A stretch of 64,000 nucleotides of DNA, from positions 341,501-405,500 of the forward strand of contig JAPJBO010000085.1 in assembly GCA_030068145.1 (NCBI GenBank), read 5' to 3'. Below the pieces are notes generated by a model, which saw only the letters and a program-made list of their open reading frames with translations, was not told the origin of the DNA and did not search any database. This DNA is from Diplonema papillatum (lineage: Eukaryota > Euglenozoa > Diplonemea > Diplonemida > Diplonemidae). The position numbers and the translations under genes are program-made. Shown here one piece after another: positions 1 to 64,000 of the stretch. The first letter of the stretch is position 1; each line of letters begins with the position of its first letter.

Positions 1-1070
1 TGGAATCCGATTATCCTGTACCGAGTCTCTCTTTCTTGATGGAAAGCTGCAGTCGCTCAAGGGAAGGAAGGAGCGCCAACAAGAATGTAAGGCGGCGCGA
101 TTCCTTCGGTGGGTTCGTCGTTAGCATGAGAATACGCCTTTCCCAACCTCTATGAACGAGTGGAGAAACGAGAATAGGATGAAGACCAGGATGTTTGGTA
201 TCAGCAGTCCCATGATGAGCAACGAAGAAGCAGAAGGGCAACAACAGAGTCACGGAAGTCTGGGAGGCCACGGCGGAGAAACTTCATCCCCGCACCTTAT
301 CAATGCTGTCCTCTCATTGTCGACAAAGGTGACATCCCTCGAGTGCCCTTCCCAGCCCCAATGAGAGAGAATCACAGGTGCATCGCCTGCTGTCACGAGC
401 ATTCAACCCAGCACGCCTTCCGCCGCTCAAAAAGCGGGCTGGTGGGTGGGTGGGTGCCGCGGGTTGTTTCCACGTCGACGCTCTTGCGGTGTAGTTGCTG
501 CTGCCGGTTTCTTTCTGTGTGTTTTCATGTTTTCTCTTCATCTCTTTCAAACCCGAGGGAGCCACAGTGCGGTGAAGGCAAAGCGGAGATGGCACTCGAC
601 GCAGCCCGGCGAGCTTCCTCACCGCCGTTGACTCCCCCTCCGACGGACGACGTTGTCAAGGAACACTAGCCCGTGAAACAGTGCGTGCCGGCACTTCATG
701 ACACTTGCAACTGAGACCGTGAGTGAGAGTCTGCTTCCAGGAGGGGGGCGATGTCTTGTTCTTTGTCTGGCAGTATCGTCGAGCAGCAGCCCATGCGGTT
801 CGCTTCCGGGTGGTCCGACCGGGATGTCCTGCACCATGCGGAGCCTGACGCACAGTGGCATGTATGGGACGGTGGGCAGGCTCACGAAATAATTAGGCAA
901 GAAGGTTGAAGTATGGCTAAAGATAAAGTGGTGTCACCTGAGGGGGTAATCTCAGGGCTGCCCACGTGATAAGCCGTTAAGCATTGAGTTCTTGTAAGTA
1001 CATGAACCACATGGATTAGCATGCACTGTTAAGCAGCGGCTGCCGGCTTATCCCGTGACACGCTGCTGAA
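1..1070. other. Intergenic, no gene recognised
   Basis: Only short, compositionally ordinary open frames with no family resemblance are present. A fragment near 748-795 (TTGTTCTTTGTCTGGCAG and following bases) resembles part of dispersed repeat family C, described at 8185. Nothing else is supported. Confidence 0.6.
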
Positions 1071-1720
1071 GAGTGCTTACTACTGTAGTTGTGTTAAACG
1101 GCACGACGAGTGCACCGTGTGCGACGGGGCAGCCCGCCCTCCCCCGTTCAGCCGTTGAGGCGGATCCAAGTGGCCGAGCGGCGAGGGCCCACAAGCCGGT
1201 CTCTTCAAGCGGCAGCCCACCGGGCCGTTTTCAAACGCGGTGCGCCAGGCGGAACTTGGCAGACAGCAACCCGCGGCACAGCAGTCCTCGGAAGGCTCGG
1301 AGCATTTCCTTTCAAGCTGGCGCTTACGTAAAACAAAAGGGACGAAACCGCAGAACCGCCCTTCTGCTGCGTGCGCAGGATATGCGGCCCTCGGCCGTTG
1401 CACAGAGATGCGGGCAGCAACTCTCTGCCAATACGCGGTGGGATGCGTGTGTGCGGGCGAGCTTCTGTTCGGGTACGTTTTGCTTGACGGTGGACAATCG
1501 AGCCCCTCCCGCCGAGCTCTGGCGTGCAGAGAACCGGAGCCGGAGGACGAACAACCCAGCGGCCCCCCCCCCCGGTCACGAGGGGGCGTCGGAAGAAATG
1601 AATACGAATAACTTTTCCCTTTTTTTTTGGTTTTTCGAAAGGTCGCGCAGGGTATATCATATAGGAATTTCCCAGATCCAGTCAGCTCGGTCAGATTCGA
1701 TCAGGACAGCCAAGGAGGGA
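1071..1720. other. Intergenic with a family C fragment
   Basis: The stretch around 1290-1335 (GAGCATTTCCTTTCAAGCTG) matches the 3' portion of dispersed repeat family C. A C-run and a T-run lie at about 1563-1630. The open frames here, up to 243 codons, have no recognisable domain and unstructured composition, so I do not call genes. Confidence 0.55.
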
Positions 1721-1971
1721 GGGGGGATTGCAAGAACGTGCTTGGAATGGATATGTGCTCGACGCCCGCACTGGTCCCGTCTGCGCCGTGCTTCGATCCT
1801 TTAAGCCACGGACACAGAAGGCGGACCATTATCAGCGCGGAACCTGAGTGTCTGCAGACAGGACTGCGGTGTGAGTCTAGTTTTTCAGGCGGCTGTTCGT
1901 AGCTCGTCACAGCCAGGACCACCCGTGCTACCAGAGCACAGGCGAATCCGTCACGGGGAGAAGGCCCCTAC
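1721..1971 (+). repeat. Dispersed repeat family A, copy 1 (near full length)
   Basis: Begins at a G-run followed by GATTGCAAGAACGTGCTTGG and ends at GAAGGCCCCTAC. The same roughly 250-bp sequence occurs again at 2183-2432 in the same orientation, and shorter copies occur elsewhere in the window. It has no coding potential I recognise. The left edge after a G-run is shared by most copies, which suggests a true element end. The mobilisation mechanism is unknown and no clear target duplication is visible. Confidence 0.8.
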
Positions 1972-2182
1972 CTTTCCGGTCTCCTCACTTCTCTTCGTGC
2001 TGCTACGGCGGGCGTGAGTCTCCGGAGGCGCGCTGCAGGTTGCGGCTCTGCTGCAGTGGGTGCCGGCGCCGGAGTTGGCGCTGCGGGGGGTGCTCTGGCC
2101 GGCAGTGCACCTCGCGGAGGATCGCCGCCTTGTAACGCTGCGGGCCCTCTTTTTCTTCGCGACCCAAAACATCAAAATCCCC

Positions 2183-2432
2183 GGGGGGATTGCAAGAACG
2201 TGCGTGGAATGGGTATGTGCTCAACACCGCACTGGTCCCGTCTGCGCCGTGTTTCGATCCTTTAAGCCACGGACACATAAGGCGGACCATCATCAGCGTG
2301 GAACCTGAGTGTCTGCAGACAGGACTGCGGTGTGAGTCTGGTTTGTCAGGCGGCTGTTCGTAGCTCGTCACAGCCAGGACCACCCGTGCTACTAGAGCAC
2401 AGGCGAATCCGTCACGGGGAGAAGGCCCCTAC
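2183..2432 (+). repeat. Dispersed repeat family A, copy 2 (near full length)
   Basis: Almost the same as the copy at 1721-1971 over its whole length, including the distal part with AGCTCGTCACAGCCAGGACC. The two copies are separated by about 210 bp of unrelated sequence, so this is two insertions or a local duplication. Confidence 0.8.
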
Positions 2433-4135
2433 AACCGTGTCTGAGCAATCAGTTAAAAAACTCAGGGCACTCGCCCTGATTGTGACTGCGACTCGCTAGG
2501 CAGCACTGACTTGTCTTCTTTTTACGGTGGCAATCTGCGAAGTAAACTCCGCAGAGCACAGTGAACATGGGGTTGCCGTGTGCAGCACAAAATCCCCGGG
2601 GGGGCGGGGTAACCCGTGTCAAACGTTTGCAACAGAAAAGAGAGTATCTTGCTGGGTTCGTTCTTGGACAGCTTTGCTTCGGGAGGGTATTTGCTTTCTT
2701 GCTTTTAGATTTGTGATTGGCTTGCTCCGACGAATAACAAAGTATAAAAACGAACAAAAAACGGAAGGAAAAAGCCGGCACTGAAAGTGGCCCGTAATGA
2801 AAAGATGTGGCACTGTCCAGGCACCTTGTCGTGTTTCTTCACGAGACTTTCGTTTTGTGACGGTAGTGTAGTGGACTACCGTGGCTTATAACGGGTAACG
2901 GGGATGTTACAGTTTTTCTTTTTCTTTTTCTTTTTCGATGACCAACAGGGAACCTCTGGTCCCAGAGAAACAGGGTTTTGTGCCCAAATCGGTCTCGGAA
3001 TACGATTTCTGGGGGGGAGGAGTAAAGGCCCTTTCTTCAGGCATCCTACCGTATGACTGCCAATCCCACAATTGATGAACGACAGCGCCCCGGCGAATAT
3101 TTAGAGTAAAAGTTCTTGTATCTCGCGCGCGCCGAACGCGATCTGTTCATGCCGCTGCGTTCAAAAAGGGCAGCAGTCGGATCTGAAGCTCAGACTTTGC
3201 AAGGTGGGCCCAGTTTACTGCTACAAAACGAGCTTTATCAAGTGGCGTAGTGAAAGAATAGTTTTGTTGCAGCCATCGAGGCGTAGACAATGAAGTCGGT
3301 CGGACAGGCGAAGGAAGAGAAGAAACACCAATCGCGGGTCTTAACTGAGCACCGCGCTGCACCGTGAAGCACAGCACCAGTTTCAGCTTGGTGTGAGTTT
3401 GATCAGAGTAACATCAAGGCAGCCCTTACAAAAACCAGCCACAGTCAACGCCGCGTGGGTGCGGGCTTCTGATACTAACCATCACGTTGCAAACCCCCGA
3501 TTGCGCGTAACCTGGAAGCACCCAGAGGGTGTTGGTGGTACAAACGTGCAGTTGCCCGCAGCAACCGGCAACCACAGCACCAGGCACTTCGATGCTGCTC
3601 CAGAAGATATCGATAGCCCGTGGCGCAACGTCATAACCCGTGAATATCAGCGGCAGGTAATGAAGTGTAGTTCGACGGCCGAGGCGACGGCTTAAAACGC
3701 GAAAAGCAAGAGGTGGAAGCCCGATACAAGACGAGCGAAGGGGCAATCGCAAACGACGACAGATTCGCCGCAGATTCTTTGTGTTCTAAACAAAACGACT
3801 GCGCTTGACGACGCTCGAACAGGCAGGGGGTGAAGAGGCTCAGTTGGACCTGAGTGTAACACTCAGCACACAGCTCAATTGCCAAGCCCCCAAACTGGGA
3901 GAAATAACTACTTCGCGGTAACGTAAGTTTGCGTTTAGCAACAACAATTGCCGTGTTTGATGCATAGCATCAAGGCCTTTGTTTTGTTTGTGCGTGCCTG
4001 GCGGTCAACTGCCTTCTTCTGTCTCTTCCTGGGGCTTGGTATTATAGCCGACCGCCTGAGGCACGCTGCATACTTTTTTTTTTCAGGGTTCACAACTATG
4101 CGGGGCAGCCCTCAAGAAGTTGTGAGTACTGAAAA
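2433..4135. other. Intergenic, no gene recognised
   Basis: Contains pyrimidine runs (2910-2935) and the short motif TAGAGTAAAAGTTC at about 3103, which recurs at about 5061 and in variant form at 13055, 24350 and 41240. No coding sequence is supported. Confidence 0.5.
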
Positions 4136-4400
4136 GAGGGGAGAGATAAAAATACTCGGGGGACTGCCTTGTGCTCATTTCGAAGGAGGCTGGCAGGGGG
4201 AGAAAACAATACAACTGCAAAGTGGGTCTTGTCGATACTAAACCCAGAAACCCAGATTTACCTGTGTTTCGCGTGGGCTACAGCACATTTACCCCCTTTG
4301 AGATTGGAATATTGTTGCGACAGTGGGAGTCATCGGCACTATTTTTGAGATTTCGCAACTGGCAGTCACCTCAAGTATTTCCTACAAAAAAGCAGGTGAA
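4136..4400 (+). repeat. Dispersed repeat family D, copy 1
   Basis: Contains ACTGCCTTGTGCTCATTTCG and, further on, CCCAGATTTACCTGTGTTTC followed by GTGGGCTACAGCACATTTAC. The same blocks in the same order recur at about 8880-9120. Fragments recur at about 10080-10125, 24475-24560 and 44505-44640. It is non-coding as far as I can see. Confidence 0.7.
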
Positions 4401-4994
4401 AGAAATGGTGGAAGGGAGTGAAGGAGGACACCGCGAGCTAGCAAATGAAGCCATGCAAAAGTTGGAAAGGGGTCGGTGGACGGCAAGAGACCCCGATCTC
4501 TCGTTTTCCTGTGTAGGCCGGGCAGCAGTATATATTATTATTTTTTATGAGTCTCCTTTGACGGGTACTTTCAGGTTGCCCTGTAGGCAATGTCTGCGAT
4601 AGGTGTACTGGTTTCAACTTGGGTTCTCTCCCTCTATTCTTGCAGCCTTGAAAAATATGCAACGACGCAGCTACAAAGGCGCAGGCAAACGAGCAAGCGG
4701 AATTGCAACTTCATGGCCGTTCGGTTTCGCACTCCTTCGGGCTTATCGACATAGACAGACTCACAACAACAATAACAGAAAGAAGGAAACAGAGAGGAAG
4801 AAATGTGAAAACGGGAGGAAAAAATGGTAGCTGTTATTTTACCGTAGCTTTCCTTTTTTTCCCGACGACAACCAGTGCAGTCAGGCTCGACCGCTCGACC
4901 GGTCAAGTCACTTTCCGAAAAAACTTTTTTTTTTTTTTGGACAGGAATTTGCAACAACTTTTTTTTGCACTGGCGAATACAGGTCGAAATCCAT

Positions 4995-5026
4995 CCTATG
5001 CCAGAAAAAAAATTTTCTGGCATAGG
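4995..5026. repeat. 32-nt palindrome
   Basis: Two 14-nt arms, CCTATGCCAGAAAA and its reverse complement, are separated by AAAA, so the stretch can form a perfect hairpin. It lies in the middle of repeat-rich DNA just before a TAGAGTAAAAGTTC motif. It may be the end of a small inverted-repeat element. No function can be read from it. Confidence 0.75.
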
Positions 5027-5827
5027 GAAAACCACCACACCACCACAACATGTGGTGTTTTAGAGTAAAAGTTCCCTTCAAACTCTGGGTGAAACGGGCA
5101 GTCTCACAAAGTTAGTACACTGTCGTGCTTCAGTAGTAGGACGGCGTAATACGACTTTCCAGTAGCTTCGCTTGTGAATCATTAGTGCCATGAACAGGCC
5201 GACAACCCAGGTTCACTGTCACAATACAAAAGATGGGCCCAGAGCGACGAGTTTCGGGGTTGCAGTGGAGTCTTCAGATGCCTGAGGCAATGGAACACTG
5301 TTTTGGTTTTGTAGGTGGGCCTCATTATGACTGCCGTGACCTTGGCATGCGCCTTCGTGGGTGTGCTGCTGTATGTGCGCCTCTGTATATCTGGCTGCAG
5401 CCGAACATACTGCAATCTGGGAGCTGGTGAGCGGAGTTGGGAATCGAAAAGCTTGCCCTTGCCCCCGTGACCTTGGCTTTTGTCGAAGCTTTCCGTTTTC
5501 CCACCATTTTCTACTACTGTGAGGCACTACCCATGGCAGATTTTTCTAATCTTTTTTTTTGCCCGGTCGAATCGACACGGGCGCCGGTCGAATTCGACCG
5601 GTGTCCACATTCGACCGCCTTGACCGGTCGAATGTCAATCCGAGAGCAATAATGTTTTTTTTTGTCAATTCGACCGGCCGGTGACTGCACTGACGACAAC
5701 TAGTGTCAGACTAGCCTACCCGAAGGCAGTTGATTTCTTTAGGCAAGGTTTCTACCGGCGGAAGTTGTTTGGGTTAGCGTTTTTTTTTTTTTTTTTTTTT
5801 TTTTCATTGTTAGTGTCGAGCTTCTTT

Positions 5828-5858
<31 letters not shown>

Positions 5859-6695
5859 TTTGTTCAACATGTTGTTTCTTTTTCTTTTTGCCGCGGGCTC
5901 TAGTTGGTTCGGGAGTGGACTGCGTTGTGCTGTTGTTTTGACTGGTTATGCGAGCGTGCCCGTAGCTCAGGGCAAACGGACAGCACTTTTGTGTTTTTTT
6001 TTTTTTTGTTTTCTCTGCATTCTTTTTGCCAAACGTGAGACCTAGGAGGAACTGGGTGGCTCGCCACCGCAAACCGTGGCGGTTTCACTTGCGTCCTGGA
6101 TCCCCACTAACGCAACAAGAAGACGAGTCATAAAGATTTTGTGTGTTTACCATTTTCCAGGCAAGCCAACGCCCATCTTCATCAGTGGAACCCGAGTGCC
6201 ACGTGCTGCGTCATTTCCCCTGTGAGGTCATCTTTCAGCTGTAGATAGAACATGGAGGGAAACGAGTTGAAAGTCGCAACCAACAAGTGCAGGCAAGTAT
6301 GGCAGTAACCGGGGTTTCATAGGACCCGTGCCACGACTCACGACGTCTGTTTTTCGTGCGAGAAAAGCCTTCCACCGACTCTGCGTCAACATGTTCGCCC
6401 TCGGGGTAGAAATCATCCCTGAGCCGGTCCATCCCCTCTTGATAGACCGTGATAGACCGAATAATACAGCACCGGGCAATTCGATGCGGCTCTAGGGACT
6501 AGAGATGGACCTGACAGACCGCGGTGGACCGTGATTCACTGCGATAAACAGCGGCAGGCACCTCGATGCAGTTTCAGGAGACGGACCGGCTCATTATCCC
6601 TCAGCTAGGACCCTGCCTTTTCCGACAGCTTATGTGACTAGCCCCCGGTGGTTGGGGGTTTCAAACCAGGGTCGCAACTGTTTGTGTCTCGCTAA
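5027..6695. other. Intergenic with long T-runs, no gene recognised
   Basis: Runs of about 20-23 T lie at 5780-5804 and 5839-5861, with shorter runs near 5990-6007. The block around 5718-5780 (CCCGAAGGCAGTTGATTTC and following) has relatives at 11337-11410, 11463-11535, 13595-13632 and 41710-41770, making another low-copy dispersed family. The block at 6480-6590 (CAGACCGCGGTGGACCGTGA) is repeated at 40630-40710. Confidence 0.5.
5560..5690. repeat. Cluster of TCGACCGG palindromes
   Basis: GGTCGAAT or its complement ATTCGACC appears six or more times within about 130 bp. It includes a perfect 18-nt palindrome at 5584-5601 (CCGGTCGAATTCGACCGG). A smaller related cluster (GCTCGACCGGTC) lies at about 4888-4906. 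This could be a degenerate foldback element or a set of protein-binding sites. The sequence does not decide between them. Confidence 0.6.
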
Positions 6696-6843
6696 AGGGG
6701 GGATTGCAAGAACGTGCTTGGAATGGGTATGTGCTCAACACCGCACTGGTCCTGTCTGCGCCGTGTTTCGATCCTTTAAGCCACGGGCACAGAAGGCGGA
6801 CCATCATCAGCGCGGAACCTGAGTGTCTGCAGACAGGACCGGG
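6696..6843 (+). repeat. Dispersed repeat family A, copy 3 (3'-truncated)
   Basis: Starts at a G-run plus GATTGCAAGAACGTGCTTGG and continues through TTTAAGCCACGGGCACAGAAG to GTGTCTGCAGACAGGAC, then ends. The distal half present in copies 1 and 2 is missing. Confidence 0.75.
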
Positions 6844-8184
6844 GGTTCTTTTCTTTCTTTTCACCTCTGCAGCGGCGCCTACTTTTTCTTTTTGCAGGAG
6901 AAAAGGATGAGAAGACTAGGAAGAAGGAGAGAGACGGTCTTTCGGGTTCTGTTTTTTTTTCTTTTTCCTCTTTCTTTTCCTACCCCGGGGGGGGGGATTT
7001 TTTCGACCTTTTTTTTACTAGGAGCGTTTGGGGATAGTGCGAGGAGCGCGGGTGGGATGCTTCGCCCGTCCCTCAAGATCGACGCGGCGTAGCGAAGATG
7101 CGACCTGATCGTGTAAAGGAGCTGTTCAGGTGGAGGAGGTCTACTGTTATTAGAGTTAAAGGACAGGAATGTTTAGCTTCCGGTTGACCGTTGTGGATGG
7201 AGGCGGGTGAAAAGCAGGGCTACGAGGCAGTTGCACCCAGAGGAGGACACACCGCCCCGGAGCTCGGATAAGGAACTGCTCCGGAACAAACTCGTCGAAA
7301 AAAACTTGCGTCTTTTGGTTGGTGGTGTTGTCGAAGAGGGAGGGGCGCGTTCTGCTTGGGGATGTGCGGGCTTGAATATTCCGGATCGAATCCCAGGCGG
7401 AATCACTGAGTTTACACTGTCGGATCTCGATGAGCATGAAGAATCATTCAGGTGAACTGAGGGACCGGAAGAATCGGTGGGGTTTAGCTGCATCGATTCC
7501 CGATGAACAGACTGAGTTTACACCTGTCAGTTCCCGATGAACATGAGGAATCACTACTGGGCCCAAAAAGCATCAGAATAATTAAGCCCAGGAATACAAG
7601 ACTTCCGCCCCTCCCCCGCTTGATGTTCAGGCGGACTTTGCCTCGCATGCACGTTAGATGCTGGCAGCGAGCCGTCTTCGCTAGAACAAAAGAGGGGAGA
7701 CCGCACACGGTGGACAGGCAGTGCCTACAGCAAAGACGTGAACGTAGCATTCACGAAGTGCGGTGTCACCACGAGAGCAAATTTTACCCTGGAGTACGGA
7801 GAATACCTGGCCAAGGAATACAGGGGACAGCGGGTGTTACTGATAGCTGACTGCTACTCCTCACGTCACTGAAGCTGCTGCACAGTTTTATGCCGACCGT
7901 GGAATTCCGTTAGTTCGAGAGAGTGTCCGGTAAATGGCAGCAACCTTGCGGCCAATTGTGAGTGTGAAAGTTCACTCGAAAGTCCGGTCGACTGTCAGCA
8001 ACAGGAGTATCCTTTTTACCTAGGATGACACGTGAAATTGTCACCGCCCAAATTGCAAAAATTGGCGAGGGATGACAATTTCAAGCATAAGGGTGACAAC
8101 TACTTACGTGCGCACACGCCGCCGTGTGCGCACAGTAATGAGAGAGCCTTTTGTCTCGTGTGTATATGCACAGTTACCCTTTGG
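6844..8184. other. Intergenic, no gene recognised
   Basis: No coding region is supported. Two related blocks at 7410-7460 and 7495-7560 share GATGAACA/GATGAGCATGAAGAATCA and an upstream CTGAGTTTACAC. They form a short imperfect local repeat. Confidence 0.45.
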
Positions 8185-8485
8185 GGTGAAAATACTCGAC
8201 GTAGCTGCTTCGACTCCGAATGGAAGGGGGGAAATATAGAGGTAAGGGGCAAATACAATACAAACACAATCTGATTTGTTCTTCGCTTACACCACCGTGT
8301 GTTGTTTTCTCACTCAGGACTTTTGACCTGTTGTGTTTGTGTGATTTGTCGTGTAGGGGTAGACCCGCATGACCTCACGTCCGTTCAACACGTGGTTCGG
8401 TAGTTACAGCACTTTGGATCCCTTCTGTTCTTTTTCGGGCAGCATCGTCGAGCATTTCCTTTCAAGCTGGCGCTTATGTAAAAAT
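8185..8485 (+). repeat. Dispersed repeat family C, copy 1
   Basis: A block of about 300 bp beginning near ACTCGACGTAGCTGCTTCGA and ending at AAGCTGGCGCTTATGTAAAA. Near-identical copies lie at 57125-57385 (with an internal deletion), 18560-18770, and on the other strand at 44640-44885 and 63030-63210. An internal CACTCAGGACTTTTGACC is deleted in the 57-kb copy. The copy number and orientation mix are those of a mobile element, but I see no terminal repeats or coding capacity. Confidence 0.75.
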
Positions 8486-8879
8486 TTGAAACGCCATCTG
8501 GGGGTTGACTATTGCACACATCACCCTTGGTACACACAGCTTTTTCATGATCGAAAGATGCGGTCGAAAACCGCGTCCTGCAATTCGCTGTCCTTCCCAT
8601 GCACACACACGCACACGAGCCAGTGGTATCATCACGGCACCGGCCGACCGAACAACCGGTACTGAATCAACTAGTTTTCGCTGCCTTTATGAGCAGCAGA
8701 TTTTCGGGGTGGCGAGCGAAGCCGGCTGTTTGGTTGTGTAAAAAAGTCAGTTTCAACTTTCTTTTTTAGCTGGGTCACCTTTCTGGCGGGTATTTTTCAG
8801 GTTGCCCTGTATGCAATGTGGGCGATAGGTGTACTGGGTTCGCGGCTTGATTTCTCCCTTCATTGCCTTATTGCATGTC

Positions 8880-9120
8880 TTAAAAAAAATGCTCGAGGGG
8901 CTGCCTTGTGCGTACTTCGAAGGAAGGCACGTGTTGAACGCTTGCGCCCGCCACTGAACCCAGATTTACCTGTGTCCCGTGTGGGCTACAGCACATTTAC
9001 CTTCTTGCTATTGGAATACAGTTGCGATGGTGGGGATCGATCGGCATGCTGATGAGTACCACGTTACCACCTTTGAGACTTCGCAACTGGCAGCCTCCTC
9101 AAGTATTTCCTACAAAGAGG
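8880..9120 (+). repeat. Dispersed repeat family D, copy 2
   Basis: Matches 4140-4400 in block order: GGGCTGCCTTGTGCGTACTTCG, then CCCAGATTTACCTGTGTCCC, then GGGCTACAGCACATTTACC, then CAACTGGCAGCCTCCTCAAG with TATTTCCTACAAA. It differs by indels. Confidence 0.7.
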
Positions 9121-9403
9121 TGCTTGCACAGAAAAAGATATGTAGCGGCAGCTACAAAAGGTGCAGGCGGAGCAGCAAGCAGAGTCGTTACTTCATGGCC
9201 AGCACTACTGTCCCTGTCCCCTTTTATGCACGTCGTAGTCCTTGTGCAGGACTCGCTGATGGGTGCCAGTTTCGAAAAGCTGTGTCACGCACTGACGAAG
9301 AGCGAGCCTTGTACTCTCCCATTGTTTTCCCTTCTTTTTGTGACCTCGGCTGGAAAATCAGGCAAGATGGATCGAGCAGCAGGTCACTCTCTCATGTGTA
9401 TAC

Positions 9404-9545
9404 CGGGGAAGGCCTGCTAATCGGGAGCCAAGCTGGACATCCGTCAAGTGGCTACCAATTACCAAAATCAAAGCACCAAGGCGTGGTGTACGGCTTGGCG
9501 CTTGCGCTGGACATGAGCTCGTACCGGGGGGGCGGAAGCCGGCGT
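9404..9545 (+). repeat. Dispersed repeat family B, diverged copy
   Basis: Shares GAAGGCCTGCTAATCGGGAG, AAGTGGCTACCAATTACC, AAAGCACCAAGGCGTGG and GACATGAGCTCGT with the full copies at 10824 and 56548, but has an internal deletion. A second fragment lies at about 9670-9770. Confidence 0.6.
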
Positions 9546-10241
9546 CTCTAACTCTAGGCAGAATTCAGGCATGGCTGAGTGCCATCATCAAAGCATGCAA
9601 GACACGAGCACTCCACTCCAGAGAATTCGTGAATGACGCCCGTTTGTTTTCCTCTACCGTGATGCAACACGGCTCGTCGGTACTGCAGAGTGACGGGTCT
9701 ACGGGCCAAGTGCCAAATCAAAGCATCCAGGGGTGGCGTGCCTTGGAGCTTGGCGTTAGCGCTGAAAGCCCGTGAGAGAAGCGACCTCCTTCACTTCCGG
9801 GATTTTTTTTTTCCCCCCCCTTTGTTCCGTGATGAAACACGTTTGTTTGTGCACTAGCGATTCTCACCTGGTTTGGCAAGTTGCATGTAGTACGCTGCCA
9901 ACTACTAATTTTCAGTAGCCACAAAGCATTTGTCAACGCATTGAGAAATAGGGGGGTGGGTGTAAGGCTCCAGGGCTACAGTCCCTGTGTTCCGCCGTGC
10001 ACTTGTTGTGTGCAACGGATTGTGACAAGTCGCACGTGATCCAATTACTACTCACGTCACGTACCGACGAGATGGCCCGGGAAAATACTCGAGGGACTGC
10101 CTTGTGCTCATTTCGAAAAGTCCTTCATCCGCTCTCGGCAGATGTTGGAGCTCGACTCCGAAGGACACAAAAGATGGAATGTCTTGGCGTCGAACTGGGC
10201 CGAGTGAACCTTCCGGAGCTGAAACTGTGCAACGTGTCAAC
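9546..10241. other. Intergenic, no gene recognised
   Basis: Contains the family B fragment at about 9670-9770 and a short family D fragment at about 10080-10125. There is no supported gene. Confidence 0.5.
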
Positions 10242-10410
10242 TAAAGGGGGGGGTCGAATAATAACACCTGTGTGTTATTGTATTCGATTTGTCGAATACT
10301 AAAAAAGGTTTCGGTAGCCGAACAGTAGCAGGATCAAATAGTGGTAGTGTTTTTAGACAACCAGACGTGTGTCAAATAACTGTTAGTATTCGACCCCCCC
10401 CCCCCCTTTA
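10242..10410 (+). mobile_element. MITE-like element G, copy 1
   Basis: A 169-bp element with terminal inverted repeats. The left end starts TAAA, a G-run, TCGAATAATAACA. The right end is its near-exact complement, TGTTAGTATTCGA, a C-run, TTTA. A subterminal palindrome (TATTCGATTTGTCGAATA) lies inside. A second copy is present in the opposite orientation at 41775-41930, with the same ends and a similar core. The element is non-coding and the small size, terminal inverted repeats and dispersal fit a miniature inverted-repeat transposable element. The superfamily cannot be assigned. A TA target duplication is possible because the ends read TA, but it is not proven. Confidence 0.8.
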
Positions 10411-10823
10411 GTACATCGAGATCTTGCGGATCTTGCGATAAGGTCTGTGTTCGTGCACAGCTTTTCTTGCGTCCAGTATATGTTTTGGGGCTGGAGAAAA
10501 AGGCTTTCACCGCACGGCTGTTACGCCTGCGTAGTTGCACAAAGCGAACAACACGTGAGGGGTTTGCACGAGAGACCCTGCCCTGCCGGAACTTGAAGTA
10601 CCGAGTCTATCTCAGCGAGGTCCTCTTCTGGATGGGAACTGCCGGTGTGTGCTAAGCGCACACAACTCGGCCTATCTCATCACTTTTTCAGAACAGTGCC
10701 TCAGATTGTCGGCATCATCATCCTTTGCCTTCACCAGCGGTCCTTACTTGGGCAGAACAGCCTTTTCAGACTGTTTCTAGAGTGTTGAAGATTTTTTTTG
10801 TTTTTTGTGTCTTTTTGGGTACC

Positions 10824-11090
10824 AGGGAAAGCCTGCTACACGGGAGCCAAGCTTCACGTGTTCGGCGGTACTGCAGAGCCACGGGCCTACGGGTCAAGTG
10901 GCTACCGATTTCCCAAACTAAAGCATCAAGGCTTGGCGCACCTTGGGGCTTGGCACTCGCGCTGAACACAAGCTCGTCGAGACGGTCAGCCGCAGGGCAG
11001 AGCGGACGGGGTTGTGACACTGTGCTGCCTCCGACTCAAGCTTTGCAAGCTGTGGTTGAGCGTCACGTTCCTGGACCAGGAGCGGCCTTT
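10824..11090 (+). repeat. Dispersed repeat family B, copy 1
   Basis: About 265 bp, starting near AAAGCCTGCTACACGGGAGC and running through TTCGGCGGTACTGCAGAGCC, AAGTGGCTACCGATTTCCC and CAAGCTCGTCGAGACGGTCAG to CCTGGACCAGGAGCGGCC. The copy at 56548-56805 matches almost throughout. Partial copies lie at about 9404, 9670, 18120 and 27455. No coding capacity is recognised. Confidence 0.75.
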
Positions 11091-12570
11091 TTCTTCTCTT
11101 TCTTCTTCTTGTGTCTTTTTTGAGTGCAAGCTCTTTTTAGCTCTTCTCATTCTGGCTCAGCGACACAGCAAGTGTGTGTGAGACAAGACCTGACCTGATC
11201 TCTCAGCGTTGACATTCAGGGCACTGGGCAGAAGCCACATTCCACTCGCCACCGCTGTGATGAAGCGAAATGCTGTGGTTTAAATAACCATTTGGATTCC
11301 TCTTGTTCGTAACAGTTCCAAGCTGACACTTCATTGCGCCCCGAAGGCGGTCAATTTCTTCGGGCAGGTCTTCGGTACCGGCGGAAGTTGCTGGGGTCGC
11401 TTTTTCGGGGTCTCTTTTTTTTTTTTTTTGTTCTCCCCCGACGACAGCAAGCGTCAAAGTGGCCCGCCCGGAGGTGGTTGATTCCTTTTGGTAGGGGGTT
11501 CTACCGCGGGAGTTGCTTGTTATTCGGGGGAAGTCTTTTTTTTTTTAAAGTGAAAGTCTTTTGGGAGAATTGTTTTGTTTGAGCTTTCTTTAGCTTGTAC
11601 TGTGGGTGTAGCCGCAGCTGAAGGGCAGGCGGCGTTCACTCCAGTTCTTACTATACTGGAAGATTGTGCTTGTTTGCTTTAGGAAACAACTTTAACCGCT
11701 TACGAAGAGGGGGCGTGATTGAAACCCCAGAAAACGTGTGGAGAACACGCGTTGCTCACGATCGAGGACATGGGCAGAAGAGAGGTGAAAATAGAGCAAG
11801 TGTTTTCACCGAAACACTAGTTGCTTCATACGTTTTGATGCACAGCGGGCGTGCGTGTGCAATACTGAAAATGCTCTGGCGTTTGTACAAAGCCGGGCTG
11901 CATGGACATCATGCATGACAGATGCGTGGACAGTGGTTCCTTCAGACGTTTTCGATGCACAAAGTTGTCCCCCCGTCGAGATGGTTAAAGGAAGCTGCAA
12001 GTGTGGGGTGAGAGGGGTCAGAGATTGCAACGGGGGAAGCTGTGGACGACCTCCAGGGGGTTGGAAAATGCGAACGCCGGCTGTTTTGGATGGGTGAAAT
12101 GGTTTTGATCCAACCATTTCTGTTCTCAGTTTTCCAGATGCAGCCAGGGATTTTTCCTCGTCACCGACTTGGCCGAAAACTGCGGAGTGAGCTTTTTTTT
12201 TTGCTGCCAGAGAAAGACTGACGTCGGGGCACTACACACATCCGAACAGTCAAGAGTCAAGCAACCCGTGAGAATGACGCCATGCACCTGTCGGGTCAAT
12301 TTTGCGCTTGTCTGCCGTGCGATGGCTTGGCCTTGTCGCGTGTCAACAGGCGTGCAGACACGCCCAGCAACCCCTCCGTTCGCCGTGCTCAACTTTTCGT
12401 CCCCGGCGGTCCCCCCCCGGCCGCGTTCGCTCCTTTTTTGGAGTGAAATCGCTCGCTTGAAATTCCGGGGGTCCGAAAGGCCCCCCGGTCGACCCTCGGC
12501 AAATTGCTAAATTATTTTTGTTGTCGGAAACGCGGTTGTTATAAAAGGGTGGACTCTACACGCGGAGAGA
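11091..12570. other. Intergenic, no gene recognised
   Basis: Contains two related blocks at 11337-11410 and 11463-11535 (CGAAGGCGGTCAATTTCTTC and GGAGGTGGTTGATTCC), members of the same low-copy family seen at 5718. Open frames here are short and unremarkable. Confidence 0.5.
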
Positions 12571-12574
12571 GAGA

Positions 12575-12576
<2 letters not shown>

Positions 12577-12608
<32 letters not shown>
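12577..12608. repeat. (GT)n microsatellite
   Basis: An uninterrupted GT dinucleotide run, followed by an interrupted GT-rich stretch to about 12632. Confidence 0.9.
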
Positions 12609-12609
<1 letters not shown>

Positions 12610-12893
12610 GGTGAGAGTGCGTGTGTGTGCCGGCGATTGCCTTTTTGTGTTTCCGACGATCCAGCTTTTTTTGCCATTCGTATCAGGGTATTAGCTTGGT
12701 CTCCGGCACATTTTCTAAATTTGGACCGCCAACGGCTTTTTGCGTCCTCACTCAGAAATGGGCTCAACACAGCGCGACGCGACGTATCTTCACGACAATA
12801 CTGGGCCCTGAGTGCCTCGGATTGCACGTTGGCCACCTCTGCCGGGGGCCTGGGTGATGGTGGTGTGCCGTTTTTTTCCTTCTTTTTCCCCGT

Positions 12894-12985
12894 CGGCTAT
12901 TCCAAATTTGGACTGACAGTCCAAATCTGGACATGGAAGCTATTCCAAATTTGGACTGACAGTCCATATGTGGATATAGAAGCTA
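12894..12985. repeat. Tandem palindromic repeat, about 46 bp x 2
   Basis: The block GCTATTCCAAATTTGGACTG followed by ACAGTCCA is present twice in tandem. Each unit contains two palindromes, TCCAAATTTGGA and GGACTGACAGTCC. This is adjacent to a T- and C-rich tract and is not coding. Confidence 0.75.
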
Positions 12986-13125
12986 ATCCCCTGATTCGTT
13001 GCTACTACGGACACGATCCACATAACATACGGCGGGTCCTCCTTTTTCAAAGGTAAAAGTTCGCATAACTCCGTGTTAAAGTCTCCGGCTCTCGGCTGTT
13101 GCATTCTCTTTTTTCTTTTTACAAC

Positions 13126-13315
13126 CAACTCGCAAGATTGCTGGCACTAAAAACCCGAGTTTGGGCCGATAACTCCACGCTTCGGCACTAGACTAGCTTG
13201 ATCGTCGCGCTCAGGCGCGCGTTTGGTAGTTCGAACTTGATGCGCAGCAACATGTGCGTGGGTGCGCGTGTGCGTGTGACGATAGACAGGCACAAGTCGC
13301 TACTGACTATCTCTT
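13126..13315 (+). repeat. 190-bp segment identical to 39686-39875
   Basis: By eye the sequence from CAACTCGCAAGATTGCTGGC to CTGACTATCTCTT is the same base for base as 39686-39875, 26.5 kb away. The core shares CTTGATCGTCGCGCTCAGGC with the SINE-like family E. Identity over the full length implies a very recent copy event or gene conversion. Confidence 0.85.
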
Positions 13316-14493
13316 AACGTGCTCTTAGCTGGTTGCACGCGGGGAGAGAGTGTTGGTGAGAACCTTCTGTCGTTGTTCGGGCGCGTTTTCGGCCATCATC
13401 AGCACTGACTATAAGTTGTGAAAACCCCCCAGTAAGGTATTTTCACTAGTAAGAAGACTGTTTTCCCGACGACTAGTGTGACCGTGTACCCGACGACACC
13501 CCCCAGTCTCTCCCCTCTTTCTTCTAGCGTGAAAGCGAAGAACACCAACGCTCTCTTTTTTGCCAACATAAGCTGCGACAGCGAGTGTTGGACTAGCCCC
13601 CCGGAGGTGGTTGATTCCTTTTTGGTAGGTCCTTTTTTTTTTTTTGACTAAGAGCCTGCTTTGGGAGGAAATACTCGGGGAGACCTCCAGTTGGCAGGAA
13701 GGAAGTGTGCTGCGGCCCGCACAAAACACGGGTAAATCCGTGTTTAGTGCCGGGGGCGTGAGCGTTCAACCCAAAATGCCGAGACAACCAACAGGCGCGG
13801 CAGAGCTGGGTGCAGAGACCCGGACTGGGCGCGAGTCGGATTTTCGTTGACCGCACTACCCTGAACCCAAATCCTGGACGTGGTTTCAGGTGACATAGGC
13901 GATCAGAAGGTCCTACTTGGGCGGTTCAGTTTCCTCACACATTGCATGTGGCTAAAAAGATTTGTATGGCGCTTTTTTTGTTTGTGCGCAGTAGCGGAAC
14001 TCACCTGCTGTGGTAAGTTTCATGCAGTACGCTGCCACCTACTAATTTCTAGTCCCAACAATGCATTGTTAGCACAAGAAAGACCCATTTCGAGCCGGAT
14101 TGCCTTCTCCTCCTCAGCCAACCTCCGTCGAAAATGGCCCCTCCCGAGTATTTTCTCTTCCGGCGGGTGTTGTGTGAGGGGGTAGATACTTTCCTCCTGT
14201 GCTTGATCCGGGGTTTTTGCTATCAGGGTGGGGTAGTTGGCATGCCTGACCTCCCCCCCAGCCGCGCGTTACCTCCGAACCACCCTGCCGGCCACCCCGG
14301 AGAAGGAATCTGTTGACGACGAAGGTGTTTTCTTGTTGGCTCACCTTTTCCAATAAATGTTGTAGCATGGTATAAAGATAAAACAGTGGGTCGCCTGAGG
14401 GGGGTAGTCCCAGGGCCGCCCACGTGATAAAGCCTTTAAGGGAACGTGTCAGTTAGACTTTGGCGGACACTTGCCGGCATAGCGGAGAACCCC
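13316..14493. other. Intergenic, no gene recognised
   Basis: Includes another CCCGGAGGTGGTTGATTCC block at about 13598-13632 and short runs of T. No gene is supported. Confidence 0.5.
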
Positions 14494-14592
14494 ACCTGTG
14501 TCCGTGGCTTAAAGGACCGAAACACGGCGCAGACGGGACCAGTGCGGTGTTGAGCACATACCCATTCCAAGCACGTTCTTGCAATCCCCCCC
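14494..14592 (-). repeat. Dispersed repeat family A, copy 4 (minus strand, partial)
   Basis: Reverse complement of the 5' part of family A, from the G-run/GATTGCAAGAACG end (right side here) to the CCACGGACAC block. Confidence 0.75.
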
Positions 14593-16160
14593 TCCCCCAC
14601 CTTTATATTTTTGACGGACGGATGACGGCATGGCAAACCATGGCTTTGTCTTAGAGGCTACCGATGCCCCCTCGCCTCCCCCTCCCCATGCCGGACATTG
14701 TCCGCCAAAGTCTAACTGACACGTTCCCTAAGCACTTTAAGTACATGGACCACATGTATATGTAGTAGGGTTTAGTGAATTAAGTACTGTCTAGAAAGAG
14801 TAGTGCTGGCACTCTTTCTGTTAAGTTCCCCCGTAGTGAATGAAAAGGCGTCCGTCGCCCTCGTTTCTTGGTTGCTCTTCTGCTTCCGGAATGACTTTCA
14901 CAACGTCTCCTATCCGCAGATTCCTCTTGCCTTTTTCTTTTTGTGTTTCCGACGATCCATTTTTTTTTTCTTTTTTTGTTGGTTTTGTTTAGACTGTTTC
15001 TTCTTCTGTTTGGTAGACGTTTTTAGTGCATTCTTCATTTTTTCTTTCTTTCGTTGCGCTCTACGTAATAAGACCAATGCATTCTTCTGGTTTCGTTCTT
15101 TTGTTCAAAGAGGGAAAAGTTCGCTTGAAACTCGGGGATTGAAGAAGTCTCAGGTTGACTTGTTGAAGTGTTCTTGTTGCGCAGCGCCTGTGCTCTATTT
15201 TGCGTTGCAGGAGCGCACAGGGGCTAGCACCTTACTTCAGCCATTATCTACGAACTCTAGCCAGCAGTGCCGAGTGCCGTAGTAGGCGACAGCTGGATTC
15301 CCCCCGACATTTCTGTGCTTCGCATGTATTGGGTTGCTCTTCGTGAAAAGGGAGAGCCACCCGTTTGTACTGCGAAAGTACGCTGCAACCGAGTGTGTGC
15401 GCAAACCGGTTTTAGCGAAGATTTTGGGAAGTCTCAGGAACCCGCGGGATTTGCATTCCTGCAAGACAATACGATACACCCTCTGCCCCGTGTCACTGCC
15501 CAAAAGTCAGACAAGTGTCAAACTTAATGCAGGGCGGGTGGTTGGGAAAACACCACTCCCCCCCGCTGCACCCGGGAAAGTGCGAAAGCCACCGATTGCG
15601 TGAACCCTTCGCCTTGAGGGAAAACGTTGGCGGGTTTCGGATACTCCTTACCGGAAGGGGGGTAATCTTTAGCTTAATGATTAGGCAGGACACTGCCTCT
15701 CATGGAGGAGGCGGCAAAACAAATTGAGCTGACCTTGGCGTGAGCATGGGCTTTGTACAATACGCGCGTCTTTCCGCCAAACTCAAAGAGTAGAGACACT
15801 AGTCAGATGGGAGCTTGGCTGGGGCAGCTAAACAGTCCCACGCTCAGCGGAAACGGAAACCTCGTGTAGTGCATGAGGGTAAAAAGCTTCTCTCGATACA
15901 CGATCTTCAGGACCCTCGGTGTGAAAAAGCATGGGTATGGCAAAATTGGGGAACCTAGGACCAGGGCGAAAGCACAGGGGTGACAGTGGAGGGCATCCGT
16001 CCTGCTCCGTCAAGCAGCCGAAAAGCCGAAACTGACCGTTCACCACTGTTGAGTTGGAACGCTTTGTTCTTGGACTGAAAAAGAAGGCTAGAAAAAAAAA
16101 CGGTCAGGACGCAAAGGAGAGGCGCGCGGTGAAAGCGCGAACGTTGGCTGGGGGAAGGAG
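14593..16160. other. Intergenic, no gene recognised
   Basis: T-rich stretches at 14930-15060 and short motifs only. The phrase GACTTTGGCGGACA near 14457 is echoed in reverse complement at about 14701-14714 (TGTCCGCCAAAGTC), followed in turn by TAACTGACACGTTCCC. This makes inverted arms of about 30 bp (14441-14470 and 14700-14731) flanking the family A copy. Confidence 0.5.
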
Positions 16161-16326
16161 GGGGGATTGCAAGAACGTGCTTGGAATGGATATGTGCTCG
16201 ACACCCGCACTGGTCCCGTCTGCGCCGTGTTTCGGTCCTTTAAGCCACGGACACATATAGGCGGACCATCATCAGCGCGGAACCTGAGTGTCTGCAGTCT
16301 AGCTTGTCAGGCGGCTGTTCGTAGCG
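16161..16326 (+). repeat. Dispersed repeat family A, copy 5
   Basis: G-run plus GATTGCAAGAACGTGCTTGG, through the CCACGGACACATA block to GTGTCTGCAG and GGCGGCTGTTCGTAGC. A short internal deletion is present compared with copies 1 and 2. Confidence 0.75.
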
Positions 16327-17368
16327 GGAGAGAGGGGGGAGGGATAACCCTACAGACGGGGCACAAACTTATGTCAAAAACGTAGAGCGGGGGATTGAAG
16401 TCTCCGTTTTGACTTGTGAGGCGGAGGGTGTTTTTCTAGAAGTCTTTTTGCGCCCTCGAGACCACAACTCCCCTCCCCCCTCGTCCGTAGGGGGCTGAAT
16501 AGGCAGAACCACTGCCTCTTATGCATGTTTTGACGCCAGCATCATTTGTTTTTCAAAGAGAAAGAGAGACAAGAGTCAGAGGGGGATTTGTTCTGATTCC
16601 GGGGGAGAGGAGGGAAGGCGTTTTCAAACGTTGGCTCGTGGCCAAGCGTCACACGGAGGGCGAAAGAAGAGTGCTTACGTTTTCTTCGAAGGAGATCGTG
16701 ATTTCGGTTGCCGCTTCTTTTTTTGGTAACCCGGTTTCCACCCTTAGGGGAAGACGTTTTGAGTGGCAGTGGCTAATGAACCCCTTCGTCAAAACCATTC
16801 AACGACTGTGACACGACATGCGCTACTGACGGATGCTAGCGTGAAGAGCATGCGTGTCGTAAAGGTGAGATGAAAGGTATCGGTTCACTCTGTCAAAAGA
16901 CGACGGCACCCTCAGGAAAAGACGCCGTGTGTGGGGTTTCACCGCTCAGGCTGATGCGTTCTGCCACGATCTCTTAAGTAAATGCGTGCTCTTGCCGGCG
17001 CAGCTCCAGCCCCGATCGCGCCTTTCTTAAGAGTGTAAGTTCACTTAGAGATCCAGGGCTTCATTGTCTCCGGGTGGACCATTGTCGTAAAGGTTCCTTT
17101 CAGGTATCGTACTAGTGTGCGTATTGTATCTGCGGTAGTGGCAGTACGTGTGCTTGTACGTGTGTCTTCGTAGAATGAAGTCCGGTTGAGAATCCGGTAG
17201 TTTATAGTCTTCGGGGTGATCTTCGTCGAATGGGTTCTTTTGTAGTAGTGTAAAAAGGTGTTTACACTTACTCAGTATCTGGGGAGGGTGCGTGCAGAAG
17301 CGGGGAGTCTTCGCGGTCTATTTGCTGTGCATTCGTCTATTTTGGAGCGCGCTCTCATGTAGTTTTCC

Positions 17369-17411
<43 letters not shown>

Positions 17412-18104
17412 GGGAAAAAAGGGAAAGGGGGGGGGGGGGGGGGCAAGGTAGGATTTCGTTTTCCCAGCTCTATTCCTGGTTTTCTCGGGTCTCTTTTTGT
17501 CCGTGAGACCCTCAGGCTCAGTTTCGTGCAGGGTGGCGGGCACTGGAGCATGCAGTAATCCGGGCTGGGGCGAATAACATTTCAACCCTTTACGGAGGGG
17601 GGACACACTTTTATGTCGAAAACGCCAGAACCTGAGCTGGAGTTCGGACGCTGGGTCTCCAGAGCAAAGGCACGTCAAAAAGGATCCATGTTTGCTGTTG
17701 TGAAGAGATGTGTTACGAAACCTTCCCAAGGGAGCGCCAGGTCGGTAAAGTCGTAAAACTCTCGAGCTTGACCCGCAGATTCCCCAGAAGGCTTTCTGCG
17801 CGCTGGACAACCTCCCTCCCCTCCGCCCGGAAGGGGTTGTATTTTCGGAACCGGTCTTGAAACCCGGGAAACCCGGCCGATACGTAACCCCGAGGATAGT
17901 TGCGTTGCAGCTCTTGACAGAGACAGATGGAAAAAAGAAGGTGTTGTTATTCTTCGCTTTTTCTTACGAACGGGGGGGTCGGTCCTGCTTTTGGCTTTGT
18001 AGGTTCTCCCGGCTTCCGAAATCGTGGTTAGCACAAACTCAAGACCTATAGATATATATATATCTAGTCAACTATTCCCTGCAGGATTAGCATAAGTGTG
18101 CACT
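16327..18104. other. Intergenic with homopolymer tracts
   Basis: A T-run of about 39 bases (17371-17409) is followed shortly by a G-run of about 17 (17427-17443). A fragment at 16783-16910 (CAACGACTGTGACACGACAT, GGATGCTAGCGTG, GTGAGATGAAAGG) is a diverged copy of the 3' part of family F, described at 25350. No gene is supported. Confidence 0.55.
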
Positions 18105-18559
18105 GGGGAGCTTGCAACACGGATCAGTCACGCTCAACGGGTTTGGCAGTACATATCGGCAGAGTCACGAGGCGAAAGGTCACGTGGCTGCCGATGTCCT
18201 GAACCAAAAAAGAAAGAGCATCAAGGCGTGGCGCTTGCACTGAACATGAGCCCGTTGAGACGGCACCCCAGGGGAGTGGACGGAGTGGCACCAGGCTTCA
18301 GTTGCCGTTGACCGTTCTTGCCCCGATGCGAAGCATTTGCTTCCCTTCTTCCATTTTTTTCTTTCCTCGCCGGCGGCTGCTGGAAGTGCCGTCGATGCCT
18401 AGCGTGCATTCTTTGGATTGGATATCTTCATTTTCGTTGGGATCGTTCGGTCTTTCGAAATATGGTGCAAAAAGTCGGAATATTGGGGAGCCTCCCCGTG
18501 GAAATCAGTAGTATGGTATTGGACAAACAAGCAAAGCAAAAAAAGCTTCATTTCATCCC

Positions 18560-18770
18560 CTTCTTTGTTCTTCGCTTACGCCATTGTGTGTTGTTTTTTC
18601 ACTCAGGACTTTTTTCCCTGTTGTGTTTGTGTGTCTTGTAGGGTAGACCCGCATGACCTCACATCCGTTCAACACTTGGTTCGGTAGTTACGGTACTTGG
18701 GATTCCTTCGGTTCTTTGTCCGGCAGCTTCGTCGAGCATTTCCTTCCAAGCTGGCGCTCATGTAAAAAGA
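18560..18770 (+). repeat. Dispersed repeat family C, copy 2 (5'-truncated)
   Basis: From TTCTTCGCTTACGCCATTGT through GACCTCACATCCGTTCAACA to AAGCTGGCGCTCATGTAAAA. More diverged than the copies at 8185 and 57125. Confidence 0.7.
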
Positions 18771-19300
18771 GAAAGGTTGCGCAGCACCATGTGCGGGTTG
18801 TGATTATTCGGCTCCCCCCCGTCAATCTTCCCATTCTCTGCACAGCGTGAAGGACGGTTATGTGACAAACAGTTCCGTCTCCTCATCTGAGGAAACGCCG
18901 TTTTTGAACAGTCTGCCTGCGCGAATGCTGCAGCGGTCGTCAAGCCACCCAAGAGCCCGAGGGGGAGGGAAAATATCCCCTCGTTGTCCATGCGCAGTGT
19001 GGCTTGATTTTCTGGGTTCTGGGTTCGGTCTTGCGGTCTTGCAAATGAGCAGGACGCCTCGTCAGACTCAGCAAGCAGAGCTTCCGCAAGGTAGATTGAG
19101 GAAGCGTTTTTCCTTTGTTCGTTTTTTTGGTTCCTTTTTTTCCGTTTTCGTAACAACAACGGTATAGGGCCAACTTCGCAACTAAGAAACCAGCAACCAG
19201 CATACAGGCGCACGAACCCTTCCCAACTTCCCCCTCCCCCGCTATTCTGGGGTGATCCACCTGTTTTTTTTTAGCAGGAAACCTTCACAGAATTTCACAT
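18771..19300. other. Intergenic, no gene recognised
   Basis: A stretch of about 500 bp with no repeat I could match elsewhere and no convincing coding potential on either strand. Confidence 0.4.
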
Positions 19301-19309
19301 CAATACGTC

Positions 19310-19465
19310 TTCTTGTTGCGTTAGTAGTATGGTCCTTCGACAGAGTGAGCCGATGCCTCTCATCTCACCTTTAAAACAAGGATGAGTCACGCATGCACTT
19401 GACAGACGCTAGCGTCCGACATTTCGCACGCCCGTCGCAGTCATTGGGTGGTATTGACAAGGGGT
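19310..19465 (-). repeat. Repeat family F, minus-strand fragment
   Basis: Reverse complement of the 3' half of the family F units at 25350 and 25960. It begins CTTCTTGTTGCGTTAGTAG and includes GAGCCGATGCCTCTCATCTC, GACGCTAGCGTCCGACAT and GGGTGGTATTGACAA. Confidence 0.7.
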
Positions 19466-19490
19466 GCTTTCACCAGAGTATGGTTGTATC

Positions 19491-19692
19491 CCTTGTTGTT
19501 GCGTTGGTAGGGGAGTCATTAAATTTTGCAAGCAAATGAGTACCACACTCTCTGCAGCTTTTCGCTTCGTGACTCCAGAAGGGGTCACGTTTGCCGCGCT
19601 TTGCAGAACTTTGCAGAACTCTGCAGAACTAACGATGGTGTGGTACTCATTTGCATGCAAACGACTCCCCACCGAACGCAACAAGAAAAAAA
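19491..19692. mobile_element. Foldback / MITE-like element with about 50-bp inverted arms
   Basis: The left arm reads TTGTTGCGTTGGTAGGGGAG with TTTGCAAGCAAATGAGTACCACAC nearby. The right arm is its imperfect complement, GTGTGGTACTCATTTGC with ACTCCCCACCGAACGCAACAAG. The loop holds three tandem copies of TTTGCAGAAC/TCTGCAGAACT. The same terminal sequence (GTACTCATTTGC, CCCCACTAACGCAACAAGAAG) recurs at 25320-25365, and its end at 6099-6118, so this is an element family. It lies just downstream of the CCCH gene and contains no coding sequence. Confidence 0.7.
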
Positions 19693-19768
19693 CAATGATT
19701 GTGAAAAGTTGTGAAGATTTCTGCTGAACAGTACTGGACCACCCCATAATTCTCACGTACTAGCAAAG

Positions 19769-20516
19769 TCACTCGTCCAGCTCCAACCACTCGATGACAC
19801 TTTTGACGTCAGCGGACTGCCGAAACTCGTCGTTGATGCCTTCCATGACGACCACGTCGTGAGGCCTTGAGCCCCCTCGGGCCGGGGAGAAATCAACATG
19901 CGAGACGACCTTGCAGAACTCGTTCGAGACAGGGGGCGAAGGCTGTTGCGAAAGGACTGGTTCGTAGGAGCTGGAGGCCCCCGAGTCCACGAAGACGTCG
20001 GGCAGGCTGTGCCGCATAGATGCATCCATGCAGGTTGATCCCGAAGGCGACTCGTTGACACTGGAATTTGATCCGTTGCCAACCGTCGCGAATGAAGACC
20101 GGGGCAGGCTGCTCCCAGGCCAAGTCAAGCCTTGCGACGAAGGGCTATCCCCAGCAGCCAGGTCCTCCTCGCACGACACCGGGCCTGTAACCAGCTCGTC
20201 GATCGAAGGCCACAGCAGGTCGTCCCCTGCTTCCTTCATGCCCGCCATCCCCGGCATGGGAGCGTTCGCGAAGCGGTTCACGGCGTCCACCAGAATCTGC
20301 CCCACAGGCTGCTGCTCCATGACACGCGGCAGCGGCACGCCAGCGGCCACGCCGTAAGCGTCGATCCCGCCGGCGAACGCCTGCTGCTGGAACTCGGAGT
20401 CGTGCACGTCAAGCTGCGGCCCGCCGCTGGGCGCGAACGCGGACGGCGCGGCGAACCTGTTTGCCGCGATGGCCGACATTCTCGAATCCATCACGGCGAA
20501 GCCGCCGTGGGCGAAC

Positions 20517-20576
<60 letters not shown>

Positions 20577-21108
20577 GGTTGATGCTGCTGCTGGGGCGGG
20601 CCTGCGTTGTCGGAGGGTTGGAACTGGCTGCACGGGTTCGAGCGGTGGTAGGGGTCGCCCTTCGCGTGCGCGTGGTGCTTGGTGCTGCGGGTGGAGACGG
20701 AGCGGCTGTTCTTGACGCGCTGGTACTTCTCGCGGGCGACGTGCATGCGCGGGCATTGAGAGCCCTGGACGCAGCAGCCGGACTCGACGAACGAGGCGCA
20801 CAGGATGTTCTTCTGCTGCTTGTTGCCACGGTCGGCAGCCTTCCGGTAGTTTTCCTTCGCGGTGCCGGCCTCGATCTCGCTGTACTTGAACGTCAGAATT
20901 TCGTTCTTCCCGTCGGTCGGGTCGAGGACCAGCAAGTCGCTGACGTACGCCTTCCTGTCCGCAACGTACACCTGCCGCAGCGCTTCTACCATGTTGTGGT
21001 CGGCGTGGATCTGCAGGCACTTCTCGCGGACGTTGCACTTCAGCATCTGGTGCTTCATGCAAATCTGCGCCCGCCTGCCGGTCTTGTTCTGGATTTGCGT
21101 CTCGAGAC
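19769..21108 (-). CDS. Tandem CCCH zinc-finger RNA-binding protein, 3' exon
   Basis: A 446-codon terminal exon. Reading back past the first ATG (21058) to a splice-acceptor-like CAG at 21109-21111 adds 16 codons. This completes a first zinc finger, C-x7-C-x5-C-x3-H, spanning about 21061-21005. A second finger, C-x8-C-x5-C-x3-H, lies at about 20800-20741. It is preceded by a module containing LVLDPTDG. A pure-CAG glutamine tract of about 20 residues encoded near 20518-20575 and a long Ser/Pro/Gly/Asn-rich tail follow. CCCH proteins bind AU-rich or other single-stranded mRNA and control stability or translation. That role is known for the family and inferred here. The ATG at 21058 cannot be the true start because it falls inside the first finger. 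The upstream exon is described at 24000-24118. Confidence 0.85.
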
Positions 21109-21111
21109 CTG
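21109..21111 (-). other. Splice acceptor of the CCCH 3' exon
   Basis: On the minus strand the sequence CACTCCCCCGCACCGCAG immediately precedes the exon. Splicing here is supported because the 50 nucleotides between it and the first ATG stay in frame and supply the first cysteine of zinc finger 1. Confidence 0.7.
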
Positions 21112-21140
21112 CGGTGCGGGGGAGTGGGTTCCGGCATAGG

Positions 21141-24012
21141 ACCTCAGGGGTCTAGAAGTGAAACTGGTCTTCAGGGGTCTAGAAGTGAAACTGGTCTTCA
21201 GGGGTCTAGAAGTGAAACTGGTCTTCAGGGGTCTAGAAGTGAAACTGGTCTTCAGGGGTCTAGAAGTGAAACTGGTCTTCAGGGGTCTAGAAGTGAAACT
21301 GGTCTTCAGGGGTCTAGAAGTGAAACTGGTCTTCAGGGGTCTAGAAGTGAAACTGGTCTTCAGGGGTCTAGAAGTGAAACTGGTCTTCAGGGGTCTAGAA
21401 GTGAAACTGGTCTTCAGGGGTCTAGAAGTGAAACTGGTCTTCAGGGGTCTAGAAGTGAAACTGGTCTTCAGGGGTCTAGAAGTGAAACTGGTCTTCAGGG
21501 GTCTAGAAGTGAAACTGGTCTTCAGGGGTCTAGAAGTGAAACTGGTCTTCAGGGGTCTAGAAGTGAAACTGGTCTTCAGGGGTCTAGAAGTGAAACTGGT
21601 CTTCAGGGGTCTAGAAGTGAAACTGGTCTTCAGGGGTCTAGAAGTGAAACTGGTCTTCAGGGGTCTAGAAGTGAAACTGGTCTTCAGGGGTCTAGAAGTG
21701 AAACTGGTCTTCAGGGGTCTAGAAGTGAAACTGGTCTTCAGGGGTCTAGAAGTGAAACTGGTCTTCAGGGGTCTAGAAGTGAAACTGGTCTTCAGGGGTC
21801 TAGAAGTGAAACTGGTCTTCAGGGGTCTAGAAGTGAAACTGGTCTTCAGGGGTCTAGAAGTGAAACTGGTCTTCAGGGGTCTAGAAGTGAAACTGGTCTT
21901 CAGGGGTCTAGAAGTGAAACTGGTCTTCAGGGGTCTAGAAGTGAAACTGGTCTTCAGGGGTCTAGAAGTGAAACTGGTCTTCAGGGGTCTAGAAGTGAAA
22001 CTGGTCTTCAGGGGTCTAGAAGTGAAACTGGTCTTCAGGGGTCTAGAAGTGAAACTGGTCTTCAGGGGTCTAGAAGTGAAACTGGTCTTCAGGGGTCTAG
22101 AAGTGAAACTGGTCTTCAGGGGTCTAGAAGTGAAACTGGTCTTCAGGGGTCTAGAAGTGAAACTGGTCTTCAGGGGTCTAGAAGTGAAACTGGTCTTCAG
22201 GGGTCTAGAAGTGAAACTGGTCTTCAGGGGTCTAGAAGTGAAACTGGTCTTCAGGGGTCTAGAAGTGAAACTGGTCTTCAGGGGTCTAGAAGTGAAACTG
22301 GTCTTCAGGGGTCTAGAAGTGAAACTGGTCTTCAGGGGTCTAGAAGTGAAACTGGTCTTCAGGGGTCTAGAAGTGAAACTGGTCTTCAGGGGTCTAGAAG
22401 TGAAACTGGTCTTCAGGGGTCTAGAAGTGAAACTGGTCTTCAGGGGTCTAGAAGTGAAACTGGTCTTCAGGGGTCTAGAAGTGAAACTGGTCTTCAGGGG
22501 TCTAGAAGTGAAACTGGTCTTCAGGGGTCTAGAAGTGAAACTGGTCTTCAGGGGTCTAGAAGTGAAACTGGTCTTCAGGGGTCTAGAAGTGAAACTGGTC
22601 TTCAGGGGTCTAGAAGTGAAACTGGTCTTCAGGGGTCTAGAAGTGAAACTGGTCTTCAGGGGTCTAGAAGTGAAACTGGTCTTCAGGGGTCTAGAAGTGA
22701 AACTGGTCTTCAGGGGTCTAGAAGTGAAACTGGTCTTCAGGGGTCTAGAAGTGAAACTGGTCTTCAGGGGTCTAGAAGTGAAACTGGTCTTCAGGGGTCT
22801 AGAAGTGAAACTGGTCTTCAGGGGTCTAGAAGTGAAACTGGTCTTCAGGGGTCTAGAAGTGAAACTGGTCTTCAGGGGTCTAGAAGTGAAACTGGTCTTC
22901 AGGGGTCTAGAAGTGAAACTGGTCTTCAGGGGTCTAGAAGTGAAACTGGTCTTCAGGGGTCTAGAAGTGAAACTGGTCTTCAGGGGTCTAGAAGTGAAAC
23001 TGGTCTTCAGGGGTCTAGAAGTGAAACTGGTCTTCAGGGGTCTAGAAGTGAAACTGGTCTTCAGGGGTCTAGAAGTGAAACTGGTCTTCAGGGGTCTAGA
23101 AGTGAAACTGGTCTTCAGGGGTCTAGAAGTGAAACTGGTCTTCAGGGGTCTAGAAGTGAAACTGGTCTTCAGGGGTCTAGAAGTGAAACTGGTCTTCAGG
23201 GGTCTAGAAGTGAAACTGGTCTTCAGGGGTCTAGAAGTGAAACTGGTCTTCAGGGGTCTAGAAGTGAAACTGGTCTTCAGGGGTCTAGAAGTGAAACTGG
23301 TCTTCAGGGGTCTAGAAGTGAAACTGGTCTTCAGGGGTCTAGAAGTGAAACTGGTCTTCAGGGGTCTAGAAGTGAAACTGGTCTTCAGGGGTCTAGAAGT
23401 GAAACTGGTCTTCAGGGGTCTAGAAGTGAAACTGGTCTTCAGGGGTCTAGAAGTGAAACTGGTCTTCAGGGGTCTAGAAGTGAAACTGGTCTTCAGGGGT
23501 CTAGAAGTGAAACTGGTCTTCAGGGGTCTAGAAGTGAAACTGGTCTTCAGGGGTCTAGAAGTGAAACTGGTCTTCAGGGGTCTAGAAGTGAAACTGGTCT
23601 TCAGGGGTCTAGAAGTGAAACTGGTCTTCAGGGGTCTAGAAGTGAAACTGGTCTTCAGGGGTCTAGAAGTGAAACTGGTCTTCAGGGGTCTAGAAGTGAA
23701 ACTGGTCTTCAGGGGTCTAGAAGTGAAACTGGTCTTCAGGGGTCTAGAAGTGAAACTGGTCTTCAGGGGTCTAGAAGTGAAACTGGTCTTCAGGGGTCTA
23801 GAAGTGAAACTGGTCTTCAGGGGTCTAGAAGTGAAACTGGTCTTCAGGGGTCTAGAAGTGAAACTGGTCTTCAGGGGTCTAGAAGTGAAACTGGTCTTCA
23901 GGGGTCTAGAAGTGAAACTGGTCTTCAGGGGTCTAGAAGTGAAACTGGTCTTCAGGGGTCTAGAAGTGAAACTGGTCTTCAGGGGTCTAGAAGTGAAACT
24001 GTCCTCAGGGGT
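21141..24012. repeat. 27-bp minisatellite, about 106 copies, within an intron
   Basis: On the plus strand the unit is GGTCTAGAAG then TGAAACTGGTCTTCAGG. It is repeated without visible variation for about 2.86 kb. Only the first and last units differ (CCTCAGGGG in place of TTCAGGGG). Each unit contains an XbaI-type TCTAGA. Because 27 is a multiple of three, several reading frames stay open throughout, giving spurious frames of 970-1012 codons on both strands. The array lies between two blocks that together encode the first CCCH module, so it is intronic in the minus-strand CCCH gene. Confidence 0.95.
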
Positions 24013-24118
24013 CTTAGGGATCAGGTTAAGCGCGACTAAATATGGCACTCGTAAGGTAGCGAAATGCCTCGTCTTCTGATCAACGACGCGCACGAATCGA
24101 ACAACGACAAGATTATTG
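24000..24118 (-). CDS. Probable upstream exon of the CCCH gene
   Basis: Minus-strand reading gives a short peptide containing VRVVDQKTRHFATLRVPYLV. It resembles the VLDPTDG... segment that precedes the second finger in the 3' exon, so it is the expected start of module 1. With a donor after 24000 (A then GTTTCACT on the minus strand), the joined module has about the same length as module 2 and the phases agree. The 5' edge is placed at an acceptor-like GGGCAG (CAG at 24119-24121). No ATG is in frame inside the exon, so the initiator is in a further upstream exon I could not identify. Donor choice is inference. Confidence 0.5.
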
Positions 24119-24174
24119 CTGCCCTACCTAATATCTGGTGAAACAGGAGTCAAGGGAACGGACTTGAAGCCGTC

Positions 24175-24300
24175 AGCCCTGAAAAAAGACCCTGTTGAGT
24201 TTAGATATGGCAGACTGGTCCAGACTGAAGTCGCCCTGAGACTGGTCCAGACTGGCCCTTTGAAGTCGCCCTGAGACTGGTCCTCAGGAAGTCTTGACGC
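24175..24300. repeat. Short degenerate repeats related to the 27-bp unit
   Basis: GAAGTCGCCCTGAGACTGG occurs twice, interleaved with GACTGGTCCAGACTG. The last unit ends ACTGGTCCTCAGGAAGTC, which resembles the minisatellite sequence ACTGGTCTTCAGG. This could be a decayed older edge of the array or its seed sequence. Confidence 0.45.
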
Positions 24301-24339
24301 AGTGTTCGAACGAGGCGGTTTGCATCAGAACGAGTTTCT

Positions 24340-24560
24340 TTTTGAGGGTTGAAGTTCGCTTGAGATTCCGGAATTTTAGGGGGTCTCCGGGTGACCCGGT
24401 TCTCTTAGAGCAAGTAAGGACTAGCCATGCCCGGGACTGTTTGTGACCGACACCAAGTACATTCCTTCGAGGGATGTATTGTGGTTTCTTTGCAGAACGC
24501 GTACGCCCGGCTTTAAACCCATACTTGTGTTTCGTGTTGGCTACAGCACGACCGACCCCT
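24340..24560 (+). repeat. Dispersed repeat family I plus a family D fragment
   Basis: GTTCGCTTGAGATTCCGGAA, TCTCTTAGAGCAAG, GGACTGTTTGTGACCGACAC and CAAGTAC recur in the same order at 41240-41420. A family D fragment (TTGGCTACAGCACGACC) follows to about 24560. Confidence 0.6.
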
Positions 24561-25300
24561 ACCCGGCCTACTGAAACCCTGGTTAGACACAGGGGTCGAG
24601 AAAAGGTTGTATACCGTATGTTCGGTCGAGCATGTCGAGCGGCAGGAAGTAGATCCTCTCATTGAACGGGTCACAGCATTGCACGACTTGACCTTGGTCG
24701 TTGGCGTTGTACGTGAGCGAAATTGTTTGTTTGATGCCTGCATACAATAGGGTTTGGGTGAGAGGGGCGCGTTTTCGAAGAGACTTTGTTCGGGCGAAGT
24801 CCTGACCTAGCAAAATTCCCCGGGTTGTGTCGATAGCTGCTCCACCTGGGTCTGTCAAATCCTTCAGGTTTTAGCCTTTTGCGAATGCACTCCTCCCCCT
24901 GGCATTGTCACCTTTGATTTCTCGTTCGGAGTGGCGCGGGTGCCAAAACGACTTCCCTCGATCCTGAGACGGCATCGTTTGCAGCAGCAGCGACAACGAC
25001 AGGGATGTGTCTTCCCGATTACCTCGACCATTTGATCGAGAGCATACGACTATGCTAACTCGGATCGGGAACGAGTCCATGGGAGAGGAACGGTCTTGAC
25101 TTCTGCATTTTCATTGGCACATGATCGATTCATTTTGTATTCCCTCCATGTCTTTCGAGCATGTGGTATGTCATTCATACTCATTCTAATCGGCATCCCT
25201 CTTCTTGAATCGCGAACGATCCCTTCCGTGGAATGTTAACACCGCCATTTGAGATTATCGAGGCGAGGTCAGGACAACCTTGAATCCCATGCGCTCGTTC
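24561..25300. other. Intergenic, no gene recognised
   Basis: No repeat match or gene was recognised. A minus-strand frame of 91 codons (24583-24858) has no recognisable domain. Confidence 0.4.
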
Positions 25301-25307
25301 TTGATTT

Positions 25308-25670
25308 ATGGTATAGTGTGTACTCATTTGCTTGCAAATGAATCCCCACTAACGCAACAAGAAGAGGGACCGGGCGAAGTCGAAGAAGGAGTCCGAAAGC
25401 GAAGCAACAACACCAACGCGGAAACGCAACCCGAAGGCAGCCAAGCAGACCTCCCAGGGCAGGGGGGAACCTGCGGCGGTGAAGTAACGAAGCTCATCCG
25501 AGTGTCAATGAAACCCGTTGTCAATACCACCCAACGACTGCGAAGCGCGTGCAAAATGTCGGACGCTAGCGTCTGTCAAGGGCATGCGTGACTCAGCCGT
25601 GTTTTAAAGGTGAGATGAGAGGCATCGGCTCACTCTGTCAAAGGACCACACCACTAACGCAACTAGAACG
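25308..25670 (+). repeat. Repeat family F, unit 1
   Basis: Starts with the terminal motif shared with the 19491 foldback element (GTACTCATTTGC to CCCCACTAACGCAACAAGAAG) and ends with CCACTAACGCAACTAGAA. The body includes AGTCGAAGAAGGAGTCCG, CGGCGGTGAAGTAACGAAGC and ACGCTAGCGTCTGTCAAG. Unit 2 follows at 25960-26250. The boundary motif CACTAACGCAAC appears at about 25349, 25653 and 26239, so the units are head-to-tail with a shared boundary sequence. Confidence 0.75.
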
Positions 25671-25959
25671 TCTCTCGGAGGCGGGAACATGGTCGGACTC
25701 AACAAAAGGCCACAAATGGCGAGCCAGCAGGCGTTTGAAGCCGTGACACGAGAGCAGACGGCGAAGAAGGTCAGCGACAAGGTGCGAGCTGTACCGCAGG
25801 CTCTCCGCAAAGCTGCAACACTGAATGGCACTTTTCGACCTCAAACGCATTGCCCATCGGGATGGGAGCGCAAGCAGGCTCGATGGAAGCACGAAGTCAA
25901 GCAGGAGAGACGAACTGCGCAGAGTGAGCGCAAGACAGGCAGACCAGGACGGGTTGGGA
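25671..25959. other. Unique spacer between the two F units
   Basis: The open plus-strand frame here (25689-26072) is basic, low in hydrophobic residues and runs into repeat F, so it is not supported as a gene. If F is a mobile element, this is cargo or intervening host DNA. Confidence 0.4.
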
Positions 25960-26255
25960 CCGTGCGAAGTCGAAGAAGGAGTTCAAAAGCGAAGCAACAA
26001 CACCAACGCGGAAACGCAACCCGAAGGCAGCCAAGCGGACCTTCCAGGGCAGGGGGGAACCTGCGGCGGTGAAGTAACGAAGCTCATCCGAGTGTCCGAT
26101 GAAACCCGTTGTCAATACCACCCAACGACTGCGACGCGCGTGCGAAATGTTGGACGCTAGCGCCTGTAAAGAGCATGCGTGACTCAGCCGTGCTTTTAAA
26201 AGTGAGATGAGAGGCATCGGCTCACTCTGTCAAAGGACTAAACCACTAACGCAAC
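25960..26255 (+). repeat. Repeat family F, unit 2
   Basis: Nearly identical to unit 1 from GTGCGAAGTCGAAGAAGGAG to GACTAAACCACTAACGCAAC. One base insertion (GTGTCCGATGAAACC against GTGTCAATGAAACC) and a few substitutions separate them. Confidence 0.75.
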
Positions 26256-26750
26256 AACAAGGCGATAATGGAGACATTTTTGTCGGATGCTTTCGCAGAA
26301 GCTCGGTTGAACGAGGCTGCTGCCGAAGAGGCCGGTCTGAACTGGCTTGTCGTGCTCGAATGTTGCCACGCTTTTCGAGATCCGCCACTGCGGCGGCTAC
26401 TCGGGCGCGTTGTACACGAAACGAAAAGGTGGAACATACCGCTTCTGTCGGTGAAGGTCAAGGGGCCTTGAGGCGTTCTTGACTGGTTCCTGTGCGCGGC
26501 ATGTACGTTGTTGCTGCTGTTCGTGGGCCACACAGCTTGCTGGCTGAACGCGTTGTTGCTAGAATAAAACGCTGGAGCCACAGCCATCATAACTCAGCTA
26601 TGGTAACTCGAGATCGAGATGGGCGGGAGACTCGACGAGCCGGCGACGAGCGTGCCAGAAAGCAAATAAACAGCGAAGAGGAACACCGACTTCGAGCTTC
26701 TTCTCTTTTTATATTCTTTCTGTGCTGAGGGGGGAGGGGGTGATTTGTTC
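26256..26750. other. Intergenic, no gene recognised
   Basis: A 67-codon plus-strand frame (26268-26471) has a plausible-looking amphipathic sequence (METFLSDAFAEARLNE...) but no family resemblance, conserved motif or neighbour that supports it. It is left uncalled. Confidence 0.4.
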
Positions 26751-26751
26751 T

Positions 26752-26911
26752 TTTCGAGCGCCCAAAAAAAAAGGTCAGTACCTTCTCAGACACTCAAACA
26801 CACAATGAAACGTTCGTCCCCTTTTTTTCTCTTCGAGCGCCCAAAAAAAAAAGGTCAGTACCTTCTCAGACACTCAAACACACAATGAAACGTTCGTCCC
26901 TTTTTTTTCTC
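26752..26911. repeat. Tandem duplication, about 80 bp x 2
   Basis: TTCGAGCGCCC, an A-run, GGTCAGTACCTTCTCAGACA and ATGAAACGTTCGTCCC occur twice head to tail with only homopolymer-length differences. Confidence 0.85.
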
Positions 26912-28080
26912 TTCGCTCTTCTCTACGTTTTCTCGGGGGTTCTGTATGTGGTTCGCTTTCCCCTTTCTTTCAAGCGGCTTTTTCGCGGCCTCCGAGGGAG
27001 CTGTTGAAGAAAATGTTTCTCTTGCGTGTATCTATCTAAGAAGGCCTTGTTGCCAGAAAGCAGGGAGGAAACGAGGGGACGTGTGGGGGTTTTTTTTTCT
27101 TAATGGAACTGGGGTGTTGAGGAGAAAAAAACCGGCGGCGTGTGTAGTCCTGGATGGGTGCTTGGAGTGTTGCTGAGACCTCGCCCCTCTTTCCTCCGGT
27201 TGCGTCCTGCGTGCCAGTTGATGAAGTTCTGCGCAGTTTACATCCTTTTCCACCCCCCCTGTTGCCAGCTTGTGTCAGACTAGCTCACCCGGGGGGGAAA
27301 TCTTAGTTTCGTGTTCAGGCGCTACTTGCCTCTCAACAAAAACAAGAAGGCTGACCCCCGGGGGGGGGGGATGGTTCCTTCCACGGGTTTCAAATGATGG
27401 GCACTTTCTGTTTTCTTGGCCCCGTTTCGTTTGGGGATGCAGCTAGGCCCGGCCCGCGTGCTTCAGCGGCACTGGATCCACGAGCCTCCGGGTCGGTGGC
27501 TACCGACTTCTCAAACCAAAGCATCAAGGCGTGGCGCGCCTTGAGCCTTCGCGCTTGTTGCGCTGAACACAAGCACGTGCACTGCTTAAAACCCCAGCCA
27601 AAGCGCAACGACTACTCTACAGAACCCATATAGTTCAGGCGCGTACTTGCTATGGTGATCCCAACCAGACTTGAGCCAAGCAAACAAGAAAATGCGAGGT
27701 GCGACTTGGTAAGAGCGCTGAGACTGGGGCACCGACAGAAGATCTGATTCAGGCTCGACAAAGTGGCAAGAAGCGGAGGGAGTACGAAAGAGAGATCGGT
27801 GCTGCTTCGTGCGCTGGTATCATCGAGATACCCCAAAAAAGCTTCCAAACTCATTTTGTGCAACACTGCGCATGCAGCCTAGGATGGTAAGAGCATCGCA
27901 GACACAGAAGCATCCCGCATATGTGTTCATAATAATATTATTGCCGAACATTCGTGACACTGATTCGGAGTCTTGCCGGACAAGATGTACCTGACACGAA
28001 GAGTGCTTCAGGCTAGGCGCGGAGGCGCGGATCAGCAGCACAACAAGAGCAGGTTTCGTCGACGAGGCTCGGTGCGGGCG
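26912..28080. other. Intergenic with a family B fragment
   Basis: About 27455-27575 is a diverged family B copy (TCAGCGGCACTGGATCCACG, AAAGCATCAAGGCGTGGCG, GCTGAACACAAGCACG). No gene is supported. Frames near 27612-27866 have no recognisable features. Confidence 0.5.
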
Positions 28081-28094
28081 GAAAGAGCGGGCCC

Positions 28095-28695
28095 TCTTGA
28101 GCCGGCGGACTTCTTCTTCGTGACGGCCCGCACCTTCCGCGGGGGCTCTGCTCCCTTTGCGGCAGACTCGACGGTTCGACCCGCGGCCGGCGGCGGCGGG
28201 TCTGCGCCCGCCGACGAATCCGACTCGGAGCTGTCGTCCAAGGTCGCCCGGCCCTGCGTTTTCGAAGGGTGCCCCACTGCCACTGCCACTGCCACGTCCG
28301 CGGTCGGCGCCGCTCCTCGACCGTTGAGTGCGTGAGCCCCTCCGAAGAAAGGTCCATCACACTCGGCGCCGCTCCTGCGGGGGCTGGGGGGGGGCCTCCA
28401 CCTCTCTTTCCAGTCTCCTCCGGCGCCGCCGGGGCGCTTTTCCGCGTAGACCGCGCACGCTTGGTCCCGGACAGACCGAAGGGGGTGGGGACGGCGGCCG
28501 CGGCGCGGCGCCGGTCGTCGGACAGCGACGCGAGCTGCTGGTTGGTCGCCGCCAGCGACGCGGCCGCCGCGGCGTCGGGCCTTCGGACCAGCGTAGGGTC
28601 GCTCGCGCCGGATGACAGCACAATCGGCCCGCCGTTGGTCCACTTGGCCAGCTGCTTCAGCAGCTCGATGAAGGCCCGTCAGGTGGCGCGGCCAA
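28095..28695 (-). pseudogene. RPP30 3'-end copy (gene-end echo), frame-broken
   Basis: A same-strand copy of the last 650 or so bases of the RPP30 gene at 28867-29977, very similar over its whole length. Two deletions distinguish it. One removes 39 bp, in frame, at about 28578, so RRP joins AAAAAS directly. The other, about 11-13 bp at about 28318, shifts the frame and destroys the C-terminus. The copy ends in the middle of the gene at the codons for SFIELLK, so it has no 5' half. A family A fragment sits between it and the parent. Confidence 0.85.
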
Positions 28696-28734
28696 CTGTT
28701 GCGTACGGAGCTGGGACTCAACACTGCACGGGTC

Positions 28735-28812
28735 CCCCCGACACCCTTGTTTCGGTCCTTGAAGCCACGGACACAGAAGATGGACCATCATCAGCGCTGA
28801 ACCCCCCACAGT
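28735..28812 (+). repeat. Dispersed repeat family A, fragment
   Basis: TTTCGGTCCTTGAAGCCACG, GACACAGAAGATGGACCATC and ATCAGCGCTGAACC match the middle of family A. It lies in the 170-bp spacer between the RPP30 gene and its truncated copy. Confidence 0.65.
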
Positions 28813-28866
28813 GTCGTGTAGACAGGCAGTCTGGGTTGTCTGTCTGGTATATAGGGGAAGTCGGAG

Positions 28867-29977
28867 TCAGCGGGCCCTCTTGAGCCCGGCGGACTTCTTC
28901 TTCGTGACCGCCCGCACCTTCCGCGGGGGCTCTGCTCCCCTTGCGGCAGACTCGACGGTTCGCGCCGCGGCCGGCGGCGGCGGGTCTGCGCCCGCCGACG
29001 AATCCGACTCGGAGCTGTCGTCCAAGGTCGCCCGGCCCTGCGTTTTTGAAGGGTGCCCCACTGCCACTGCCACTGCCACGTCCGCGGTCGGTGCCGCTCC
29101 TGCGTATAAGTCGATCGTTGAGTGCGTGAGCCCCTCCGAAGAAAGGTCCATCACACTCGGCGCCGCTCCTGCGGGGGCTGGGGGGGGGCCTCCACCTCTC
29201 TTTCCAGTCTCCTCCGGCGCCGCCGGGGCGCTTTTCCGCGTAGACCGCGCACGCTTGGTCCCGGACAGACCGAAGGGGGTGGGGACGGCGGCCGCGGCGC
29301 GGCGCCGGTCGTCGGACAGCGACGAGAGCTGCTGGTTGGTCGCCGCCAGCGACGCGGCCGCCGCGGCGTACGGGAGTCCCGCGAGGCAGAGCAGGTTCGC
29401 GAGATCTTCGGGCCTTCGGACCAGCGTAGGGTCGCTCGCGCCGGATGACAGCACAATCCGCGCGCCGTTGGTCCACTTGGCCAGCTGCTTCAGCAGCTCG
29501 ATGAAGGACCGCCGGGCGGCGCGGCCGCTTTGGATGACGGGAGCAGTGACGACCTCAAATACGGGTTGGCGCCCTTTTTTGGCGGGCCGCAGCAGCGACA
29601 GGGCGCGAGCCGTGTGTTCGAGGCTGCCGCGGACGGTGGCGACGTTGATGGTGATGATGTCCGCCCAAGCCGTCGCCGCAGCGTCGGGCAAGTTGGCGTA
29701 ATCGTCCAGGGTCACGCCGACCAAGGTCCACGGGCCGTCGGCCTGCTTGTGGCTGGCCGCGGCGCCGAACTTCCCCTGCGCCTTCGCCTGCGCCAGGTCC
29801 GTGATCACCTGCAGCCGGCGCGGCGGGCCCTCAGCGCCCCCCGCCCGATCGTGCCCCCGTTGCTCCAGCCCGGCGACCGTCGTCACGATGGCAGCGCCGG
29901 CCCAGCCCATGCTGAGCGCTTCTTCGCGGGCTTCCGGGGTGAGTGTGTGCCATTCTATCATCCCACGGTCCCTTCCC
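28867..29977 (-). CDS. RPP30: RNase P/MRP protein subunit p30 (Rpp30/Rpp1 family)
   Basis: The family scaffolds nuclear RNase P and MRP, which process the tRNA 5' leader and pre-rRNA. The p30 signature is in the middle of the protein: a helix (SFIELLKQLAKWTNGAR), then IVLSSGASDPTLVRRPEDLANLLCLAGLPYA matching the conserved serine-serine-glycine/alanine loop, the R-P-x-D-x-x-N-L-x-x-L-x-G-L helix, and a following S..T.N segment. The N-terminal A/L-G-W-x-G-A-A-I strand-helix (LSMGWAGAAIVTTV) is also present. A basic, low-complexity tail of about 120 residues with KKK and KRAR motifs suggests nuclear localisation. The first ATG after an acceptor-like TTTTGTTTTCCAG is at 29961. The usual first beta-strand of the family is missing downstream of it, so a short 5' exon may exist. 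A partial copy lies downstream at 28095. Confidence 0.82.
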
Positions 29978-29980
29978 CTG
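29978..29980 (-). other. Splice acceptor (cis or spliced-leader) of RPP30
   Basis: The minus strand reads CACTGTTTTGTTTTCCAG, an ideal pyrimidine tract and AG, 16 nt before the ATG at 29961. Either a spliced leader joins here and translation starts at 29961, or an upstream exon supplies the missing N-terminal strand. Confidence 0.65.
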
Positions 29981-30089
29981 GAAAACAAAACAGTGTGCTT
30001 TTTTGCAAGTGGCAAAGGTCCCGGACAGCGGCACGTGTGTGCTCACAGTTTCACTGAGGAAGTCGATGCACCACGAAAGTCGATAAGAG

Positions 30090-30269
30090 TTTGGGTTGGT
30101 TAGAATGCAAAGAATCTGTGGCGATAATCTGCATCGCCGGCTGCGCGGTTATCTCTTCGCACGTGATGTGACATGCGTTCGCCTCTTTAGCTCGTCTTGA
30201 TCGTCGCTCAGGCGCACGCTTGGGGCCTCGCTTCTCCTTCGACGGCTCGTCCAGGTTCATCGGTTACTC
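30090..30269 (+). mobile_element. SINE-like family E, copy 1, with an 11-bp target-site duplication
   Basis: A 180-bp insertion beginning TTTGGGTTGGTTAGAATGC and containing GCGGTTATCTCTTCGCAC and CTTGATCGTCGCTCAGGC. It is flanked by direct repeats GTCGATAAGAG at 30079-30089 and 30270-30280. A sequence at 38038-38098 carries the same flanks joined without the insert, with a single GTCGATTAGAG at 38075-38085, so it reads as the empty site. Family copy 2 is at 40424. A non-coding retroposon is the simplest reading. There is no poly(A) tail. Confidence 0.8.
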
Positions 30270-30489
30270 GTCGATAAGAGAACTTCACACAGCCTTCAGG
30301 GTGGGGATGGCTCAAAGAAACAGTCAGGTTTTCCCACTCTTCCTAACCCCCCGGTGACCTCGCCCAAGCTCGTTTCCCCGGGTTAAGGCAGTCACTCAAC
30401 ATTGTCTTGCGCTAGTGATATCAGTTACAAAGACGTGTTCTTACTACTACTCCCTTGACAATACGAAGAGCAGAACCTCCGCGTTACCT

Positions 30490-33400
30490 TGAAGTCGTCT
30501 GTAGGATCCACTACCATCAGTCTGACGAGGCTGTAAGTCGCTGCCTCCCAGCCAACGACACATGGGATCTACGACCATCAGTCTGACATGGCAGTAAGTC
30601 GATCAACGACACATGTGTGCCGCGTGATCGTGATGTTGTCTGCAGGATCCACGACCTTCAGTCTGGCGTGACTACAAATTGCTCTCCCGGTCAACGACAC
30701 ATGTGTGCCGCGTGATCGTGATGTTGTCTGCAGGATCCACGACCTTCAGTCTGGCGTGACTACAAATTGCTCTCCCGGTCAACGACACATGTGTGCCGCG
30801 TGATCGTGATGTTGTCAGCAGGATCCACGACCTTCAGTCTGACGTGACTACAAATTGCTCTCCCGGTCAACGACACATGTGTGCCGCGTGATCGTGATGT
30901 TGTCTGCAGGATCCACGACCTTCAGTCTGGCGTGACTACAAATTGCTCTCCCGGTCAACGACACATGTGTGCCGCGTGATCGTGATGTTGTCTGCAGGAT
31001 CCACGACCTTCAGTCTGGCGTGACTACAAATTGCTCTCCCGGTCAACGACACATGTGTGCCGCGTGATCGTGATGTTGTCTGCAGGATCCACGACCTTCA
31101 GTCTGACGTGACTACAAATTGCTCTCCCGGTCAACGACACATGTGTGCCGCGTGATCGTGATGTTGTCTGCAGGATCCACGACCTTCAGTCTGGCGTGAC
31201 TACAAATTGCTCTCCCGGTCAACGACACATGTGTGCCGCGTGATCGTGATGTTGTCTGCAGGATCCACGACCTTCAGTCTGACGTGACTACAAATTGCTC
31301 TCCCGGTCAACGACACATGTGTGCCGCGTGATCGTGATGTTGTCTGCAGGATCCACGACCTTCAGTCTGACGTGACTACAAATTGCTCTCCCGGTCAACG
31401 ACACATGTGTGCCGCGTGATCGTGATGTTGTCTGCAGGATCCACGACCTTCAGTCTGACGTGACTACAAATTGCTCTCCCGGTCAACGACACATGTGTGC
31501 CGCGTGATCGTGATGTTGTCTGCAGGATCCACGACCTTCAGTCTGGCGTGACTACAAATTGCTCTCCCGGTCAACGACACATGTGTGCCGCGTGATCGTG
31601 ATGTTGTCTGCAGGATCCACGACCTTCAGTCTGGCGTGACTACAAATTGCTCTCCCGGTCAACGACACATGTGTGCCGCGTGATCGTGATGTTGTCTGCA
31701 GGATCCACGACCTTCAGTCTGACGTGACTACAAATTGCTCTCCCGGTCAACGACACATGTGTGCCGCGTGATCGTGATGTTGTCTGCAGGATCCACGACC
31801 TTCAGTCTGGCGTGACTACAAATTGCTCTCCCGGTCAACGACACATGTGTGCCGCGTGATCGTGATGTTGTCTGCAGGATCCACGACCTTCAGTCTGGCG
31901 TGACTACAAATTGCTCTCCCGGTCAACGACACATGTGTGCCGCGTGATCGTGATGTTGTCTGCAGGATCCACGACCTTCAGTCTGACGTGACTACAAATT
32001 GCTCTCCCGGTCAACGACACATGTGTGCCGCGTGATCGTGATGTTGTCTGCAGGATCCACGACCTTCAGTCTGGCGTGACTACAAATTGCTCTCCCGGTC
32101 AACGACACATGTGTGCCGCGTGATCGTGATGTTGTCTGCAGGATCCACGACCTTCAGTCTGGCGTGACTACAAATTGCTCTCCCGGTCAACGACACATGT
32201 GTGCCGCGTGATCGTGATGTTGTCTGCAGGATCCACGACCTTCAGTCTGACGTGACTACAAATTGCTCTCCCGGTCAACGACACATGTGTGCCGCGTGAT
32301 CGTGATGTTGTCTGCAGGATCCACGACCTTCAGTCTGGCGTGACTACAAATTGCTCTCCCGGTCAACGACACATGTGTGCCGCGTGATCGTGATGTTGTC
32401 TGCAGGATCCACGACCTTCAGTCTGGCGTGACTACAAATTGCTCTCCCGGTCAACGACACATGTGTGCCGCGTGATCGTGATGTTGTCTGCAGGATCCAC
32501 GACCTTCAGTCTGGCGTGACTACAAATTGCTCTCCCGGTCAACGACACATGTGTGCCGCGTGATCGTGATGTTGTCTGCAGGATCCACGACCTTCAGTCT
32601 GGCGTGACTACAAATTGCTCTCCCGGTCAACGACACATGTGTGCCGCGTGATCGTGATGTTGTCTGCAGGATCCACGACCTTCAGTCTGGCGTGACTACA
32701 AATTGCTCTCCCGGTCAACGACACATGTGTGCCGCGTGATCGTGATGTTGTCTGCAGGATCCACGACCTTCAGTCTGACGTGACTACAAATTGCTCTCCC
32801 GGTCAACGACACATGTGTGCCGCGTGATCGTGATGTTGTCTGCAGGATCCACGACCTTCAGTCTGGCGTGACTACAAATTGCTCTCCCGGTCAACGACAC
32901 ATGTGTGCCGCGTGATCGTGATGTTGTCTGCAGGATCCACGACCTTCAGTCTGGCGTGACTACAAATTGCTCTCCCGGTCAACGACACATGTGTGCCGCG
33001 TGATCGTGATGTTGTCTGCAGGATCCACGACCTTCAGTCTGGCGTGACTACAAATTGCTCTCCCGGTCAACGACACATGTGTGCCGCGTGATCGTGATGT
33101 TGTCTGCAGGATCCACGACCTTCAGTCTGACGTGACTACAAATTGCTCTCCCGGTCAACGACACATGTGTGCCGCGTGATCGTGATGTTGTCTGCAGGAT
33201 CCACGACCTTCAGTCTGGCGTGACTACAAATTGCTCTCCCGGTCAACGACACATGTGTGCCGCGTGATCGTGATGTTGTCTGCAGGATCCACGACCTTCA
33301 GTCTGGCGTGACTACAAATTGCTCTCCCGGTCAACGACACATGTGTGCCGCGTGATCGTGATGTTGTCTGCAGGATCCACGACCTTCAGTCTGGCGTGAC

Positions 33401-34375
33401 TACAAATTGCTCTCCCGGTCAACGACACATGTGTGCCGCGTGATCGTGATGTTGTCAGCAGGATCCACGACCTTCAGTCTGACGTGACTACAAATTGCTC
33501 TCCCGGTCAACGACACATGTGTGCCGCGTGATCGTGATGTTGTCTGCAGGATCCACGACCTTCAGTCTGGCGTGACTACAAATTGCTCTCCCGGTCAACG
33601 ACACATGTGTGCCGCGTGATCGTGATGTTGTCTGCAGGATCCACGACCTTCAGTCTGGCGTGACTACAAATTGCTCTCCCGGTCAACGACACATGTGTGC
33701 CGCGTGATCGTGATGTTGTCTGCAGGATCCACGACCTTCAGTCTGACGTGACTACAAATTGCTCTCCCGGTCAACGACACATGTGTGCCGCGTGATCGTG
33801 ATGTTGTCTGCAGGATCCACGACCTTCAGTCTGGCGTGACTACAAATTGCTCTCCCGGTCAACGACACATGTGTGCCGCGTGATCGTGATGTTGTCTGCA
33901 GGATCCACGACCTTCAGTCTGGCGTGACTACAAATTGCTCTCCCGGTCAACGACACATGTGTGCCGCGTGATCGTGATGTTGTCTGCAGGATCCACGACC
34001 TTCAGTCTGGCGTGACTACAAATTGCTCTCCCGGTCAACGACACATGTGTGCCGCGTGATCGTGATGTTGTCTGCAGGATCCACGACCTTCAGTCTGGCG
34101 TGACTACAAATTGCTCTCCCGGTCAACGACACATGTGTGCCGCGTGATCGTGATGTTGTCTGCAGGATCCACGACCTTCAGTCTGACGTGACTACAAATT
34201 GCTCTCCCGGTCAACGACACATGTGTGCCGCGTGATCGTGATGTTGTCTGCAGGATCCACGACCTTCAGTCTGACGTGACTACAAATTGCTCTCCCGGTC
34301 AACGACACATGTGTGCCGCATGACCTTGAAGTCGTCCGATCGAACAGGCTGCTCTCTGGTCAACAACACATCCAA
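30490..34375. repeat. 88-bp satellite array, about 43 units
   Basis: The unit runs from GATCGTGATGTTGTCTGCAG, GATCCACGACCTTCAGTCTG, (G or A)CGTGACTACAAATTGCTC, TCCCGGTCAACGACACATG to TGTGCCGCGT. Period checked at 30626 to 30714 (88). Two substitution classes alternate along the array: G or A in TCTGRCGTG, and a rare TCAGCAG in place of TCTGCAG in two units about 30 units apart. A G-G-A trimer pattern recurs. Both edges (30490-30620 and 34320-34375) are decayed units. Each unit contains adjoining CTGCAG and GGATCC sites. Stops in all frames make it non-coding. Confidence 0.95.
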
Positions 34376-35130
34376 TAGCGTCTCGGCAGGGTTCACGACC
34401 TTCGGTGAAAGAAAGCGGGCATTCGGTAAGAACAATGGTGGGTCGCCAACTCTTTGCCAGTCAGAAAAAAACGAGGTTGAATTTGTACTTCGCTTCTTCG
34501 CACGGCGCGGGAGGGGGCGAGCTTTTAATAGAACAGACAGCGGCGGGGGGGAGAGGGGCGGACTCGCGGTGGAGGCGAGCAGCGCATGGAGGCGAAAGGA
34601 AAAATAAGAATGAAGCCTACTCTTCGTGGTCTTTTGCATGAGGTTCTTGGACTCAGATGGAGGTCAGTTTTGTCCGCTTCGAAAGGATAAGCATGACACT
34701 GTGTGGCGCTGATGGCACGCGGGTACTAGCTGCTTGTCCGCTCTTCTCAATTCCAAAGTATGCGGACAGCTATGCTGCACCGCTTACTACAACGGATGCA
34801 TAGGTGTCCAGGTCTACTGGTCAACACTGCGTCGCTTTAACCCATCTCCGGAATCTGGAACATCAACGAGATAACGGAGCAAGCAGCATGGTGAAAGCCA
34901 TACGGTGAAATACGTCATGCTGTCCGCGCGTACAGGGAATAAACCTCGTTGCGGAAAACACGCGCCACCGCTAGGCTAATTGGCAAAAGAGGGTTTTGAT
35001 AAAGTCGAAAGCCCGAGAACAAGCTTTGCTGTTCCAGCCTGCACGTGCCTCCAGCACAACGGGCCAGCAGCGTTGGGCGTCCCGCTCCGTTCTACATTCA
35101 CAAAGCTGAAAACGAAAGAAGATTTCTAGG
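34376..35130. other. Intergenic, no gene recognised
   Basis: The frames here show no recognised domain. It is GC-moderate with a G-run and an A-run and no repeat I could match. Confidence 0.4.
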
Positions 35131-35137
35131 TGGGGGG

Positions 35138-35275
35138 GGGAAGCGAGAACGTGCTTGGAATGCAGCTCAACCCTTTGTCCTGTCTGCACCGCGTTTCAGT
35201 CCTTCACGCCACGAACAGTCGGCGGACCATCGTCAGCGCGGATCGGCCAGGTGGCTGTTCGTAACTCGCCATAGC
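35138..35275 (+). repeat. Dispersed repeat family A, diverged copy
   Basis: A G-run, AGCGAGAACGTGCTTGGAATG, CTGTCTGCACCGCGTTTCAG and CACGCCACGAACAGTCGGCG, then GGTGGCTGTTCGTAACTCG. The order and spacing of family A are kept, with more substitutions and a deletion than other copies. Confidence 0.6.
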
Positions 35276-35474
35276 GGAGGAAAGGCAAGAGTAACGCCGC
35301 AACGAAAACCCCCAATGCAATCGAGCTATCAAAAGCTCTGAGCGGGCGCGGCGCTCTCTTATTCGAAATCCGGGACACCGCGAGAGTAGGGCAAGAAGTG
35401 CGTAGTCTTGTTGCAGAAATTGAAGAAAGGGAAACAGAGCTGTTGTGTAAATAGCTGCACGGTCTCCTCTACGT

Positions 35475-35690
35475 CGGTGAAGCGTCCAGTCGTCGTCATC
35501 TGTGTACGACGGGAAGTGTGCCCTCCGCCAGCGCTGCCGCCGCGCCGGCAGCGCTGGCGTCGGGCGACGTGTGCAGCGGCGCACCGGACTTCCGGGGAAG
35601 CATGGCCATCATGCCCTCCCCATCATGCCCTCCCCATCATGCCCTCCTGGCCGGCAAATTCGCTCAAAGTCCTGTCGACCCTTCCCCTTT
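35475..35690 (-). pseudogene. 3'-end echo of the coiled-coil gene
   Basis: A same-strand, decayed copy of 35880-36075, the C-terminal coding part of the gene upstream. Matched blocks include GTCGTCATCTGTGTACGACG against GTCGTCGTCGGTGTACGACG, the GCCGCGCCGGCAGCGCTGGC block, TTCCGGGGAAGCATG and GGCCGGCAAATTCGC. A 15-bp unit, CATCATGCCCTCCCC, has expanded to three copies inside it (about 35608-35652). It cannot encode the parent's sequence in a continuous frame. Confidence 0.75.
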
Positions 35691-35831
35691 GACTCTACGC
35701 CACGTTTCCCGGGTACTGCAGCGGTGCCCAGCTCTCTGCCTCTGGATCCAAGGACGTCGAAAAGCATCTGGACTGAGACCAGCGTCTAACGGTCTGCTCT
35801 AGTAGTTTCTTCAAGACGTTCTTCTCTACGT

Positions 35832-36797
35832 TCAGTAGTTCCGCCTCGAATTCGCCATTTGAAGCGTCCAAGGCGCGACTGCGCGAAGCTGCTCGTCGTC
35901 GTCGGTGTACGACGGCTGGGATGCGTAGCGGCCGGGGGGTGCGGAAGCGTAGCCGCCCGTCGCCGCGCCGGCGGCGCTGGCGCCGGGCGACGTGAGCGGC
36001 GGCGCGCAGTACTTCCGGGCGAGCATGACCATCATGTCCTCCTCGTGGCCGGCGAATTCGCGCAGGATGGCGTCGACCTCCGAGATCTTGGCCGGGTTGT
36101 GCACCGAGTAGAACTGCACCAGCTGCTGCCTGTACCGGTCCTGCGACCGCCCCACGCCACCACCACCGCCACTGGCGCCGGGCGGCGACCGCTGCCCGCC
36201 GAACAGCGGCGCGATCTGCGCGACGCGGCTCTGCCCGGCGGGGCTGCCGCCCAGCACCATCCCCGGCGTGCTGCCGTGGGCGTCGGGCAGGGCGCCGCCG
36301 CCGCTGGTTCCCGGGCGCTCGCCGCCGGCTATCTTCCGCGCGGTGCTCGATCGGTACTTCTCCGCCGGCATTTGGCCCGTCGTCCGCATGTGCTGCTGCT
36401 GCAGCTCTTTGTTGCGCTCCAGAGCGACCTCGAAGTCGTACGCGAGGTGGTGCAACTCTTCTTCACTCTGCTTCAGGTGCTCTTTGAGTTGTTTTATGTA
36501 GCTGTCTTGCTCCAGCGACGCTTGCTTCGAACGCAGGTTCTCCACCTGCGCCTGCGCAAGCTGGTTGCACAAGTTGGCGAGGGTCTCTTTCAGGCTGTTA
36601 ACCTCCTCTTGGAACTTCGTAATCTCCTGCTTGTACGCCTCCTTCTGCGCCTCCAGCTCCTTCTTCTTCAGGCGCTCGAACTCGACGTGGTCCTTGATCT
36701 CTTCGAAGTCGATGGCGACCTCAAACACGTTGTCGCAGTGGGGGCACGACGTGGCCGTAAATGTCGGTGCCGGTTGCAAACGGAGCTCGAGGGCATC
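35832..36797 (-). CDS. Coiled-coil protein with C-terminal FYxxxNPxKxxxVD motif
   Basis: The frame after the acceptor-like CGACAG (36798-36800) begins DALELRLQPAPTFT. It contains a C-x2-C pair (SCPHCDNVF), a long acidic-basic coiled coil (from about IDFEEIKDHVEFERL through KELQQQHMRTTG), a Gly/Pro/Ser-rich linker, and a C-terminal motif RQQLVQFYSVHNPAKISEV followed by DAILREFAGHEEDMMVMLARKY. That motif (aromatic FY, NPxK, VDxxL, G-x-EE, L-x-x-KY) is one I associate with kinetoplastid coiled-coil proteins, hence the euglenozoan suggestion. The ATG one base after the AG is in the wrong frame, and no in-frame ATG precedes the coiled coil, so a 5' exon must exist. Function is unknown. A cytoskeletal or flagellar role would be a guess. 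Confidence 0.75.
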   Translation of the reverse strand, partial: DALELRLQPAPTFTATSCPHCDNVFEVAIDFEEIKDHVEFERLKKKELEAQKEAYKQEITKFQEEVNSLKETLANLCNQLAQAQVENLRSKQASLEQDSYIKQLKEHLKQSEEELHHLAYDFEVALERNKELQQQHMRTTGQMPAEKYRSSTARKIAGGERPGTSGGGALPDAHGSTPGMVLGGSPAGQSRVAQIAPLFGGQRSPPGASGGGGGVGRSQDRYRQQLVQFYSVHNPAKISEVDAILREFAGHEEDMMVMLARKYCAPPLTSPGASAAGAATGGYASAPPGRYASQPSYTDDDEQLRAVAPWTLQMANSRRNY

Positions 36798-36907
36798 CTG
36801 TCGCGCGTTGGTTTTTTTCTCGCGTGGGTTTGAAAGTCTTAGCTTGACGGCAAGTGGGCAGCGCCCTGCAGAGCCCAGTACAAAGTCAGGCTTTGATAGG
36901 CCCGACA

Positions 36908-38030
36908 AGACTCAAGCGTGTCTCCGTAGGATCCGTAGTAAGATCCGATAAAACTCAAGTGTGTCATATATCGCTCCAATAAGCTTCAAGTGTGTTCTTC
37001 GCAGGATCCGATAAGACTGGGATGTGCTTTAGCAAGATCGTAATATCCGATAAAACAAGTGTGACATGGCTAGTTCCAATAAATTTTCAAGTGTGTTCGC
37101 ATAGGATCCGAGAAGACTCAAGTGAGCCTTCGTATAAGAACCGACAATAATTCACCCTGACAAGACTCACCCTGTGCCTTCGTCAGATCCGGTCTCATGC
37201 GTCGTGGAACACACGTTGAGACTCCTTGGTACAAAACAGGAAGCAGACCTGGGTGATCGGAAGTCCCTCCGTATCAGCGACTGAGAGAGTGCCGGCGGGC
37301 GCATAGGCATGTGGATCGCCCCGTAGACCAGAAGAAGGTGCGATAGGAGACCCCGGCCCCGCGGGAGGCCCGAGGCCTTTGGAGTCAATACCTCCCAAGC
37401 TCGCCCCCAGGCTGGGTGGACCCCGGCCAGGGGCCGCTTCCGACATTGATGCCCGGGAGGACCTGTTGCCCTCGGGGCGGGGGCTATATGGGTTCGGCTT
37501 TTTGTTCTTTTTTTACCCTTCCTTTAGCTTTTTTCTTCTTTTCTTCGCGCGTTGCCCTGTTGATGTACGGGTTCCCGGCGATTTGCAGCAGTCCTTACCT
37601 ACATTGTTCTGTCGGCCAGAGGCTTTTAGCCTAGGAGAGCTATTGCGGTTAAGTGCACGGCCCGATGCAAGAGAATGAGATCTCCCCTGTTTTTGCCATG
37701 CACATCCACAAGACACCCTACTACACGAAGAAAGTGCAGCTTTCCAGGATAGGTAACCCTGTCCCCGCGTGAAGCGTTTCAAGGGTCAACCCTTCCTTCA
37801 AAAAGAGACGACTGCATCATCCGGGGCCTGTGGACATGGTCAACAGGATCGTCAATGTGTCACCACTTCAGATCTCTGCATCCGGGTTGCGGACTGTTCA
37901 CGCATTCTCTTTCGGCAATCCTGCACGTCCGAGCAAGCTCGTCAGTGGCAGCTTTGAGGCGAGCAATTACACCTTGCCTTAGGACCGACTGACCCGGTGG
38001 GACTCACTTATATCCGGAAGTCAGGCCGTT
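36908..38030. other. Intergenic with short GC-rich local repeats
   Basis: From 36920 to 37180 the phrases AGGATCCG/AAGATCCG, ATAAGACTCAAG and CAAGTGTG recur at irregular 40-60-bp spacing, an imperfect tandem array of about five units. The rest has no supported gene. Confidence 0.5.
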
Positions 38031-38037
38031 GCGCTCT

Positions 38038-38105
38038 CACAGTTTCACTGAGGGAGTTGATGCACCACAAAAAAGTCGATTAGAGAACTTAACACAGCAT
38101 CAGGC
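38038..38105. repeat. Paralogue of RPP30 upstream DNA; empty site for family E
   Basis: ACAGTTTCACTGAGGGAGTT, GATGCACCACAAAAAAGTCG and TTAGAGAACTTAACACAGC match 30044-30080 joined to 30275-30300, lacking the 180-bp insert. It marks either a dispersed repeat or a displaced copy of the RPP30 5' flank. Confidence 0.65.
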
Positions 38106-38605
38106 TGCGTGTTAGTCGTATCCTGGGGCCCCTCCGTCTCCACCTCCCCGTGCGACGATGCCAGCGTCTTCTTCGTTGGTGTTGGTGTCGGTTTTGTGCG
38201 CAGAGCAATGCTGGTACTTACCGCCTTCCTTTACCGGGGGTCGAATGTAGAGGCATGAATGGCCCTCGACGTATCTGATTTCTCTTTTGAGAAGCTCCCG
38301 GCTGTTCGCTGCAAGTTCAACAACAAACCTGGTTGAGGCTCGAAGAATGGGCAGAAAAGACCCACAGAAGAAGTGTGAACACGGGTTTTTTTTGCCTAGA
38401 GGCTTTCGTGTTCTTCTGCAGATGCTTTGAGCTAATCTGTGTCTGGGAAGCTTGGACGCCACAACCCCACGGGCGGGTCTGGCAGTCAATTCGACGCACT
38501 TCCACGGGACATGGGTGCCGTCGGGCGAGCAGCTGGTGGAGCCCTACACGCGGGGGACCTCGTTGCCTCGGTTCCCGGTGCAGCTTCCGCTTCCGCGGAT
38601 ACGTG
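38106..38605. other. Intergenic, no gene recognised
   Basis: No repeat or gene recognised. The plus-strand frames in this region are short and overlap the following tandem duplication. Confidence 0.4.
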
Positions 38606-38608
38606 CGC

Positions 38609-38845
38609 CACACCCTTTGGCTTGTTTTGGTGTGTTCTCGGGAAAGGTCAGCGCGGTGGCGGTGACCACGAGAACACATACAGTGGTGGGTGGTGGGAGG
38701 CCCTGGGACTGCTAAGGCGAGACTAATCACACCCTTTGACTTGTTTTGATGTGTTCTCGGGAAAGGTCAGCGCGGTGGCGGTGACCACGAGAACACATAC
38801 AAGTGGGTGGGGAGAGGCCCTGGGACTGCTAAGGTGGGGCTAACC
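38609..38845. repeat. Tandem duplication, about 118 bp x 2
   Basis: CACACCCTTTGGCTTG, GTGTTCTCGGGAAAGGTCAG, GTGGCGGTGACCACGAGAAC and GGCCCTGGGACTGCTAAGG occur twice with small changes. Each unit has the inverted pair GTGTTCTCG and CGAGAACAC at about 46-bp spacing, so it could form a hairpin. Confidence 0.85.
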
Positions 38846-39090
38846 CCGTCCCTGTCCCTCCCAGGGAACCGGAATGTCGCTAGATGCACTTGTCCTCGAC
38901 CTATCCTCGCCCGGTCAGGCGCGTCGTCATGTCATGCGTGGAAGGACCTGGCAGGAAGGAAAAAGGGCGGTTGGCCTCAAAGTACACGTGCAGAGAAAAA
39001 GGAGGGAGAACAAAGAAGAAAAAAAGGAACATATAAACGAACAGTAGCTGAGAGACGGCAGGATGAAAAAAAAAAAAAAAAAAAAGACAG

Positions 39091-39182
39091 GCGCTTCGTT
39101 TTGTTTGTGCGTGCCGGTTGATCGTTTTCCCACTTGTATTTATCCTGTGTGTATTCAGGTAAGAAATTCTGATCAACCACCA
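39091..39182 (+). repeat. Dispersed repeat family L, copy 1
   Basis: GCGCTTCGTTTTGTTTGTGC and GTGCCGGTTGATCG, ending at AATTCTGATCAACC. The outer GGTTGATC and GATCAACC are inverted, so the core can fold back. Other copies lie at 39577-39665 and 46381-46468. An A-run of about 20 precedes it. Confidence 0.7.
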
Positions 39183-39576
39183 AAACACGCTGCCTACGTC
39201 TTTTTAGCCTGCACAATACATTGAAGGGCAACCCACAAGATTGTTAGTACTAAAAAATAGAGGTCCGCGCATACAAAGGTTCCGTGCAGCCCCCCTTCGA
39301 CGGATTCTATTCACTAATTTCTTTCTTGACTCTTTTTTTTGAGAGTATTTTTGAGGTTTAAAGGACCGGTGTTTTATTAGAGTTGTCTGGCTGGGAGTCA
39401 AAGAGTAAGGGGGGGAACGGGGGAAGTGGATGTTGCTGATGTCGGGCGATTTCTCACCACGACATGGAACCGGATTGGAAGTCTCCTAACGCGTTCTAGG
39501 GTGCCTTGGACTACGTGGGGTGGCGGCGTCGTGTTTCAGAGTCAAAGCTTTAGCTGGCGGTTCGTATCACGGGGGG

Positions 39577-39665
39577 GCGCTTCGTTTTGTTTGAACGTGC
39601 TGATTGATCAACTTCGCACTTGTTTTTACCCTGCTTCTCGTCAGGCTCGCAATCCCCAGGACACG
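39577..39665 (+). repeat. Dispersed repeat family L, copy 2
   Basis: GCGCTTCGTTTTGTTTGAAC, GTGCTGATTGATCAAC and TTTTTACCCTGCTTCTCGTC follow the same order as copies 1 and 3, more diverged. The 190-bp duplicated segment starts 20 bp after it. Confidence 0.6.
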
Positions 39666-39685
39666 CTGGCTACATGCATTGTAGG

Positions 39686-39875
39686 CAACTCGCAAGATTG
39701 CTGGCACTAAAAACCCGAGTTTGGGCCGATAACTCCACGCTTCGGCACTAGACTAGCTTGATCGTCGCGCTCAGGCGCGCGTTTGGTAGTTCGAACTTGA
39801 TGCGCAGCAACATGTGCGTGGGTGCGCGTGTGCGTGTGACGATAGACAGGCACAAGTCGCTACTGACTATCTCTT
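39686..39875 (+). repeat. 190-bp segment identical to 13126-13315
   Basis: Same sequence as the copy at 13126 by eye. The two loci then diverge on both sides: CGCACGCGTCGTGCG follows here, AACGTGCTCTTAGCTG follows there. The ends of identity mark the copied unit. Confidence 0.85.
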
Positions 39876-40414
39876 CGCACGCGTCGTGCGGGCTTCGTTG
39901 TCTGCCCCCCGACTGTACTGTTTATCTCCGGTGCGCGTTTCACGTCCACTGCGGAGTCTGACGAGCCGAGGACTCAGCCTCCATTTCTCCTCGCGGGTTG
40001 TTCTGGCCGGGGCCTCGATTCGTCTCGGATCCACCTTTTGCGTCTCCGCCTGCTCGTTTTCGCCGGTTGGAAACGCAGGCTGTCCCCGAATGCCACTAAT
40101 AACTGTATTAGTGCCATTACGGGCGCGGGCAAAAACCTCAACTTTGAATTATAGCTGTCCCCTTCTTTGGCCGCGTTGCTTTTTCTCTTCTTGTTTTTTT
40201 GCCCTCCCCCTTTTGTTTAATACTTCCGGGCAGGGAATTCTGATCAACTGCCACAACACGCGGCGCCGACGTAAAAAGCGTTTCGAGAGGGCGACTGCAG
40301 AATTGCGAATACCGGTTTTGAATGATGGGCTTGGCGGCTTCCACACCTAGATTTCCGACAAAAGGGAAGGAGTCGGGTTATCCGTTGTTCTCGTTTCGCA
40401 AGGCTCCGGATAGA
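39876..40414. other. Intergenic, no gene recognised
   Basis: Contains another GAATTCTGATCAACTGCC end (about 40228-40245), a likely family L fragment. No gene is supported. Confidence 0.45.
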
Positions 40415-40423
40415 CCGTGATGG

Positions 40424-40575
40424 TTTGGGTTCGTTTTGGGTTAGAATGCAAAGTATATGTCGCGATAATCTGCATCGCCGGCATCGCGGTTATCTCTTCG
40501 CACGCGACGGATCATGCGTTTGCCTTTTCCGCTCGTCTTGATCATCGCGAGGCGCGCGTTTGGTGCTTCGCTTCT
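40424..40575 (+). mobile_element. SINE-like family E, copy 2, with a 9-bp target-site duplication
   Basis: Starts TTTGGGTTCGTTTTGGGTTA and continues AGAATGCAAAGTATATGTCG, GCGGTTATCTCTTCGCAC and CGCTCGTCTTGATCATCG, parallel to copy 1 at 30090. It is flanked by CCGTGATGG at 40415-40423 and 40576-40584. It ends about 30 bp earlier than copy 1. The surrounding DNA (GATAGACCGTGATGG, then ACCGCAG) belongs to the low-copy family also present at 6440-6590, so the insertion point lies inside an older repeat. Confidence 0.78.
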
Positions 40576-40584
40576 CCGTGATGG

Positions 40585-41235
40585 ACCGCAGTATACAGCT
40601 CCAGACAATTCTACGCAGGTCTAGGGGATAGGGATGGACCTGATAGACCGCGGTGGACCGTGATGCACTGTGACAGCGGGCAATTCGATGCGGTTCCAGG
40701 AGATAGGCCGGCCTACGTTCGTGTTTCCGACGATCCCGCGTGTTTTTGCTTCTCGCGATAACTAGTGTAGTGGTGGGGCAGGGCGCTGCCCGTTCCCTCT
40801 CATGCGGCCTGCTGTCCCATCGTCTGCCGCGTCGGCGACTGTGTCTTGAAGTTCCACCCTTCAAGGAACGCCAGGCCGATGAGAATCGACCGCTGGCCTT
40901 CATTGTAAGGGACGGAAGCTCGTGGACCAAGCAGGGATGTACCAGTACGACAGTGCTACGAAAATACTACCGTAGGAAGCGAATCGGTGGCGAAGCCAAG
41001 CAATCTTTTTCGCATTTCGTTCTCGCTGGATAGCCATTCGACGGTGCAAAGCAACGCAGAAAAGGTAAGCAACGATTCCCGTTCATCCGCGAACGTCGTG
41101 ACACCTCGGAACACTGAACATCGGGGGGCAAATGCGAGCGAAGACCAGAGGAATGCGATCAAACACAGTGCCGTTCTTGCTGGGCTCACTCTGCTACACA
41201 AACGAAAAACAGGCGCATCTGCCACACTGTCTGCC
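40585..41235. other. Intergenic, no gene recognised
   Basis: About 40620-40710 repeats 6500-6590 (CAGACCGCGGTGGACCGTGA, GGGCAATTCGATGCGGTTCC). A plus-strand frame near 40987-41259 has no recognisable features. Confidence 0.45.
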
Positions 41236-41425
41236 CTTTTAGAGTTAAAGTTCGCTTGAAATTCCGGGGGTTTAGGGTCTCCGTGTGACCGTTCATGAAT
41301 GGATTCTCTTAGAGCAAGAAAGGGCTATGTGGTTACGGGTTGTATATTTAGTGCACGCTTTCGTTATGGGTTATGGCTAGCCATGTCCGGGACTGTTTGT
41401 GACCGACACCAAGTACTTTGTCGGC
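41236..41425 (+). repeat. Dispersed repeat family I, copy 2
   Basis: TAGAGTTAAAGTTCGCTTGA, TTCTCTTAGAGCAAG and CCGGGACTGTTTGTGACC with GACACCAAGTAC, as at 24340-24465 but with a 60-bp insertion between the second and third blocks. Confidence 0.65.
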
Positions 41426-41774
41426 TCGTGATTAAGCTAGTGCTCGATCTTCCACGTTCCAATTTCTTTCTAGATACTAAGACAGGCTCTTTTTCCTCTT
41501 TTTCGAATGATGGTTCCTTGAGAGTTCTCAGAGTTTAAACTTTCTTTAGCAGGACTCGTGCACGTGTGCCACTGTCGGTGTCGCCCCAGTAGACAACAAA
41601 AGGGACGCCTCCATGTAGTTTGAATACTCTCGTTCACCGTTCGCAGTGTTCCGTTGATTTTTCTCCTCCTTTCTTTTCTCTTGGTGCTGCCCCCTCAACG
41701 ACGGCAGACTAGCACCCGGAAGGGGTTGCTTCCTTTTCGGGCGGCTATCAATTTCTTCCCCTGTCGGCCCAAGT

Positions 41775-41930
41775 TAAAGGGGGGTCGAATAATAACAGTT
41801 CTTTGACACGCGCCTGGTTGTCTAAAAACGCTACCACTATTTGATCCTACTACTGTTCGGCTACCCGGAACTTTTTTTAGTATTCGACGAATCGAATAGT
41901 ACCACAGGTGCTATTATTCGACCCCCTTTA
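41775..41930 (-). mobile_element. MITE-like element G, copy 2 (inverted relative to copy 1)
   Basis: 156 bp. Left end TAAA, G-run, TCGAATAATAACA; right end CTATTATTCGA, C-run, TTTA. The core (GTTGTCTAAAAACGCTACCA, CTATTTGATCCTACTACTG, TTCGGCTACC) is the reverse complement of the core of the copy at 10242, with several substitutions. G-run lengths differ between the four ends. Confidence 0.8.
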
Positions 41931-42696
41931 CCTTGGTGAGTTTCTCGGCCTCAGGACTGCAGCCAGTTTGTTTCCTTCAGAAATAGACACGCCCCAGTTT
42001 TGAACCGGAAACCCCTGGAACAGAGAGGCTGTCCCAAGTTTATCCCGGGTTCGCGTGTGTACCATAATTCCCTGCCTTCAGGTTCTAATTTTTTGTTCCT
42101 TTGCTCGTTTCGTAGACTACTCAAAAGGGTTCGGAGAATGAACGGACCGGAGAAGCAGAAGAAGAAGTTGATACAAAATGGTGCACTCGGGCTTTCGGGC
42201 ACACCTATATAAGTAACGCACGCGGTTTGAACATTCATAGCTGGCAGGAAACCCCCCAATCGCCGTTGCCATCGGGTACGTGCTAGTTGTGTCCTTTGAC
42301 AGAGTGAACCGGTGTCCTATGGACTGGTTCAGAAACGAAATGGGCCTTGCTTGCTCTTGCCGGGCGCTGGGGGCGGCCGACATCATTTGGCGGACGTGAG
42401 ACGAAGACACGCAAAATCGTTCCATATCGGACGCTCGCTGCTCGAGTGGAGGGAGGCATAGGCACGCACACGAATTTCTTTTTGCATCAGAGGCAGTTCG
42501 CCCCTTTGCGGTATATTGCCCGTCACCGAACTGACACACTAGGTTGCGGATCCAGCAGTAACCGTCTCGTAGCACTCGTTTGTACGTGCCGGGGGAGGAA
42601 TAGCCCGTTAGTGAGTGATAGTGCGTGAACATGATAGGTAGGCTAATCTTCTCCCAAACACGCTGTCAGCGTTCTCTTTCGTGTTTACAATTAATT
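41931..42696. other. Intergenic, no gene recognised
   Basis: A short family F trace at about 42288-42310 (GTCCTTTGACAGAGTGAACC, reverse strand). Nothing coding is supported. Confidence 0.4.
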
Positions 42697-42800
42697 GTTA
42701 GGGTAGGCGGTTTTTTTTTTTTGGCCCATGTCCGTCGGCCCACAGAAATTTACGCGCGCGCGCGCAAAAAAAAAACTTTTCAGAAAAAAAAAACTTTTGC
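42697..42800 (+). mobile_element. MITE-like element H, copy 1
   Basis: GTTAGGGTAGGCGG, T-run, GGCCCATGTCCG, AATTTACGCGCGCGCG, then two A-runs each followed by CTTTT and ending TTGCC. The copy at 44266-44365 is the reverse complement, including GGGTAGGCGG, GGCCCATGTCCG, the (CG)n block and two A-run/CTTTT blocks. Confidence 0.7.
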
Positions 42801-44265
42801 CACAAGACTTTCTGCTACTGGATGTCACACCATATGTGCCGGCTATACTACTGGCCAGTCCGCTGTTGGCACTTTTGTGCCCGTTGTTGGTAGAATTTCT
42901 GGACGATGAGCTCAAAGGTGAGTGTGAAGATGAACTTGATGTGTCCGAGGGGTTGCGGTGGCAGTCTAGAGTTCAACAGTCCTGAACGCCGCGCGGGGTG
43001 CGTTTCGACAAAACCTTCCATAGTCGGAGGCTGCAGATGATAGACGATGCCACAGGAGAAAAAACACTCGGGTTTGAACTCGAGATCGCGGTTCGCTGGG
43101 TACGCTGCGAACAATAAAGCAGTGACCCAGAGGACTGTCGATTGCGCGGGTGTCCGTCAATCTCTTATCTCTCTTCTGACATGCCCCATTGCGATGTCAC
43201 GGTCCTACCGAACCACCGTGCGAGAGCCTACTGACGGCTGGTCGGTGGCATTTCCATCGGCGAGAATAAGCGCCAGCTACCCGCAGATAGTATGGTGAAC
43301 TTCAACTTCTGCTTTCCTCCACCTTGTGCAAGGATGGTTGCTCTCGCGGCTTCTGCGGCGGTCTGCTGTTGAAACCCCCAAAGGCGGACGTCGACACCGT
43401 CACTTCGGGTGTAGTGGCTTTGTCAATATTACCCGAGTACACAAAGATGCCCTGCTTGGTGTAAACGGAGTTTGTCGGTACTCTGCCGACCCTCCTGTCA
43501 GCAAGCTTTAGCCAGTGGCCACCTTCTGATGCGTAGCAAACGGCGCCGGACTCACAAGATGTACCTCACCCACATCGAAAGAGACCATTGATGTCTCGAC
43601 ATCCGCACGGAGGGCAGGTGCTTCTAGCACACGGCAATTGGTTAGACGCCGTGTGCAACGAAGGCAGTTATGCTCAGGGATGTGCGGTCTAGACTGTCAG
43701 GCGACGAGTGCCGTTTTCTTCGCAAATATACCGCGGCACAAGGCATTGCCGCCGGTCAAGTGCACTAAGTCGCAAGCACCGTGAACGCATCGCTTGCCCC
43801 GCGTCCTTTTCATGCCTCCTCAGTCGAGTCTCAGATACTAGTAGCTGCTTGAGGCGTCGGAAGGCATAGACGCGTGCACTGCCCCGGACTGGTTCTGTGT
43901 GATAATCGCACCACAGTGGCAAAACCTCCCGACATGCCTTGCCGGTAAAACCGCGCACACTTTCGAGGCTGAGGCTGTGCTTGTATCCCGCGTGCTTCGA
44001 CTGCGTCCAGCAGGAGCTACGCAAATCTTGCTGTTTAGATTGACACCAACGTCAAAGTAGCACGATATTGCTTGCCCAGCGCACCAACCCAGCACCGGGC
44101 ATAGTCAGCTTCAAAGTCAATACACACTGAGGTAAACAAAGTCTACGCGATTTGCATCGCCGTGAAGTATCGGTGTGATGAACAGGTTTTCGACTTTTCC
44201 CGAGCCGGACACGCTCGTGACTACGCCTGCAGTCGCTCTCACGACCGGTTCCAATGCACAGATCC
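42801..44265. other. DNA between the two inverted H elements, no gene recognised
   Basis: 1.46 kb of moderate-GC DNA. I looked for a transposase or other coding region on both strands and found none. The longest frames (about 110 codons) have no family features. Confidence 0.45.
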
Positions 44266-44365
44266 CAAAAGTTTTTTTTTGGCAAAAGTTTTTTTTTTCC
44301 GGGGGTTCCCAAAAATTTACGCGCGCGCGGACATGGGCCAAAAAAAAAAACCGCCTACCCTTACT
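44266..44365 (-). mobile_element. MITE-like element H, copy 2 (inverted)
   Basis: Reverse complement of the copy at 42697, with the same block order and different homopolymer lengths. The two copies face each other 1.46 kb apart. Confidence 0.7.
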
Positions 44366-44504
44366 ACGAAAAAAAAAAGGAGACGCCAGAAAGTCTACTC
44401 TGGTTCGTCGACGTTTGACCAGACTAGGCCTCCCGGATGCGTGAAAAAACGCCAGCATCAACACGTGCACAGTGGAGCTTCCTGTGATAGTTCGAGGAAG
44501 CAGC

Positions 44505-44640
44505 AATACTCGAGGGGCCGCCTGGTGCTTATTCTGGACTAGAGGAGGAGAAACGGATCGTTTTTTGCTGAACGCATACGCACGACAATAACCCCAGATT
44601 TACTGTGATTCGTGTGGGCTGCGCGCATTTTCGTTACATA
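44505..44640 (+). repeat. Dispersed repeat family D, diverged copy
   Basis: AATACTCGAGGGGCCGCCTG, CCCCAGATTTACTGTGATTC, GTGTGGGCTGCGCGCATTTT. These are recognisable family D blocks with many substitutions. Confidence 0.55.
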
Positions 44641-44885
44641 AGCGCAAGCTTGGAAGGAAATGCTCGACAATGGCTGTCAGACAAATAACTACCGAACCAC
44701 GTGTTGAACAGACGTGAGGTCATGCGGGTCTACCCCAACACGACAAATCACACAAACACAACAAGTCAAAGGTCCTGAGTGAGAAAGCAACACACGGTGG
44801 TGTAAGGGAAGAACAAGATTCGCAACTGACGGGCTCCTCGAGTATTTCCTACGAAGCAGGTGCTTATACGTTATACAAACATGTT
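44640..44885 (-). repeat. Dispersed repeat family C, minus-strand copy
   Basis: Reverse complement of family C: the ACTACCGAACCACGTGTTGA, GACGTGAGGTCATGCGGG, ACGACAAATCACACAAACAC and GTCCTGAGTGAGAAAGCAAC blocks are in order. Confidence 0.7.
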
Positions 44886-44984
44886 CCTCGCGGTTTGCAC
44901 CGTATGCAGCTCCAGGTTCCTTGCGCTCCGTGTCTGCTCGTCGGCGGTACTCGTGCAAACCACACATCACTCATTCCACGAAAA

Positions 44985-45255
44985 CGTGTCATAGATTTTG
45001 CTTCGTGCGATCCGCCATGTTTAGGCCAAATTTTGAGAAAAATTCGGAAAATTTTTTTGGGATGGAAAGAGCTATCCTCGGCGTGTATCGGCACCTTTTT
45101 GGAACTCGATATAGCCAAAAATCTGACCCCCAGATGGCACTTTAGACGTTTTTCGGCCGATTTCCGGGCCCCCAAAATAAACACTCTTCGGAGGAATCGA
45201 ACCAAGTACCCCCAGAACCACAAGTGGGTGTGCTACCCGTTAGACCACGGGCGAA
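44985..45255 (-). repeat. SINE-like element with a tRNA-like head (minus strand)
   Basis: The minus strand starts GCCCGTGGTCTAACGGGTAG, which matches a Pol III A box (TGGTCTAACGG). About 35 nt later it contains GGTTCGATTCC, an exact B box. A body follows that ends ACATGGCGGATCGC. The cloverleaf is degenerate: the anticodon and T stems do not pair properly, so this is not a working tRNA gene. The body motif (GATCCGCCATGTT on the plus strand) recurs next to a second head at 45476. Confidence 0.5.
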
Positions 45256-45475
45256 AAAAACGCGGGCGATTTCATTTTTTGTATTTGAACGATCCTTCCG
45301 GAAGTTCGCGTGACCCGCCAGGAAATCTGTGGAAGTCTGCCGATACACCACCACTGCAGCAGTACCGGTACTACTGAGCTCACAAACGCTCGAACGCAGC
45401 GAGGAACCGAACCAGTGACCATTTTGTTGGTTCGTGCGAGATGAAGAGAAAAATATTTTCGGATTTTTGGCACAA

Positions 45476-45740
45476 ATAGCGTAGCCGTCATTGCACTCAC
45501 CAATGACTCTTTTGGTCGCCGGTTCGAGTCCCGCGGGTGGGTGTTTTTTTTCTCAAAAAATTCGAGCGATCCGCCATGTTGAAGCACATTTTCGGTATTT
45601 TCCGCCAAATTTTTGGAGAACCTCGTAGTTCTGTCACTGAACCATATCGGCACCCCCGTAGATTTCTGTGGCGAGTCAAATCTGACTTGTTCCTGCATGC
45701 CGAGAAAAAAAAAGTCGATTTTCAGACCCCATTTTTTTTG
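45476..45740 (+). repeat. SINE-like element with a tRNA-like head (plus strand)
   Basis: Contains GGTTCGAGTCCCGCGGGTGG, an exact B box with a downstream stem, at about 45522-45541. The upstream A box is poor. After an A/T-rich joint comes GATCCGCCATGTTGAAGCAC, the same body motif as the minus-strand element at 44985. A third B-box-like GGTTCGGTTCC lies on the minus strand near 45395-45410. Confidence 0.45.
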
Positions 45741-46380
45741 AGACCCGGCCTCCATTTATGGGGGGAGGGTCGGTCAAAATTTTTATCCGACCAGATATTC
45801 GGAAAGCCCTGTCCTCGGCGGATTCAATCGTGTCCTCAGAATGTTGAAACCGACCATTTTCGCACCTACAGATGGAAAAAATCGGCAGAAAGCCAAAAAA
45901 AGTCGTTTTTTATGACACTTTTTCGTGGAATGAGTGATATACGGTGCCTTCGTCTTTTCCCTGTAGTTTTCTGAAAAAGGGTGACGTGTCCATGTGGGTC
46001 CTTTTTTCGATGGGCCAAACGTGATTGGACCTGTCTTCGCATATGTCTTTCGCTTCGCCTGTTTGATTTCGTGCTGGGGGATCTCCAGAAGCCCAACCAG
46101 GCTTCGACCTAAAGCTTCGCATGCTGCGAGTGAGCGTTACGTTAGCATCTGGCCTCAGGCGAGCTTCCTTGGACGGTGGCGCCTTTAGATGGTGATGCCG
46201 CACTTTTCTCTCCACAGAGCAGTGTATGTCTACTGACCGGCAGATGTACCGTACTACAGCACCATACTCCAGTCGCGCGTGTAGCAAGCTTTTCCCCTGT
46301 TGGGCTCGCAAAGAAGGGAAGTGTCGCCCGGCGGCTGAACAGCGAATCGCAGCTCGTGGCAGGTTGAAAAAAAAAAGAGC
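45741..46380. other. Intergenic, no gene recognised
   Basis: AT-richer than the neighbouring DNA at first, probably continuing the SINE-like bodies to about 45980. No gene is supported. Confidence 0.4.
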
Positions 46381-46468
46381 CGCTTTGTTTGTTTGCGCGT
46401 GCCGGTTGATCGGTTTCCCACTTGGTTTTACCCTGTTTCACTGGAAGTTAGGAATTCCGATCAACCGG
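46381..46468 (+). repeat. Dispersed repeat family L, copy 3
   Basis: GCCGCTTTGTTTGTTTGCGC, GTGCCGGTTGATCGG and TTCCGATCAACC followed by a G-run of 10. Its CCGATCAACC-G-run end reappears at 47396-47418 on the other side of the protease reading frame. Confidence 0.7.
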
Positions 46469-46582
46469 GGGGGGGGTCGTTGTATAATGGTTTAGCTTGA
46501 AGGGTGTTGGAAAGGTTGAAAAAGGTTTTGGGGGTCACCATCGGTTTGTGTTTTTACTTTTTTCTGTACGGGGCACGGACAG

Positions 46583-47476
46583 TCATGTCGTGGGCATTCC
46601 GGGGGATCCGGACAAAGGCCGCGGAATGTCGTCGACAGAGGTGACGTGCAGGTCGTCGAAGAGGATCCACCCCGTGTCTTGCGCAACGTACGTGACGTAG
46701 TGCCCGCTAGCCGTATCCTCCCCCATGTGCACCACGACGGCTGCGAGGCGTAGCAGATGGTCCGGCGGTCCGAAGAAGGGGGGCAGTTTCACGTCGTTCT
46801 GGCGCCTGGCACCGTTTCTCGTGTAGATGCCAAACTGCATCAGAACACATTCAGCTGTCAGACGGAGATCCATACTTTCAACCACCGTACCTACAGCCTT
46901 GCAGTCGCATACTCTCTCCGGATTCACAAACCCGTGCACGTGGAGAGAGTCTTCCAGCTTCCTTCCGCAAGGAATTTGCAAACATTGCATTACCTGACTG
47001 CTGGAAGAAGTGCGTCCACATGCACTACATCGTACTGAGCTGGTCCAGCCGTTCTCCAAGCATGTTACGAAGAGTTGGTAGCCCGGGCAGGGGGTCCCCG
47101 TTTCGTCCGGACCCAGCGTCGCACTAGTCGCGCTGAGTATCGCTACCAGAGCTTCGTGCGCATCGTGCTGCCGTGCATCGCAGAAGTGTGCGAACATGCT
47201 CAGGATGGCTTGGACACCCATTCTCCGACAATCCCGGCTACGCTGGTCACCACTGTCGCGAGAGCTTGACAGCATGGCAAAGTAAGCCAGGAAGTCCCCG
47301 AGAAATCCACGGCAGTTGGGGAGGTCCTGCGCAAGGCTCCAGTACATCTCTCTGATCGGCCCAACCCGTAGCAGGAGCTGCAGCACCGCACCAAACCGAT
47401 CAACCGGGGGGGGGGGGGAGACGCTTCGACTTGCAGTTGCCTGAATACTTGGTTGCGCAACTTCTTTCATTCGCAT
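46583..47476 (-). CDS. Ubiquitin-specific protease (C19) lacking the cysteine box
   Basis: USP enzymes cleave ubiquitin from proteins using a Cys-His-Asp/Asn triad. Seen here are the QHDAHE motif of the QQDAHE box (ARQHDAHEALVAIL), a zinc-binding C-x2-C pair (SVRCSACGRTSSSS), and the catalytic histidine box (VVHMGEDTASGHYVTYV) followed by WILFDD. The amino end, VLQLLLRVGPIREMYW, matches the segment that normally follows the catalytic cysteine, but the cysteine box itself is absent. Family alignment stops at a poly-C tract and CCGATCAACC junction near 47398. An ATG at 47476 would give 297 residues with a non-family start. Alternatively, an exon starts at a CTGCAG acceptor (exon from 47377) after an upstream cysteine-box exon I could not find before the next gene. 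It is either a 5'-truncated fragment or a gene with an unseen exon. Confidence 0.75.
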   Translation of the reverse strand: MRMKEVAQPSIQATASRSVSPPPPVDRFGAVLQLLLRVGPIREMYWSLAQDLPNCRGFLGDFLAYFAMLSSSRDSGDQRSRDCRRMGVQAILSMFAHFCDARQHDAHEALVAILSATSATLGPDETGTPCPGYQLFVTCLENGWTSSVRCSACGRTSSSSQVMQCLQIPCGRKLEDSLHVHGFVNPERVCDCKAVGTVVESMDLRLTAECVLMQFGIYTRNGARRQNDVKLPPFFGPPDHLLRLAAVVVHMGEDTASGHYVTYVAQDTGWILFDDLHVTSVDDIPRPLSGSPGMPTT

Positions 47477-48720
47477 CGTCCCTTTTCCGGCCGATTTAAT
47501 TGCACTTTTCCCGCCGATTTATTTCCAAAGATCCCAAACACTCCCCCCCACATACACACACCTGCCGACCCCGCGGACTGGAGCGATGCAGAGAAAGAGA
47601 GGAAGAGAGACTACGCTGCCTCCCGTACCGCTCCGGCCCGCATGAGACTCCAGGCCCCCATCAGCAGTAACTTAGAAGAAACCACGCGTGGACACACTCT
47701 CGCTAAGAGGGGTGCCACGTTAAAAACAGGTCCGCAACACACACCTAGCCAGCTTGCTTGAGCGCCTTCGGAGTTGGAATCCTTACGTCCCTGAGCGAAC
47801 TCCTCATATCCACTCGCCAAAAGCAAGGTCGGAGGGGTAAAGCAAAAACTGACACAAACGCAGTCCCCACCGTTTGCCCCCTTTTTGCACTCCCCCTTCG
47901 ACCACCCACACACACACACACGTACACACACACACACACGTGGACGTCTCTCGTACAGGAAGGCACCACGTTAAAACGGGTCCGCAACACACACACACAC
48001 ATATATACCGACGATCAACCGAAGTTGATTTTGCTGTTCGCTTGTTGTCTCTCTTTCTCTTTTGTTCTCGGCGTTGCTTGAGCATAGCACGGAAGACTAC
48101 TGTTTATTTTCTTTCCAGTTCTTTTTTGTTCCTTTTTGGTTCCCGGCGCAGCGAGTGAAAATGAAACGAGCAGCATCGCAGCAGGATTTGTGTTGGAGCG
48201 GGCGAACAGAGAAGGCGAAGTCAACAGAAGCGAAAAAACCGAAGCTGCTGAGCCCGCTTTGACCCCCCAACAGCCAACACGTCAGCTGTCGGGGTTGATA
48301 AACCACCGCCCCCCCCCCCTTTCCTCGTCTAACAACAACAGTCTGTTTCAGAATAACCCCACCCGACGGTAGATACCGAAGTGCTAGTACAGCGGATGAG
48401 GGCCGCTGTGCCCTGTAGCACTCCTGGTATCCATGGATGGGCTGTAGCTGGAGTACTAACAGTGCTAGCACAGCACGTCCTTAGCATCTCCCGGTCCATC
48501 AGCAGCGGTGTGGTGCCCGTGATGGGTGACTGCTAGCAGTGCGTTTTACACCGTCAGGGGGGGTGGTTTTGCTCCATCTTGGCAGGTTCTCTACCGTTGC
48601 GGAACTTGCTTCGTCTCTGTATCCTGTTCACCTCCTCTGCGCTGGGCGCCGGGCGATCTTCGCTCAGTCGGTTGCCTGTGTAACGACGTCCTTTTTAGGA
48701 TAGAGCTCATAGTAAACGGT
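47477..48720. other. Intergenic with CA microsatellites
   Basis: (CA)n tracts lie at about 47905-47940 and 47988-48001. CCACGTTAAAA followed by GGTCCGCAACACACAC occurs twice (about 47716-47745 and 47967-48000). No gene is supported. Confidence 0.5.
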
Positions 48721-48723
48721 GAG

Positions 48724-48881
48724 GTCCAGCCTCAGAAGCTGGAGTCAAAGAGGGTGTGCCCGAGTCACACCCGAAAAGCGGGTGCGCTACAATCAAAACG
48801 CGTGTAAATCCACACCCGAAAAGCGGGTGTGACACCCGCTTTTTTTAACTCCAGCTTTCACTCCAGCTTCTGAGGCTGGAC
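48724..48881. mobile_element. Foldback element with perfect 22-bp terminal inverted repeats
   Basis: The left end 48724-48745 begins GTCCAGCCTCAGAAGC and the right end 48860-48881 is its exact reverse complement. Inside are two hairpins with CACCCGAAAAGCGGGTG (about 48765-48781 and 48812-48828) and a third repeated CACCCG/GGGTG stem pairing. The whole 158 bp folds as nested stem-loops. No coding capacity. Its tiny size and terminal symmetry suggest a non-autonomous transposon. Confidence 0.75.
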
Positions 48882-49187
48882 TTCGCCGCGTATTGAGGTT
48901 TGCTTGGTGTTCTGCTACACGTGTTGTGACGCCGAGAGTGCGAATGTTTTATGTGCATCGCGGATGGCGTGAGGGCATTCTCGGCGGGGTGGTCAACACG
49001 GGTTGAAGGTTGCGGATGCTATGAAAAGGAAAGAGGACGGAGGAGGGTGGTGCAGCGGCATCCCGGGCGGGAAGCCTGGCATCCGACAGTGTGTGCGGGC
49101 TCCTCCAGCAGCGACAAGAACTGCATTCGACAAGGATCTTCATTCATCAAGAACGAAAGCGGCGCAGGAGTACCCACACGCCGGGGA
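48882..49187. other. Intergenic, no gene recognised
   Basis: No repeat or gene recognised in this stretch. Confidence 0.4.
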
Positions 49188-49310
49188 AGTGGGCAAGAAC
49201 ATGCTTGGAATTGTGCTGCACCGGTCCCATCTGCATTGTGTATCGGTCCTTTAAGCCACCGGATCATCATCAGCGCGGAAACTGAGTGCTGACAGGACAA
49301 CGGTGACAGC
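49188..49310 (+). repeat. Dispersed repeat family A, diverged copy
   Basis: GCAAGAACATGCTTGGAATT, CTGCATTGTGTATCGGTCC, TTTAAGCCACCGGA and CATCATCAGCGCGGAAACTG match family A in order, with short deletions. Confidence 0.65.
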
Positions 49311-49539
49311 AAGGCAAGCGCGGGAGCGGCGCAAGAGTGCGTCCACACGGCAAAGGCAGGGTGCTACTCCGAAGCAAGCATTTTGATTCGTTTGCATCAC
49401 TGCGCCACCTGCGCCATAAGTACGAGAAATGCAGCTTCTGAAAATCAATTTCCCGCAGACATCTGTACAGCGATGTCACCGACGACAACGATCACCGGGA
49501 CACCTGCAAAAGGGGAGAGCTGTCGCCTGCTTACCTTCT

Positions 49540-49757
49540 CAGCTTGCGGGGCTTGGCCAACGAACCGAATGTGCTTGAACCACTTCGATGGACCCCGTCG
49601 AAGTGGGTTCTCAGCAGGGTCGGCCTGCAGGCACCAGTGGGCGGGATTAGGACGTGGTCCGGAAACCGGCACGAAAAGCGGCCTCGAAGTTAAAAACGCC
49701 CGTTTTTTGAACAACTTCCCGCCAATGCCACATTGCAGGACCTTCGCTTTCACTGGG
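49540..49757 (-). pseudogene. Beta-helix gene 3'-end echo, outer (older) copy
   Basis: Matches the inner copy and the parent but is strongly decayed: CAACGAACCGAATGTGCTTG, GAAGTGGGTTCTCAGCAGGG, TCGGCCTGCAGGCACCAGTG, and then the AACTTCCCGCCAATGCCA block and the GAGACCTTCGC-like block that also borders the inner copy. No frame of the parent survives. Confidence 0.65.
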
Positions 49758-50190
49758 CGCATGCAAATAAACCGAGAGCCAGTCGCCATACAGCTACGGC
49801 TGCCTCAGCTCGCGGACTTGGTCGAATCGAATGTGTTCGCCTCCGAGACGGGAAGCTCGGCCGCGGTGATGGCCTGCGGGGCGAGGCCGACGAAGTGGTT
49901 TTTGAGCAGGGTCGGCCGGCTGGCGTCGAGCACCAGGACGCCGCCCGCCGGCGGGTGGAACTCGAACGTGTTGCGGGAGATGGTGGGGCACGCCGCGTTA
50001 CGCGAGACGACGCAGCACGTCGAAATGCTCGAGAACGAGTTCCCGTCCAGCAAACAAACAAACCGGATGCCTTGTCCACGTACACCCCCGACTCGAACGT
50101 AGTCCGAAGATCTGGCACGGCAAAAAACTCCCGTTCTTCGAATAAGTTCCCGCCAATGCCAAATTGCAGGAGACCTTCGCCTTCACCGAG
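49758..50190 (-). pseudogene. Beta-helix gene 3'-end echo, inner (recent) copy
   Basis: 49758-50047 is the same as 50191-50480 apart from about one base. It covers 47 bp of 3' flank, the stop and the last 243 bp or so of the parent's coding region. Farther out it diverges (GTCCAGCAAACAAACAAACC in place of GTCGAGCAGCCCTGCC) and runs to the AACTTCCCGCCAATGCC-like junction that separates units. It is one period of about 433 bp in a tandem series outside the gene. Confidence 0.9.
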
Positions 50191-50237
50191 CGCATGCAAA
50201 TAAACCGAGAGCCAGTCGCCATACAGCTACGGCTGCC

Positions 50238-53200
50238 TCAGCTCGCGGACTTGGTCGAATCGAATGTGTTCGCCTCCGAGACGGGAAGCTCGGCCGCGGT
50301 GATGGCCTGCGGGGCGAGGCCGACGAAGTGGTTTTTGAGCAGGGTCGGCCGGCTGGCGTCGAGCACCAGGACGCCGCCCGCCGGCGGGTGGAACTCGAAC
50401 GTGTTGCGGGAGATGGTGGGGCACGCCGCGTTACGCGAGACGACGCAGCGCGTCGAAATGCTCGAGAACGAGTTCCCGTCGAGCAGCCCTGCCGCCTTGT
50501 CCGCGTACACGACGCCGAAGACGCCCAGCTCAAACGAGTTGTGCAGCAGGTGCGCGGCGCTGGTCCCCGAAAGGAACGCGTGGCGCTCGCCGTTCGACCG
50601 AAACGCGTTGTTCTTCACGACCGGCGCCGTCGCACGGTCGCCGACGCGGATCCCGCCGCCCTGGTTGTTCTCGATCCGGTTGCCGGACAACACCGGCGCC
50701 GCGCCGGCCTCGACGATGACGCCGACGCAGCCGTTGTCGCTGATTTCATTGTCCTCGGCGACCCCTTGGCAGCCGGCACCGAAGACCAACCCGCCGCCCC
50801 TGCTCGCGACGAACCGGTTGCCCTTGAGCAGCGGCGCGGTGCCCTTGCCCTCGACCACGACGAGCCCGCAGCCGCAGTCGGTCACCACGTTTCCGACCAG
50901 CAGCGACAGCGCCTCGCCCACGATCGATACGCCGACGCCGCGGGCGTGCGTGTTCGAGACCCGGCACGCCTCCACCAGCGCCGAGTTGCCGCCTGTCAAG
51001 CACAGCGCGGCCCCCACCGACCCGACGATGACGCAGTTTTCGACGCTCGCCAGCCGCGCTGCCACCTCGAGGACGCCCTGCTGCGTCTGCAGCCCGATGG
51101 CTGTCCCCATCTTCCCGCCGAGGACCGCCGACGACGACCCCGACTCCGACGGCAGGAACAGGTGCGACGGCGTGCGGGCTTCGCCGCCGCCGCTGCGCGG
51201 CGGCGCGTGGAACTTGTGCGTGATCGTGACGTTCGCGATCGAGCAAGCACCGGCGCCGGCGGCGAGGGTGACGACGGGGGGCACCGGCCACTGCGTCGCG
51301 AAGGCGGCGGCCGCGCCGCACGCGCTGCGCGCGGACTGCACGGCGGTGCTGGGGCGCACGTCGAAGACGGAGTGCCCGGCGGTTGCCGCCGACCCGGCTG
51401 CGGCGGACCACCGGGCGTACGCGCAGGCCAGGCAAGCGGCCGCGCCCGCCGCGGCCGGCGGCTCCTTCGCGTGCGGCGTGCACACCGCGGAGAGCGAAGA
51501 CGCGCTGCCGCACAGGAACTGCCGAAACGGCGTCCGCCGCCGCCGCGGCAACGCCGACGGCGCCTCGCACGCGGGGCACTGCCCGTACGCGGCGGGACAC
51601 AGCACCACCGAGCCGGCCGGGCCTTCGCCCTCCAACCGAACGGGCTTCCACACGCGGATGTCCTCATAATACACGCCGGGGAGGATGCTTATGACAGAAC
51701 CCGGTGAGGCTGCGTCGATGGCCTGCTGGATGCTCTGATAGGACGGGACCCCCCCTTCGCCCGACGAAAGAGACCCCGGACAACCAGGGGCCACAGGGCT
51801 GACGGTCGAGGCGGCGGTTTGGTTGGGGAGAGGTGTGGACTGCGGGTCGGATTCGATGCGCTGCGCGCGGATGACGGCGGGGGAGGGGGCGGAGGGGGTG
51901 GGATAAGTGGGGGCGTCGTCGTCGTTCCAGGAAGGCGACAGGCGGCAGGCTTGCTCGGAGGTCTCGTGCGTTGTGGTCGCCTGGCTGCTGACGTCGTCGG
52001 TCGACACGGCAGTGGTCACCGCGCTGTTCACCGTCGCGCACTCCGAGATCCCGCCGGACGCAGACGACTCACAGACGCCCTCCGGCTCCCTTCTGAACGC
52101 GTCATCCTCCGCCCATTCCACCGCCTTCCGGGCCTCCTCCTCCCCTCGGCCCGCTTCACCCTCGGCGGCGGCTGGCGGGTCTGCGACGCGTGCGGGCTCG
52201 CCCTTCCGCGCCTTCCTGTGCTTCGCGAGCGGCGCCGCGTCCTTTTTCTGCCGCCCCGCCTTCGCCGGCTTTTTGGCGGCGGCCGCCGCCTGCTTCCTGT
52301 TGCCGAGATCCGGCTGCGGGGGCTCCGGGTAGGCTTCGGGGGGTGGTGTCGGGGCGGCGGCGGCGGTGGAGAGCTCGCAGGCGACGAGCTCCGCTTCGGC
52401 GCGGCCGGCAGCGTCGCACCACGAGTCGACTGCGGTGGTGCGGATCTCGGCCCGCTGGAACGGGTGCCGCGACAGGGCGAGGTCCGTCTCCGGGAGCCGC
52501 GGGTCCTCCGCGGGCGGCGGCGCTGCGTCCTTTTTCTGCCGCTCTGCCTTCACCGGCTTTTCGGCGGCGGCCGCCGCCGCCGGCTGCGGGGGCTCCGGGT
52601 GGGCGGCGGCGGCCGCCGCCGCGGCGGTGGAGAGTTCGCGGGCGATGGCGGCCTTGCGCTGGGTGACGCGCTCAGCTTCGGCGCGGCCGGCGGCGTCGCA
52701 CCAGGGGTCGACCGCAGCGTGGATCTCGGCCCGCTGGAAGGGGTACCGCAGCGTGAGGTCCGTCTTGAGGAGATGAGGGTCCCCGCCGCAGGCGGCGACC
52801 GCTTCCGCCGCCAGCGCCGCGGCCGCTGCCGGCGGCAGCCCGCCGCACGCCTTGAAGAAGGCAGCCAGCTCCCGCAGCGCGGCGCGGGCACACGCCTCGA
52901 CTTGCTCCGGCAGAGGCAGCGGGAGGTTCAGCGGGGGTGCCTTGCCGGGGGTTTGGCCGGAGGGGTGGGGATCGGAGCAGACCGGGGCTGCCGCCGCGGC
53001 GCGGTGGGTGCGCTCGGCGGGGCGGAGCACCACGATCGAGCTCGCCGGCTCGCGCAGTGCGGCGAACGCGTTGCAGCAGGAGCCGGCGTCGGCGGCGTCG
53101 CGTTTGAACCGGAACGACGACGCGACGCACGCGAAGCCGCCGGCAGCCGGGCCGTCGGCACTCCCCTTCGGGGTCACGGGCTCCCGCAGGCTGCTCGGCC

Positions 53201-55697
53201 CCCCACCCGTCGACTCAACCCCACGCAACGACGCGGAGAGGCCTCTCGGGCTCATCCGTTCTTGACTCGACGCTGGGGACGCTGACAGACCCCCTCCGCA
53301 CTCGAGAGAGAGCGACGGGCGGTCCACACCGAAGGACGACGGCAGGTCTCTGCAGCCTATCGAGAACGGGCCGTCAGCGGAGCAGCGGCGGGTTCCAGCA
53401 GAAGGACGTGCCGAGTCCTTGCACGATGGGGCGTCCGGGGCGGACCGCCGATCGGCGTGCTGCGCGCCGCTTCCGCTCGCTTCCGCCCGGCGCGCGGACG
53501 CCGAATGCCGGCGAACCTTCGCCGAGTTCCCCGGCTTCTTGCCGCCGCCCGCAGCGGGCTCGAGGCCGGCCGGATCCTCGGCCCCGCCGCCCCGCAGCGT
53601 CGCCGAGTGGCGCCGGCGCCGGGGGTTGCCGCCGCCGGGCGGGTCGTCGGCGAGCTTCCCGTCGGTGCCGACGCCACGCAGGGCGGTCGAGTGCCGGCGG
53701 GTCCCGGCCAGGCCGCGGGGGCTGCTCGCGGTGTCGTGGCCCCCGTCGAGGGCCGCGGGATCCCGCCGGCCGTGGAACGCGCCCGGCGGCAGGTCCGCTT
53801 GCGGCGCGGGCAGGCAGACCGTGCGCAGCGACCGGCCCGCGTGCCCCGCCAGCAGCGCGCGGCCGGAAGGGCTGTTCTCCGCCGACGCCGGCGACGCATC
53901 ATCGCGGCAACCGCAGCCGGCCGGCGGGAACCCGTCGCACTCGCAGTCGTTCGACGCGTCGATCCGGAGACGCTGCGACAGCTGCTGCGACTGCTGCTGG
54001 CGTTCCTGCGAGAACGCCTCGGCGGCCGCGGCGCGGTTGCAAGGCCTTGGCGACACGCAGACGGAGGGCACCGTGCTCGGCCTGGCCGGCTTCCGGGTCT
54101 GGGCTTCCGCGCTTTGCGCGGACTTGGCCCGGTCATCAGGCGGGGGGTATTCGCCCACGGCGTCGATACCGCAGGTTAGGCTCGACGGCCGGCTGCTTTT
54201 TGAGCACTCCTGCTGCTGCTGCTGCTGCTGCTGCGGAGCGTCGTCGGCGGCACGGCAGCTTCCTTTGGCGGATGGATCCGCGGCGGACTCCATCTCGCGG
54301 TGTGTCATCCCATCGACGTCGCAGGCGAGCTTGGGCGGGCTTGGCTTCACGTGTTTCACGGGCGCGCGGCCTGCGTTGTCCGCCAGCTGAACGGGTTGGC
54401 TGCCGTCGCGGTTTGCTCGCGCGGACTGCCGGTCCGTGTCGTCAGGGTCGCATGCCCTTTCGGGGCGATGCCCTGTTTTGGCGTGCTTCTTGTTGGGGGC
54501 GCGATCCATTCCGTTGCCGTCAAGCTGGACGGGTGAGCTGCCTTCACGATTTGCCCCGTCGGACTTGCCTTCCGTGCCATCGGTGCCGGCTGCACGTTGG
54601 GGGCGGTGGGTTGCTTTGGCGTGCTTCTTGGAGGAGGCGCGTTCGGCGTTGCCGTCAAGCTGAACGAGCTGGCCGCAGTCCCTGCTTGCTTTCGAGGGTT
54701 TCCCCTCCGTGTCGTCAGCGTCGCCTGCCCGTTGGGGGTGGCGGGTTGTTTTCGCGTGCTTCTTCGAGGCGCGACCCGCATCGCCTTCGAGCTGACCGGA
54801 TCGCTGGCTGCTTCCGCGGGTTGCCTTGTCGGACTTCCGCTCTGCGTCGGCGGCGTCGCCTGTCCGCTGGGGGTTGTGGTGCGTCTTTTTGCCGTGCTTC
54901 TTCGCGGCGCGGTCTGCGTCGCCTCCGGGTTGCGAGCTGCCTCCACGGGACTCCTCCTCGCCGCTTTCCTCAGCTCCGGCGTGCTTGCTTGAGTCGCGTC
55001 CAGGGCTGCCGACGCCGGGTTGCGCGGGTCTGCTGGAACCGCCGCACGCCTGCTCCGCCGCGGTGCGGGCGCTCTCCTTTTCGGCGGCTTCGCCCGGCTG
55101 CAAACCCGGGGCTGCTGCCTCGTCGGCGAACGTTGCCTCGGCGACAGGCGACCGCCGGCTCGCCCAGCACCACCCAGCGACCGCGGGGCTTCCCCCGGTG
55201 TGCGCGGTGCCGCCCCACGCGGCAACAGCGGGGGCGCCGGACGCCGGCGGGGCCCACAGCTGGTGCGAGCGGCCGCGGCGGAGAGCCCGCTCGACGGCCA
55301 GCCGGCAGACGCAGCCGGAGAGGGCGAGGATCGCCTTCCGCGCCTGCTCCTTTCGGTTTTTCCGTTTGAGCTGCCGGAGTGCCCGCGGGACCAAGGGGAC
55401 GGGTTCTTCTCCTTCGCCGGCCGGCGGGTCGACGACAGGGTCAGGCGTCGCCGTGGGCGACGTGAACGCCGGGTAGTGCGCGCCCGGCGCGGCGGCGGGG
55501 CTGCCAGGTATCGACAGCATCGTGCTGATCGAGCTGATTGACAGGTTCTCCTCCCCGTCCAGCATCTCCGCCCGCGAGCACGTCGACGCGGTCAGCTGCA
55601 ACGAGTCCTCGTCCACGTCGAACCGGCGCATGACGGGGGCCGACGCCTCCCGCCGGAGCGTGGCTTGGGGCACCCCGCCGCCGAAAAAAGTGTACAT
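50238..55697 (-). CDS. Large protein with C-terminal right-handed beta-helix (PbH1/CASH-like)
   Basis: 1819 residues from an ATG at 55697, with an acceptor-like CACTTCTCAG about 30 nt upstream. The first 60 residues are followed by a long disordered Arg/Ala/Pro-rich region. In it lie about five imperfect 40-residue repeats with KKHAKxxHxPQRA (about residues 264-455), a Gln run (about 490), and an internal duplication of an 85-residue block containing YPFQRAEI and WCDAAGRAEAE (about 930-1160). From about residue 1320 the sequence YQSIQQAIDAASPGSVISIL with PGVYYEDI, then many G-N-x-hydrophobic-x(N)-x-G turns (NHFVG, GNRIENN, GNSFSS), is typical of parallel beta-helix repeats found in carbohydrate-active and F-box-associated proteins. 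No catalytic motif was recognised, and the ligand is unknown. Partial tandem copies lie at both ends. Confidence 0.85.
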   Translation of the reverse strand: MYTFFGGGVPQATLRREASAPVMRRFDVDEDSLQLTASTCSRAEMLDGEENLSISSISTMLSIPGSPAAAPGAHYPAFTSPTATPDPVVDPPAGEGEEPVPLVPRALRQLKRKNRKEQARKAILALSGCVCRLAVERALRRGRSHQLWAPPASGAPAVAAWGGTAHTGGSPAVAGWCWASRRSPVAEATFADEAAAPGLQPGEAAEKESARTAAEQACGGSSRPAQPGVGSPGRDSSKHAGAEESGEEESRGGSSQPGGDADRAAKKHGKKTHHNPQRTGDAADAERKSDKATRGSSQRSGQLEGDAGRASKKHAKTTRHPQRAGDADDTEGKPSKASRDCGQLVQLDGNAERASSKKHAKATHRPQRAAGTDGTEGKSDGANREGSSPVQLDGNGMDRAPNKKHAKTGHRPERACDPDDTDRQSARANRDGSQPVQLADNAGRAPVKHVKPSPPKLACDVDGMTHREMESAADPSAKGSCRAADDAPQQQQQQQQECSKSSRPSSLTCGIDAVGEYPPPDDRAKSAQSAEAQTRKPARPSTVPSVCVSPRPCNRAAAAEAFSQERQQQSQQLSQRLRIDASNDCECDGFPPAGCGCRDDASPASAENSPSGRALLAGHAGRSLRTVCLPAPQADLPPGAFHGRRDPAALDGGHDTASSPRGLAGTRRHSTALRGVGTDGKLADDPPGGGNPRRRRHSATLRGGGAEDPAGLEPAAGGGKKPGNSAKVRRHSASARRAEASGSGAQHADRRSAPDAPSCKDSARPSAGTRRCSADGPFSIGCRDLPSSFGVDRPSLSLECGGGLSASPASSQERMSPRGLSASLRGVESTGGGPSSLREPVTPKGSADGPAAGGFACVASSFRFKRDAADAGSCCNAFAALREPASSIVVLRPAERTHRAAAAAPVCSDPHPSGQTPGKAPPLNLPLPLPEQVEACARAALRELAAFFKACGGLPPAAAAALAAEAVAACGGDPHLLKTDLTLRYPFQRAEIHAAVDPWCDAAGRAEAERVTQRKAAIARELSTAAAAAAAAHPEPPQPAAAAAAEKPVKAERQKKDAAPPPAEDPRLPETDLALSRHPFQRAEIRTTAVDSWCDAAGRAEAELVACELSTAAAAPTPPPEAYPEPPQPDLGNRKQAAAAAKKPAKAGRQKKDAAPLAKHRKARKGEPARVADPPAAAEGEAGRGEEEARKAVEWAEDDAFRREPEGVCESSASGGISECATVNSAVTTAVSTDDVSSQATTTHETSEQACRLSPSWNDDDAPTYPTPSAPSPAVIRAQRIESDPQSTPLPNQTAASTVSPVAPGCPGSLSSGEGGVPSYQSIQQAIDAASPGSVISILPGVYYEDIRVWKPVRLEGEGPAGSVVLCPAAYGQCPACEAPSALPRRRRTPFRQFLCGSASSLSAVCTPHAKEPPAAAGAAACLACAYARWSAAAGSAATAGHSVFDVRPSTAVQSARSACGAAAAFATQWPVPPVVTLAAGAGACSIANVTITHKFHAPPRSGGGEARTPSHLFLPSESGSSSAVLGGKMGTAIGLQTQQGVLEVAARLASVENCVIVGSVGAALCLTGGNSALVEACRVSNTHARGVGVSIVGEALSLLVGNVVTDCGCGLVVVEGKGTAPLLKGNRFVASRGGGLVFGAGCQGVAEDNEISDNGCVGVIVEAGAAPVLSGNRIENNQGGGIRVGDRATAPVVKNNAFRSNGERHAFLSGTSAAHLLHNSFELGVFGVVYADKAAGLLDGNSFSSISTRCVVSRNAACPTISRNTFEFHPPAGGVLVLDASRPTLLKNHFVGLAPQAITAAELPVSEANTFDSTKSAS

Positions 55698-55834
55698 TCC
55701 GTGCGGGGGGCTTCCGTTCTACTGAGAAGTGCTCTCGTGAACAACCAACCGCCGTCTTCACGAAGCCATGCGCTTGCTTCTTTACCCCTTCCCCCCCTCA
55801 ACGTAAAGCTTACCCTGTTAGTATAATGTAAATT

Positions 55835-56190
55835 TGGTATGTGCACGTTACTCCACGTGTAAAAAGGAACCGCAAGACTGAAGGGTCGTGCTGCTGCTCC
55901 AACATCTCCGCCCGCGAGCACGTCGACGCGGTCAGCTGCAACGAGTCCTCGTCCACGTCGAACCGGCGCATGACGTGCGCCGACGCCTCCCGCCGGAGCG
56001 TGGCTTGGGGCACCCCGCCGCCGAGAAAAGTCGTCGACGCGGTCAGCTGCAGCGAGTCCTCGTCCACGTCGAACCGGCGCATGACGGGCGCCGACGCCTC
56101 CCGCCGGAGCGTGGCTTGGGGCACCCCGCCGCCGAGAAAAGTGTACATTCCGTGCGGGGGGCTTCCGTTCTTCTGAGAAGAGCTCTAGTG
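55835..56190 (-). pseudogene. Beta-helix gene 5'-end echo, inner copy (twofold)
   Basis: Contains the first 40 or so codons of the parent twice in tandem on the minus strand: FLGGGVPQATLRREASAPVM and RRFDVDEDSLQLTAS, then FLGGGVPQATLRREASAHVM again. It opens with the same acceptor and start (CTTCCGTTCTTCTGAGAAG on the plus strand; ATG TAC at 56148) and ends in an unrelated frame after about 112 codons. The outer flank (AACCAACCGCAACGCTCGC, CGAAGCCATGCGCTTGC) repeats the flank of the parent at 55738-55800. Confidence 0.85.
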
Positions 56191-56281
56191 AAGAACCAAC
56201 CGCAACGCTCGCTTCACGAAGCCATGCGCTTGCTTCTTTACCCCTTCAACGTGAAGAGCTTACCCTGCTAGTGGGGTGATC

Positions 56282-56547
56282 AAGTACGGTGTAACTTTTG
56301 TATGTGCACGTTACTCCGGCACGAGTGGAAAGAAATTGCAAGGCTGAAGTGTCGTGCTGCTCCTGCTCATCAGCATCTCCGCCCGCGAGCACGTCGACGC
56401 AACCAGCTGTAGCGAGCCCTCGTCGACGCAACCAGCTGTGTAGCGAGCCCTTGTCCACGTCTACCCGGCGCCGACGGCCGATGCCTCCCGCCGCCGAGAA
56501 AAGTGTACATTTCGCGCGGTTATTTTCCCTTATTTTCTAGATGAGCC
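56282..56547 (-). pseudogene. Beta-helix gene 5'-end echo, outer copy
   Basis: A third, more decayed unit: GTATGTGCACGTTACTCCGG, GTGTCGTGCTGCTCC, CATCTCCGCCCGCGAGCACG, then a truncated N-terminal coding block and AAAAGTGTACATTTCGCGCG. Stops and deletions prevent a parent-like frame. Its outer flank is interrupted by family B at about 56548, and then resumes at about 56855 (CTTCACAAAGACATGCGC). Confidence 0.75.
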
Positions 56548-56805
56548 GGTGCCTGCTACACGGAAGCCAAGCTTCACGTGTTCGGCGGTACTGCAGAGCC
56601 ACGGGCCTACGAGTCAAGTGGCTACCGATTTCCCAAACTAAAGCACCAAGGCGTGGCGCACTTTGGGGCTTGGCGCTCGCGCTGAGCACAAGCTCGTCGA
56701 GACGGTCAGCCACACGTTGTGGCACTGTGTTGCCCCCGACTCAAGCTTTGCAAGCTGTGGTTGACCGTCACGTTCCTGGACCAGGAGCGGCCTTTTTCTT
56801 TCTTC
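56548..56805 (+). repeat. Dispersed repeat family B, copy 2, inserted in the outer 5' echo
   Basis: Near-identical to 10824-11090 except for a short deletion (CGGTCAGCCACACG). Sequence of the beta-helix 5' echo lies on both sides (to about 56535 and from about 56850), so the element arrived after the echo had formed. Confidence 0.75.
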
Positions 56806-57124
56806 TTCTTCTTCTACATGAGCTGTGTGTCGCCAACCGAAACAACCGCGACGCCAGCTTCACAAAGACATGCGCTTGCTGTTTATCCCTTCGTCCCCCA
56901 ACGTTGCATTGAAAACTGCCAAAAGCTGAAAGAAAACAGGGGAGAAGGCGGCATCAGTAGGTGACAGACCGCCAGACAAGAAAAGGGTCTCAAGAGACGG
57001 CCAGAAAGGCCATGACCCCGCGTAGAGCATGAGGGCATGAGTTGCTCGATACACGATCGTCGGTGTGAAAGCATGGCCCAACGGCCCTTTGGTTTTGCTT
57101 CATCTTCAAGGGATGAAGCCGGAT
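56806..57124. other. Tail of the 5' echo and intergenic DNA
   Basis: From about 56850 to 56910 the flank of the parent (CTTCACAAAGACATGCGCTT, CCCCCAACG) is recognisable. The rest has no gene. Confidence 0.5.
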
Positions 57125-57385
57125 GTCAGAAATACTCAACGTAGCTGCTTCGACTCCGAATGGAAGGGGGGAAATATAGAGGTAAGGGGAAAATACAATA
57201 CAAACACAATTGATTTGTTCTTCGCTTACACCAGTTTTTTGACCTGTTGTGTTTGTGTGATTTGTCGCATGACCTCACGTCCGTTCAACACGTGGTTCGG
57301 TAGTTACAGCACTTGGGATCCCTTCTGTTCTTTGTCGGGCAGCATCGTCGAGCATTTCCTTTCAAGCTGGCGCTTATGTAAAAAA
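57125..57385 (+). repeat. Dispersed repeat family C, copy 3 (internal deletion)
   Basis: ACGTAGCTGCTTCGACTCCG to GGCGCTTATGTAAAA, matching 8190-8485 but lacking GTGTGTTGTTTTCTCACTCA and GGGGTAGACC. Confidence 0.8.
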
Positions 57386-57489
57386 ATTGCCGCAGGGATA
57401 ACTGGCTTGCGGCCAAGCGGTCATGGCGGCGTTGATCCATCGGTGTCAGCTCGTCCTATTGCATGAGGCGGCGAGATGCAGGTAGACCG

Positions 57490-57860
57490 TGCATAACGAT
57501 GGATTCACCTTGGCAACCGAACGGCTGGTGTTAGTGTTGCTGCGTTCACTTTGGTAACGGCACGCCGACGATTCGAAAGGCTTGCTGAACACTAGTAGTT
57601 GTGCGAGTGGGGCGGTCGGACGGTTGCGGAGGCACCCAGGAAGACGGCAGCCCATTCCTATCCGCCCCTTGCAACGCAGCCCTTTCCTCGAAGAGCCAAG
57701 AAGCCACGCGAAGAACGAACGAGGGCGACTTCGTCGGAGCTTGTACAACGGGGCGCTCTTCTGCTGCGCCTCCAGCACGCGCGCATCACTTACCAATTGC
57801 GCAGCGGTTGCTTTTCGACGCATCGATGTCGGCTCTTTCGAATACTTGAAACGACGAGCG
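57490..57860 (-). pseudogene. Helix-rich gene 3'-end echo (two blocks, internal deletion)
   Basis: 57505-57670 matches 57873-58012, the stop and 3' flank of the parent (ACCTTGGCAACCGAACGGCT, GGTAACGGCACGCCGACGAT, GGAAGACGGCAG). 57690-57805 matches an internal coding block at 58330-58450 (GACTTCGTCGGAGC, TGCTGCGCCTCCAGCACGCG, CAATTGCGCAGCGG). The roughly 320 bp between these in the parent are missing from the copy. No intact frame remains. Confidence 0.75.
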
Positions 57861-57907
57861 ACACATGCTCGCAGGCAACCGAACGGCTGATGCTGGCGCT
57901 GTGACGT

Positions 57908-59295
57908 TTACCTTGGTAACGGCACGCCGGCAATTCGAAATGCTTGCCGGATACTGTGCGAGTGAGGAGGCCTGAGGTTGCCCGAGGCAGCTAGGAAGAC
58001 GGCAGGGGTCGACGTGGTGACGAGGGCCCGCGAGAACGCCGCCAGCAGCCGCGCCACGTCTCGCGCCGGCCAGAGCCGGCCGCCAGCCGCGCCGGCCGGG
58101 CTCACGAACGCCCTCCGCGCCGCGTCGAACAGCCGCTCCGTCGCCTCCGCCGCGCCCGCGTACGCCGCGCAGATCGCGGGCAGCACCTCCGCGCACCGCC
58201 GCCGCCCCGCCTCTTCGCAGGCGGCGGCCATCCGGTCGCCGCCCGGGCCTGTCCCACCCGCTCCCCGCGCCGCAGCCTTTTCCTCGAGCAGCCGCGCCGC
58301 CGTCGGCTCCAGGTCAGCCAGCACGAACCCGAGCCCGCGCAGCGAAGGCGAGCAGCAGAAGCGGGCGACGTCTTCGAGCGTGAAGGACGCCGCGCTCTCC
58401 CTCAGCACCTGCTGCGCTTCCAGCACGCACGCGTCGCTCGCCGACTGCGCTGCGGACAGCCGCAGGAGCAACTCGACTTCTCCCGGGGGGATGCGTCTGC
58501 CGTACATGCGGGCGTACGAGAGCACGAACCTCGAGCACACGAGCCCCGCGTCCTCTACGGAGCCGTCGGCGGGACGCCGGCCCACCCACTGCGCGAGGGC
58601 CCAGCCGAAGTGCAGCGCTTCGTCGCGCACGCCCCCACCTTCCGGCGGCCGGTCGACGCCACCGGGCCCGGCGCCGAAGGGACCGGCCCCGGCCACAGCC
58701 GGGGGGTGCCCGAGGCAGGTTTTCCCGCCGTCCCGCGCTTCGCGGGTCGGGTCGGTCGATTCCGCTGGGACGGAGGCGCGGCTCCCGCCGGGGAGGGAAT
58801 CCGACGTGTCGCTTGGCCGAGACGTCGAAGGGTGGCTGCGGGGAGTTGCAAACCGCCGGGAATCGGGAAGGGAAGGGGGCTGACCGTTTGACAGACTTGA
58901 CTCTGCTCCGGGGAGGGAATTCGACGTGTCGCTTGGACATTTCTGGAGTGATAGAGTCGCGGCGCTGGGAGGCGTTCCGGGTGCGCCAGCCGACGTCTTT
59001 GAAGATTCGTCGCTCGTCGAAGGGTGGCTGCAGGATGTTGCAAACGTCCGCGAACCAGGAAGGGAAGGGGGCTGACCGTTTGACAGGGAATCCGACGTGT
59101 CGCTTGGCCAGCTCTGGAATGGTAGAGTCGACGTCTTTGAAGAGTCGTCGTGGCTGCAGGGACTTGCAACCCGCCGGGAGTCGCGAAGGGAAGCGAGCTG
59201 ACCATTTGGCGGGCTCGTCGCCGCCGGTTCGGAGAACAACGCGCGGAAAATCGCGGGGCGCGCGGCCCGCAGGCCTCCGAGCAGCGCGGCGGGGA

Positions 59296-59332
<37 letters not shown>

Positions 59333-59890
59333 AGAGCACAGCTCCGCCAGCGCCGCGCCGGCCACCGCCACTTCGTGCGCCGTGCCGCACGGCGTTTTCG
59401 GCGGCGAAAACAGGTCGTCCACGGGGGGCGGGATGAGGAGGAGGGCGGCGACGCTGTTCGGGCACTGTGTGCTCCTAGCCACGTGGCGGAAGAGCGACGG
59501 GATGGAAATCGGGTGCTTTGGGCAAACAGCGCTGGTGCCGGGCAACTTGCGCAGGTACTCGATGTACCGGGTGAGCAGGTGCTGGGAGAGGGATCGGTCT
59601 GCGTGGAGGTCGATTTGCCCTGACAGGATGGGCCCCGCGTCTTCGGGGAAGACGTGCCTCGCCAGCCGGGCGACGTCGCCGCCGTCGAAGGCGCCCCGCA
59701 GCGCGCGCATGCCGGCGGCGGCGCGCGCCAGGTCGCGCCCCGCGACGCCGGCCCGCCCCTCCTCCAGCTCCGGCAGCAGCTGCTCGAAGGCTGCCCTCGC
59801 CTGCCGGCCGCCCCTCGTTCCTTCACGGGCCGCTTGGGCGATGAACCCGCACAGTGCCTGCACACGCGGGTTCGAGGCGCGGGGCCGCAT
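57908..59890 (-). CDS. Alanine-rich helical protein, family not recognised
   Basis: About 660 residues from the ATG at 59890, which follows an acceptor-like ACACAGCAG. The longer open frame upstream has no ATG. Amphipathic Ala/Leu/Arg helices are repeated throughout (e.g. RDLARAAAGMRALRGAFDGG, VARLARHVFPED, EDVARFCCSPSLRGLGFVLA). A poly-Gly run (residues about 200) and an imperfect S/T/P-rich repeated region follow (SWPSDTSDSLSNGQPPSLPG, repeated about three times). The helical pattern, with a conserved RDVARLLAAFSRAL at the end, resembles octotricopeptide or RAP/FAST-kinase-like organellar RNA-binding repeats. That is a guess from periodicity, not a motif match. Partial copies lie at both ends. 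Confidence 0.7.
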
Positions 59891-60004
59891 GCATTTTCTG
59901 CTGTGTTCCCTTTCCCCCGCAGGACGACGACCCCCTTGATGATAAGTTTGTTTGGAATGGAAAAAAATCAAAGTCGGGTACTGCTGCCGGATACACTGGT
60001 ACTG

Positions 60005-60305
60005 GTCGACTCTACTTTTCTGGAGAGAGAACGGTCTGCATGCGTGGGACTCGATATATCTCTGCTAGGCGTCCTCGGTCTGATAGGATGGACCCTGTGC
60101 CTTCGGGGAAGACGTGCCTCGCCAGCCGGGCGACGTCGCCGCCGTCGAAGGCGCCCGCAGCGCGCGCATGCCGGCGGCGGCGCGCGCCACGTCGCGCCCC
60201 GTGACGCCGGCCCGCCCCTCCTCCAACTCCGGCAGCAGCTGCTCGAAGGCTGACCTCGCCTGCCGGCCGCTGCTGCCGCCCCTCGAGCCTTCACGACGAG
60301 CACGA
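60005..60305 (-). pseudogene. Helix-rich gene 5'-end echo
   Basis: Same-strand copy of 59585-59830, including TCGGGGAAGACGTGCCTCGC, CCGTCGAAGGCGCC, CATGCCGGCGGCGGCGCGCG and CTCCGGCAGCAGCTGCTCG. Small indels shift the frame. It lies about 120 bp upstream of the parent's start. Confidence 0.8.
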
Positions 60306-61255
60306 TCACCTCAGGAGAATTCGGGTGGAGCTGGCTTCTACAACTAGTAATACTCCGGCAAAAGGTAGCACTCCTCAACTAGCCCGAACCAACAGGATCA
60401 AAGAATGTCAGTCACACCTTCCCGATTATTTTTACGAGAGGAGGTACAGCAACCTCTCGTGTGGTTGTCCTCAGCATGCCCGGACAACTCTGACGAAGAC
60501 GATCGACCTCCTTCAACAGAATCCAGCTGAGTCAATCCAGCTGACTCTACGGCACTGCGTGCCAGCTGTAACTTCAGCTTCATGACAAGCGATCTCGTTG
60601 TCACCATGGGAAGGCAGTAGCCCGAGATCAAAAGGATAGCGGTAGGCACAAGCAGGAGAACGGTGCGCGGGGGCAAGGGTAAGGGGGGGGGGGGAAGAGG
60701 CAAGGGGCGTGATAGAGTACAGGTACAGAACGTTTGCTTTTTTTTTTAGCGTTTTTGCTGTTCACGGGAACAGCAGCTGCGCAGGAGAATGGTTAAACGA
60801 GTCCAACCAAAAAACAGGGTCACTGCCGGCCCACAGAGGTTCGCCCCCTGCGCTATCACTTTCACCATCCTAGATGGCGCTGGTCGCCTGCGCATTACTA
60901 TACACTTATTTACCTTACTTACCTAACGTAGTCCAATACAGTTCACATCTTTTCATAAGCTGAGGTTGAATCGTTAACGAGTACCAAATAAGCCGGTCAA
61001 CCGCTAGAACCTCTGGAACTTCAAGCACGGTGCACCACGGTCTATTAGGTAGGGATGACACGGCTTACGAAGTAATCTTTGTGAGACTCGCTCGGATCAG
61101 GCTAGGAAGATACACCCCCACGACTCGTGATCGAACAGCATGCATTGCCGAACAAGCGGCATGCCAGCTCGATGTTTCTTTTTTGTCTGAACGGCTTCTT
61201 GCTTTAAGAAGCCGGTGGTTTAAGCCTCCCCTGCGGCAGTGCGGGGCCTCAGCAG
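60306..61255. other. Intergenic, no gene recognised
   Basis: Contains a G-run at about 60685-60695 and a T-run at about 60740. No repeat or gene was recognised. Confidence 0.45.
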
Positions 61256-61660
61256 TTGTCTTTCACTCACCAAAGTCTGCTGCCGCGTCACACGAACTTC
61301 ATCGGCACGCCTGCTGCCTTCTCCTTCTCTCGCCTTGCTTTGAGCTCTTCCACCGCTTTCGTGCTCATGGTGGGTCTGCCTTCATGTGGTTGTACGGGTT
61401 GCTGCCGTGGTGGATGCCCTTCACGAGTTCTTCAACGACGGGTCCTTCTTGCCTTTCGGCACCTTCTTCGCGTGGAAGTTGTGCAGCTTCGCGAAGAAGT
61501 CCTTGCCAGTACTCCAGTGCGGAATTCGGCGGGCGTCGGCGCCTCCGAGTCGTCGACGGGGCGGTCGAAGGAGAGCAGCAGGTTGCCCTGCTCGTCCTCC
61601 GCCGGTTCGTTGGTCAGCTTGTCGGGCACAAGCCCCCACAGCCACAGCAACTGCCAGTCG
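61256..61660 (-). pseudogene. 3'-end echo of the 61.7-kb gene
   Basis: A same-strand copy of about 61670-62110: GTCTGCTGCCGCGTCACACG, TTGCTTTGAGCTCTTCCACC, GGTTGTACGGGTTGCTGCCG, TCGAAGGAGAGCAGCAGG and GCTTGTCGGGCACAAG match in order. Deletions of about 18, 3 and 50 bp or so compared with the parent leave it frame-broken. Confidence 0.85.
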
Positions 61661-61695
61661 TCGGGTGTCTTTCATTCGCGAAGTCTGCCGCCGCG

Positions 61696-62982
61696 TCACA
61701 CGAATTTCATCGGCACGCCTGCTGCCTTCTCCTTTTCTCGCCTTGCTTTGAGCTCTTCCACCGCCTGCGTCTTCCGCGCTGTCGCGGCTTTCGTGCTCAT
61801 GGTAGGGTCCGCCTCCATGTGGTTGTACGGGTTGCTGCCGTGGTGGATGCCCTTCACGAGTTCCTTCAACGACGGGTCCTTCTTGCCCTTCGGCTCCTTC
61901 TTCGCGTGGAAGTTGTGCAGCTTCACGAAGAAGTCCTTTTCGGACCGCGTGTCGCTGTTGACCTTGTGCACGAGCGCCGGCGGCCAGTACTCCAGGTGCC
62001 GCGTGCGGATTTCGGCGGGCGCCGCGGCCTCCGAGTCGTCGACGGGGCGGTCGAAGGAGAGCAGCAGGTTGCCCTGCTCGTCCTCCACCGGTTCGTTGGT
62101 CAGCTTGTCGAGCACGATGACGGCGAGCCGCTTCTCCATCTGCAAAGCCTGCAGCCGGTGCTTCCGGTCCCTCGTCCACGCCAGCCCGCATTCTTCGAGG
62201 ATGTTCCGGTCCCTGTCCGGGTTCCGCGTCGACCGCACGTCGACTCGGTTCGCGCGGAAGGCCGCGATGGTGGCCACCCGGTGCTCCTTGTCGATCGCCC
62301 GCGCAACGCACAGCGCCCGCTTCTTGTCCTCGATGACCGCCGCGTGCTCGTACAGCTGCTGCCAGACCGGGGGGGGCGTCCCGGACGCTGCCGCAGACCC
62401 GCGGGCCGGCGAATACGACCGGCGCTGCGGCGACGACGCCGCCGAATTTGCCCGCGGCGTACAGGAGCGGCTGTTCGACTTCGAACGGGCGCGGGATCCG
62501 AGCAGGACGACGGGGATGTTGTGGGAGATGCGCGCCGTGTTCGCGAGGTCGGAGAGGAGCCACAACGACTGCGACAAGGGGGAGTGGCCGGGCCCGTCGT
62601 CACGGGGCAGGACTCCGGCGAAGCCGCCGGGATGGACTTTCAGCACGCGCAGCGGCGGGTGCTTGATTTCCACGGGCTGTTGTATGTCGAGAAGGACGAT
62701 CTTCGAGCACAGAGCCTCGCGGCCGTTGCAGGAGACCACCAGGTCCGGCGCCGACGCGGCCCGGTCGACGCTCGGGCGCAGGGTGAAGCAGAGCGGGTGC
62801 AGGTCGTGCCGGATGAAGTTCGTCAGCGGGATGTCGACGGTGATCGGGCCCCCCTGCGCCGCCCGTGGCGACCGGGACACGGCGCTCTCGCCGCTGTCGC
62901 GCCGGGCCCGCGAAACGACGTCTTCGAAGCCTTCGAGGCACTGCTCGTTCGGCGTCTTGCCATCGCTGATTCCCTCGGACAT
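61696..62982 (-). CDS. Conserved-looking protein of unknown family
   Basis: 428 residues from ATG at 62982, with acceptor-like GACAACAG (CAG at 62994-62996) 11 nt upstream and a second AG farther out. Residues 1-50 are polar and the middle carries a well-folded-looking alpha/beta stretch (ITVDIPLTNFIRHDLHPLCF, DLVVSCNGREALCSKIVLLD). A Ser/Arg-rich linker follows (SRARSKSNSRS). Then come a second alpha/beta stretch (QALQMEKRLAVIVLDKLTNE), a block LEYWPPALVHKVNSDTRSEK, and a Lys-rich tail ending PMKFV. No catalytic or binding motif was recognised. It is downstream-most of the same-strand gene set and is preceded by family C. Confidence 0.7.
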   Translation of the reverse strand: MSEGISDGKTPNEQCLEGFEDVVSRARRDSGESAVSRSPRAAQGGPITVDIPLTNFIRHDLHPLCFTLRPSVDRAASAPDLVVSCNGREALCSKIVLLDIQQPVEIKHPPLRVLKVHPGGFAGVLPRDDGPGHSPLSQSLWLLSDLANTARISHNIPVVLLGSRARSKSNSRSCTPRANSAASSPQRRSYSPARGSAAASGTPPPVWQQLYEHAAVIEDKKRALCVARAIDKEHRVATIAAFRANRVDVRSTRNPDRDRNILEECGLAWTRDRKHRLQALQMEKRLAVIVLDKLTNEPVEDEQGNLLLSFDRPVDDSEAAAPAEIRTRHLEYWPPALVHKVNSDTRSEKDFFVKLHNFHAKKEPKGKKDPSLKELVKGIHHGSNPYNHMEADPTMSTKAATARKTQAVEELKARREKEKAAGVPMKFV

Positions 62983-63029
62983 GTGCGATTCCCCTGTTGT
63001 CCTGTCGGTCCCTTGCTTCGCGCCACCTG

Positions 63030-63210
63030 GGAGGGGGGTAATGTTGTTTTACATAATCGCCAGCTTGAAGGAAATTCTTGACAATAGCTGCCAGTCAAAG
63101 AACCGAAGGGATCACAATACCGGACCACGTGTTGAACGGGCATGAGGTCCTCCAACACGACAAATCACACAAACACACACAGGTCAAAAGTCCTGAGTGA
63201 GAAAACAACA
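63030..63210 (-). repeat. Dispersed repeat family C, minus-strand copy
   Basis: Starts near TAATGTTGTTTTACATAATC and GCCAGCTTGAAGGAAATTC, then GACCACGTGTTGAACGGG and AACACGACAAATCACACAAA to AAAGTCCTGAGTGAGAAAAC. It lies just upstream of the 62.98-kb gene start. Confidence 0.75.
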
Positions 63211-63440
63211 GGTCCAGAATTTGGGTGGTCCAAAAACTGGGTCCAAAAATTGGTCCAGAATTTGGGTCCAGAATTTGGGTCTAAAAATTGGGTCCAAATT
63301 TGGGTCCAGGATTTGGGTCCCAAATTCTGGAAGGGTTCGATTTTGGGGTCGGTTTTGAACCCGAACCCGAAACCGAACCCAAAACCGAACCTTCCGATCC
63401 GAGAAAACCGAACTCGGAACCGAACCCAGAACCGGGGAGG
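63210..63440. repeat. Low-complexity array of GGGTCCAAAATTT and CCGAACCC units
   Basis: From 63210 to 63335 the unit GGTCCAGAATTTGG or GGTCCAAAAATTGG recurs about nine times at 12-20-bp spacing. From 63355 to 63440 the unit CCGAACCCGAAA recurs about seven times. Both units can be read on either strand as open frames, but composition is biased and no gene is called. Confidence 0.7.
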
Positions 63441-64000
63441 GCGGTAGGCTAACAACGAAGGTGGCAGCTCTCCACATTACATCACGCAAGAATGGCTGAT
63501 TCCTTCCTGAAGTCATCAACTGTCTTTGTGCCCACAGGAATTCTTCTTCGCGCGGCTGGTGTAAACACGGTAGTGTAAGCGAAGTAGTAGTAGTATTAGT
63601 ATGTGTCTGCCGAAGCAGCCGGAGACAGCAGGCGCAGGGGGCAGGTCTTGCTTTACAATTCTCTTCTTCATGGAGACCCGCCCCCGGCAATCCCGACTGT
63701 CCGGCAGTGTAAGCGAAGAACAAAAGGAAATGAAGTGGAGCAGGGAGGCCGCGGTGTAGGAGAAGCAGGCGACGGGGCACCCAGTACCGTCGGCTTTCCA
63801 TTTTCGTCCGGACAATGGTCAGCTGCGGCCGATCATCCGGTTGGCGGGGGATGCCGGCGCTTCCGCGTACCTGAGGTCCCTGTTAGGGGCCTTAGGAGGC
63901 GAGGAGCCGCCGAGTGGGACGATGGGTTTGGCAGCTATCGCGGACCTTCAACAACAGGCTTTCTGACAGGCCTGAGGATCCTGGATTGTCGGGAACATCG
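63441..64000. other. Intergenic to the window edge
   Basis: A short inverted match to family C (GTGTAAGCGAAG) is seen twice. No gene is supported before the edge. Confidence 0.4.

Follow-up and report, generated by a model that had tools for sequence, protein, structure and literature searches.

Genes and partial copies in the window

The window, the whole stretch of 64,000 nucleotides of Diplonema papillatum DNA analyzed here (GenBank assembly GCA_030068145.1, contig JAPJBO010000085.1, positions 341,501 to 405,500), holds seven genes, five of which have same-strand partial copies of themselves, here called echoes, just outside an end, none of these echoes being inverted (self-BLAST of the window). 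The self-BLAST recovered all of the echoes named in the initial annotation, every one in direct orientation, and confirmed its report of partial copies beside the RPP30, coiled-coil, beta-helix, helix-rich and 61.7-kb genes. The features are listed by their positions in the window.

28083..28693, minus strand: RPP30 outer (3') echo, end of the coding sequence (self-BLAST, alignment to the gene)
28717..28848, no strand: dispersed repeat between RPP30 and its echo (at least 40 matches, itself among them, scored out of 556 candidates)
28867..30015, minus strand: RPP30 gene, RNase P subunit p30 (Pfam PF01876, E 1.2e-13)
35479..35619, minus strand: coiled-coil 3' echo (core 35538-35619, diverged extension 35479-35512)
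35832..36908, minus strand: coiled-coil gene (ORF, coding model)
49492..49670, minus strand: oldest beta-helix 3' echo (alignment to the gene)
49623..50103, outer bounds approximate, minus strand: second beta-helix 3' echo (near-identity to the gene in the core, far lower similarity in the flanks)
50238..55697, minus strand: beta-helix gene, 1819 aa (Pfam PF13229, E 3.8e-23)
55898..56361, minus strand: beta-helix 5' echoes (copy of the N-terminal coding sequence, 111-bp tandem copy and copied upstream flank)
56371..56519, minus strand: oldest beta-helix 5' echo (self-BLAST, copy near 56371-56493)
57512..57650, minus strand: helix-rich 3' echo (inner copy 57874-58005, 77%, self-BLAST)
57908..59971, minus strand: helix-rich gene ORF (coding model)
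59972..60270, inner bound approximate, minus strand: helix-rich 5' echo (core 60080-60270 and diverged continuation towards the gene)
61257..61629, minus strand: 3' echo of the 61.7-kb gene (self-BLAST, alignment to the gene)
61696..62982, minus strand: 61.7-kb gene ORF, 428 aa (coding model)

The RPP30 pair (28086-28693 and 28869-29526) is 90% identical by BLAST, with 14 mismatches in 608 ungapped coding columns, and the echo lacks 39-, 10- and 1-bp pieces that are present in the gene copy as well as the 3' UTR, the homology starting at the last codons. The dispersed repeat occupies 132 bp of the 175-bp gap between the two, and homology of this gap to a copy flank did not rise above shuffles. 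The echo of the 61.7-kb gene, which has no Pfam match, is less similar to its gene (61257-61629 and 61666-62115, 79% by self-BLAST), the differences being mostly indels, including 44-, 24- and 8-bp pieces missing from the echo; here too gap homology to a copy flank was not above shuffles. In the coiled-coil pair (35538-35619 and 35961-36042, 87% by self-BLAST) the diverged extension of the echo scored 19.7 against shuffle maxima of 18.7 and 19.3 in two runs.

At the 3' end of the beta-helix gene, 49692-50052 matches 50123-50485 at 96% (self-BLAST); the sole indel lies in the 3' UTR, and the coding part of the echo is open. Identity within this pair is mosaic, 258 columns being at 100% and the remainder at 88.5%, and the gap, which holds a diverged continuation of the echo, aligns to the gene interior with a score of 16.5 (shuffle maximum 14.2). 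The older echo that had been placed at 49540 was substantiated by the alignment of 49492-49670 to the gene (39.5, shuffle maximum 22.1), and divergence increases from the second copy (96%) to the third (130 of 160 positions identical, plus deletions). At the 5' end, self-BLAST paired 55558-55691 with 55898-56031 at 97% and found a further copy at 56032-56142, and the upstream flank was copied in order, 55700-55895 matching 56151-56361 with a score of 125 against a shuffle maximum of 30. The 5' unit thus carries approximately 200 bp of upstream DNA, which exceeds the typical 5' UTR of approximately 70 bp (PMC10161547), and the four copies at this end form a graded series, at 97% and then 78-88%.

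The helix-rich gene, likewise without a Pfam match, has echoes at both ends. Gap homology at its 3' end varied with flank width and shuffles, one test falling below the shuffle maximum and two above it. The 5' pair (59620-59811 and 60080-60270) is 95% identical by self-BLAST, and its gap aligns to the gene interior with a score of 25.2 against shuffle maxima of 18.9 and 21.0, while no homology was found in the outer flank of the echo. A genome-wide search with the 5' unit returned two candidates, at the gene and at its own echo; for the RPP30 echo, among 40 scored of 456 candidates, only a 34-67-bp repeat segment matches elsewhere.

Altogether, 5' ends bear echoes in two of the seven window genes and 3' ends in five. 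UTR or flanking sequence is included in four of seven echoes (beta-helix 3', beta-helix 5', helix-rich 3' and 61.7-kb gene), and the well-aligning part of the others (RPP30, coiled-coil and helix-rich 5') is coding sequence only. The initial annotation had each echo carry frame-breaking indels, which proved too general: among six echoes examined, the coding part is so affected in the RPP30, helix-rich 5' and 61.7-kb gene echoes and unaffected in the coiled-coil echo, the beta-helix 3' echo and the 134-bp beta-helix 5' copy. Repeats of the same kind also occur in the window away from genes (for example 26744/26823) and within them (52229/52517 and 58823/59015), so the repeat kind is not confined to gene ends.

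Orientation, rate and placement of local repeats

The window was compared with a sample of 25 other 10-kb stretches (250 kb), 20 at fixed coordinates of chosen contigs and five at random coordinates. Genes were modeled, independently of transcripts, by a seven-state codon model trained on the window and the first 20 stretches, and the helix-rich and UCH genes of the window were entered by hand from their ORFs. The counts leave out coding segments that are shorter than 300 nt or lie less than 400 nt from a locus end, repeat pairs of fewer than 50 columns and, under two slightly differing rules, tandem arrays; local repeat pairs within 1 kb were counted as clusters. When all 26 loci were shuffled locally, three direct pairs and no inverted pairs were obtained at any distance, and 50 kb of Escherichia coli, analyzed as five 10-kb pieces, gave no pairs within 1 kb, which together exclude chance as the source of the echoes.

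Direct clusters outnumbered inverted ones by 41 to 4 in the 25 stretches and by 16 to 1 in the window, in agreement with the same-strand bias reported initially. At least one direct cluster was present in 17 of the 25 stretches, which had not been chosen by content, at a density of approximately one per 6 kb of the sample, and 10 of 32 coding segments bear an echo (6 at 5' and 5 at 3' ends), none being found at the other 22. The suggestion that the process is genome-wide is therefore upheld.

The evidence on placement is more divided. In the window a rotation test gave 7 gene-end clusters where 1.5 were expected (P 0.002), this window having been picked by its reader. In the sample, 28 of the 41 clusters are non-coding, and gene-end clusters numbered 10 against 7.3±2.1 by rotation (25 stretches, unmasked, P 0.14); when only the first 20 stretches are counted, 9 were observed and 5.2 expected (P 0.038). 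With dispersed repeats masked, 10 of 31 clusters in the sample lie at gene ends (null 0.199, P 0.038) and gene interiors hold fewer clusters than the null predicts (2 of 31, a fraction of 0.065 against 0.174, P 0.024). Pooling the sample with the window, which is the picked place, gave 17 gene-end clusters against 8.9 (P 0.0035) and, after masking, 17 of 43 (P 0.0005). Gene-end preference in the sample is weak or absent, and the excess in the window and in the masked and pooled counts leaves room for a real one. Gene-end and non-coding clusters did not differ in age as judged by median identity (86.6, n=17, and 85.2, n=34; Mann-Whitney P 0.73).

Junctions, gaps and decay of the copies

Ten cleanly abutting junctions were inspected, nine of them from the clusters whose best pair abuts cleanly and the tenth from a pair within the beta-helix 5' cluster. 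Seven carry homologies of 5-19 bp, whereas an exact match of at least 5 bp is expected by chance in 0.74%. Such homologies are expected of slippage, template switching or unequal exchange. Clean units measure 67-508 bp, and start-to-start spacing reaches about 900 bp.

Among 57 clusters, 9 abut cleanly, 10 overlap by more than 60 bp in the manner of arrays and 38 are spaced by at least 13 bp, 14 of the latter at a BLAST identity of at least 92%. Copies made by plain tandem duplication adjoin each other, and the spaced clusters count against such an origin to that extent; later deletion or insertion could explain the gaps as a general possibility rather than case by case. Local alignment with block shuffles was applied to each of the 38 spaced pairs; in 22 of them the gap resembles, on one side or both, the sequence flanking the other copy (P≤0.05), and 31 of 75 gap/flank tests were positive where about 4 were expected. 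Neither flank resembles the gap in the other 16, including those of RPP30, the 61.7-kb gene and three sample pairs (L012 2999, L023 291 and L017 3527). At the same threshold, a stricter test with plain shuffles, anchored at the copy edges, found such a side in only 6 of 37, and ten gap comparisons (coiled-coil, helix-rich and others) were chosen after its results. Of gaps of at least 30 bp, 13 of 35 contain sequence shared by other loci.

Echoes in the window differ from their own genes by 3-23% (BLAST). In the BLAST alignments of window pairs, nine of ten indel runs are missing from the echo, and in those of six pairs the mismatches between echo and gene fall on the three codon positions in numbers of 20, 16 and 17, an evenness that gives no indication that the echo is under selection as a coding region. 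A test for mosaic identity was positive (P≤0.05) in 6 of 30 pairs, including beta-helix 3', beta-helix 5' and one in stretch L004, a pattern that could also stem from re-duplication instead of conversion.

Origin of the echoes

The partial copies are real and look like ordinary local tandem duplications that decay without selection. Tandem duplication by microhomology or template switching is characterized by direct orientation and short junction homology. Both features are shared by the repeats described here, of which most pairs are aged and spaced, so that original junctions are visible in a minority. Probably, a process of head-to-tail duplication over short distances, active throughout the genome of the marine protist D. 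papillatum, produced the echoes, which are now decaying. Such duplications would occur anywhere in the genome, in many cases where short homologies are present, by copying at the DNA level rather than via mRNA; those within genes would tend to be purged, and those in non-coding DNA or across a gene end would persist because one intact gene remains. The outer copy would then evolve neutrally, mainly losing DNA by deletion, dispersed repeats could insert between the copies, and in some pairs the core was probably re-homogenised by gene conversion, unequal exchange or re-duplication. We infer the order of these events, the purging, the gene conversion and, in general, the abutting origin of the spaced pairs. 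A tandem duplication that spans the end of a gene and keeps the gene intact yields an outer copy that is same-strand and truncated toward the interior; the truncation described in the initial annotation is forced by the geometry of any such duplication. A variant that combines short-range direct duplication at an unusually high rate with a real gene-edge preference and with gene conversion keeping the outer-copy cores alike appears rather improbable. If true, it would allow gene edges to supply new UTRs, first exons and intron material continually, and it would partly account for the very long 3' UTRs of D. papillatum.

The spaced clusters are what would be expected if breaks near gene ends were repaired with a nearby stretch, leaving copies spaced from birth, and some pairs at 95-97% identity have no gap homology (L012 2999, 95.5%, gap 51; L023 291, 96.6%, gap 65). 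Templated insertions are, however, expected in either orientation, and the skew towards direct repeats, the nine clean and ten array-like clusters and the resemblance of gap to flank in 22 of 38 pairs make this origin unlikely. Duplication coupled to the ends of transcripts, where trans-splicing or polyadenylation takes place, for example by template switching at transcription-replication conflicts, would favor gene boundaries, as do the gene-end counts in the window, the first 20 stretches, the masked sample and both pooled sets. It is nevertheless distinctly improbable, given the placement in the whole unmasked sample, the predominance of non-coding clusters, the roughly equal involvement of 5' and 3' ends (6 and 5 of 32) and the fact that interior purging would yield part of the masked excess. 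A special gene-end mechanism was rejected on the ground that the whole-sample placement null does not demand it, with the masked and pooled counts leaning towards it. Of the initial proposal of template switching at transcription or processing boundaries, the template switching fits the junction homology, and the tie to boundaries is not required.

Selection for a function, with echoes serving as decoy trans-splice sites, regulatory 3' UTR elements or alternative exons, would suit the unbroken, nearly identical coding part of the beta-helix 3' echo. The 3' echoes, moreover, probably lie in transcribed UTR, given the median 3' UTR of about 800 bp (PMC10161547). We nonetheless give such a role very little credence in view of the codon-position-neutral differences, the one-sided loss of DNA and the 22 of 32 sample coding segments free of an echo. 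The decoy or antisense role on which the initial annotation speculated is likewise unsupported; transcribed together with its own gene, an echo on the same strand would yield RNA in sense rather than antisense orientation. Assembly errors, such as contig overlaps left unmerged or gaps filled incorrectly at the GC-rich edges of genes, deserve mention because Illumina (Celera Assembler) and PacBio (Canu) contigs were made separately and then merged (PMC10161547), and unmerged overlaps would resemble direct repeats at gene edges. They are scarcely credible in the face of the divergence of the echoes from their genes, the graded beta-helix 5' series, the loss mainly in the outer copy, the homologies at clean junctions, the absence of N letters from the window and from L001-L027, and the PacBio support for one such array of 71-96% identity (PMC10161547). 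Processed retrocopies were rejected on the copied upstream DNA of the beta-helix gene and the predominance of non-coding clusters, and gene capture by transposons on the helix-rich 5' and RPP30 echoes, which among scored candidates occur at home only, bar the short repeat segment.

The phenomenon itself is already known, its kind having been reported for this genome as 'repeat-bounded gene structures', of which dozens of cases were found by inspection, one example having 12-13 copies and a similar array being backed by PacBio reads (PMC10161547). These structures share with the window echoes the genome, the adjacent tandem repetition of gene-end pieces with UTR and coding sequence, the location at 5' or 3' ends and the degenerate copies; outward-increasing divergence is seen at beta-helix 3' and 5', the other echoes being single-copy. 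The section that describes them gives no rate, orientation test, placement null, or junction or decay analysis, and our counts are first rough numbers for what it describes by example. Among the matches listed in our literature search nothing was closer, and the term 'repeat-bounded gene' occurred only there; in the portions available of a 2025 paper on diplonemid introns, 'direct repeat' occurs once, on noncanonical introns, and 'tandem' is absent (PMC12621601). DNA-mediated partial gene duplication likewise produces incomplete copies whose extent is set by breakpoints relative to the gene (PMC3449122), whereas in D. papillatum the local density is high and units are mostly shorter than genes, so that a unit touching a gene would usually catch an end or lie inside. 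The case suggests that a striking gene-end regularity can follow from ordinary local duplication, geometry and selection. Annotators should beware of open in-frame outer copies, such as that of beta-helix 3', which may pass for exons or genes. U2 was also found in tandem arrays, and the single copy inspected has a 5S gene next to it, matching the genome paper (PMC10161547).

Gene echoes in the window and their precedent

Partial copies beyond the ends of five of the seven genes in the window (C85:341501-405500 of the 271-Mb assembly), which the initial annotation had described, were all recovered at or near the reported places by self-BLAST of the window, and all were direct. The seven genes, defined by a coding model and ORFs (two were entered by ORF), all lie on the minus strand, and such echoes, i.e. 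same-strand partial copies just beyond a gene end, were found at the 5' end of two genes and at the 3' end of five, with none inverted. Even the faint copy of the beta-helix gene at 49540 was borne out by a sensitive alignment. Since local shuffles of all 26 loci yielded 3 direct pairs at any distance, and 50 kb of the E. coli genome yielded zero pairs within 1 kb, chance was ruled out as the cause of the echoes. The frame-breaking indels that had been attributed to every echo were present in only three of six when the BLAST alignments were inspected over their coding sequence, namely those of RPP30, the 5' end of the helix-rich gene and the 61.7-kb gene; none were seen there in the coiled-coil echo, the beta-helix 3' echo and the 134-bp beta-helix 5' copy.

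A figure legend in the D. papillatum genome paper is entitled 'Repeat-bounded gene structures' (Fig. 2; PMC10161547), and the terminal segment of one gene is contained in 13 repeats according to this legend and in 12 according to the text; PacBio data support the array, and RNA-Seq indicates its absence from the mature mRNA (PMC10161547). Because repeat-bounded genes are reported there, the echoes of the window are additional examples of a phenomenon already known from D. papillatum rather than a new one. The phrase 'repeat-bounded gene' was not found outside this paper in the literature searched. The U2 genes form tandem arrays and a 5S gene adjoins the one U2 copy examined, as described in the same paper. 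For the echoes, our analysis contributes a first estimate of their rate, a test of their placement, the finding that echo and gene differ neutrally, and the mosaic cores described below.

Frequency and placement of local duplications

In a sample of 25 10-kb stretches, picked without regard to content, 41 direct versus 4 inverted clusters of local repeat pairs were found within 1 kb, upholding the proposed same-strand bias; at least one direct cluster occurred in 17 of the 25 stretches, and 10 of 32 coding segments carried echoes (6 at the 5' end, 5 at the 3' end). The echo phenomenon is thus real and genome-wide, as had been proposed, and the window is richer than the sample (five of seven genes; binomial P 0.034 at the sample rate, Fisher P 0.085). 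The sample does not call for the suggested tie to transcription or processing boundaries: 28 of the 41 direct clusters were non-coding, 10 straddled a gene end and 3 were intragenic, while rotation of the clusters against the coding map gave expectations of 28.6, 7.3 and 5.0, respectively (gene-end excess, P 0.14). The duplication process extends beyond gene ends.

The gene-end excess varied with the set of clusters counted. The first 20 stretches alone gave 9 gene-end clusters versus 5.2 expected (P 0.038), and masking, i.e. dropping clusters in sequence common to other loci, left 31 clusters (19 non-coding, 10 gene-end, 2 internal) with a raised gene-end share (0.323 versus 0.199 expected, P 0.038) and a depleted interior share (0.065 versus 0.174, P 0.024). 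A rise in the gene-end share would follow from the loss of interior events even without a preference for gene ends. Pooling the sample with the window, which was reader-picked, gave 17 gene-end clusters versus 8.9 expected (P 0.0035), or 17 of 43 after masking (P 0.0005), and a mild genuine gene-end preference is possible.

Probable tandem origin, decay and the gaps between copies

The best explanation of the echoes is that local tandem duplication is frequent and that selection subsequently acts as a filter. If one breakpoint of a head-to-tail duplication falls within a gene and the other outside it, the gene would stay intact and gain an outer same-strand copy truncated inward, so that the regularity described in the initial annotation is required by the geometry of an end-straddling tandem duplication. 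The 57 clusters of the sample and the window comprise 9 with cleanly abutting copies, 10 whose copies overlap by >60 bp, resembling multi-copy arrays, and 38 with copies at least 13 bp apart. Microhomology, which the initial annotation had suggested looking for, was present at 7 of 10 clean junctions, where 5-19 bp recur almost exactly at unit start, junction and end (upper estimates, as BLAST extends through mismatches; one, a six-base match in GC-rich coding sequence, is low-complexity), whereas random breakpoints gave an exact match of at least 5 bp in 0.74% of trials. The clearest case is the 5' end of the beta-helix gene, where the gene CDS is followed by ~200 bp of upstream flank, a copy of the CDS, a tandem copy of 111 bp, a copy of the flank and an older CDS copy. 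Because upstream DNA was copied in order, copying through an mRNA intermediate is unlikely.

If spaced copies are diverged tandem units, the gap should resemble the flank of the other copy. Two tests of this likeness pointed in opposite directions: with edge-anchored alignment against plain shuffles, at least one side reached P≤0.05 for 6 of 37 spaced pairs, while with free local alignment against block shuffles this was so for 22 of 38 (31 of 75 tests, ~4 expected). By the latter, likeness was found, among others, for both ends of the beta-helix and helix-rich genes (the helix-rich 3' gap having been negative in an earlier test), the coiled-coil gene and L015, a sampled stretch; it was not found for RPP30 and the 61.7-kb gene nor, at ≥92% identity, for single pairs in three sampled stretches (L012 2999, L023 291, L017 3527). 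Most of the RPP30 gap is taken up by a dispersed repeat, of which the genome contains at least 39 other copies, and 13 of 35 gaps of at least 30 bp match sequence in other loci. Many gaps can accordingly be explained by decay and insertion, and we retain templated insertion as a less likely rival origin of spaced copies.

In six window pairs, mismatches were spread evenly over codon positions 1, 2 and 3 (20, 16 and 17), and of the 10 indel runs, listed by pair, 9 were bases missing from the echo and not from the gene. Such evenness and one-sided loss fit an outer copy that decays neutrally by substitution and deletion. Identity was uneven within 6 of 30 pairs tested (P≤0.05; 1.5 expected), most plainly in the beta-helix 3' pair, with 258 columns at 100% and the remainder at 88.5%; the others were beta-helix 5', RPP30, helix-rich 5', a pair in sampled stretch L004 and an intergenic pair at 38609. 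Since constraint acting only on the gene copy should account for at most an approximately twofold difference, these mosaic cores likely arose by gene conversion, unequal exchange or re-duplication over older tandem copies.

Given a published median 3' UTR of ~800 bp (PMC10161547), the 3' echoes probably lie inside transcribed 3' UTRs, where they would yield sense RNA; the sequence analyses made here gave no pointers to a function.

Other repeats and features of the window

Two dispersed repeat families and several single features were observed.

Features of the window (strand where assigned)
21144-24014: 27-bp unit, 106 copies, 99% identity
30603-34323: 88-bp satellite, ~42 copies, 99% identity
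37614-38059 (minus): piece of eukaryotic 28S rRNA, 139 bits
57397-57520: second 28S rRNA match, weak, below gathering score
28317-28382 (echo) and ~29111-29176 (RPP30): 34-67-bp CDS segment matching many genome places
13126-13315 and 39686-39875: 190 bp, 100% identical, direct, 26 kb apart
1714-1903, 2183-2364, 6696-6839, 14496-14596, 16153-16325, 28717-28848, 35128-35242, 49193-49305: dispersed repeat, ~100-190 bp
8190-8484, 18564-18768, 44634-44816, 57130-57384, 63047-63210: second dispersed family, ~160-300 bp, both orientations
52229-52797, 54374-54927, 58823-59208: diverged direct repeats within the beta-helix and helix-rich ORFs

The 27-bp array is open for ~970-1010 codons in three frames because its unit is a multiple of three. 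Scattered 28S pieces number ~3600 in the D. papillatum genome (PMC10161547). Several genome matches of the RPP30 segment are tandem arrays with a period of ~46 or 67-68 bp, and since 68-bp arrays derived from mitochondrial chromosomes are mentioned in the genome paper (PMC10161547), the segment may be a putative mitochondrial insert in nuclear coding sequence. Three of the eight copies of the ~100-190-bp repeat lie within ~1 kb downstream of gene 3' ends. The identical 190-bp pair is probably a very recent dispersed copy, and the repeats within the beta-helix and helix-rich ORFs are tolerated internal duplications.
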